NCBI GenBank assembly: GCA_032622095.1
Contig: CP136062.1
Coordinates: 11,929,710 to 11,993,709 of the forward strand
Reading direction: 5' to 3'
DNA length: 64,000 nucleotides
Source: Siphonodentalium dalli
Lineage: Eukaryota; Mollusca; Scaphopoda; Gadilida; Siphonodentaliidae
The position numbers and the translations under genes are program-made. A model generated the notes under the pieces. It was not told the DNA's origin and did not search any database. It was given only the letters and a program-made list of their open reading frames with translations. Positions 1 through 64,000 of this stretch are shown here, piece after piece. Positions within the stretch are counted from its first letter, which is position 1, and the number at the start of each line of letters is the position of its first letter.

Positions 1-80
1 AAACTTAACAGGCGTGGATTCCAGTATATACTTTTATAACTGGCTGGGAGAATCCTTTAGTATAGGAAGAGTTAATTTAC

Positions 81-390
81 CTATTATAAATAGATACTGT
101 CCACTTCAGATTGAAGTCATTGTCAATGCTGCGTTCTTTTCGACTACTTTTATAATAACGTTCGTACTCATCGATAGCCCTGTACTCTCGTCTGTGAAGA
201 ACGTGGCTTTTTCCACAATAAACGGTCATGTTAAGTAACTCGCACTTGACGCCGACACAAACATTCCGCGCCTCCAAATAGAACAGCGTATCGGATGCTA
301 TCTTGTCCAGCGGGTTGGTCCTTATGAGTTCACACGGCCGTCGCACCACAAAGCTGTATTCTTGGCTGATACGTTTTGGATGATGCTTTC
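81..390 (-). CDS. exon 21: basic four-cysteine region
   Basis: 310 bases, acceptor 'atgttttccag', donor 'gtaaat', phase 1 in and 2 out, so coding continues beyond the left edge. Encodes [36 protein letters not shown], and [19 protein letters not shown]. Four cysteines, one sequon (NMT), and a strongly basic stretch with an RKER minimal furin-type motif. The start (RRPC) resembles that of exon 20, so it may be a diverged relative, but I do not recognise a named domain. Confidence 0.78.
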
Positions 391-3300
391 CTGGAAAACA
401 TTCCGAGTTATTATTATTATTATTACCATTTTAATATATTTAGCGGGACCAGACCAAGGTCCTAAGCTATATTTCCTTTAAACCACACCAGTGATTGACA
501 GGGCTTTCCGGAGTATATGCTAGCATCACCAAATTCACCCTCTGGGTACTTCATTCTGCTTAGACCTCATCTGCTATGGGAGACATAGATACAGATTGAA
601 GTTTCCAAATGTTAAATATTGTGATGTACACCCACTGGGAACCTCGATAATGCAATGTGCCGTCTGCCAATTTGGTGATATAGAGAAACTAGACTAAAAA
701 AGAAATAGAATCTTTGTGAAAAAGTTCTGTATAATTTGATAATAAAGAAACTTTCCAGAGAAGATGAGGACTAAGCAGAATGAGATCCCAGATGGTGAAT
801 TTAATGATGCTAGCCCGCTATGCAGGATAGCGTCACTAAATTCACCCTCTGGGAACCTCATTCTGCAAATGATAAGAACACTAAACTCAGGCTTGATCAG
901 ATGCTATAAGTAGATTGGCCGCTTTCCTCCGAAATCATTATGAATATGTTATGAAGCCCTGATTTCAGATTTAGAGGGATGCAAGGCTTTATGAAATCAT
1001 TATGAATATGTTATGAAGCCCTGATTTCAGATTTAGAGGGATTCAAGGCTTTATGAAATCATTATGAATATATTATGAAGCCCTGATTTTAGATTTAGAG
1101 GGATGCTCCAGTCTATATGGGGCTCTATATGGGTTAGAGGGATGCAAGGCTTTTGTATTGGGCAGGCTGAAAATATAGTGCCTGACATTTGCAGAATGAG
1201 GTCCCACTCCGCAAAGCATAACTAAATTCACCTTCTGCGGACCTCATTCTGCTTAGTGAATGTTCATACGACCACGATACAATCGTAAGTGGAAGGATTT
1301 CTGTCATAGGAAGTAACCGGTAGTTAGACTGCGCATGCTCACGTCAAAATCGCAAGTCCAAAAATAATATCAAGCACTGTTTGAATTTAGATTCAAAATC
1401 GTTGCGTATCCTTGGATACCTCCACTTGCGACGTAATCGCAGTCGTGTGTATGTAAAAATCACATGCTTTACGAACAACCTACGATATCATCATGTACGA
1501 TCGTGTGAACAAACTATCCATGATCTTGTTGGGCCCGATTACTCCACTTACGATTGTATCGTGGTCATCTGAACGTTCACTTAGGTCTTATCATCGGTAG
1601 AAATATTTTAGCCTCATTAGAAACTACATTCTGCTTAGGCCTTATCTTTTCTCAAAAGTTTTCTATAGAAACTTCTTCACATAGATTCTATTTCTTTTTT
1701 AGTATAGTTTCTCTATATCTCCAAATTGGCAGATGACACATTGCATAATCGAGGTTCCCAATGGGTGCACATCACCATCTGGGAACGTAAATCTGAGTCT
1801 ATGTCTCCAATAGCAAATGAGACCCAAGCCGACCACAGTCTATTATGCCTGACAGGCGAACTTTAGAAGTTTTGTAATATAAACTTCACCATTATTGTTG
1901 ATATGACCACTTACCGAGACAGACATCTTAAGATTACAGTATCATATGAGGTGTGAGTACTTACGGAGACAGACGTCTTGGGTTAGAAGCAGTTTTGTCA
2001 GCAGACGTTCACTGCTTTCATCGCTACAGCTGAAGTTTGTGGGGAACATCGGGTTTACGGTGTCATATGAGTTTTCACACAGTATATGACACAAGTCGAG
2101 CTGCGCCTTGTCATAACCGCATACAAATGCTGCGTTCTTTAACCTTGGTAAGTTACATGGCCGCTCTGTAAGTTAAACATAGCATATTATTCAATAATTT
2201 AATCATAAGGTGTCAATCCATGGAATACTTTAACCCTTTGAGTGCCAGGTCCCATTTTTGTATCAACCCATTTTCCCTGTGCCAATGCATTCTCTTATAT
2301 ATGCGAGTCGATCATTCTCCAAATGCCAGACACATTGGCCTAACAATTTTTCATCATTTGTTATTATTTTTTTACAATTTTAATTAATTTTTTCTTATAA
2401 TCTTTAACAGAATTATTTTGTAGGTTTAGTGCCAGGAATCTTACGTTTTACCTGGGCATCAAAATTATTACTATGAATACTTGGTGATAGTTTTGAGTTA
2501 TAACATGCCTAAGGTTTTATTCAGTTTGTTTTTAAATTTGCTATAGCATGGTAAATTAAGGCCGATGAGATCGGCCCCTGGCACTGAAAGGGTTAAAACA
2601 ATTGGCTGACACAGACTTTGTCATTTAGGTTATTTCTTGATAACCTAAATTTCTTGATTTCTTTATCTGCTACAAAAATGACAGCAGCGCCAAGTGACCA
2701 TGCCTATACCGTGTGCCTAAAAAATGTACATGGAAACTGTTTTGTTTCGATACTTCCTACCATTTATCATGAAATTTCTGCATCATAATTCCTTCAGGTA
2801 TGACTGTATTTACAATAACCGTACTACATGCTAATATTCAGTGCACAAGTAACCAGACAAATCAACAAGATGGAACGTTTGCAAATAAATGAAACAAGGC
2901 AATTAAAACTAACAAGGGTTTGTGCCACCGCAAGCCTTGAAATAGGGTGTCTGTCATTTGCAGAATGAGGTCCCCAGAGGGTGAATTTAGTGATGCTACC
3001 TCAGCTATCCGGTGCCACGTGGTGTGTGATCAGTTGTGACAAGCCAGTAAAAAATACTGAATTACCGACGAGACGCAATCATATAAGTCATTTGAGTTCT
3101 CACACAAGATATTACACAAGTAGAGCTGCGGTTTATCGTAACCGCAAACAAATGCTCAACGTGGTATGTTATACAATTTCAATAATAATAATAGTTTATT
3201 TTATATACTATTATCCACCAACATGCTCTAGTCGACATAAACAGTAGTTCTTTATATAAATCCCTCCTAGTGTATTTATTACCAGAACATTTAAATCCTG

Positions 3301-6300
3301 ATGAAAAGTTGTCGTTACAGACTTTGAACATGGAATTGAATTTAGAGAAGAAAATTAGGTTTATAACAAAAAAGTGAAGAACTTATTTTAATGTATGGAA
3401 TCTGTAAATCGTCGATTAGCGATATATTTCAGTTAAAACTGTGACAAAATATTTAAGAAATAAATACACTGCACATCAGCATGTATAGTAGAATTTGACC
3501 ACAAAGAAACTGACGCATCATCCTAAATCAATTTCTTTGTGATCAAATTCTACTATACACGCCGATGCACAGTGTATTTATTTCTTTTGTATTCGACTAT
3601 GTTTTGGTCGAAATTGTAGTGACAGACATGCAACCTGCTATATAATAGTCCAGTTTTTATCCCTGTGTAGTCATTAGCATGAACGTGCTGTACGACCCAT
3701 TCCCTGAGAAACAAATTAGGGTATCAGCCTAATTCCGCGCGCAAAGTTATGAACAAGAGCACCGTCAGGCATGGCTTAATACGCTTGTTGCAAAGTTGTC
3801 ATCTTTCAATTACTATCAAAGAAAATTGGCTATCAGGTACCAAACCCAACCAAATTCGAACTATACCTATATTTTGGTATGACTGAGCCACATACCAAGT
3901 TTAGTTGTGATCAGATAATCCAAACACAAGTTTTTCAAACGGGTGTATAAAAAGATTTGATACTGCAGGATACTGTATAGAAAATATATGTAGAACAAGT
4001 ACAATATAACATACATTCACGAAAATAAATTCATAGAAATTTATCCGGTGAAAATATACACTGACTGGATAAGTATATAGAGGATACCTACGGCTTTTGA
4101 CTGAATAGAAGAATTATCATGAGTGGGTACAAGCAAATACCGATATTCGATATTTGCTTGTACCCACAAATGATAATTCTTGTGTTCAGTCAAAAGCCGT
4201 AGGTTTCCTTTTTATTATATTCAGTTTCGTTATTTCAATTTACAATTATTTCTCTCATGCGATTGTTTTGCCAAATTAAATGCAGACGAAAAAGAATCAG
4301 CTGATTGACTCATCTCTGGCTCATAGAGAAAACACTACACGAAGCTCGATAACGCTCTGTAACGTGCATTCCCATAAGAGATCAGTACAGACTATCACCA
4401 TCTTAAAAGTACTCGATAGCAACGTAATGAGGGCTAATACGAAAAGCAAATAACATTTTGGTATTAGCTCGCTGGGACAAGCAATTGATACGCCGTTTAT
4501 TCCCCGACCCTTTAGAGCTATTTCACTGTAGAGCATATAATATAACACGGAACATGTTAATCTGACTTCTCACCTTGTACGATTGTTAGCGTGAAGTTAC
4601 AGTACGCCACATTCCCAGAAAAATCCTCTGCCCTGTATGAGACGAGGTGTTTACCAGGATCAAACTCTGTACTAGGGTGATGTGACCCCACGGCAGTGTC
4701 ATTCACTAACCCGACATTATCGTAGGCTAGCGGCAGCTTCCAGAACAATCGCTCTCTCTCCTGATTCGTTCTAGTCACCTGGTCGATTGGACAATAGTCA
4801 AACTTGGGAGGCTCAGAATCTGAAGAAAAAACAATAATCCAATTTGAATGAGGTCCCCAGGGCTGAATTTAGTGACGCTATCCCACATAACCATTTCACC
4901 CTCTGGGGACCACATTCTGCATGGCCTCACTGCTTTGGGAGACATAGACTCAGATTGAAGTTCCCAAATGGTGAATATTATGATGTACACCCACTGGGAA
5001 CCTCGATTATGCAATGAGTCATCTGCCAATTTGGGGATATAGAGAAACTAAACTAAACAAGAAATAGAACCTAAGTTTCTATAGAAATTTGTTAATAAAG
5101 AAACTTTCCAGAGAAGATGAGGCCTAAGCAGAATGAGGTCCCCTGAGGGTGAATTCACCCTCTGGGGGACCTCATTCTCCAAATGACAGACACGCTATAA
5201 TCAGGCTACCAGAACAATCACTCTCTCTCCTGATTCGTTCTAGTCACCTGGTCGATTGGACAATAGTCAAACTTTGGAGGCTCAGAATCTGAAGAAAAAA
5301 CAATAATCCAATTTTGGTTTAGAGATATTGCAACACTGTTTGCTAATATATATTATGTCTAACCCATAGAGAGCCCCATACAGACTAGAGCAGATGACAC
5401 GCTGTAGTCCATGCTTCCATCTGTGTGAGGCTCCCTGTGGGTTAAACATGAAACCCTCACATTCCACAGAGAGCCCCATATATACTGGAGCAGACCACAC
5501 TCTGTAGTGCATGCTTCCATCTGTGTGAGGCTCCCTGTGGGTTAAACATTACAAATCAACCATTACAAACACTCACCGTCGACCATCACTGTAACGAAAC
5601 ACACAGCCATCTGGCTGTATGAATCGACCATATATAACACTCACCGTCGACCATCACCGTAACAACACACACAGCCATCTGGCCGTATGAATCAACCATA
5701 TATAACACTCACCGCCGACCATCACCGTAACAACACACACAGCCATCTGGCCATACAAATCGATCATATATAACACTCACCGTCGACCATCACCGTAACG
5801 ACACACACAGCCATCTGGCCGTATGAATCGACAGCCTCATATATGATCTTTTGTTGCCCCATCTCGTCTTTTCCCGTCCATTTTATGACAGTTGAGGCCT
5901 TGTTGTTGTTGTACGGGTGACTCGAGGTCAGATCTAACAGGTCACCATACGAGTCGACAGCATACCATGTGACCAGCAGTTTGGATCGGTCTTTGTTTGA
6001 CGCCGTTTCTAATTTAATCACTTCATTATCGGGGCAGCCAACAAAGTGAGGACCAACTATAAAGAGAATGAACATTTAATCACTTCATTTTATTCCCATC
6101 TAAGAGCTCTTTCAAAGCGTAATTAAAGAGTGCAGAATTGACCAATATTACTAAATATGTCAAATATAATTGAATCTTTTTAAGAAATTCAACATTTTGT
6201 ACCGAATAATTTAGAAGTCGCGATGTCATAAATTTATTTAATTTCCAGCACATGATAATAACATCGAAATTAAACAAAGAAAATATATCTTGCATCGATT

Positions 6301-9300
6301 TATAAACGCAATTAAAGTTTGTTAAAAGTGATTAATCTCTGTTAAAATAATGTCACAAGGCGCAGAAGATATTCTGAGAGAATGCGTAGCATCAACTTTC
6401 GTAGGAAACGAAAAGGCTTTTGCGGAAAGTAAATGCTTACGCGGAAACTAAACCAAAACTACATTATGTCAATCAAAGTTATTTTAAAGACAAATGTGGG
6501 CGGTGACGTCATATTGCATACTATATACTGTGGAAGTTATTTATAGCGACAGTAATGCGGTTTCTTCAGACTCAGTACTTTTCGAGTCTGAGTATGGTTA
6601 TAATCAGACTGGTACAGGATCTGTAATGCTGCACCACCACAGCCTTGGGTTAAATGTGAAAAAGGTGACCTGGACATGGAATACTTGGGTTAAGAGAGTC
6701 AAATTTAAGTTTACAAGGATAGTGTATCAAATTCTACCAACACCCATCAAGATAAAGACACATCACTGCTGACCCACTAATATCAATTATATAGCAGAGC
6801 TGTCAACAAATCACAGACATTGTTTATATTGATGCTGGCATCATCTCTATTAAACCAATAACATTTATAATGACCTCAGGCCATCTGTCGAGTGATATAC
6901 TCAGTGATATACACAGCTTTCTTTATTTGCACATTGGCATAAGATACATCAGAAATAAAATCGCCTTATCAATAGCTAAGTAGTCCAAAGCCATGGGATG
7001 GAATTGTGAATTGGGTTTATGTCTGGAAATGTCAGACACACTATACCCACGCTTGGTCAGTAATGTAAACCTCACTGATAAAGTTTAATTTTAACCCACA
7101 GGGAGCCTCACACAGCTGGAAGCATGCACTACAGACTATCGTCTGCCCCAGTCTATGTGGGGCTCACTATGGGTCAGACACTATATCCAGGCTTGGTCAG
7201 TAATGTAAACCTCACTGATAAATTTAATTTTAACCCACAGGGAGCCTCACACAGCTGGAAGCATGCACTACAGTCTGTCGTCTGCCCCAGTCTATGTGGG
7301 GCTCACTATGGGTCAGACACACTATATCCAGACTTGGTCAGTAATGTAAACGTTACTGATAAAGTTTAATGTTAAACCCACATGGAGCCTCACACAGATG
7401 GAAGCATGCACTACAGAGTGTAGTCTGCTCCAGTCTATGTGGGGCTCTCTATGGGTCATACACACTATATCCAGACTTGAACACAAACCTCTCGGATTGG
7501 TATCAAACACTTCTGGAGGTATTGGTACAGCTCGGGAAGTTGACGAAGCAACAACATCAGGCATCGGATTTAAGGTCGTGCGAAGGTCGTATTCTGTATC
7601 ATCCATAGAAACAATATTAGATGGTTGAGTGTAGTTAGAAGAGACCTCAGTCGATGTCATTGTTGCTGGGGATGTCGTCATGCTGTCTGGGATAGCTCGC
7701 TCTTCTGAAATTACAAACGTAACTACAGTAATGCCCTAAGTAATCGACTCCTTAACCACAGCAGAATTATGGGTAACTTTTCAGGATTTAGTCGGAAATA
7801 TGGCTTATTGCCATTCATCGGAAAGCTCTAAATCCTGAAAAGTTACCCATAATTCTGCTGTGGCTAAAGAGTCGATTATTTAGAGCATTACTGTATTCTG
7901 AGTTTAGTGCATCTGCCATTTGCAGAATGAGGTCCTCAAGAGGGTGAATTTAATGACGCTATCCCGAAACTATCGAAACTTAGATTCTATTTCTTTGTTA
8001 GTTTAGTTTCTCTATATCCCCAAATTGGCAGATGACACATTGCATAATCGAGGTTCCCAATGGGTGTACATCACAATATTCACCATTTGGTAACCTCAAT
8101 CTGAGTCTATGTCTCCCATAGCAGATGAGGCCATGTAGAATCGGGTGGTGAATTTGGGGATAGCCTCACTAAATTCACCCTCTGGGGACCTCATTATGCA
8201 AATTGCAGACACAATAAACTCAGGCTTGGATATAAAATCATGGGTATTCAGCAGACCTGTTAAGTTTTGAAAATGTCAATCCATGAGATTTTTGCGGGAG
8301 GTATGCCCAAATATGTTCATGTTCCAAAAATAATTTTTATGATGAAGATTACAGTTTTTATGAGTTTCTATTTCTGTTTATTTTATAAATAAATAGACCT
8401 AAATAAAATGGTGATGAATATCTTGTTAAGAATATAATGAAACCTGTTATGAGCCACACACATATAGAAGGATCTATTCTGGATTGTCGTCTGCTCACGT
8501 CTGTTAGGGGCACCATATGGATGGCAAAATACTATAAAATATGAAGTGGGTGTAATTTTAAACAGACATAACAAACAGTTTGTTTGTCTGGGAATGCCTT
8601 GTCCCTAAATAAGTTTCGGAATGATATCCCAGATACCATGGTTAATTCATTTGACTTTGCATGACTAAATCCTTTGGCACGGGCTACAAGTCGTATCTTT
8701 GGTCCAATCATAATGAAATTTGTCATGGATGTTAACAATGACATGAGATGGGAGGCCAAATTCACATTTAATTAAGGATTAACTGTCAATCCTGCGCGAG
8801 TGCAAATGCGCCCAAAACATTACGCGTTCTTCTTCTCCACAATCAATGACGCTGTAATTATGGTTGCAATTATGACCCTCTTGCGCGTTCACCGAGAAAT
8901 AATTGCAACAAGTCACGTGGGCGCCGACCAATCGGAATGCTGGATTTAGTGATAATCACACTCAGTATGTAAATATTAGTTGATAATGCTATTATGCTTA
9001 AGCGTAATGCCATTATGCTTGAGTGTAATTGCCTCACTTACAACTCCATTATGCTTAAGCATAATAGGTTTTCATAGCCTTATTACCTTACATATAATGG
9101 TATCATCTAAGGTACGGGAGGCCAAATTCACCTTTAATAGCCAATTACACTTAAGCTAATTCATTACGCTTAAGCGTAATGCCGTTGCTCTTAATGCCAT
9201 TACGCTTAAGTGTAATTCAGATTTCCATTACACTTAAGCCAAATGCCAGTACGCGTAAGTGTAATGCAATTATGCTTAAGCATAATGCAATTATGCTTAA

Positions 9301-12300
9301 TCATAATTCAAATTCCATATTTCAAAACTCCCCTGAAGCTGAAATAGAGCAGCCAATTACTGATGCTAGTAACTTTTAATATATATTTACCTTAGATTAT
9401 ACCATTATACGTATATAGGTAGTAAGGCTATGAAAACCTATTACGCTTAAGCATAATGTCATTATGCTTAAACGTAATGCAGTTGTGAGTGAGGCAATTA
9501 TGCTTAAACATAATGGCATTATGCCTGAACGTAATAGTATTACACTTAAGCGTAATGGCATTACACTTAAGCATCATTGCATCATGCTTAAGCATTATGC
9601 TTAATAATTAGCTATAATTTTTGGCCTCCCATACTAAGGTAAATATATGTCAAAAGTTACTAGCATCAGTAATTGGCTGCATCCATTTCAGCTCCAGGGG
9701 AGTTTTGAGATAAGGAATGTGAATCACACTTAAGCGTAATACCATTACGCTTAAGAGCAATGCAATTATGCTTAAGCATAATACAAATTGCATTATGTTT
9801 AAGCGTAATGCCATTACCCTTAATGGAATTACTCTTAAAGGCACGTGCGGCCTTAATTGTCGAAAATATTCATATTTGTTCCAAACACCGTAAACAGAAA
9901 AACATTAAAACGCATACAGTTCCGTTCATATATACCATGACCATCGCATAAACAGCATGTTATCATAAAGACATACTATATTTTACGTAAGCAAGAGCCT
10001 GATTGTGTTACAGAAGACAGCACAGTGCTACTGGCTAATCACACACAAATGGCATAAATGCTCTTTATTAGTTCCATATCAGGTATTCACCAACAAAGAA
10101 CGCTCTTTATGTTTACCATCATAATATAAACAAACATCAGAAAAGTAACTTTTTATGCTTTTGTTTACATAACAAAGGTCAAATATATGACCATAACATA
10201 CTGTTTATGCGATATTTCTTATTTGTATACGGACAAAGTCTATCTACATTTTGATGTTCTTTCTGTTTGTGGCGGTTTTTGACGGGTGAAGATATTTTCA
10301 CAGGATACCCACCGCCAAGGCCAACCGTGTCTTTAAGCATAATAGCATTACGCTTAAGCATAATGGAAATATGAATTATGCTTAAATATAATGGCATCGC
10401 TTAAGCGTAATTGGCTTTTAAATGTGAGTTTGGCCTCCCATGGATTCGTGGCTTTGTCTGAATTACTTCACGGAACCCAAATAACTAAAATTAATACACC
10501 TCAATTAGAAAATGAAATGTGGTTTTAATTATTTGTCGAATCAAACATTATCTGCCTTTTACTTACGAACACATTTTCCACCAATATACTCAGCAAACAT
10601 GTCGTCACAAGCACATGATGTAGAAGCTATCTTCTGATTGGTCGAGAGCCCTTCGTGGCAGGGTTTACACGAGCCGTTGTTAAACTGTTCTTTGTAGAAG
10701 TTTAGTGGGCATGCTGAAAATGGAATGAAAGTGTCAATGACTGGAACTTCCTGAAATTTTACAAAAACCCTCTGTGAATCCATTCTCTTATATATACGAG
10801 TCTCCAATAGGGAGCCTCACATATATAACAGAATACATTGGCCTAAACATTATTTACCTTGACCTTGTAAGCCAGTGTATTCTCTTACATATGCAAGGCT
10901 CCCTATGCAAAAAAAAACCCAAAATTTCTGAAATTACACCGGAAGTTGGTGTTTAAGATGACAGCGCACTTGCGCCAATATCTACAGTAACATGCTCATT
11001 GTTGCTGGAGGGGTTAGGTTACTACGTTTTCAGATTTTTGCAGTTTTCGACCAGGAACCAGTCTATTCAACAAGAGACATTGAGTGCGCGCAAATAAACA
11101 GACAAGAGAGTCGCACAAACAATGACAGACGACAACTAGATAGAAATTTTCATTCACTAAGCAGTTATATCAACTTTGAGATGAAAATCATTCATTAAAA
11201 TGTACTTTTATTTCTGACCCTGATCTAGAAATTTTAGAAAGTTGTTGTCGAATTTCGTGTGATAGACTGGTCCTTGTCTTTGTTCACAGAAAAGTTGAAA
11301 ACGTAGTAACATGACCCTTTCTGCCTCATTGTGTCCTATTATTTGTGCTGCCAAAGGTATATATTTTGAAAGGAAAATAATCCATATATGGTCTTAGGCC
11401 AAAATTACATGAACGCATGTTTCTGGTAATGGGTCCAAAAACTTTTGGGGCGGGCGGGCGATTTTGCATTTTATTTTATTTTTTCATTTTATTTTTCAAA
11501 AGTTAACTAACAACCGAATGTAAAGAGCATTTATGAAGTCAGACATCAGAAATAGAGAAAATGATATACTGCATATACATGCAATAATATCCGAAAACAA
11601 CATTTACAAATAAATCAGCTTAGAATAGCGAAGTTCCAAATACGTTGTATGGACTTTCATGTGACAGAATGGCACCATGGATCATAAAGGAAAATAAATG
11701 GTTTCTGGTCTGCCTTTTATGTTTATCTCCGATGAAATTCAGTCACATGATAGTGCACCCTACTATTTTCATTTCTTCACTGTGCTCACACGTTTATCTA
11801 TCACAGCTTTAAACCAGCCTTACATATATATCATAATATATTAATAATGCACGGCTTATCCAAGGGGGGGGGGCCAGAAAAAAACTGCAGGACACAACGT
11901 ACCGGGGGGTGGGGGGGGTACCTAGACGTCAAAAATTTACACGTAAATTTTTTCCTTATTCATTTAGGGGGGGGGGGGGGGGGGTTGTCGGAAAAAATTT
12001 GCATGCAATTTTTTTCAAAATATGTATTTTCAGACTCACAACTTCAATTTTCTCTCATTTTATAGAATATGGATTAACCTTAATATCCAAATCATATATA
12101 CATGAGTAGTACAATCCACATAAAACAATTTTGGATAACCACTGTCTTGGTTTACATGTGATATTGACCCCATTAACCCTCTTAATAATGCCGAGTGTCT
12201 ACCAGTCGAATGCAGAATTCTACCCTGCGATCGCTTATCTGGCAAATTTTTACTGCAGAACTATCCCATGTATTAAACAATTTCTCCTCCAATGGTATCA

Positions 12301-15300
12301 GAAAACAGTTATATGCTGGTATCTCACTCATCTCATTTGCATCTTTTTCAAAGTCGAGGTAATGACTAGTTGTCATTTTTTAAAGTGCATACAAAGCGTT
12401 GCGATCACCAATATACATGTTTGTACATGTCATGACATCACGAGGTACAAATCTGCGTTCTACTGGTAGACAATGACCATATACACTCCGGTGTTTTTTT
12501 CGGTTTCCGGTCAAACCGAGTTGTTGTCCGGCTGGGGTAGATTTGATTTTTCTGGGGGGGGGGGGGGGGGGAAATGGTCAGTGGAAAAAAACTGCAGTTT
12601 TTGCTGTTTTTTTTTTGGGGGGGGGGGGGGTACCCAAACCGAAGAAAACAGTTTTTTCCACCCTGTGTCTGCAGTTTTTTTCCCGCCCCCCCCTGGCTTA
12701 TCATTAACTATGCGGTAGTATGCCAACAGAACCATCGGGACATGTGGACTACACTACATGTATTATGACTGTATTCCTGTTTTGACATTGTCAATGAGAA
12801 GACATGCATTAACCCTTTGAGTGCCAAGTCCGCTATTTTTATCAACCCATATACCCTGTGCCAATGCATTCTCTTATATATGCGAGTTGACCATAGGTCG
12901 CCTCGCATATATAAGAGAATGCATTGGCCTAACAAATTTTCATCATTTGTTATTATTTTTTACAATTTAAAAAACAAAAATTCTTATATTCTTTAACTCT
13001 TTCAGTGCCAGACATATTTTGTAGGTTTAGTGCTAGGGAATCTTACGTTTTTCATGGGCATCAAAATTATTACTATGAATACTTGGTGATAGTTTTGAGT
13101 TAATAACATGCCCCTAAGGTTTTATCCAGTTTGTTTTTAAATTCGCTACAGCATGCTTAAGCATACCCAAAAACATTCAACCCAAAACAAAACAAAACCC
13201 AAAAAGAGCCGATTTTACAAACGAAATGCTGCATATGAAAAACAGGTTGCGCCAAAGGTTTCTGTACATGTACTGATGTAGGTCGCGCTATCACTTATTC
13301 TCACCGTAATAAGTTAATTATTGCCTAATCAATTTGATCAAGTCCCAAAATGAGTTACTCAAAATTATAAACTTTCATTAAGTTGCTCATTGGTAGGTAG
13401 TTAATGGTAATAGTGATTATCAGAGTTTGAGTAACTATTCTGATACGCCTAACCTATGGGTTACCTAACCTGGAACACTGGGTGACATTGGTGTGAATTC
13501 TTGCAAAATGTCTCTGATTTTTTCACAATTGCCACAAATTCTGGAAATTGGTCTCAGATTTTACAATTTACGACAATCTTATGGTGACTTTTTAGTTACA
13601 ACTAACATCGTCTCTTCCTGATGCATGTATTTATTTTTTAAATTTATTGTTAGCAAAGATCGAAATGATCATAAACTTGTTTATTATCAATTAAAATGGG
13701 AAAGGAAATCATTCGGTTTGGTTGGCGATTATCGCAATACGATAGGGAACACCGTGTGCGTAACATAACTATCACAAATATAACGTACACTGGGGACAAC
13801 TTATCGCCAATTTCATGTCTAAGATATTTTAAACATAACATCTCTGACTTGTTTTATGTTAATTATTTTCAAGAAAAGAAATAATAAAGGGTTGATAAAT
13901 ATAAATAACGACAAATAAATTCAAATTAGCATTTTCCCGTGAAACTCAGGCAAGTGAGGTACAAAAAATTATGATATTTGCATGAGTACGAACGTCGGGG
14001 TGTTCCCCTATCGTATTGCGGTAATCGCCAACCATTCGAGTGGAACACTCAAAAATTAGTACTGTCTGCTTGACAACTAAACGGACAGAAACTAATTAAA
14101 TACATTAGGTGGCAATGATCAGACACTTGTGAGATCATTATCAGAAAAAATTATAGCAGTGTGCAGTAAACTGCATGACCAAACTAAAAAAAAAAGGCCT
14201 GACAATGATTAACAAAGCTTTAAAAGAAATGTTTATCGAAGAAAAAGGTCAAAATCGATAAAATGATTTTGGGAACGGCGTTTTAGATTGGGGCAGGGAG
14301 ATACATGAAACACACATTCAATTTATTTTGGCCTTATGGATGTTTAAACAATATAATTTCCGCTCGGCCGTCCTGAATTTAATTTCACCTGCCCGTCCTG
14401 AATTTAATTTCCGCCCGCCCGTCCTGAATTTAATTTCCGCCGGACCATCCTCAATTTAATTTCCACCCACCCGCCCGCCTGCCCTTCCTCAATTTAATTT
14501 CCACCTGCCCGTCCTCAATTTAATTTCCACCCGCCCGCATGCCCTCAATTTTCTCTATGCCCTCTATGTTACCGGAAACATCAATAATTCTTTTTTAGGC
14601 TTAATAAAAACGAGAGGACGATCACGATCGGCAGATGTTTAACCCATACCTTGGCGACAGCGATGAGCTATTTTCATATATCCTTACCCCATCCTTTTCA
14701 TGAGTGCAAAACTTTAAACAATTCACACCTTACTATTAATTCACAAGTGAAATCACACTTATTGGGCACCTTGCTCACATTAACACAATGTTAACACAGA
14801 CGTGGCTTTGATTTCAACCTATTAGTGACTCCAACACAGATACATGTATGTCTTATAGAGTTATAAGGCTAATTAAGCTCAATCCATAGTCGGAGAGAAG
14901 CACCATAGCTGTTAAATATCAAATAGTTAAGAAATTAGGTAGATAAACATCATAGCAACTCAATTTATCTATTTATTACATTGGAACATGAGACATTACA
15001 TATTGTGTGTTTTTTTTTATTATCATTGCTATTTTTTTGTTTATTATATTTTGTGTCAGCTGCATATTAAAAATTCATAGCAACCTATTAATATTTCACC
15101 ACTAAAAAACAATCAATACCTGATCAACTATAGAAGTGAGGGATGTATAGACCTGGATATAAAATATGATTGCTAATGATTGGATATAAATGTTAATTTT
15201 CTTGTAAGTTGATCATTAGAAAGATATGTTTGTGAACAGTTTAAATATAATTAAAGTTAAGGTTAATATTATCACAACCATTCGATCGATACCAAAATCT

Positions 15301-18300
15301 ATACAGGTGAAGAATGTGTCATGATTATCACAGATGTGATTATTTATAGAGTAATCATGCAAAAAATATTTAGCTAACACATTGTGTCAACAGGATTGGT
15401 GAAGGATGTTAATATATTTAAGCAAATAAACCAAATGACCCTCACTATGCAGGTTAGAGGTGTGTTAACATAAACTGTGCCAGAACTATAAACATAATCA
15501 ATGGAAATATTTGAGTTATCAAATTGGATAGTAAGGGGTTAATCTTACCCAAACTAATGAACTGATAAACACAGAGTAGTCAACAAAAAGCATGTCATTG
15601 GATTTAGAAACCCATACAATAAGTCAGTCTCAAGAATCCCAGCACTGTTAATATTATCCTGTAGCCCAAATGCAATTGAGGGAATTTCAAAATAAGACAT
15701 ATCCTCTAATGATGAATTTCAATTGGTCATTTCTTGAAACACTGACTGAACCTGGCTCAAAGTTAAAGTGATAATTTAATATATGTCTATCAGATAATAT
15801 GAGTCAATCGAATGGGTTAATTTTAATCCCAAATCCATGCAAATTAAAAGTGGATCACCATCAACATGTACATAGAATAGGAGAATGATCAAATAAAAAA
15901 CATCAGAAGACCATATGATGTGTGCAGAGGGTTAATCATTTTCAATGACATCATATGATGGAACTAAGGAATGCTGTATTAATTATTTTCTAAGTTATAA
16001 CAACAGTGTCTCTGTAAACAATAATGCCATGAACTGCATGGTTTCAACAGAGAACAGAACTGGAATAAAGAGTCTAACATCAATCACAGTTTGACAGATG
16101 TTTATAAGTCTGCAGCCACCAGTGGAACTATCAGGTCACTGTGTCCCAAGCAAAAAATTATCTCCTTCCAATAACACAGGTGTGTGTTGTGTCTTGTTCT
16201 ATTCAAATTTAATAGTGCATGGAAAAGAGGTGTGAATTATAAAGGGCCATAACTCTGTTAATATATACCGGATCAAACCCATATTCGCACTTGATCTGTA
16301 TTTAGGGGTCAGAAATTCAAATACCAAAATTGGTGTCGATCAGATGAAAAATGTTTGAGTCATCCTGGCTTGGATGAATTCTATTTAAAAACAAGAGTGG
16401 AAAGGGTTAACTAAACAATACCAAAATCCATACAGATGAAGAACGTGCTAAGAAAGACCTAGGTCAGAAATATGAGGCAGATCAGAAGAAAATTGTTTGA
16501 CTTCGATACATTGGATAGCATTTGTGAGCAGGGTTAATTATTTTCTAAACCAATCAACCAATCCATACCAAAAACTATACAGGTGAGCCATGTGTCATCA
16601 TAAATCTGCATATAAAATATGAACACAATGGGTAAAAAAATACATGAGTATATCAGATAGAATATGACCAGGTATGGATGGAAAGTGTTAATCATTTCTA
16701 AACCGATCAACCGATCGATACCAAAAAAACTATACAGGTGAGGGGTGTGTCATCATAAACATGCACATAAAATTTGAACATGATCCGATAAAAACTACTC
16801 AAGTAATCGAATCGGATAGCAAGTGTCTACGGACAGACGGACGGACAGACAGATGGACGAACGAACGAACGACGGATGGTTGATCCGGACGTCGGCATTA
16901 TGTGTACCATACATGGTATGGGTACACATAAAAACCAAAGCTTATATATTTTAACATATACTTGTTCAAGTCTGAGTGTGCCTGTCAGTAGCAGAATGAG
17001 GTCCCCAGAGGGTGAATTTAGTGACGCTATCCCACATAGCGGGCAAGAGTCATTAAATTCACCCTCTGGGAACCACATTCGGCATGGCCTCAAAACTAAA
17101 AACTTAAAAAGTAATAGAATCTATGTGAAGAAGTTTCTATAGAAATTTGATAATAAAGAAACTTTCCAGAGAAGATGAGGCCTAAGCAGAAATAGTTAAT
17201 TTAAGGGTGAATTAAGTGATGCTAGCCCACTGTGCATATGACAGACACACCATTTATTTAGGCTTGGTGCTCACAGCCTTGAACACTTTTCTTTACTGAG
17301 CAAATTTTCCCACTTTCTTTTTTTTGGTTGATATTCTCTAATTTTCTGACAAGGTTTAACTCCGAAACATAACATACCTGAACATGTTTTCCCATCGCCC
17401 TGGTAACCCGGTTGGCAGACGCACTGGTAATGTATAACTGGTACAAGCTGTGCGCAGTTGGCATATTTATTACACGATGTCTCACAGAGATGCGTCTCAG
17501 TCACCTTCCAAGCATTTGATACTAGAAGAAATAACATAAATATGCCAGTTCTATTTCACCGAGTTATTTATAAAAATGAAAGTGTCAATGACACTGTAGC
17601 TCAACTTGGAAAGGAAATAACTTCATGTGTTACAATCAATGGAGTGATTAGGAATGCAGAAAGTTGAAATGTCTATAAGTAATACTAGCTAGATTATCAA
17701 CATGAAGAGATATATATATAAAAGTAAAATCCAAGATGGTTGCTGGCGGCTACAATTGTAAGTTTTCCAATGAAATTCAAAAACATTTGATAGCTTCCAT
17801 CTAGTAGATCAATATCAACATTAATATGAAGTCTGGAGATGATTGGATGAGGGAAGTGGACTGTAGGGTGGGCAAAAGGATTTAGTCATGCAAAGAGTAA
17901 AATCCAAGATGGCTGACAGTGGACACATTTTAAGGCCGAATGACCCCAAAATGACTCGTTCCTATCTACATCCCAATGTCAACACCCATGACAAATTTCA
18001 TGATGATCAGACCAAAGGTACAACATGTAGCCCGAGCCAAAGGATTTAGTCATGCAAAGAGTAAAATCCAAGATGGCTTCTAGCGGCCATGTTTTTTGGC
18101 CAAATGATCCCAAAATGACTCGTTCCCATCTACATGTCAATGTCAACAGTCGTGACAAATTTCATAATGATCCGACGAAAGGTACGTCCTGTAGACCGTG
18201 TCAAAGGAATTAGTCATGCAAAGAGTAAAATCCAAGATGGCTGCTGGCGGGCATGTTTTTTGGCCGAATGACCTAAAAATGACTAGTTCTCAGCTACATG

Positions 18301-21300
18301 TCATTATTAACATCCATGACAAATTTCATGATGATCTGACCAAAGGTACGACCTGTAGCCCGTGCTAATGGATTGAATTTTGATATCCAAGATGGCCGCT
18401 GGCGGCCATGTTTTTCGGCCGATTGATCACAAAATGACTCGTTCCCATCTACATGTCAATGTCAACAGTCATGACAAATTTCATAATAATCCGACTAAAG
18501 GTACGTCCTGTAGACCGTGTCAAAGGATTTAGTCATGCAAAGAGTAAAATCCAAGATGGCTGCTGGCGGGCATGTTTTTGGCCGAATGACCTAAAAATGA
18601 CTAGTTCCCATCTACATGTCATTGTTAACATTCATGATAAATTTCATGATGATCTGACCAAAGGTACGACCTGTAGCCTGTGTGAAAGGATTTAGTCATG
18701 CAAAGAGTAAAATCCAAGATGACTGCCAGCGGCCATGTTTTCTGGCCGAACGACCCGAAAATTAATCGTTCCCATCTACATGTCAATATTAACATACATG
18801 ACAAATTTCATGATAATCAGACAAACAGTATGACCTGTAGCCCGTGCTAATGGATTGAATTTTGATATCCAAGATGGCCGCTGGCGGCCATGTTTTTCGG
18901 CCAATTGATCACAAAATGACTCTTTCCCATCTATATGTCAGTGTCAACAGTCATGACAAATTTCATAATGATCCGACCAAAGGTACGACCTGTGGCCCAT
19001 GCCAAAGGATTTAGTCATGCAAAGAGTAAAATCGAAGATGGCTGCAGCGGCCATATTTTCTAGCCAAACGATCCCAAAATTACTCGTTCCATCTACTTGT
19101 CAATATGATCATGATGATCAGACAAACAGTATGACCTGTAGCCCGTGCTAATGGATTGAATTTTGATATCCAAGATGGCCACTGGCGGCCATGTTTTTTA
19201 GCCGAATAACCCCAAAAGGACTCCATGATCTGACGAAAGGTACGACCTGTGGCCCGTGCCAAATGATTTAGTCATGCAAAGAGTAAAATCCAAGATGGCT
19301 GCTGGTGGCCATGTTTTTTGGTCGAATGAACTAAAAATGACTCGTTCCCATCTACATGTCATATTTAACATCCATGACAAATTTTATTTCATAAATTATC
19401 AATTACCTGATATGTCCATAGTGATAAGGTAACTTCAGCTTACCGGATTTATGCCGTGCGGTTCGTTCCGCTGTTCCGTTCCGTGTTTTTGAAAAACCGG
19501 AAGCGAAAGTACCAAATCCTACCCGAATCATTGTATCTTTCAGCGAACAACAAGCTGGTTGATTTATTTACGCAGTTAAGATTATGAGATTATGAGATCT
19601 TTACGGAATCTTAACACTATGAGAGAGAAGAAGCTTGTCTCGCTACTCCACAACCGTAGGTTGCTATCAAACGGACTCGTTCCCATCTACATGTCATTAT
19701 TAACATCCATGACAAATTTTATGATGATCAAACTAAAGGTACGACCTGTAGCCCGTGCTAAAGGATATAGTTATACAAAGAGTAAAATCCAAGATGGCTA
19801 CTGGCGGCCAGGTATTTTGGCCGAATGACCTCAAAATGACTCAATATTAACATCCATGACAAATTTCATGATGATCAGACGAACAGTACGACCTGTGGAC
19901 CGTGCTAATGGATTGAATTTTGAAATCAAAGATGGCCGCTGGCAACCATGTTTTTTGTCCGAATGACCCCAAAATGATTTGTTGCCATCTACATTCCAAT
20001 TGCAACAGCCACGACAAATTTCATGATGATCAGACTAAAGGTACGACCTGTAGCCCGTGCTAAAGGATTTAGTCATACAAAGAGTAAAATCCAAGATGGC
20101 TACTGACGGCCATGTTATTTGCCCGAATGACCCAAAAATGACTCGTTCCCATCTACATGTCATTGTTAACATCCATGACAAATTTTATGATGATCCGACC
20201 AAAGGTACAACGAACCTGGACTTGTGTGCATTGGTACATATATGCACATATACCAGGAAAAGAGAGGGAGATACATTCATGAACATGTCAAACTGTATAC
20301 CCTGTATATGCGATTGGAATACATACTATACATGTATGAAATCTGGACTGTATATATTGGGATAGACCCACAAAACTTCTGCAAACTTCATCAGACCACA
20401 GCAAAATAAGTGAGCTCTGAAGTCTAAAGATTATCAATATGGACATATCAGGTAATTGATAATTTATGAAATAAAATTTAAAAATTTGATTTATCAAGTT
20501 AAGATTTTATGAATAAATTATAATTACCTGATATGTCCATGACCCACCCATCCTCCCCTATGAAGTTAGCATTCTAGGCAGCTTATTGTTCGCCTCCGAT
20601 GAATGATTCGGGTAGGATTTGGTGTGGTACTTTCGCTTCCGGTTTTTCAAAAACACGGAACGGAAAAGCGGAATGAACCAGGCGTAAATCCGGTAAGCTG
20701 AAGTTACCTTATCAATATGGACATATCAGGTAATTATAATTTATTCATAAAATCAAATTTTTAAATTTCATGATGATCAGACCAAAGGTATGACCTGTAG
20801 CCTGTGTGAAAGGATTTAGTCGTGCAAAGAGTAAAATCCAAGATGGCGGCCAGCGGCCATGTTTATTGGCTGAACGACCCCAAAATTACTCATTCCCATC
20901 TAGAATGTAATATGTTGTTTCAGTAACCAATCAATTGGTTTATGAAATCAGTCGTGAAATCCAATTGTTGAAAACTTAACTAAAATTAGTGGAATAATTA
21001 CACCCAACCCACTCCCGCTATCGCGACGTCCCTGGCGAATACAACTGATTATCCAGAGCCCATCTAGATGTCTATATTAACATCCATGACAAATTTCATG
21101 ATGATCAGACGAACAGTACGACCTGTATCCCGTGCTAATGGATTTAATTTTGAAATCCAAGATGGCCGCTGGCAACCATGTTATTTATCCGAATGACCCC
21201 AAAATGACTCGTTCCCATCTACATCCCAATTTCAACAGCCATGACAAATTTCATGATGATCAGACTAAAGGTACGACCTGTAGCCCGTGCTAAAGGATTT

Positions 21301-24300
21301 AGTCATGCAAAGAGTAAAATCCAAGATGGCTGCTGGCGGGCATGTTTTTTGGCCGAATGACCATAAAATGACTTGTTCCCATCTACATGTCATTGTTAAC
21401 ATCGATGACAAATTTTATGATGATCCGACCAAAGATACAACCTGTAGCCCGTGCCAAAGGATTTAGTTATGCAAAGAGTAAAATCCAAGATGGCTGCCGG
21501 TGACCATGTTTTTTTTTGGCCGAATGACCCCAAAATTACTCGTTCCCATCTACATGTCAATATTAACATCCATGACAAATTTCATGATGATCAGATGAAC
21601 AGTACGACCTGTAGCCTGTGCTAATGGATTGAATTTTGAAATCAAAGATAGCCGCTCTCGGCCATGTTTTTTGTCCGAATGACCCCAAAATGAATCGTTC
21701 CGGTCTAAATGTTGATGTCAACAAATTTCATAATGATCCGACCAAAGGTACGACCTGTAGCCTGTATTGTTGACGACTCGCACACACAGACGACAGATAC
21801 CAAGCCATGGCAATAGCTCAAACTTTACAAAGTAAAGTTGAGCTAAAAAGTTATCATTATATAATTTGATCCTTTCTATACTAAATGGACACTTCCACTC
21901 AGTTATAAAAGTCAGATTAATACTGCGGCATGTTAGTTTAATGCCGTGGCATGTTAGTTTAATACTGTGGCATCTTAGTTTAATGCCGTGGCATGTTAGA
22001 TTAATACTGCGGCATGTTAGTTTAATGCCGTGGCATGTTAGATTAATACTGTGGCATGTTAGTTTAATGCCGTGGCATGTTAGATTAATACTGTGGCATG
22101 TTAGTTTAATGCCGTGGCATGTTAGATTAATACTGTGGCATCTTAGTTTAATGCCGTGGCATGTTAGATTAATACTGTGGCATCTTAGTTTCAACATGTT
22201 GCAATGGCATTTCCTACGGCATTGCTTATTGCAGTGGCTAATTTCGAGGCATGAAAAGTATATATTGATTTTAATGTAAACATATTTTTATTTCCAAATC
22301 CAACATAACATAATATACAGATGATACAAATATGCAAAATAGAAGAGATAATGTATGGAAATGAGGATCAGACAACAAGCCCGAGGGCTTATATGAAGTC
22401 TTCTCATCTTTGGCGACATGCCCCTTCCCCAAGGGAGGGGTATCGATCAGACGGGAAAGGATTGAAATAATGTTTTTCAGGAGAAATGGAGATATATAAC
22501 TAAGTTTGAGTTAGGGATGGAAACAGGGAGAAGATAGTGTTAGGGATGGCAAGAGGAAGGGAGACAGAGAGAGAGAGGGGTGAGAAAGTAGAAGACAGGA
22601 AGGGGACAGATGAATCGTGAAATGATGACAGTGGTGGGGAGTTTTCAATAATTGAGTTGTTGCGTGATAAAAATGATGCTCGTCTATAGTAATATGCATG
22701 CATCAAGACTCCATGGGAGGGGGTCAATCGCAATGGCCAATTTCAATGGTGTTCACTGTGAACATCGTAGCATCCTTCATGTGGAAACATTTCACGTATA
22801 TACAGAATAGTGACAAGTAAGTAACATATAAAATAATCGTTAACGGAAGACATTTAGTACTACATATATAATGGGGAATATCGTGCTGCCGCATATATTG
22901 ATTTTGGATGGCCTTACCTATTTTGCATGAGATGCCATCATCCGCGAGCTCTGATCCCACTGGGCATGTGCAATGATAACCTTTTGGAATCGGAACGCAA
23001 ATTCCGTCACATTGATGGTGCATCGAGTCACAATATAGGGGGTCTGAAAAACAAGTATTTCATAAACAGGTGAATTTAGTGTGCCTGTCATTTGCAGAAA
23101 GAGGTCCCCAGAGGGTGAATTTAGTGACGCCATCCCGCATAGCGGGCTATCATCACCAATTTCACCCTCTGGGGACCTCATTCTGCATGGCCTCATCTGC
23201 TATGGGAGACATAAGACTCAGATTGAAGTTCCCAAATGGTGAATATTGTGATGTACACCAATTGGGAACCTCGATTATGCAATGTGTCGTCTGCCAATTT
23301 GGGAATATAGAGAAACTAAACTAAAAAAGAAATAGAATCTATGTGAAGAAGTTTCTATAGAAATTTGATAATAAAGAAACTTTCCAGATAAGATGAGGTC
23401 TAAGCAGAATGAGGTCCCCAGATGGTAAATTTAGTGATGCTAGCCTGCTATGCGGGATAGCGTCACTAAATTCACCCTCTGGGGACCTCATTATGCAAAT
23501 GACAAATTCATAAACAGGTGAATTTCCATGGAGCTCCTTGAATAGGGGAATATATCATATATATATTTCATATATCTCAAATCAAATCACGCAAATTAAT
23601 CAAAATCGCATCAAATTTCAAAATGAGTTGTGCAGAATGAGGTCTCCAGAGGGTTAATTTGGTGATGCTAGCCTGCTGTGCGAGATGACAAATGACAGGC
23701 ACACTAAACTCAGGTTTATCTGAGAGATTCAACAGGTGGAGGCCTGGTGCCAGACATTTGCAGAATGAGGTCCCCAGAGGGTGAATTTAGTTACACTATC
23801 ATTACTAGCTAGCACCACTAAATTCACCTTCTGGGGACCTCATTTGGCATGGCCTCAACTTCTTTGGAAAGTATCTTTATTATTCTTTATTATCAAATTA
23901 ACAAGTTTTTTAGTTTCTTTAAGAAGAATCTTTTTCTTTTTTAATTTAGTATCTCTATATCACCGACGACACAATGCATAATGGTGCGCAAGGTAGCATC
24001 ACTAAATTCATCTTCTGGCGATCTCATTTCCCAAATGTCCGGTACCATATTCTCAGATCTAGATGAGTGGAACATGGAACATGACGGCAAATACACAGCC
24101 AAAACTTCCTGATATCCCATACAATCACACAAGATAAATATCCAATGTCTTATCCAAAAGTGACAAAGTGAAAATGATACAAAGATAAAATATGATGATC
24201 TACTTTATATTAAAACTTGATTTATTCCATTTTATCCTCAAAAGTTTGAATTTAATAGGAGATTGGATGTGTATTCCTTGAATAATTAGGATTTCAATGT

Positions 24301-27300
24301 TTTCTATAACTTTCTCAACTTTTTAGACAATATTTGGCATAAATAAAAAAGATGTTTTCTGCATGATATTGACCAACCAGGTGTGCTTCTCCTGATCAGC
24401 ACTGTGGCCGGGATGGCTAATCAAATCATCAATAAACGAACATAACAAAATCCCTGTTAATTACTCCCCATTATCAACCTTGATGTTACATATACAGTAA
24501 TGCTCTAATTAATCGACCTCTTAACCAAAGCAGAATTATGGGTAACTTTTCAGGATTTAGTCGGAAATATGGCTTGTTGCCATTCATCAAAAAGCTCTCC
24601 CTGAGAGCTTTCCAATGAATGGCAACAAGCCATATTTCCGACTAAATCCTGAAAAGTTACCCATAATTCTGCTTTGGTTAAGAGGTCGATTAATTAGAGC
24701 ATTACTATACCTTTGAGGGCTGGGCTGGATAACGTCAAATCAAGTCATTGAGGGTTATAAAGTTAAACAACGATGGTTGCTTTTCGGCACAATAAACAGG
24801 ACCTGGTGCCAGACTTACCTGAGAGATACGATGGGTGGAACATGACGACACTAGTTGGCCGTGACAGGGTTAACGTACTCCAACTTACCTGAGAGATTTG
24901 ATGGGTGGAACATGACAACGCTAGTCGGCCGTGACAGATAATCAGCCAGGACTTCCTGATATCCCGTCTTTAAGCTCACCATAAACACTTTCTTGGAATA
25001 CCAATCAGAATAAACAAGAATGTCGTTCATCACATGAATACCATAAACGTGGAAGAGAGTGTTACTCAAGAACAGTAACTCTTGTTGTCTTGAACCTGTA
25101 ACAATAGATCGATCATCACATGTATATCAAGAACAGTAACTCTTCTTGTCTTGAACCTGTAAAGTTGGCACCCTGGAATGTTACACTATAGGGTTCCGGC
25201 ACTCAACTTGTTAAACTTAAATGGTCATTAACAGTTTGATATTGAAGCAGTTTCCTATCTTATATAATACAAGGTGATTTAGATGTCCAATTTGATCAAA
25301 ATAGATTGATTAACTCTTTCAGTGCCACGGGCCGGTCTCATTGGCCCTACTTTACGGTCTGTAGAGTGCCAGGGCTGATAAAATCGGCCCTAAAACAATT
25401 TGTTTTTGTTTTTTGGGTTATAGCGAATTTAAAAACAAACTGGATAAAACCTTAGGGGCATGTTATAACTCAAAAGTATCACTAAGTATTCATAGTAATA
25501 ATTTTGATGCCCATGAAAAACATAAGATTCCCTAGCACTAAACCTACAAAATAAGTCTGGCACTGAAAGAGTTAAAGAATATAAGAAAAAATTATTAAAA
25601 TTGTAAAAAATTGTAGAAAATAATAACAAATGATGAAAAATTGTTAGGCCAATGCATTCTCTTATATATGCGAGGCGACCTATGGTCGACTCGCATATAT
25701 AAGAGAATGCATTGGCACAGGGTATATGGGTTGATACAAAAATCGGACCTGGCACTCAAAGGGTTAAAGATTTCACCTACCATTCATATTCATTTTGAAT
25801 ATTTTTCCTTTGCCGTCAGCTATATAGATCGTCTTGTCAACGAGTGCCAGTGAGTTAGGCCACATGTGATCTCTTGTCATTAGTAAGGTACGATGTTGAC
25901 CGTTTCCCCGCGCTTTATAAACGTAACCAATAGACTTCCTCATGTTATACTCCGTCCATATAATCCATCTGAAAAGACATTATTTTATATTCATGGAGGG
26001 GAACAAGCCTTGAAATAGGGTGTCTGTCATTTGCAGAATGAGGTCCCCAGAGGGTGAATTTAGTGATGCTACCCCGCATAGCAGGCTAGCATCACCAAAT
26101 TCACCCTCTGGGAACCTCATTCTGCTGAGGTGTAAGCAGAATGAGGTCCCCAGAGGGTGAATTTGGTGATTCTAGCCCGCTATGTGGGGTAGCATCACTA
26201 AATTCACCCTCTGGGGACCTCATTCTGCAAATGACAGACACCCTATTTCAAGGCTTCGTGGGGGATCATGTGATTTCGAGGTTGGTGAGTACCACGCATT
26301 CAAAATGGCCGAGGCGAGTGGAAACACACAAAAATGTTATACATGAGGAACTTACTCAAAATATAGAATTTTGACCGTTAGGAGCAAACACTAGTTTATT
26401 TATTAAAATAAGATGATACCTTATTTCTTCAAAATACTCAGTAGTTTTCTGTAACATTCTGACCAAAGTTGCCAGTCGGAGGTTCGTGTAATACACCAGT
26501 GGATACATCTAGGAGAATCCTTCGACTGACAACTTTGGTCAGAATGTTAGCGCAAACAACTGTGAGATTGTAAACAAATGGGGTATCAGCTATTCTCGTA
26601 GCTGCCAAAATACTATGTCATATATTGACTTTAGTTGAATACATATCTGAAACATTCCATGGAATAATGGTCTACAGTAATGCCCTAAATAATCGACTCC
26701 TTAACCACAGTGGAATTATGGGTAACTTTTCAGAATTTAATCGGAAATATGGCTTGTTGCCATTCATCATAAAGCTCTCAATTCCAATGAATGGCAACAA
26801 GCCATATTTCCGACTAAATCCTGAAAAGTTACCCTTAATTCCACTGTGGTTGAGGAGTCGATTATTTAGGGCATTACTGTATTATTGATTTGGAGGCAAG
26901 ACTCCAAATAAGTGGTCTGACATTGTTAATTTGTCAGATGCTATGTCTGACATAATGTCAGGTTGATATTGACGTATTTAAAAAAAATATATCACTGGTA
27001 ATGTGATATTTTGCAAAATATATTGATATAGTGTGCTGTTAAATGAAATGTTAAATGTATGTTTGCATTTCGTAAGCATAGTATATGAAACATCGGACTG
27101 ACTAAGCAACTCACTTGTTTTGTAGTATCATTATCGTCGCCCGCAAATGTATGCTTGATTTAGATAATAAAATCTCGTCACGAAATGCGTCAAAAGAGCC
27201 TTTGAATATTTGTATAGTATGTAAGACATCAGACTAACTAAGCAACTCACTTATTCTGGGGACCCATTATGATCGCCCGAGGGGTATGCTTGCATTTCGT

Positions 27301-30300
27301 AAGCATGGTATATGAGATGGGACCTCGGTGGAGGTTAAGTCTACCAATATGTCCGCCACGATTTCCGTACGCTGTCCAGAATAATCGCTGCTTATCACTA
27401 TCTATAGCAAGTCCATCGACAAAATATCCGACATCGTAAAGTACGATTGGCTTTATCTCCTTCAGTGATGACGACATGATGGTTTTCCTGAAAGAGAATA
27501 AAAGTCCTTTATTATCAGCCTATGTGTCTAACCCATAGAGAGCCCCACACAGACTGGAGCAGACGACACTCTGTAGTGCATTTAAACATTAAACATTATC
27601 AGTGAGGTTTGAGATGAATGTCTTACATTACTGATCAAGCCTACAAACAGTGTGTCTAACCCATAGAGAGCCCCACACAGACTGGAGCAAACTACACTTC
27701 ACAGTGCATGATTCCATCTGTGTGAGGCTCCCTGTGGGTTAAACATTAAACATTATCAGTGAGGTTTAAGATGGATGCCTTAATTACTGACCAAGCCTGA
27801 GTTTAGTGTGTCTATCATTTGCAGAATGCACTGACACATGATCTTTAATGCTGCAGGAGCACATCTCCCATCATGAAAGGTCTAATAACACTCCAATAAA
27901 GAGATTTCTTATATCAAAATATCAATTGTTATGTAACATTATTGTCACATTGCAATCCTGAGTTTAATGTGCCAGTCATTTGCAGAATGAGGTCACCAAA
28001 GGATAAATTTAGCGGGCTAGCATAATCAAATTCACCCTCCATGTGAAGAAGTTTCAAAAAAATTTTGAATAAAGAAACTTTCCTGAGAAGATGAGGGCTA
28101 AGCAGAATGAGGTTCCCAGAGGGTGAATTTAGTGATGCTAGCCTCGCCCTCTGGGGACCTCATTATGCAAATACTCAGGCCTGTTACATTGAAATTACCG
28201 ATAAACATCCAATTATAGCGGGCTAGCATCACCAATTATAGGTCAATCAAAGGTTAAAAGGTCAAAGCGTGGAAAAATATTCCGAAAATCATATTCAGAT
28301 TAAAATATTTCAACTTAGTTCACAATTATAAGTTTGTTGACAAATCACCAGTTTTATTCACATATTAAATATATTATAAAACAATGGTTTCATCATGTGA
28401 TATTTTGTTATTAGTGGTGCTGTTTTAGCGGGCTAGCATCACCAAATTCACCCTCTGGGAACCTCATTCTGCTGAGGTGTAAGCAGAATAAGGTCCCCAG
28501 AGGGTGAATTTGGTGATGCTAGCCTGCTATATTGATATTTTTGTAAGTTCATATTTTCTTCCGTTCATCGATCAAACAACCATGCAGTTCTTTGGGTACT
28601 TGTTTAACCCTTTACCCAACAGAACGGCCCTGTGCCAATGCATAGGTCGCCTCGCATATATAAGAGAATGCATTGGCTTAACACATTAAAAATTATAAAA
28701 TTGTTAAAGAATGTAAGAAAAAATGATAAAAAGTGTTAAAAAAAAGATTTTTTTTAGGCCAATGCATTCTCTTATATATGCGAGGCAACCTATGGTCGAC
28801 TCGCATATATAAGAGAATGCATTGGCACAGGGCATAACTGTAACCATCACAATGTGGTCAATGAGCCGGTTCCAATGATATCCATATTTGTATGGTTTTA
28901 TTGAGACAGACCAAAGATATTTTAGGCTGTTGAAGCTTTATTTGGCCGGTTTGTTGGGTAAAGGGTTAATACTGGCACACTAAACTTAGGCTTGGTCAGT
29001 AATTAAGGCATCCATCTTAATATGCGACCGATGTTTAATACTGGCACACTAAACTTAGGCTTGGTCAGTAATTAAGGCATCCATCTTAATATGCGACCGA
29101 TGTTTAATACTGGCACACTAAACTTAGGCTTGGTCAGTAATTAAGGCATCCATCTTAATATGCGACCGATGTTTAATACTGGCACACTAAACTTAGGCTT
29201 GGTCAGTAATTAAGGCATCCATCTTAATATGCGACCGATGATCAATTGTATTGCAGTTTCGTCAGTGATATCAGAACTACAAAAGAAAAATAGTCTGAAT
29301 TGAAGCAGACAGCAATTATTTATGGCAACATTTCAATCTCGTGCCGACATAGTGGTGTGCATTTATGTATAAAACGTTACGACAACCACCCCATTAGCGT
29401 TACTGACTGTGCGAGACCCTTATGTATAAATCGTTACGACAACCACCCCATTAGCGTTACTGACTGTGCGAGACCCTTATGTTCCTTTAACCCTTCCATG
29501 GCGGGAGCTGTGCTGGTGCAGCATTAATGATCCTGTGCCAGTAGAGAGCCTCGCATATATATGAGAATGCACTGACTTACTATGTCAAGATAAATATAGT
29601 TAGGCTAATGTATTCTCTTATATATGGGAGCCTCGCATATAAAGAGAATGCTTTGGAACAGGGTTTTTGAAAAATTTCAGGAAGCTAAAGTCATGAAGGG
29701 TTAAACTACCCTTATGGAGCCCCTCACAAATGTGAGCAGACGACACTCAGCAATATAAGCTGCCACCTGTATGGGGCTCCCTACAGGAAGCTCCAGTCAT
29801 GAAGGGGTTAAACTACCCTTATGGAGCCCCTCACAGATGTGAGCAGACGACACTCAGCAATATAAGCTGCCACCTGTATGGGGCTCCCTACAGGAAGCTC
29901 CAGTCATGAAGGGGTTAAACTACCCTTATGGAGCCCCTCACAGATGTGAGCAGACGACACTCAGCAATATAAGCTGCCACCTGTATGGGGCTCCCTACAG
30001 GAAGCTCCAGTCATGAAGGGGTTAAACTACCCTTATGGAGCCCCTCACAGATGTGAGCAGACGACACTCAGCAATATAAGCTGCCACCTGTATGGGGCTC
30101 CCTACAGGAAGCTCCAGTCATGAAGGGGTTAAACTACCCTTATGGAGCCCCTCAAAGATGTGAGCAGACGACACTCAGCAATATAAGCTGCCACCTGTAT
30201 GGGGCTCCCTACAGGAAGCTCCAGTCATGAAGGGGTTAAACTACCCTTATGGAGCCCCTCACAGATGTGAGCAGACGACACTCAGCAATATAAGCTGCCA

Positions 30301-33300
30301 CCTGTATGGGGCTCCCTACAGGAAGCTCCAGTCATGAAGGGGTTAAACTACCCTTATGGAGCCCCTCACAGATGTGAGCAGACGACACTCAGCAATATAA
30401 TCTGCCACCTGTATGGGGCTCCCTACAGGAAGCTCCAGTCATGAAGGGGTTAAACTACCCTTATGGAGCCCCTCACAGATGTGAGCAGACGACACTCAGC
30501 AATATAAGCTGCCACCTGTATGGGGCTCCCTACAGGAAGCTCCAGTCATGAAGGGGTTAAACTACCCTTATGGAGCCCCTCACAGATGTGAGCAGACGAC
30601 ACTCAGCAATATAAGCTGCCACCTGTATGGGGCTCCCTACAGGAAGCTCCAGTCATGAAGGGGTTAAACTACCCTTATGGAGCCCCTCACAGATGTGAGC
30701 AGACGACACTCAGCAATATAAGCTGCCACCTGTATGGGGCTCCCTACAGGGTTATTAGTAAGTAGAAGCTCTCACTTACTTTGAAGTATCTGTCCAGTAA
30801 ATAGTATCAGTTGGTTCATCGTACACGAGGCCGGCAAAGTTACTCCCAGCATCCCCATAATACGCGGTCTGTACTCTGTCCTCCGTGTCCAATTCCAAAC
30901 TAACCAGTTTAATGGTATTCAAGTCTGCGAACATCACAAAGTCACGAGGTCCTACAACATATAGAATGAATATTAAGAACATAGTTATAGAACGTAAGAA
31001 AAAATTTATTTTATCATTTTTTATAATTTTTTCTGACATTTTTATCATTTTTCTTACATTATTTAACAATATTATAATTTTTTATAATTTTTTCTTACAT
31101 TCTTTAACAATTTGTTATCATTTTTCATCATTATTTATTACATTCTTTTAAAAATTTGATCACTTTTTATAATTTTTTCTTACATTCTTTAACAATTTTT
31201 AATCATTTTGTCTTATATTCTTTAACAATTATAAAAAATAATGTAAATTTGTTAGGCCAATGCATTCTCTTATATATAAGAGAATGCATTGGCACAGGAT
31301 TTTCATATAGAATGCATATTAAGAACATAGTTTAAGATGAAGGATATCACTGTGATGACACGGTTAGAATAAAAGTTAAAGTCATAAAGCCACAAGTTCA
31401 TGCAAAATTAAGCATTTATATTTTACACCGACTTCATTTATTTTAGTATTTTGCCTTCAGCATCCACAAAGCTAAAATATTGAGAGAAAAAACGTTGAGT
31501 GAAGGATATTAAAAAATGGAAGAAAAGAATGTAAGAAAAAATTATCAAAAATGATAAATTTGTTATGGAATATAAGAAAAAATGATAAAAATTGTTATAG
31601 AATGTTTTCTTACTTTCTATTACAATTTTTATAATTTTTTCTTATAGTCTTTAAAAATTTTATCATTTTTTATCATTGTTTCTTTCTTATATTCTTTAAC
31701 AATTTTTTTTCATTTTTTTCATTTTTTCTTACATTCTTTAATTATAAAATTTGTTCGGCCAATGCATTCTCTTATATATGAGAGGTGACCTCAGGGTGTT
31801 CGCATGGCAACTGATGTGTCTGCATGGCAACTGATGTGTCTGCCTGGCAACTGATGTGTCTGCCTGGCAACTGATGTGTCTGCCTGGCAACTGATGTGTC
31901 TGCATGACAACCGATTTGTCTGCATGACAACTTATGTGTCTGCATGGTAACTTATGTGTCTGCATGGTAACTTATGTGTCTGCATGGCAACTGATGTGTC
32001 TGCATGGCAACTGATGTGTCTGCCTGGCAACTGATGTGTCTGCCTGGCAACTGATGTGTCTGCCTGACAACTGATGTGTCTGCATGGCAACTGATGTGAC
32101 TGGATGGCAACTGATGTGTCTGCATGACAACCGATTTGTCTGCATGACAACTTATGTGTCTGCATGGTAACTTATGTGTCTGCATGGTAACTTATGTGTC
32201 TGCATGGCAACTGTTGTGCCTGCATGGCAACTGATGTGTCTGCATGGCAACTGATGTGTCTGCATGGCAACTGATGTGCATGGCAACTGATGTTGCATGG
32301 CAACTGATGTGTCTACATGGCAACTGATGTGTCTACATGGCAACTGATGTGTCTACATGGCAACTGATGTGTCTGCATGGCAACTGTAGAACATTTAGAC
32401 CAAAGTTGGTGGTCTAACATCCCCTCCAACAATATCCTCTCTCACCATGACCAATCAGAGTAACTTATCCAAGTTTGAAACCTCTAGACTGGTCCCCTTA
32501 CCTCCCTGGCCATGACCAAACAAAGAAGTAATTACTACGAATTTAAATGAAAGTGCCAGCGACACTGTAGCTCAACTTGAAAATGGGATCATGCCATGTA
32601 TTAAAGATTTCAACCTCATGCATAAATGGGATTAATCAGATCAAAAAGATGGAGTAAAATCCGAGATGGCTCAAATCTCCAGGTAACCCAGAAGATCCAT
32701 ATGAAGTTTTGTGATAATCGGATGAGGGAGTCTTAAGTGCGTAGAAGGATTTAGTCATACAAAAAGTTAAATCCAAGATGACCATTGGCAGCCATGTTTT
32801 CAATAAAATATGGAAAATTTTATGGCTCCCATCTAGTGGTCACCCAAAGAATCCATATTGAGTTTGGTACTGATAGGATCAGGATGTGGTTTGTATGATG
32901 TGCCCAAGGTTATATAGTCATGCAAACAAACAAATTTGATAGAGGTGATCCTGAGCTTGTCTGTACATTTTCAAAACAATTCTCCAATAAATGCGGTCTG
33001 CGAGGAATTTGAAGTCCACAATGGCTGTTGGCGGCCATGGTTTTAAAAAAAATTTGGAAAAAATTGATGGCTCCCATCTAGAGGGCATGCCGAAGATCAA
33101 TATGTTGTTTAGAGATGATCAGATTTGGGAGATGCCCTGTACGGTGAACCGAAGGATTTGGTCATACAAAGAGTAAAATCGATGATGGCTGCCCATGTTT
33201 TTCAAAGACATTCGGAAAAATTTGATGGCTCCCATCTAGAAGTCACCTCAAAGATCCATATGAAGTTTGGTGATTATCAGATGAGGGATGTGGTCTGCCA

Positions 33301-36300
33301 AAGGATTTAGCATGCAAAGATTAAATCCAAGATGGCTGCTGGTGGCCATGTTTTTCATTGAATATTGTTTAATCTTGATAGCTCCCATCTAGATGTAATC
33401 CTGAACATACCTGTAAATTTCAGAACAATTCTGCAATAAATGAGTGCTGCAGGCCTGGCAATGGATTCAAATTTAAAATCCAAGATGGCTGCTGGTGGCC
33501 ATGTTTTTTTTAACAAAATTTATGGCTCACATCTAGGGGTTACCCCGAAGATCTATATGAGGTTTGGTGATGATCGGATAAGGGATCTGGTCTTAGGGTG
33601 TGCCAAAGGATTAGTCTTGCAAAGAGTAAAATCCAAGATGGCTGCCAGTGGCCATGTTTTTCATAAACGAATGTTCAAATTAAATAGCCCTCATCGAGGG
33701 TGATCCTAAAGTAAACATGACTGTAAATTTTCAAAAAAGTTCTCCAATAAATGTGGGCTGCAGGGTGTGCCGATTGATTCTAATTGGAAATCCAAGAAGG
33801 CTGCTGGGGGCCATGTTTTTTTAACAAATTTCGGAAAAAAACGAGGGTCATTAAGTTTGGTGACGATCAGATGAGATATGTGACCTGTAGGGTGTGCTAA
33901 TATAAAATGTTGACAGATCATGGAAGCAAATATGGATAATCCCAATTTCTCCCAGATTCAGCAAAACCGGCATTCAAAATCCCCAATAATGATATTATTT
34001 TATTTTTTGAATATTCGTGCATTTGTAGGAATTTGATAACTTTACTATGGAAATATGACTAGTATAGTCACTTTTGTTTGAAGTAAACTAAACATGACCC
34101 ATGTTTATCACTAACTAAGATCAAATTATCATAAAAGATAGATATTTATTACCGCATCAAACACTCAAAAGACTGAGTAATCCCAACATGACAAATGCCT
34201 CCCGCAAAAATCTCCCTGATTGCCGTTTTCAAAACTTAACAGGTCTGACCCCAACCAAGCAATAGTCAGACTTGACTTCGTCAAGTTGAGTTAAATATCT
34301 CCAAGCTGGTTCCCTCACCTCCCTCGCTATGTGCATGATATAAACTTACTGTTACAGCTTCGATCGTTACTGGACAACGTTTTCATCGAGCCATCCGAAC
34401 ATGCACATTTATATGGATCAACATGTTCCGTAGTCATCACACATTCGTCAGTACAGTATGAGTTACTACAAGGTGTGTCCTCATCGATGTCTGGAAAATG
34501 TTAGCATTATGTTTGAATTACAGTAATGCCCTAATTAATTGACTTCTTAACCACAGCGGAATTATGGGTAACTTTTCAGGATTTTGTCAGAAATATGGCT
34601 TGTTGCCATTCATCGGAAAGCTCTCACTGAGATGAAGTTAACCCTTTACCCAACAGTAATATGTCTAACGTCATTACCCACACCAATACTGATAGGAGAG
34701 AACGTCGTCACCCCAGCCAACATAACTTTCTGGTAACGTCAAAGTTATAGGAAAAAATGTATTATTAAATCTTATGGTGGCTCTTGTTTATCTGCAAGGA
34801 TGGTTTATTTTATTTTAATTAATTGGTAACAATTGATTTTCATATTTATGAAAGTCAAGTCCCCCCCCCCCCCCCCCCCCCATTGGCAATGTGCAATTTG
34901 TTTTTATTTAATTCATACTACATCCTTAGTATGGGAAGAGCAGGTAAGATGATTTGTTTGATCATATATTCCATCTGGCGATGGAGAACAAGGAGACACT
35001 ATGGAGTTGGTAGGTATCTTTCCGGATTTTTTTTTACCCTGATTCATTGCATGGAATTAAAATCAATTTCACATTGAAATGTATCAGATTCTGAATTTTA
35101 TTGCTGTCATTTCAGCTGGTAATTTCCGAAAATTTATCGTATTATTGTGTTCAATTTATCAACAGAAATATTGCAAAACAAAAAAATCCGGAGATCTGGT
35201 TGTGTACGGTACTGCGTGAGACAACAGTCGCCATAATTTCTTTACTGTTAGCAATCACTTTCAAATAAAAAAAATGAGATCGTTTTGCAGTGCATTCCTT
35301 TAAATTTTCACATCTACATGTGCACCAATCACTCTAGTTCATGTCCACATGAATGCGTACCATAATTTGACATCGTTAAACAAAATTATCCCCCATTATA
35401 TATTGCATATATAAATTTGCAAAACAGAAAACGTCGTCGATTGAGTTGTGTATTACGTAAGACGGCAAGGCAACACAGTTGCCGTACTTTCTTTACTGTT
35501 AGCAATCACTTACTAATAAAATAATGAGATCGTTTTACGCGTGCATTCCTTTAAATTTTCACATCTACATGTGCACCAATCACTCTAGTTCATGTCCATA
35601 TGAATGCGTACCATACTTTGACATCGTTTAATAAAATTATCCCCAACATTTTATCAACAAAAACACCGCGAAGATTTTGTATGAAGTTTGACGTTGTAAC
35701 CTCGATTTCCAGAATTACCTTCACTTTTCCACAATCACTAGCAAAGTGTTAACCAACTTCTATTTATTTGCATTTAATAATGTACCAACGAAATTCAATA
35801 AAATGTGGAAATGCATTGTGAAATTGATTCCAGCATTGTAAAAATCTGATCTAACTGTTGTTGACACGTGATCACAGATAGTAACCAATGTAAACAAAAC
35901 ACAAGCCATGATCGTGAGGGTACAGAAATAAGATGCAACGTCGACGTAAATACTTGGACAATTACTCCGTGTGTCATGTATAAAAAAAGACATAAAAACA
36001 GCATTAATAGACTAAAATTTCAATTTTTTAAATCATAGGTTAGAAGTTGAAATGCTATTCAGTAACAATATAATGTTTAATATGTCGGAATTGAAATATA
36101 TATCGCAAGAACTATATATTCAGCGCTGACAACAACTCCTTCTGTGTACCTCACGAACGTAATGCGTACGTACTTGACCCAGTTTATTACGATATATCTT
36201 GTCACATTTACATGCGTAGATCATGTCCATCACATATTGTCATTTGAAAAAGATTGAATGACCATTAAGGTCGATAACAGTGCTTTTCTCTTCGTGAATA

Positions 36301-39300
36301 TATGAGATGCCAAACTAAATAATAGTTAGCAAGACATCGTATTGAATAAGGATGACGAAATATACTAAAAATAAATCACATTGAGACACAGGCGTTACCT
36401 TGACCTTGATGTAATGATGATGCAATGTATATCACAGTTAGTGCCAAACCACAAGGTGTGTACACAGTTAAACTACCGGTAATCGATATATTGTTTGGCC
36501 TATGTTCAACTTGTAACAAAGGACATACTAATAGTGCAATTTTGTTCGATTAAATGATAAATATCTCTTGAAAAATTATTGATAACTATAAGATTGAAAT
36601 TCGCGCCCAGCTTGGATGGAAGCCACGTGTTCAGAAATTGGTAAGTTTACGCGAACGCGCTGTTTGCTGGAAGCTTCTAATTAGTTCCTCGCATTGCTAT
36701 TCAATACATTTTATACACTCTATAAAAAATATAATATTGTCAATATGATCATGTGAAGAATTAGGAAAAATAAAATAATAATTGGAAACAGTTTTATTTG
36801 GGAATAGGCCTACACAGCAGTAAGAACAAACACGGCGTCCTTAGTAACAAAAACTAACATCAGCATGTCGTCTTGCTCTTACCGTAGCTTCGTTAGTCAA
36901 ATTAATGGTAGTGATTGTTTTATATTTGGATGCATATGATATAAAAACATAAACAAGTCAAGTGAATATTTTATTGGAAATAAAAATAAAGTTCGAAAAT
37001 AAATAAATGTCAGTTAGACGACCGTACACAGTTACCCGAGTACGCTGATTTCTCTAGTCGACTTCAAAAAATAGCACCGCCGCATTCCACTTTTCGTTTT
37101 ATTGCGATTTTATTGACAACTATTGATTAAATTGTACAAAATCTGCCACAAAACCCCACAAAAACTTAACAATTAATAATGTAACATATATTTTATTATT
37201 TACATTAACAATGAAAGCAATTTGTTGTGTTATAATGCAATAGTTTTGTTGTAAACTATGACTGAAAAACACGCAAAACTCCGGGCTCTCTGGGGCTCTA
37301 TGGACGCTAGGCGGCAGGGCGCTCTAGGGCTTTATGGACGCTACACGGCAGGGCGCTCTGGGGTGTTCTGAACGCTAAAGGGTTAATCTGGTAACATTAT
37401 TATCCACGGGTTGAGGGATTACCAACATTTAGTGTGGTGTTGTTTACATAGCTAATCCTCTTGTGATGTTCCCTTCTGATGAAGCAACTCTTCTACCATT
37501 GTATTGTTTGGTGATTTGTTTATTGTTGTAAGATAAACCACAATATATATCGATATCGATATCAAACGTCGTTCAAACCACGAGTGTCGAAACATAAAAC
37601 TGAATAAAGTTTGCAGAAAATGATACTATCAAGGATAATATTTGGCAAATTCTAATATAATTTGGCAAAAAATAGTTTCATTTGGCAAAAGTAAATTGCA
37701 GTCCAGCGCGGACCCTGGTGATGAGCCAAATTCTGGTGGCATGTATGTTTTTTGTGAAATTGATACGTGATTTCAGGTTAGCAAATGTCTGGAGAGTGTT
37801 AAATTGCAGAATCGGCAGTGGACCAACGAGAAGAAAATAAAACTCAACTTCACAACTTCCGACGAATTCCTATGTGATTTAGGCATATTAGTTTAATCTA
37901 TACCAATTTCGTTAGTTAGTTTAAGTATACCAGAGAAGACGTTGTGGCATGGTTCATGACATCATTTACGCCATATTGGCTGTGTCGGCCAGAATCCAGA
38001 CAAGATTGCACAATCCACGACAATACTTGTCATGTCGTCTCCACCAGGGCCATTGCATGCTGTTACATAAATTATTCTTAGAGTTAAGTCGGCGATGAAA
38101 AACAAATTCGGGGCACAGCGTGTTGGTTGCTCCACTACGTGTCACATACGATTCATAATACTCACCTTCTCTGGGCAGGCTTCTCGGTGAATAAAATAAC
38201 CCGGTCGGCCGGTAACCATAAAGCATCTTTTTGTTCTTCAGTCCCCACGGGATGTCATGTGACACAATATAACCTTTGATCTTTTCCCTGTCTTGCCAAT
38301 CAGAGTAGTACAGAATTCGACCACGAACAGCTATCCCCATTGGAACCTTGAAAAAATAAGTCAATTTATACCTAGTACCCAAAACCATGGGATCACAACC
38401 AACTAAACAATATTAATATACCCAGAATATATTATATCCATATTATACCCATAATATACCCATAATGTACCCATATTATACCCATAATATACCCATAATA
38501 CACCCATATTATACCCTTAATATACCCATAATGTACCCATATTATACCCATAATATACCCATATTATACCAATCATGTACCTATTTTATACTCATAATAT
38601 ACCCATATTATACCCATATTATTACACATATTATACCCATAATATACCCATAATATACCCCTATTATACCAATATTATACCAATATTATACCCATATAGC
38701 AGCTAGCATCACTAAATTCACCCTCTGGGGACCTCATTCTGCTTAGGCCCTCAACTGATATGGCAGACCTAGGATCAGATTGAAGTTGATGATGTTCACC
38801 CATTGGGCACCTCAATTATGAATTTTATCTTCTGCAAATTAAGGGATATAAAAACTTCCTAGAAGGGAAATGTAACTAAAAACAATCTTAATTTGATACT
38901 ATAGATACTTCCCAGAAGATGAAGCCTAAGCAGAAGGAGGTCTCCAGAGGGTGAATTTGGTGATGCTAGCCCACTGTGCGGGATAGCATCACTAAATTCA
39001 CCCTCTGGGGACCTCATTCTGCCAATGACAGACACACTATTTGCAGGCTTGATTATAGAAGGGTGTTGGAGCTTCTATCAAGCCTGAGTTTAGTGTGCCT
39101 ATCATTTGCAGAATGAGGTCCCCATAGTGTGAATTTAGTGACGATATCCCGCATAGCGGGCTAGTATCACTAAAATTACCCTCTGGGGACCTCATTCTGC
39201 TTAGGCCTCATCTTCTCGGGAAAGTTTCTTTTTATCAAATTTCTAGAGAAACTTCTTCACAAGATTTTATTTCTTTTTTAGTTTAGTTTCTCTATATCCC

Positions 39301-42300
39301 CAAATTGGCAGACGACACATTGCATAATCGAGGTTCCCAATGGGTGTACATCACAATATTCACCATTCTGAGTCTACGTCTCCAATAGCTGATGAGACCA
39401 TGCAGAATGAGGTCCCAAGAGGGTGAATTTGGTAATGCTAGCCCACTATGCGGGATAGCATCACTAAATTCACCCTCTGGGGACCTCATTCTGCAAATGA
39501 CAGGCACACTAAACTCAGGCTTGCTATCATGATATTGTTACTTCTCCCAGATAAAGTCCCCAATAACCAAACAGGGAGAAGTGACTTCTCCCAATATTAA
39601 ACCTCAAGGCTGGTCCCTGTAGCGCCCCCTAGTGGAGAGATACTCACTGTTAAATTAAACTGGACCCTTATATCGAGTATGCTTTCATCTTTAGTGTCAT
39701 ACAGTCCCTGTAGCGCCCCCTAGTGGAGAGATACTCACTGTTAAATTAAACTGGACCCTTATATCGAGTATGCTTTCATCTTTAGTGTCATACAGTCCCT
39801 GTAGCGCCCCCTAGTGGAGAGATACTCACTGTTAAATTAAACTGGACCCTTATATCGAGCATGCTTTCATCTTTAGTGTCATACAGTCCCTGTAGCGCCC
39901 CCTAGTGGAGAGATACTCACTGTTAAATTAAACTGGACCCTTATATCGAGTATGCTTTCATCTTTAGTGTCATACAGTCCCTGTAGCGCCCCCTAGTGGA
40001 GAGATACTCACTGTTAAATTAAACTGGACCCTTATATCGAGTATGCTTTCATCTTTAGTGTCATACAGTCCCTGTAGCGCCCCCTAGTGGAGAGATACTC
40101 ACTGTTAAATTAAACTGGACCCTTATATCGAGTATGCTTTCATCTTTAGTGTCATACAGTCCCTGTAGCGCCCCCTAGTGGAGAGATACTCACTGTTAAA
40201 TTAAACTGGACCCTTATATCGAGTATGCTTTCATCTTTAGTGTCATACAGTCCCTGTAGCGCCCCCTAGTGGAGAGATACTCACTGTTAAATTAAACTGG
40301 ACCCTTATATCGAGTATGCTTTCATCTTTAGTGTCATACAGTCCCTGTAGCGACCCCTAGTGGAGAGATACTCACTGTTAAATTAAACTGGACCCTTATA
40401 TCGAGTATGCTTTCATCTTTAGTGTCATACAGTCCCTGTAGCGCCCCCTAGTGGAGAGATACTCACTGTTAAATTAAACTGGACCCTTATATCGAGTATG
40501 CTTTCATCTTTAGTGTCATACAGCAGAATTTGCGGAGAGATGTCGGTTCTGTTTTTACAGTCTGTGATGAAGAGGTGATCCTCATGAAAAAATAAACCAA
40601 ACGGGCTGACAACATTCTTCTCGATGATAACCGTCGGTGACGAACCATCTAACAATGTTCTCATAACCTTAGGCTGGTGTCCTATGTCACTATAATACAG
40701 GAATCTACAATGAAGAGAATAGACTGGGGTGCTATTATATAGATAATACATGGCTTGGAGTTGACTACCTTACTCGTATTTAAATTCGCGCAGAACTATT
40801 TTCAAAACTGAGCAAAAAATAGTAGGAATCCTGAGTTCATACCAAATTTCCAAAGGGAAAATAAGAGGGTTATGTTAATGAGTTGCATACATTACGGAAA
40901 ATTGGATTGAATAGACATTTGTATTCACATGTGGACATCCAATGCCAACACCATTATTCGCTTGTAAAGCAATTATTCATGGTAAAATGTTTGATTTTGC
41001 GTTGCTTGTATAACATCCACATGTACATTGAAGTCTCATGATGCTTCCCACTAATAAATAACATGGCAATCTGAAACCGAATGTGGTGCTTAATGTGTAG
41101 TGTATAAGCTCTATGGTCGAAGGGATATAACTCTAAAAATTTACGCGATCTGAAAACCCACGTGGGCCTTGTTATATGATTATATCCCTTTGTTTCAACC
41201 AATATGTGGATGCTTAACTCAATCACTGGTTCATGTTACATGTCAGTAATAGGTGCCTGCTATATATATGTGGATGCTTAACTCAATCACTGGTTCATGT
41301 TACATGTCAGTAATAGGTGCCTGCTATATATATGTGGATGCTTAACTCAATCACTGGTTCATGTTACATGTCAGTAATAGTTGATGCTGTATACATGTAG
41401 GTAGATGAGAACTACGCATTCCCCTATTAAAGGATCAAATAAGCCGACAGGTGTTTGTTTGCAAACATGCAGATCATCCACCTAACATCTCACACATGGC
41501 AACAATAACACATGCATGAGTATGCATGATTGTTTGAACAATATTTATTATCAGTTATCACTGTTCACTAATTTTGACAATGTGTCGAAAAGGTGCTTAG
41601 AACATGGAGAGGGTTACATAAACAAGACTGAAATAGTGTGTCTGTCATTTGCACAGCAGGTTAGCATCACTAAATTCATCCTCTGGGGATCTCATTCTGC
41701 TTAGGCCTCATCTTCTGGAAAGTATCTATAGTATCAAATTAACATTATTTTAGTTACTTTTTCCATTCCTTTCAGTGTATTTATCTCCTAATTTGCAGAA
41801 GATAAAATGCATAATCGAGGTGACTAATGGGTGAACATCACCAACTTCAACTAAGGAACTTCAGTCTGATCCCAGGTCTCCCAAAGCAGTTGAATTAGAA
41901 GATGCGACCTCGGCGGATATCATTCTGCAAATATCAGATACACTATTTCAATGATTCATGTGTCGATAGATCCGATCAGTATGTTAACTTGTTATGCACT
42001 CAAATATGTTGCAGCTGGGCTGGTCACATTGCGATAACTGTTTTATTATATGAAACGAGCTTTGATTGAACAAGACGTTGTTGCCATTCATTGGAAAACT
42101 CCCCGTGAGAGCTTTCCGATGAATGGCAACAAGCCATATTTCCGACTAAATCCTGAAAAGTTATCCATAATTCTGCTTTGATTAAGGAGTCGATTATTTA
42201 GGGCATTACTGTAGAATATATCGCGAATCACCACTTTCTATTGTCTTGTTATGTATTCAGCAGTGGAGGGGGTAACATACCCGTTTATAGAATCGATCGC

Positions 42301-45300
42301 GAGTCCAGCGGGTCTCTCGGCAGATGTCACGACTGTGCGTCGTCTCGTCTTGTCCAGACTGATCTTCTCGATTCGTTGCCATGTGTACGCCATTCCGTCG
42401 TTATCAGGGTGGGACTCCCCAGTGTTGGTGAAGTATAACTCCTGAGTCTCCCAGTTCAATGCCATTCCTGAAAACATAGAACCAGTGTGTTCAACCCATA
42501 GAGAGCCCCACATAGACTGGAGTAGACGACACTCCGTAGTGCATACTTCCATCTGTGTGAGGCTCCCTGTGGGTTAAACATTAAACCATATCAACAGGTA
42601 ATCCTGAAAACATAGAACCAGTTTGTTCAACCCATAAAGAGCCCCACATAGACTGATGCAGTCGACACTCCGTAGTGCATGCTTCCATCTGTGTGAGGCT
42701 CCCTGTGGGTAAAACATTAAACCATATCAACAGGTAATCCTGAAAACATAGAACCAGTGTGTTCAACCCATAAAGAGCCCCACATAGACTGGAGTAGACG
42801 ACACTCCGTAGTGCATACTTCCATCTGTGTGAGGCTCCCTGTGGGTAAAACATTAAACCATATCAACAGGTAATCCTGAAAACATAGAACCAGTGTGTTC
42901 AACCCATAAAGAGCCCCACATAGACTGATGCAGACGACACTCCGTAGTGCATGCTTCCATTTGTGTGAGGCTCCCTGTGGGTTAAACATTATCAGTGAGG
43001 TTTGAGATGGATGTCTTACATTGCAGTTCAATGCCATTTCCGAAAACAGAGATAATTGAATGCCAATTTAATAGCATAAATTATTACTATTATTTTTACA
43101 ACATCGAATATATGTTATTTCAAATCAACTCACATATATTTCCAAAGGTAATGGTGAAAAAACACGTAAAATCCAAGCCAGAGTTTGGTGTGTATAACCC
43201 ATAGTGAGCCCCACATAGACTGGAGCAGACGACACTCCGTAGTGCATGCTTAATCTGTGTGAGGCTCCCTGTGGGTTAAACATTAGACTTTATCAGTGAT
43301 GATTGAGATGGATGTCTTACATTACTGACTAAGTCTGGATATATTGTGGGCTAGCGTCACTAAATTCACCCTCTGAGGACCTCATTCCGCAAATGACACA
43401 CATGGCTTAACCCTTCCCTGACTGGAGCTTCCTGAATTTTTTAGAAAACCTTGTGCCAATGCATTCTCTTATAAATGTGAGTCGCCCATATATAAAATAA
43501 TACATTGGCCAAAATTTTTTTACCTTGATCTTGTAAGTCAGTTCATTCTCTTATATTATATATACGAGGCTCATGGGTTTTTGCTCACTAAAATGTGTAC
43601 ATCATTGATGAATAATATGTCAATTGGAAATTTAAATACTGTCTCATACTGTACATCTGAAAATTTGACAGGCACCATTTTGAAATTACCATCAATTTGG
43701 TGCCGGTCAATTTGACAGGCAGTAAAAAAAATGTTTTGAGCTTAGTGCAGGATCTGTAGTGTAGTGTACTAGTATCGGGTTCTACTTCAACAGTGCGCAC
43801 AAACCATTTTACTGAATCAATTATTATTCTGTAAGGACCTCCTTACATATATATATATATATATATATATATAAGAGAATGCATTGGCATAGGGTTTTCG
43901 CCAAAATTCAGGAAGCTCCATTCATGAAAGGGTTATTGGTTTATTTTCGTAGTTTTATGTCCATGATAAATTTGCTAACAAATTAGTGACCATATTCCTG
44001 ACAATTAACTCACAAAATACTCAAGCCTGCAAATATCGTGCATAATGGGCTAGCATCACCAAATTCACCTTCTGGGGACCTCATTCTGTTTAGGCCCTCA
44101 ACTGCTATGGCAGACCTAGGATCAGATTGAAGTTGGTGATGTTCACCCATTGGGCACCTCGATTATGAATTTTATATTCTGCAAATTAGGGGATATAGAA
44201 ACTTCCTAGAAGGGAAATGTAACTAAAAACAATGTTAATTTGATACTATAGATACTTCCCAGAAGATCAGGCCTAAGCAGAATGAGGTCTCCAGAGGGTG
44301 AATTTGGTGATGCTAGCCCACTATGCAGGATGGCGTCACTAAATTCACCCTCTGGGGAGTGGGGACCTCATTCTGCAAATGACAGACACGCTAAAGTCAG
44401 GCTTGAAAATACTGTTAGGCTCAAACACAAACCATTGAACATTCACGGTTTTCCACCAGACAATGTCCGATGGCAGGCTGTTTAATCCAGGTCAATGATT
44501 CCACATTAGGAATAGGGCCATTAACCCTGTCATGACGGGAGCTGCGCTGGCGTAGCATTAAAAACCCTGTGCCAGTGCATTCTCTTATATATGTGAGGGG
44601 TCCCCATATGATGCTCGTATATGTAAGAGAATGCATTGACCTAAAAAATTTATATTATTTTGTATAATTGTAAAAAAATGTAAGAAAAAATGATAAAAAA
44701 ATAAAGAGAATGCACTGGCACAGAGTTATCACCAAATTTCAATAAGCTTAAGTCATGGGAGGGTTAAAATAAAATATATGTATTCTCAGGCAATGAGATC
44801 TTAAATATATGTATTCTCAGGCAATGAGATCTTAAATATATGTATTCTCAGGCAATGAGGTCTAAAATATATGTATTCTCAGGCAATGAGATCTTAAATA
44901 TATGTATTCTCAGACAATGAGATCTAAAATATATGTATTCTCAGGCAATGAGGTCTAAAATATGTATTCTCAGGCAATGAGATCTTAATTTTGAGATGAG
45001 GAAGGGGGGCTATTTATTATTATTTTTTCTCAAATATGGAAAATATAACAGAAAATGCTGAAAAAAAAATGTTTGACATGGCTTTTTAAAAGAAATTTTC
45101 AGCAGCGACGGAGGTGCCTGAATGAAGTGGGAGGTGCCTGAGTGATGAGGGAGGTGGATGAGTGACGAGGGAGGTGCCTGAATGACGGGGAGGTGCCTAA
45201 GTGACGAGGGAGGTTGATGAGTGACGAGGGAGGTTGATGAGTGACGAGGGAGGTGGATGAGTGATGAGGGAGGTGATTGAAAACACAGAATTTTTTTATT

Positions 45301-48300
45301 TAATTGGTCTGTAACTAAATTACCTTCGACAATCTGTATCCCATCAGAACTATCCATGAAAACGTGTAAATCTAACGACCCAATTTTAGCTCTGTAAATC
45401 CGCTGTTCCGCTACGTCACTCCAGTAAACCAGCTAAAAATGATTAAATATGTCAAACTCACAATTCACCCTTCCATGATTGCGAACTGGCATGCAGAACA
45501 ACATACAGTAATGCTCTAAATAATCGACTCATTAACCACAGCAGAATTATGGGTAATTAAAATTACCCATAATTCTGCTGTGTTTAAGGAGTCGATTATT
45601 TAGAGCATAACTGTATGCAAAATCTGCTTTGGGGAAAATTCTCAATTGAACATGGTGTCCAAGATGGCCGTTATTATCGGAAAATGATGACTTTCTGCCG
45701 AGTATAAATGAAACTTGTGATCAGAGACACACAGAATCTCTCTAATGTATCTCACAAGAGAGCAAGCAAAATTGTAAGCCCAAAACCTGAATTTTAAAGC
45801 CTTTAATAATTGGGTTTGTCTTGGGTTGACTGATAATTTTTTCAGATTGATCTGTTTTAGTGATATGTGTACCTTAAAGCTATTTGACAATGTTTAACCC
45901 TTTGAGTGCCAGGTCGATTTTTGTATTAACCCATATACCCTGTGCCAATGCATTCTCTTATATATGCGAGTCGACCATAAGTCGCCTCGCATATATAAGA
46001 GATTGCATTGGCTTAACATTTTTTTTTTTTTTTTCAATTTTTTTTTTTTACAATTTTTTACAATTTTAATAATTTATTCTTAAATTCTTTACAATTTTTT
46101 ACAATTTTAATAATTTATTCTTAAATTCTTTAACAGATTTATTTTGTAGGTTTAGGGCCGATGAGATCGGCCCCTGGCACTCAAAGGGTTAAATATAACG
46201 AAGCATACAATCCACGCAAAAGAGTCAAAGACACAAGTTATGATGTTTCAGGACATGATTACATCTTCAAGGGGTAGAAACGGTGTCAAATGTTAACTAC
46301 ATGATTACATCTTCAAGGGGTAGAAACGGTGTCAAATGTTAACTACATGATTACATCTTCAAGGGGTAGAAATGGTGTCAAATGTTAACTACATGATTAC
46401 ATCTTCAAGGGTAGAAACGGTGTCAAATGTTAACTACATGATTACATCTTGAAGGGGTAGAAACGGTGTCAAATGTTAACTACATGATTACATCTCAAAG
46501 GGGTAGAAATGGTGTCAAATGTTAACTGCATGATTACATCTCCAAGGGGTAGAAACGGTGTCAAATGTTAACTACATGATTACATCTCCAAGGGGTAGAA
46601 ACGGTGTCAAATGTTAACTACATGATTACATCTCCAAGGGGTAGAAACGGTGTCAAATGTTAACTACATGATTACATCTCCAAGGGGTAGAAATGGTGTC
46701 AAATGTTAACTACATGATTACATCTCCAAGGGGTAGAAACGGTGTCAAATGTTAACTACATGATTACATCTCCAAGGGGTAGAAGCGGTGTCAAATGTTA
46801 ACTACATGATTACATCTTCAAGCGGTATTTCACTCCTAGTGCAACCAACAGAAACAGTGTCAAATGTTAACTACATGATTACATCTTCAAGGGGTATTTC
46901 ACTCCTAGTGCAACCAACAGAAACAGTGTCAAATGTTAACTACATGATTACATCTTCAAGGGGTATTTCACTCCTAGTGCAACCAACAGAAACGGTGTCA
47001 AATGTTAACTACATGATTACATCTTCAAGGGGTATTTCACTCCTAGTGCAACCAACAGAAACGGTGTCAAATGTTAACTACATGATTACATCTCCAAGGG
47101 GTATTTCACTCCTATTGCAACCAACAGAAACGGTGTCAAATGTTAACTACATGATTACATCTTCAAAGGGTATTTCACTCCTAGTGCAACCAACAGAAAC
47201 GGTGTCAAATGTTAACTACATGATTACATCTTCAAGGGGTAGAAACGGTGTCAAATGTTAACTACATGATTACATCTCCAAGGGGTAGAAACGGTGTCAA
47301 ATGTTAACTACATGATTACATCTCCAAGGGGTAGAAATGGTGTCAAATGTTAACTACATGATTACATCTCCAAGGGGTAGAAACGGTGTCAAATGTTAAC
47401 TACATGATTACATCTCCAAGGGGTAGAAGCGGTGTCAAATGTTAACTACATGATTACATCTTCAAGCGGTATTTCACTCCTAGTGCAACCAACAGAAACA
47501 GTGTCAAATGTTAACTACATGATTACATCTTCAAGGGGTATTTCACTCCTAGTGCAACCAACAGAAACAGTGTCAAATGTTAACTACATGATTACATCTT
47601 CAAGGGGTATTTCACTCCTAGTGCAACCAACAGAAACGGTGTCAAATGTTAACTACATGATTACATCTTCAAGGGGTATTTCACTCCTAGTGCAACCAAC
47701 AGAAACGGTGTCAAATGTTAACTACATGATTACATCTCCAAGGGGTATTTCACTCCTATTGCAACCAACAGAAACGGTGTCAAATGTTAACTACATGATT
47801 ACATCTTCAAAGGGTATTTCACTCCTAGTGCAACCAACAGAAACGGTGTCAAATGTTAACTACATGATTACATCTTCAAAGGGTATTTCACTCCTAGTGC
47901 AACCAACAGAAACGGTGTCAAATGTTAACTACATGATTACATCTTCAAGGGGTATATCACTCCTAGTGCAACCAACAGAAACGGTGTCAAATGTTAACTA
48001 CATGATTACATCTTCAAGGGGTATTTCACTCCTAGTGCAACCAACAGAAACGGTGTCAAATGTTAACTACATGATTACATCTTCAAGGGGTATTTCACTC
48101 CTTTTGCAACCAACAGAAATGGTGTCAAATGTTAACTACATGATTACATCTTCAAAGGGTATTTCACTCCTTGTGCAACCAACAGAAACAGTGTCAAATG
48201 TTAACTACATGATTACATCTTCAAAGGGTATTTCACTCCTTGTGCAACCAACAGAAACGGTGTCAAATGTTAACTACATGATTACATCTTCAAGGGGTAT

Positions 48301-51300
48301 TTCACTCCTTGTGCAACCAACAGAAACAGTGTCAAATGTTAACTACATGTTGATTATGGAGGCTGTCTGTGATGAGAGAGATAGAGTTACTGGTCTTGGA
48401 TAGCAATTGGTTATTAGAGAGACTTTGTGATTGAGAGAGATAGAGTTATTGGACAGTAATATGTAACTAACGGAAGTGAGTGCAGAGGTGAAGAATATAC
48501 GTCAGTCGGTTTGAATGTTTGTGCGGGGAGGAAGGAAATAAATGAATGGGAACAAAATAATGATGGACAGCAAAAGACTCTGGCCCGGTGAAGACCAGTT
48601 TGTAAGGTGAACTTTTCTACCATTGTTTTCATCAAATGTTCCTGGATGTATAAGCCTAGCCCCATTTGTGGGCATCCATGTGTTTGAATAACAAATTAGT
48701 AGGAATAAGGCCACATAACTAATTATAGTAATGCTTTAAATAATCGACTCCTTAACCGCAGAAGAATTATGGGTAACTTTTCAGGATTTAGTCAGAAATA
48801 TGGCTTGTTGCCATTCATCGGAAAGCTCTCACGGGGAGCTTTCCGATGAATGGCAACAAGCCATATTTCCGACTAAATCCTGAAAAGTTACCCATAATTC
48901 TTCTGTGGTTAAAGAGTCAATTATTTGGAGCATTACTGTACCATCTCCTTTCCCAATCAATTGTAAATACATTACTGCTGATTTCAAATTTCATAATTAT
49001 AAATAATATTCAAAATCATAAGTGCTCACTATAAGAGTTGTGTTATCAATTACTGGCCTCACCTAATATCAAATGTCAGAGTACATGTAACCTGTATGGA
49101 ACTATGATGACGCCATGCAGAATCGGATTCAAAGAGGATAAATTTGGTTATGATAGCCCGCTATGGGTCAGTATGGGAGATAGCGTCACTAAATTCACCC
49201 TTTGGGGACCTCATTCTACAAATGACAGGAACACTAAACTCAGGCTTGAAACTGGATCACAAATGAATGCTCGAATTCTATTAGTGTTTTTCAAACTAAA
49301 ATGATACCATGAAATGATTCAAATTTGTTTATATATTTTGTGGGCTGATGTCGCGTGTTGGTGCTTATACCTTAGGCACAGGTGAATGATGACATCATAT
49401 ATATTTTTCGATATTTTCTAGAGCGAAGAGCCAAATTCTGGTGACGTGTATGTTTTTTTTGTGAAATTGACACATGACTTCCAATTAGCAATTGTCTGGA
49501 GATTTTTAAATTGTGGAATCTGCAGTGGACCAACGAGATGAAAATAAAATTGTCAACTTTCCAACTTCCGAGGAATTCTCATGTGATTTAAGCTTATTAG
49601 TTTTATTTAGACCATTTTCGTCAGTTAGCTGAAAGGATTTATTCCGGTATTCGGAGATTTCCGTGACTAAACTACGAGTGGCGTAGTTGTGGGAGAGCAA
49701 ATGAAAAACACAGATTCGGAGCCGGAGTTTATTATGCTGACTACGATGATCGCAAGTCAGCCGATACTAAAATGCGGAGTCGTATGTGCGCGTGTGGTGT
49801 ATAGATTGCGTCGCTATTCAATGTGTTATCTAATTAATAAAGATAGTGTGGCCGCTTTGGCCGTTTATCTGGAATAGAAGACAATAACTATATGAATAAA
49901 GTAATTAGTAGCGCCTAGAATGGTTGTTTTTGTAGCCATTAATTACATGCCGGTACTATCTGCTTTGGTGAATAGATGGCAGTTATTAGTGCTTTGATTG
50001 TCTCGTATTCACTCGATGATTTGTAATCACTCAGTGACTATTCATCAGTGTCAGTCGCAAACTTGTTTGCACTGTAAAATTCCCCAAAGTGAACATAAAG
50101 GGCGTAATTTAGAACGCTCTTTATTGTCTACCGCTTTTGGGACACAGAAGCATGGACGCTCTTTATATTTAAATGTCACAACACCATACAAAATCACACA
50201 TGACATATCGAAATAGAGCACGTTCATAATTGAGAACGCTCTTTATTGTCTATACCAGCACGAAAACATGGACGCTCTTTATTAGAGGCAATCATTGGAT
50301 TTTTTCTAGGCTAACAATTAAAAATAAAATCCTCTCTAAAAAGTGTATTCGGTTGAATTATTTTGTTTACGCACTTATCAATCTTGACTGGAAGGATTTT
50401 ATCAAGCTGTTCACAGTCGTGCACTTATCCACACAATATGTTTCGTGTGAAGAAACAGACAGGAACATTATTATGGCGAATATAAGCCATCATGATACAT
50501 GTACTAGTATAATAACCACCACCTTTTTAATCACACCCCATTTGTGTTTAATTGTACTCCTATAGCGCACAACGGGATGACACTAGTGTGTGAACTAGCT
50601 TTCTTTCAGAAACAGTTAAATTAATTTCGCACAAAAATCCGCTCGCTCATTGCATTTCTGCATAAATTAATCTCATTTCACACAACTTTTATCGCCTCAA
50701 AGTGCATTATAGCCATCATTATTCGTTATATAATCCAACATTCTAGCAAATCCAGTTCATAATTCAGCACATTCAAACAGTTTTATTCCGTGATCGCTAT
50801 TTATCGTGAAGGCCTAGCTAATTAACTACCGTCTGCAATATTTTACACGTAATTTATCAACTCGTTACGCGATTGGCGGAATTATTTTAAGCTCCACCCA
50901 CCGCTGTCATCGGTAAGCGTCGATGCAGATGATCGGTCATGTGACTGCATTGTGGTCATGTGATCGCACTCACGTGATTTACACTTCGGATATTTCCGCG
51001 ATTTTATAATATCATAATAATAAAAATACTGTCTGCTCGATTTTGAATTTTCTTGGAAAAATGGGTCTGTTAGACATATATTATTAGTATTATGACGATA
51101 AAAAAACATTTTTTTTGACAAACTAATTCCTTTAATGAAAACCAGAGAAGACGTCATGACATGGTTCATGGCGTCATTTATGTCATGTTGGTTTTGCGGG
51201 CCAGAATCCAGACAAGATCGCACAATTCATGACACCGGGGCCATTACATGCCGTTACATAAACTATTATTAGCATTATGTCACCGATAAAAATCAAATTT

Positions 51301-54300
51301 GAGGAACAGTTTGTGTGGTTGCTTCACTATGTGTCATGTATGATTCATATTAGCTCTGTTATTAATACTGCATGCTGTTTGAAAGCAGATAACAGGAACC
51401 TGTAGCGAGCCCTGACAGGCTTAAGCAGACGACGGTCAGAAGTTAATGTTGCTAGCTTTGTGGGGCTCACTGCAGGGGAGGACTGCTCTATAACAAGAGG
51501 TACGCTGTCGCGTGGCATTTGCCCCCGACCGTAGCAATTCGGATTAAGCACAATCATCACTTCTAGAAATTCCGGAAAGCCAAAAACAAGCGATCCGGAA
51601 ACCCAAAAACAAGCGAAAATTCAAATTTTCTAAGTTGAAAAAAGGGCCATAACTCTGGCAAAAATCGTCAGATCATACCCAAATTCGCACTTGACATGTA
51701 TTTTCATATACCTGATCCACAAAAATACGGGATTTGCAATCGTACCACCAAAGCTCACGCTATGATCTGGAAACCCCAAAAAAACAAGAGAAAAATTGAA
51801 TTTTCTAAGTAAAAAAGGGCCCTAACTCTGGTGAAAATGGGTGGACGAAACCCGTGCTATACATGTAGCTGTTCCCCCTTGCTGCTCTATCACCATACCA
51901 TATATCAGCTAAATCTGCCCAGCGGTTGCTGAACAATAATGCAAAATGTTTGTACGGACGACAAATTTAGTTTTCCAAGTCAAAAAAGGGCCATAACTCT
52001 GGTGAAAATGGGTGGACGAAACCTGCGCTATGCATGTAGCTGTTCCCCGATGCTGCTCTATCACCATACCAAATATCAGCTAAATCTGCCCAGCGTTTGC
52101 TGAACAATAATGCAAAATGTTTGTACGGACGTAGACGTCGACTATATACCTGCCGACTTCAAGTCGGGGGCATAATAATTCATACCAGAATGCACTGGGA
52201 ACCCATAGGGAGCCCCTGACAGACCAAAGCAAACAAAACCAGAAATGATTGCTTCTATGTGTGTGGGGGTCACTGCAGGGGAGATTCATACCAGTTGTAG
52301 AGGATCGTATACAATGGCATGAGGCTGCTTGCTTCTTCCGACAAGGGTAAAATCAGGAGACTGTGCCCCTTCAAGGGAGATAAATCCGACATCACCAGAT
52401 TCGCTCATCGTATACAACAAGATCTCATCAGGTACTGAAAAGAGATAAAGAAACAAATAAACATGTATTATAACCCAGATGCCCCCCTCCACACATCAGA
52501 AAAGACAATTAACACTATCCCATACATTATAGTAATACGTAAAATATGAACCCTTTACAAAGTTGAGCAGACGACACTTTCCAGTACATGCTACTATCTG
52601 AGTGTAGCTCTATCTTAAGATGTATCACTGTATCCCATAAAGAGCCCCCCAAACAGCAGAGCAGACGGCACTCTCCAGTACATGCTTCTATCTGAGTGGG
52701 GCGCTTTATGGGGTACACCGTACCTGTAGCTCTATCTATAAAGCATTAAATGTATCACCGTATCCCATAAAGAGCCCCACCCCCCCCCCCCCCACAACAG
52801 AGCAGACGACACTCTCCAGTACATGCTGCTATCTGTGTGGGGTGCTTTATGGGGTCCAATAATAATCTGATTGCTGTCTGTTAATAAACCCTTTCATGAC
52901 GGGAGCGGCGCTTGTGCAGCATTAAAGATCATGTGCCAGTGCATTCTCTAAGACTTATTTATGGGAGACTTGCATATGTAAGAGAAAATATTGGCACAGG
53001 GTTTTCGCAAAATTTCAGGAATTGAGCTCCAGTCATGGATAGGTTAAAAGAGTAGTCGATCATGAGATAAATAAACATCTCATTTAACCCTTTTAGTGCC
53101 AGGGGCCGATCTCATCGGCCCTAATTTATGGTCTGTAGAGTGCCCTAAAAAAAATTTAAAAAATGATTTTTTTGGATTTTTTAATTTTTGGGTTAGGCCA
53201 ATGCATTCTCTTATATATGCGAGGCGACCTATGGTCGACTCGCATATATAAGAGAATGCATTGGCACAGGGTATATGGGTCAATACAAAAATCGGACCTG
53301 GCACTCAAAGGGTTAATTAAAGGATAAATAGAATTTAATGCTTCAAAATTAATGCTGCAAAAGATACATTTTCAGTTATGTATTAGAGAAAGTCCCACAA
53401 GTATTCCGGTGCTGGATGATTCAGATTATTTTTTAACCCCTTGGCGAGTAGAATGACACATATGTCGCCGTAAGGTTCACGAGTAGAACGACATATATGT
53501 CGTTTCAAGAAATGTCATTTTTATGTAGACATAACTTCAATTGATCATCTGATTTATAAATGATTTTTACAGGAGATATTTTGATTAATATAATGTCCCA
53601 ATGTATAAGTGCAAGAGATTATGATAGCACACATAAACAGAAAATACACAAAAATTAAAACTTCTGACCCAAATTTGTAAATAATTAGTGACGTCATGTA
53701 TATAAGTTATAGATACTCTCCAAAGGGTTAATCTTCATGACCATTTAAAATAAAAACGAAGCTTTTGCATGATTTCACATCGAATTGAAGCCGACTGATG
53801 GGGTCATTGCATGTTACAAGGGATCGATCACATTCATAGCCAGCTTTTCAAGATGATCTTAGGATCATTCAGTAATGCCCTAAATAATCGACAACTTAAC
53901 CACAGCAGAATTAAGGGTAATTTTACAGGATTTAGTCGGAAATATGGCTTGTTGCTATTCATCGGAAAGCTCTCACTCAGAGCTTTCCGATGAATGGCAA
54001 CAAGCCATATTTCCGAATAAATCCTGAAAAATTACCCATAATTCTGCTGTGGTTAAGGCATCAATTATTTAGGGCATTACTGTATTCCATTGCTGACATA
54101 TTTACTTGGACAGACAGGCAAACTCAATCCAGTATACTCCCCCCCCTCCATTTTGTTTCATAAGATCAGGCCTTACCTGTACAAACTTTTCCATCATAGT
54201 CGAGTGTTAATCCGCCAAATGTTGGACACGCACACCTGTAACCTTCACCGTCCTCTGGGAGGCATAGATGGGAACAGCCTCCATGTTCACTTAAACCACA

Positions 54301-56653
54301 TGGGTGCACTCCTAAAATGGAGTAAAATAAAGAATGTCTAACTCAAACCACACGGGCGCTCTCCTAAAATGGAGTAAAATAAAGAATGTCTCACTCAAAC
54401 CACACGGGCGCTCTCCTAAAATGGAGTAAAATAAAGAATGTCTCACTCAAACCACACGGGTCTCTCCTAAAATGAAGTAAAATAATGAATTGTCTATATC
54501 TTATTACCATGTAGGTTACCTGTATATCTTATTACCATGTAGGTTACCTGTATATCTTATTACCATGTAGGTTACCTGTATATCTTATTACCATGTAGGT
54601 TACCTCTATATCTTATTACCATGTAGGTTACCTCTATATCTTATTACCATGTAGGTTACCTGTATATCTTATTACCATGTAGGTTACCTGTATATCTTAT
54701 TACCATGTAGGTTACCTGTATATCTTATTACCATGTAGGTTACCTGTATATCTTATTACCATGTAGGTTACCTCTATATCTTATTACCATGTAGGTTTAA
54801 CTAGGTTACCTCTATATCTTATTACCATGTAGGTTACCGATATATCTTATTACCATGTAGGTTACCGAAATTAGATATCAAGCAAGTCTGCAAATAGCAA
54901 GTCTGTCATTTGCAGAATGAGGTCCCCAGAGTGTGAATTTAGTGATGCTATCACGCAAAGCAGGCTAGCATCACCAAATTCACCTTCAGTCTGCTTAGGC
55001 CTCATCTTCTGGAAGTATCTATAGTCTCAAATTAACAATGTTTTAGTTACTTTTTCCCTTCTGGGAAGTTCACGGAGGAGAGGGGAATCACGTGGTTTCG
55101 AGTTGATGAGTATCATGCATTCAAAATGGCAGAGGCGATCGAAAATGCGACCAGAAACGAGGATAAAGGTAATAAACTAAGATAATGATATATTATATAG
55201 GATTTTGTCAGCAATGAGCAGATGCTATACTATTTTTCAACCAAGCTGATACATCACATGTGTCCAAATTCACAGCTTTTTGCTCTAACATTATAAATAA
55301 TTATCTTTTTACTGACTCAAAATGACAGGCACCAAATGGATGGTGTTGGTCATTTCAAAATGGTGCCTGTCAAATTTTCAGATGTACTGTATGAGACAGT
55401 ACTTAAATTTCCAATCGACTTATTATTCAATGATGCGCACATTTTAGTGAACGTCCAATTGCCACCCAGGAAAAACCCATGTTATTTTTGTTTTCAAAAT
55501 GAAGTTCAACAACTTTACGTTGATTAATAAATACACATGCAATTCGACATAATTATATTCACTATGAATTTATCTGAAATTAAAAAAGAACTCTCGAGAA
55601 AATTCATCGCTTCTGCCTCAAGCATATCCAGGGACTTCCTGTACGTGCTCGCACTGACATCGTTTTGGGGATGCTTGGCATCCACCCTATCAAGTCATTG
55701 ATTGATGCCAGGAAACTCAATTTGTTTGGAAGCCTATGCCGTATGCCTCCTGGCAAAGCTTGCAAGGAAATTTTTGTCACAAGACTTCACATGTACTTCA
55801 CGGGACAACTGGAAAACCCAAATTCCTTCATCAGCGACATTAACAACACTCTTGTTGAATACAACCTATCCGAGCATATGCATCAGTATGCTCATTTCTG
55901 CTCATTTCCTCTGAAATCCGAATGGAAACGCATTACAAAAACCGCGATTAACGACAAATGCGTACAGAAATGGACAGAGAGAACAAATTGTGACACTTCA
56001 TTTGCGCGTTTTCGAGAAATTCAACCAAACCCTACTATGTGTCACTTATGGAGAACATGTCGTAAATACCCTATGCATAAGATTGCATTTATCACAGTCG
56101 GTCAGCTCATCGCAGGAAGCGCATTCTCTCAACAAAACACATGCACATTATGCTGTCAGTCACACTCTGATATTATCGAGCACGCACTTATCTCATGCAG
56201 TAGCCCACTTATGCATTCCCACAGAAACGAAATGTGGTACCAGATGATTGATCGTTTCGGCATACCGCTATTCGTATGGGCCACGAGTCTCAGCAACAGC
56301 GACCTCGTATTGCTCCATCTCACACATCTTCCACGTGATATATTCACATTTCTTGAGCAAGTTGAGGATACATCAAAGTTTACGAGATTCATTGTTCTTC
56401 ACACAAACTTAATTTGGAGGCGCTATGTCGAACTCTCAGCCACTACGCATGACGGTTTGTGTTAAACAACCTTTGATCTTTGAAGTTTGAACGTTACGGG
56501 TGTTCACCATAAGTCGTACTTAAATGTACCACATTCTGTCCTGTCCATAAAATCCGAAGACGACAAATTAAATAAACATGAATAAATTAATAAATCATTA
56601 TATATATATGTATGCATAGGTATGTGTATATGAGGGTGTGATGGTGTGTGTGT

Positions 56654-56739
<86 letters not shown>

Positions 56740-59700
56740 GTGTATACGTGTGTGTATATGTTTTCTTGCGCTAGCGTTTGCACTGTCGCAACATCATCCT
56801 ACATATAGTCTATTCCACTTAATGGGTGCATACATTTATAGGGGAGCTATTGTCGAGCAAGGGCATTGCGTTTGCTGACTCTTTGGGGAGAGAGATTCTT
56901 CTAAGCGAATCCAACTCCAACTAGAGTTCCTTTTGTAATTGTATGCACCTGCTTATGGTGTGCTGTTGTGACAGTGCATCATAACGTATGTATGTACGGT
57001 TGTGTTTGTGTCTGCGCCATGTGTTAGATTGTATATGCGTACGGGTGTGGTCGAGAGGGCGTGTGTTTTCTGTTGATGTGATATGTAAGCTCGTGTTCGT
57101 GTACATACAATTAGAATGGTATTCTTTTCCTCGGTAGTTTGTTCTCTTGTCTGTCTTTTCATTACTTCTTGATTGCTAAATGTATTTATGTTACATTCAT
57201 GTATACTATGTCTTGTTAAATCTTCAATACTGGAGGCAATAAAGATATATATATAAATTTCCAATCGACTTATTATTCAATGATGCGCACATTTTAGTGA
57301 ACGTCCAATTGCCACCCAGGAAAAACCCATGTTATTTTTGTTTTCAAAATGAAGTTCAACAACTTTACGTTGATTAATAAATACACATGCAATTCGACAT
57401 AATTATATTCACTATGAATTTATCTGAAATTAAAAAAGAACTATTTTTTACTTTCAATGTCCTATTTGGCCAGAAGTGGCTCCTTGGACAGATACAAATT
57501 GTTTAAAGAATTGCTTTGGACAAAATGTCCGACAGATACAGAAGTGCACTGGACATAAGCTAATTTTCGTTGGACATTGACCATGACCGGCCACTTATTT
57601 TAAGCCTTGAGTACTACCATGTGTAACACGCAGGGGGTGGGGACTCAATTCCGGTAGCGATCGAGTGGTTTCACCCACGAGTCCCTGCGAGCCAAAAAGG
57701 GTTTGAGTATTCAATTAAAGTTTTAGGCACGTGAGGTAAGCCTGGCTCAGTCGAGCTGCAGGTTTAATATGCCAATGAAGTGTTTTAGTTATGCTGCCAC
57801 CACCCTATTTTTGGGCAGTAAATAGGGAAACCAGTTTATGACTACTCGATGAGCGATGAGTAGTGATTATATCTATTTAAATGCAGTTTTAAGAGTGTCA
57901 CTCAACGAGTGACAGTTATGTAGATTCAGAGTTGTGTTGCTCATTAGTTAATGAGTAACAGTTTTAAGAGTGTCGCTCAATGAGTGACGGTTATATGGTT
58001 TCAAAGTTTTGTTGCTCATTAGTCAACGAGTAACAGTTTTAAGAGTGTCGCTCCATGAGTGACAGTTATATATTTTCAAAGGTTTGTTGCTCATCAGTCA
58101 ATGAGTGACGGTTTTGTTGATCGTTGCTCACTTTGTGAGTAACAGGTTTTTGTTGCTCGTTGCTCACTTTGTGAGTAACAGCTTTTGTTGCTCGTTACTC
58201 TGTGAGTAACAGCGATGGCAATGAGTTTGTATCCTGACTAGTTACCTAGCAGTAAGTTCTTAGTCTCAGTCTGCCTTGTGTTGCTTGTTGCTCACTTTGT
58301 GAGTAACAGTTTTTGTTGCTCGTTACTCTGTGAGTAACAACGACGGCAGTGAGCTTTTTACCCTGACTAGTTACCTAGTAGTAAAGTTCAAGTGCTCAGT
58401 CTGCCCAGATTGAGATTTGAGTCAGCCTTTTATAACACTTTCTCAGACATGGAGGATCAAGAAACAGCCAATCAAATTGCAGCAGAATGACCAACCAGAA
58501 TCTGAGATTGAAGAAACCAATCAGAAGCTGAGTCAAGTTAGGAAGGACCAGCATGCTTTATGATATGTCCCAAAAATAGCTATTCAAGCATGGTTTAATG
58601 TTTACTTTTGTGGCCTACATGTAGTTGTTTCTATTTTAGTGTACTACCGTGTACGTATTTTAAAAGTTGTCTGAATTGAAAATAGGAGGAATGTGTACTG
58701 CTGACACACATGGATGGGTGAAATAAGCCCGGATGTTTGGAATTGCCCCTGACAAGGTTATTTGGGCATGGTTTGATAGCTTATTTCGCATGGTGAATTA
58801 CCGCAACGATTTAATCATGTTGCTTTCCGTGTACACCTAGTTTCGCTGTAGTAAACACAACACAAGTCGGTTTATTTCTCATGTTCTTTTAATCATTAAG
58901 GCCGTACAAATACTCTGAAAGGTGAATTTGATTACGAGGATACGATATCAAAAGGTATCAATGATTGTTACCCGATTAATTCACTGTTTTGATGTTAAAT
59001 CGTTGCATATATTTGTACGCCATATTGACTAAAATATGTTATGCCGGAATCGGAGCCGGAACGAAGTATACCGTTTGTCGGTAAACTGATGAGAAAGAAT
59101 GCTCATTCAGGTGACTTGTATTGGTTGTCTGGCATGAGGGATGTAGATGTTGACCCCTCCCCATGCGTGTCGCACATGCTAAAATAGCATGCAACTAAAT
59201 GGTAGTACCATGGTGCTTTTTATATGAGAAAGTCTCGTACCAGCCTCCTTTCATTTGATTCCCGAATAGTATTTAATGACATATTATGGACTTGTTCGGG
59301 TGCGTGAAACTGTTAAGTCAGTACTCAGGTGCTATGTCAATTGGAGTATGTAATGTAGCATTCTACTAACACCGCCAAAAATCTCAAACAAAATCGACTA
59401 CTCCATAGAAAACATAGTCTGAACTGCGCTCAAATGTAAATATTTACTTCTTGAATTGGGACGCAACTATCTGTGATAAACTAACATCAACGATTTCTTC
59501 ATCAAGAGACACTGCATTTAATGAATACATACGCACGATGGTGTGTGTTGTCAATTTGGATATAATATTCGTAAAAAATAAATACTTTGAACCAGATTAT
59601 TTTCCATTTCTATTTGATCACCCTACCGGAGTGTTTCACATCACTTTAAGTTTAAACTCACTGGATATTTGTAGACTTTCTTCGATGGCGACCAGAGAAT

Positions 59701-62700
59701 AGAGATTAGTGCGTCCGAGATCAGATATCTCCAGCGTCCAGTATCCCGCTGCCGTCCCAACTAATGTTGAATGTATACTCGTTGTGTGCCATGAACTAAT
59801 GTAGGCAGAGTTACTGAACAAGGCCAGCCCATAGTTCTCATTTCCTCCAGTTATATCGGTTAGGTTCGCCTCAATGTGGATGTCTGTTCCATCGAGGCTA
59901 CACGATATTATTTGATGTAACTCCCCGTCGACCCAGTACAAACGCCTGGGAAAGAAAGGTGCAAACAACATTCTTTAACAATTTTGATCATTTTTTATCA
60001 TTATTTCTTACATTCTTTAACAATTTTCTATCATTTTTTTCATTTATTCTTACATTATGTAACAATTATAAAAAATAATATAAAATTTGTTAGGCCAATG
60101 CATTCTCTGATATATGCGAGGCAACCTATGGTTAACTTGCATATATATGCGAGGCGACCTATGGTCAACTTGCATATATAAGAGAATACACAGCGTTTTC
60201 GCAAAATTCAGGAAGCTCCCATCATGAAAGGATTAAAGTTGCATAATCCGAATTAATGCTCGCAAATTACTATTTCCTTGGCTTCGGGGGTCAAAAATAT
60301 TTGATTCAAGTCGAGGAACTCACCCATCAAAGTTCAGAGTGATCAGATATCAATTTTTTAAATCTATTATTTTTCACCACCGATACTTTTAATGGCCCAG
60401 ATTGCGGATGAAGATGGATAACTCTAAAATCAAGTGGCTTTTTTGTGTCAGATATTTGACAAACCGGCATAATTTCGTTGAACAAAATGTTGATAAATAA
60501 CATGTTTTGGGCAATTTTATACCAGAGTTTACTGTGGAATAGCATTATTTTTGGGCAATTAATCGATTCTGATAACTGAAGCAGCATAACAACAAAACAA
60601 AAAAAAACAAATTCGTTGTTGTTGGAATCTGATGATATGGGGACCATCGAATCGGATTGAGTACCTTTAACCCTTTCAGTGCCAAGTCCGAGCTCTTTCC
60701 ATCAATGTATCACATTATTATAATCAATAAATTTGAAAAATGATCAAGGAAATATGGGTTGGTACAAAAAACGGACTTGGCACTGAAAGGGTTAAAGGAT
60801 GGTGTAGGTCATAATTTAGAAATAAAAGTTACGAAATTATGAAAATTTCTGTTGTCAGCTATTATCACCTTAACCCGTTCATGACATGAGCAGCGCTGGT
60901 GCAGCATTAAAGATACTGTGCCAGTGAATGTATTGGCACAGAGTTTTCACAAAATTTCAGGAAGCTCCAGTCATGAAAGGGTTACAATACCCTTATGGAG
61001 CCTCCCACAGATGTGAGCAGACGACACTCACCAATACAAATTGCCACCTGTATGGGGCTCCCTACAGGAAGCTCCAGTCATAGAAGGGTTAAAGATATGG
61101 ATGGCCTTGATTATAGATTATAACTTAGAAACAGTCCTTCCCAGGAGGAAAACACAACAAGAGCACTTATTTGATCCCGCAATTCATAAGACGGGTGTAA
61201 CTGCACCCTGTAATATAATCATAAGTTGGGTGTTTCTCAAACAAATTGTCATAATGGGACATACATGTACATGTAGTCACACTTTCACATGCCCATAATT
61301 GAATTGAAACAGATAAGGATAAAAATAAACCTTCAAATAGTTAAATATTGAATCAACGATTACAGTCATCATAATCATTTTGACAAGAGGTACGAGTGCA
61401 CATTTTAGCACCCGTGAATTGAAAATTGCGAGTGTGTGCGGTTGCGAGAACAATCGCTCCTGTCTCCTGGGAAGGACTGTTAGAAATAAAAGTTACCAAT
61501 TATGAAAATATTCTCAAGAGTATACTAATAGTATATAGTAATGCTCTAAGTAATTGACTCCTTAACCACAGCAGAATTATGTGTAACTTTTCAGGATTTA
61601 GTCGGAAATATGGCTTGTTGCCATTCATCGGGGAGAGCTTTCCGATGAATGGCAACAAGCTATATTTCCGACTAAATCCTGAAAAATTACCCATAATTCT
61701 ACTGTGGTTAAGGAGTCGATTATTTAGAGCATTATTGTAGTATAATGATAGTATGAATGCGATGTTATCCACAAAACACACTTTGTGTGAGAAAAAAAAT
61801 GCAGTTTGATTATGTTCGTTTGTTTATATACAACCAATTCTGTAACAGAATTTGCCTTTTGTTTACTTGACACATCATATGAACTTGACAATAACATACT
61901 ATTTATGCAATATTTATGATTGGTATAAGAACAAGGTCGGTCTATATTTTAATATACTTTCTGTTTAATGCAGATTTAACGGATGCGACTATTTTAACAG
62001 CAATAACCACCACGAAGACCATCTGTGCCTATATGGAATAATCTTCATTATAACACTCCTGTATGGAGCCTCACATGGACCCAAGCAGACGACAGTCATC
62101 AGTGCATTGTTCTCTCTGTATGGGGCTCCATGAAGGGTTATATGGAATAATCTTCATTACTGATGTAATTAAACTGTATAAATCACGAACAAATAAATCA
62201 CGAAGAACTTACACTGTGTTATTATATCAGGAATGACGTTGCCAGGTTGGCAAATATTCCAAGTGGTGAAAAATAACAGATTTCAAAAATTGAAATCTGA
62301 GTAGTCTGGGATATGATTGTTGGGTTCCTCGACTCAAATCTAACATTTTTTACCCGAAGCCAAAGAAATAGTAATTTAGGGTCGTTAAAATCGGATTATG
62401 CTTCTTTAAAAGTGTCCTTAATATTTTTGTTTTGATACAGCAGGATTCGAGACCAGCATATAAACCACGAAATTTACCCTGAATTTACGGTGAATTGACT
62501 TACATAGTAGTATAATTGACTTACATTATAATTGACTTACATAGTAGTATAATTGACTTACATAGTAGTATAATTGACTTACATAGTAGTATAATTGACT
62601 TACATAGTAGTATAACTTATGGCTAACTGATTTGGTTTAATTTACTGTGAAGTGACTTACATAGTAGTATAATTGACTTACATTGTAGTATAATTGACTT

Positions 62701-62873: not shown

Positions 62874-62884
62874 CTAGAATCATA

Positions 62885-62935
62885 AATCAATCAATAAATC
62901 AATATATCAATCAATAAATCAATAAATCTTTATTG
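62885..62935. repeat. (AATC/AATA)n low-complexity
   Basis: 'aatcaatcaataaatcaat' in the intron just upstream of exon 1. Confidence 0.85.
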
Positions 62936-63094
62936 GAACGAGAGGCCGATCACGATCGGCAGATGTTAACCCATCCCTTGGCGATAAAAATTTAATATGA
63001 TCGGATAAATGAGAGTTTTGGTGTTGAATTATAGAGTATACTGTTATGTACTATTTATAGACAAATGTACATAACACAAATTATTGGAATTTAT

Positions 63095-63575
63095 GGGTCA
63101 CTGGCATTTATATAAGAGAATGCACTGGTACAGGATCTGTAATGCTAAACTGCCACAGCCAGCAAGCCCGTGGGTTAAATGTGTAGGTGTGACCTGGACA
63201 TGGAATACTTGGGTTAAGAGAGTCCAATTTAAGTTTACAATATTAATGTGTCCTAGTATACAGATAAGCAACCTCACCACTGACCCATTAATATCAATTA
63301 TATAGCAAAGCTGTCAAAATATCACAGGAATTGTTTATGTTGAACACTGAGCTCTCTATTAAACCAATAACAATTATAATGATATCAGACCATCTGAAGA
63401 TATAACTCTGCAGCACAGATGTCCAAGTCTACTGTTAATATCATGTGATGTTTATTGTTGAATCTTTATTTTAAATTAGATACCATAGCCTTCTTTATCA
63501 GATTATTTGCACATTGGCATAAGAGACATCAGAAAATAATATAGCCATATCAATAGCTAAGTAGTCCAAAGGCAA
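63095..63575 (+). repeat. dispersed repeat (family V), copy 2
   Basis: Collinear with 6520-6965: 'tgacctggacatggaatact', 'ctgacccattaatatcaatt', 'atagctaagtagtccaaag'. Confidence 0.8.
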
Positions 63576-63599
63576 TTGGTGAATTGTATTTATTGTTGC

Positions 63600-64000
63600 T
63601 CCAAACAGATTTACCAGTATATAACACAAGATTTTGGACCGATTTAATCAAATTTGGTGTGGTGATTCGGGGTACCCTTGGCAGAGTTATAATGGTGTTA
63701 GTTTTTCAAATTTGTTTAACTTAAAAAAAAAAATTGTTTTTAATTATTTAAAAAAAATTAAAGGGACACATTGGAAATCTTTTTATCAACTTGTATCATA
63801 ATGATCAATATCTAAATGAAAACAAATGACAATGTCAATGACATTTTTGTTATTATTATTATAAAAGTTATATATAACTAAAAATAAATTAAAAAATAGA
63901 TTATTTTTTTCAATTTTTTTTTCGAAAAAGGGTCATATTTGAACTAGATCTGTATTTTGGGCTGTGAAACTCACATACCAAATTTGGTTCCAATAAGATA
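63600..64000. other. A/T-rich sequence, partial interspersed repeat
   Basis: 'gggtcatatttgaactagat' with 'cataccaaatttggttccaa' recalls the 16.3-kb repeat class. No exon seen; earlier exons of the gene must lie to the right. Confidence 0.5.

What the first reader, a model, noticed from the sequence alone, without database searches (positions are those of the whole stretch)
1906..62744. At least nine of 21 exons have a splice-junction edge duplicated in tandem
Donor edges of exons 1, 7, 11, 13, 18, 20 and acceptor edges of exons 3, 6, 13, 19 are repeated next to the live junction, from one decayed copy to ten near-perfect copies. Units always contain exon bases plus the splice site. Generic minisatellites would not be expected to straddle exon borders so often. 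This suggests a locus- or genome-wide process seeding tandem repeats at splice junctions, or retention of extra sites as decoys or alternative sites.
Basis: partly seen in the sequence, partly recalled or inferred. Interest (0 to 1): 0.88.

Follow-up and report, generated by a model that had tools for sequence, protein, structure and literature searches.

The report
Tandem repeats overlapping exon edges
In one long animal gene whose introns are packed with local repeats, ten of 42 exon edges have been copied next to themselves; this is best read as ordinary repeat growth tolerated at exon borders, with a mild local excess that only a genome-wide count could turn into a real process.

Summary
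I rebuilt the gene on the minus strand: 21 exons, one open frame of 1338 codons, an LRP-like YWTD/EGF receptor. Exon 20 is weak (15/16 bp), and the exon-6 array units hold only two exon bases.

About 23-36% of the window is locally duplicated, so counting edges that lie in any repeat gives no excess (6-8 seen, 9.5-14.9 expected). The fairer test counts founding units that straddle an edge: 5-9 seen, 2.8-4.4 expected, and 9 against 2.75 with dispersed elements removed (p 0.001). Slower decay of copies anchored to an exon explains about 1.4-fold of this. No common breakpoint distance was seen. All 32 intact extra sites tested would bring in a stop codon.

Best reading: neutral tandem duplication tolerated at exon edges. 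A bias toward splice junctions is possible but unproven from one locus; the host genome could not be reached.

The parts
62745..62873 (-). exon 1 (YWTD repeat)
   Evidence: open frame; Ldl_recept_b best stretch
62482..62781 (-). exon 1 donor array: 21-bp units with GTAAGT, nested in a larger duplicate (offset 141) that carries 37 exon bases; 10 extra donor-like sites
   Evidence: TRF; alignments; site list
54177..54311 (-). exon 3 (EGF-like)
54289..54496 (-). exon 3 acceptor array, 52-bp unit, three extra acceptors with 10-29 exon bases
   Evidence: TRF
42281..42467 (-). exon 6
42466..42991 (-). exon 6 acceptor array, 136-bp unit containing a dispersed fold-back-like element, three extra acceptors with only 2 exon bases
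   Evidence: TRF
43024..43052 (-). older copy of exon 6 acceptor edge, 26/29, AG lost
40467..40704 (-). exon 7
   Evidence: LRP2 match runs across it
39613..40523 (-). exon 7 donor array, ten 91-bp units (57 exon + 34 intron bases), about 99% identical
   Evidence: TRF
27251..27487 (-). exon 11
27078..27161 (-). copy of exon 11 donor edge, offset 136, 66/85 identical
24889..25095 (-). exon 13, both edges copied
25127..25162 (-). copy of exon 13 acceptor edge, 35/36 (6 intron + 30 exon bases), separated by 25 bp
24813..24867 (-). copy of exon 13 donor edge, 50/55 (49 exon + 6 intron bases), separated by 15 bp
5781..6056 (-). exon 18 (HYR-like by eye only; the Pfam HYR stretch lies in exon 19)
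5550..5832 (-). exon 18 donor array, 68-bp unit, three extra donors
   Evidence: TRF
4574..4819 (-). exon 19 (HYR)
5205..5314 (-). copy of exon 19 acceptor edge, 107/110 (26 intron + 84 exon bases); about 360 bp with dispersed-element sequence lies between the two matching stretches
1965..2165 (-). exon 20
1909..1924 (-). short decayed copy of exon 20 donor edge, 15/16

Best explanation
The copies come from ordinary local duplication (tandem duplication, then array growth by slippage or unequal exchange; short spaced copies probably from break repair) in a genome where such events are frequent in introns. A duplication inside an exon usually damages the protein and is lost. One that straddles an exon edge is tolerated: the extra splice site, with its exon scrap, falls into the intron, and the exon-side copy still gives the intact message. 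The exon-side copy is held constant by selection, so these duplications stay recognisable longer than purely intronic ones, which raises their apparent number. Shown: the copies, their position on the intron side, the open frame with the exon-most site, the stop codons if other sites are used, the high local duplication background in this window. Inferred: the mutational process, neutrality, that the exon-most site is the one used, that the rest of the genome is like this window. A modest extra bias of new duplications toward exon edges is not excluded.
For: 23-36% of the window is locally duplicated and edges are hit no more often than that predicts. Exonic bases are covered much less than intronic ones (0.07-0.11 against 0.24-0.37), as expected if duplications inside exons are purged. 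Extents on either side of the junction vary widely (exon side 2-84 bp, intron side 6 to about 134 bp), so no fixed anchor is seen. Eight of 32 non-straddling clusters end within 100 bp of an exon. All 32 intact extra sites tested would add an in-frame stop within the extension. A simulation gives 1.37-fold longer detectability for edge duplications. Live sites with copies do not differ in strength from the rest for donors (p 0.76) or significantly for acceptors (p 0.10).
Against: In collapsed coordinates, founding units straddle edges more often than chance: 9 against 3.8 (p 0.008) and 9 against 2.75 with dispersed-element sequence removed from both sides (p 0.001). The excess is also seen among copies at least 95% identical (4 against about 0.7, p about 0.005), where slow decay should matter least, and is weaker among copies under 90% (4-5 against 2.2, p 0.06-0.16), the opposite of what slow decay predicts. 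With the 1.37 factor the nominal Poisson p is still about 0.015. Counts are small and some settings give p 0.05-0.18.
Confidence: 0.62

Rival explanations
1. A mutational process seeds tandem duplications preferentially at or near exon edges (for example breaks at R-loops or stalled replication at splice junctions, or repair using AG/GT microhomology). The arrays then grow freely because they lie in introns.
For: Founding-unit excess of about 1.6- to 3.4-fold, in copies at least 95% identical about 5-fold though only 4 cases. Terminal copies pile up from about 40 bp inside the exon to 150 bp inside the intron and drop by 200 bp.
Against: One locus chosen because it looked striking. No excess by coverage. 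No common breakpoint distance. Arrays ending beside exons without straddling are also common. Part of the excess is expected from slower decay. Microhomology at breakpoints was not tested.
Confidence: 0.17
2. The extra sites are kept because they work, as decoys, as spare sites that strengthen exon definition, or as a switch to non-productive messages.
For: 32 extra sites with the signal intact were scored, one further copy has lost it. Pooled core positions are less diverged than the rest of the copies (7/207 against 62/765, p 0.01; sliding-label p 0.002-0.004). Every use tested would give a premature stop, as a non-productive switch would need.
Against: With one copy per family the difference is not significant (p 0.11-0.14). 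Copies were recognised partly because the junction region still matches. Copied donors are not weaker than uncopied ones (p 0.76). The array at exon 7 is too uniform to show retention.
Confidence: 0.11
3. The arrays are assembly artefacts, at least in copy number.
For: The 91-bp array is nearly perfect over ten copies.
Against: Two of its copies carry their own variants. Most other families are diverged by 3-22%, which repeated misassembly would not make.
Confidence: 0.04

Closest known systems
[quoted passage not shown] title seen in reference lists, the paper itself not held)
   Same: A tandem repeat whose units serve as splice donors at an exon edge (by title and a citing passage).
   Different: In IFI6, two downstream repeat units serve as donors and give different protein isoforms (passage of PMC4526556). 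Here all tested extra donors lead to stop codons, several exons of one gene are affected, and acceptors are copied too.
[quoted passage not shown] ATP2A1, fission yeast, potato RdRp; passages of PMC4974935 and PMC3443670)
   Same: Tandem duplication of sequence with splice signals, with the extra copy removed by splicing so the protein is unchanged. The potato case duplicated an existing intron-exon structure.
   Different: Here the duplications add copies inside existing introns; no new intron is evident in the model.
Internal direct repeats in new Daphnia introns attributed to staggered break repair (abstract and passages of PMC4202315)
   Same: Short direct repeats in introns, including repeats of terminal exon bases.
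   Different: Those repeats of terminal exon bases are 4-12 bp at the opposite end of a new intron; here most units are about 20-140 bp beside the edge itself.

Membership tests
IFI6-type splice-donor minisatellite | tandem array overlapping the exon's donor edge, a donor consensus in each unit | tested here: met
   exons 1, 7 and 18
IFI6-type splice-donor minisatellite | extra units usable to give coding isoforms | tested here: not met
   in-frame stop for all 24 extra donors tested; one of the ten extra sites at exon 1 was not in that test but lies beyond the same stop
IFI6-type splice-donor minisatellite | extra units used as donors in transcripts | not testable with these tools
   no RNA data available
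Intron gain by tandem duplication | a new intron lies between the two copies of the duplicated exon segment | tested here: inconclusive
   copies lie at the edges of introns and only the exon-side copy is in the open frame; no relative was available to show intron age
LRP-like receptor (host gene) | YWTD (Ldl_recept_b) repeats with EGF-like modules | tested here: met
   Ldl_recept_b E 4.2e-24 and FXa_inhibition above cut-off; LRP2 match E 4.3e-75 for the segment of exons 4-9
Random tandem-repeat overlap | edge overlap no higher than at random positions | tested here: inconclusive
   met by coverage; not met by several founding-unit settings

The most novel reading that the evidence does not exclude
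In this animal's genome new tandem duplications arise preferentially at exon edges, so splice sites are continually multiplied and supply spare donors and acceptors. That would be an ongoing source of alternative sites, exon-edge shifts and new introns.
Probability: 0.14. Interest if true: 0.8.

Novelty: new member of a known kind. Interest (0 to 1): 0.42.

Why it matters
Splice-site arrays are known to me from single cases such as IFI6. A gene with ten copied edges gives a natural set for testing whether tandem repeats favour exon borders and how the spliceosome picks one of up to ten near-identical sites. If the excess held genome-wide, it would give a concrete mutational source for alternative splice sites and for intron gain by tandem duplication.

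Tried and rejected
Exon search with strict splice scores printed no candidate and was redone with looser ones. A first joined frame had one stop because an end of exon 16 was wrong; one search mends my model. Early edge tests used slightly wrong ends for exons 16, 17 and 20 (off by 1-10 bases), and one search also lacked exon 12; and later use the corrected model. A first conservation test of decoy cores contained self-alignments and was discarded; one search replaces it. In one search the exon-20 copy and short alignments are included, and copies of one family are not independent; for exons 1 and 7 only one extra copy each was used.

Simple coverage as the only null was rejected as incomplete: the live edge must lie in the terminal copy, so founding units are the proper events. 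The shift null in expanded coordinates overstates the excess and was replaced by collapsed coordinates. Filtering dispersed repeats on one side only (9 against 1.95, none of 20000 shifts) is biased toward edges and was replaced by filtering both sides.

Searches through dispersed-repeat words found nothing: one word in genome contigs, two in viral contigs. Literature searches turned up no listed title about tandem repeats at several exon edges of one gene; these are word searches of open-licence papers only, mostly seen as listings, of which passages of five papers were read.

Full report
Gene model. The window is eukaryotic, with a gene on the minus strand. Open frames bounded by AG and GT were joined into 21 exons (list in note) and tested: 4017 bases, 1338 codons, no stop across the 20 junctions. 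Pfam finds Ldl_recept_b, FXa_inhibition (EGF-like), Ephrin_rec_like and HYR above their cut-offs, also DUF5050 and SGL. The segment of exons 4-9 matches LRP2 in the PDB set at E 4.3e-75, residues 40-321 of the 333 given. The gene probably runs beyond both window ends (inference). The species is not known; a bivalve is my guess from memory and rests on no call.

The ten edges. Alignments anchored at each edge show the following. Exon 1 donor: 21-bp units, nested in a larger duplicate at offset 141 that carries 37 exon bases. Exon 3 acceptor: 52-bp units, three extra. Exon 6 acceptor: 136-bp units with only two exon bases, plus an older 26/29 copy whose AG is lost. Exon 7 donor: nine extra 91-bp units. 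Exon 11 donor: one copy, 66/85. Exon 13 acceptor: 35/36. Exon 13 donor: 50/55. Exon 18 donor: three extra 68-bp units. Exon 19 acceptor: 107/110, about 360 bp away across dispersed-element sequence. Exon 20 donor: 15/16. A self-BLAST of the whole window, not aimed at edges, recovers 8 of these 10 at E 1e-3 and 9 at E 0.1, and no other edge of the 42.

Chance, first null. Local duplication is everywhere here. With offsets up to 250, 700, 1500 or 6000 bp, 23, 28, 30 or 36% of bases have a same-strand copy nearby; 7, 8, 8 and 8 edges are covered, where circular shifts of the 42 edges give 9.7, 11.6, 12.5 and 14.9. An ungapped scan agrees (6-7 seen, 9.5-12.9 expected).

Chance, second null. That count is dominated by the interiors of long arrays. 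An edge can only be copied if the founding unit contained it, and then it sits in the terminal copy. Counting terminal copies gives 8-9 seen against 2.9-3.0 expected at offsets up to 700 (p 0.003-0.01); wider margins around the junction lower this to 6-7 seen against 2.6-2.8 (p 0.015-0.06). Array growth also lengthens the window, so I collapsed arrays and left exon interiors out: 5-9 seen against 2.8-4.4 expected over all identities, p 0.008-0.18 by setting, and 2-4 against 0.4-0.9 for copies at least 95% identical, p 0.005-0.06. Removing dispersed elements from both sides gives 9 against 2.75, p 0.001; at 95% identity 4 against 0.73, p 0.005. A stricter definition of dispersed sequence leaves 8 against 2.66, p 0.003. 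So a modest excess is present, against my preferred reading.

How much of the excess is trivial. The live copy at an exon edge is under selection, so its duplicate is recognisable longer. A simple simulation gives a factor of 1.37 (ungapped, substitutions only, no deletions). With it the Poisson chance of nine or more is about 0.015 from 2.75, or 0.08 from 3.82; with a factor of two it would be 0.1 and 0.36. Against this explanation, the excess is not stronger among old copies. The finding was also picked because it looked striking. Seeding therefore stays open, not shown.

Is the splice site the anchor? The extent of the copies on the two sides of the junction varies from 2 to 84 exon bases and from 6 to about 134 intron bases (unit length, alignments). 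Terminal copies are raised over a zone from about 40 bp inside exons to 150 bp inside introns and fall off by 200 bp. Of 41 duplication clusters at E 0.1, 9 straddle edges and 8 of the other 32 end within 100 bp of an exon; after removing dispersed elements the figures are 9 of 32 clusters and 4 of the other 23. This points to exon neighbourhoods as places where arrays stop, as much as to junctions as seeds.

Are the extra sites kept? I tested 24 extra donors and 8 extra acceptors with intact signals; one further acceptor copy has lost its AG. All 32 would add an in-frame stop, before the live edge for acceptors and 1-13 codons after it for donors. Ten extra donors exist at exon 1, of which nine were in that test. 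Mismatches in splice cores are 7 of 207 positions against 62 of 765 elsewhere in 17 copies (p 0.01), but with one copy per family 5 of 109 against 44 of 518 (p 0.11). This is inconclusive. Site strength does not differ between copied and uncopied edges for donors (p 0.76) or significantly for acceptors (p 0.10).

Known cases. Human IFI6 has a minisatellite that supplies several donors (title and a citing passage seen). Tandem duplication is a described route to new introns (passages), and short direct repeats are common in new Daphnia introns (abstract and passages). The present locus resembles the first in anatomy, but its extra sites do not encode isoforms. It is best called a new, unusually rich member of a known kind.

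Limits. Only one locus could be examined. There were no RNA data, no relative and no reads.

Noticed in passing
39613-40523: Nine of the ten 91-bp units at the exon 7 donor carry CCACTAGGGGGCGC on the gene strand, which resembles the CTCF consensus as I recall it; the pattern searched occurs nowhere else in the window.
   Followed up: partly
836, 2973, 8169, 17004, 23107, 26046 and others: A dispersed, palindromic MITE-like element with 14 exact copies of an 18-base word (CCCAGAGGGTGAATTTAG or its reverse complement) in 9 three-kilobase bins.
   Followed up: partly
5364-5549, 7031-7479, 29678-30750, 42466-42991: A second fold-back-like element (GGGAGCCTCACACAG... and relatives) seems, by eye, to sit inside the units of four separate tandem arrays (units).
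   Followed up: no
17875-21712: Long diverged arrays of about 164-bp units.
   Followed up: no
55584-56462: Plus-strand open frame of 293 codons without a Pfam match; possibly part of a retroelement (guess).
   Followed up: partly
4846-5204 and 42468-43023: At exons 19 and 6 the spaced edge copies lie on either side of element-bearing sequence, which may mean element insertion between older tandem copies.
   Followed up: no
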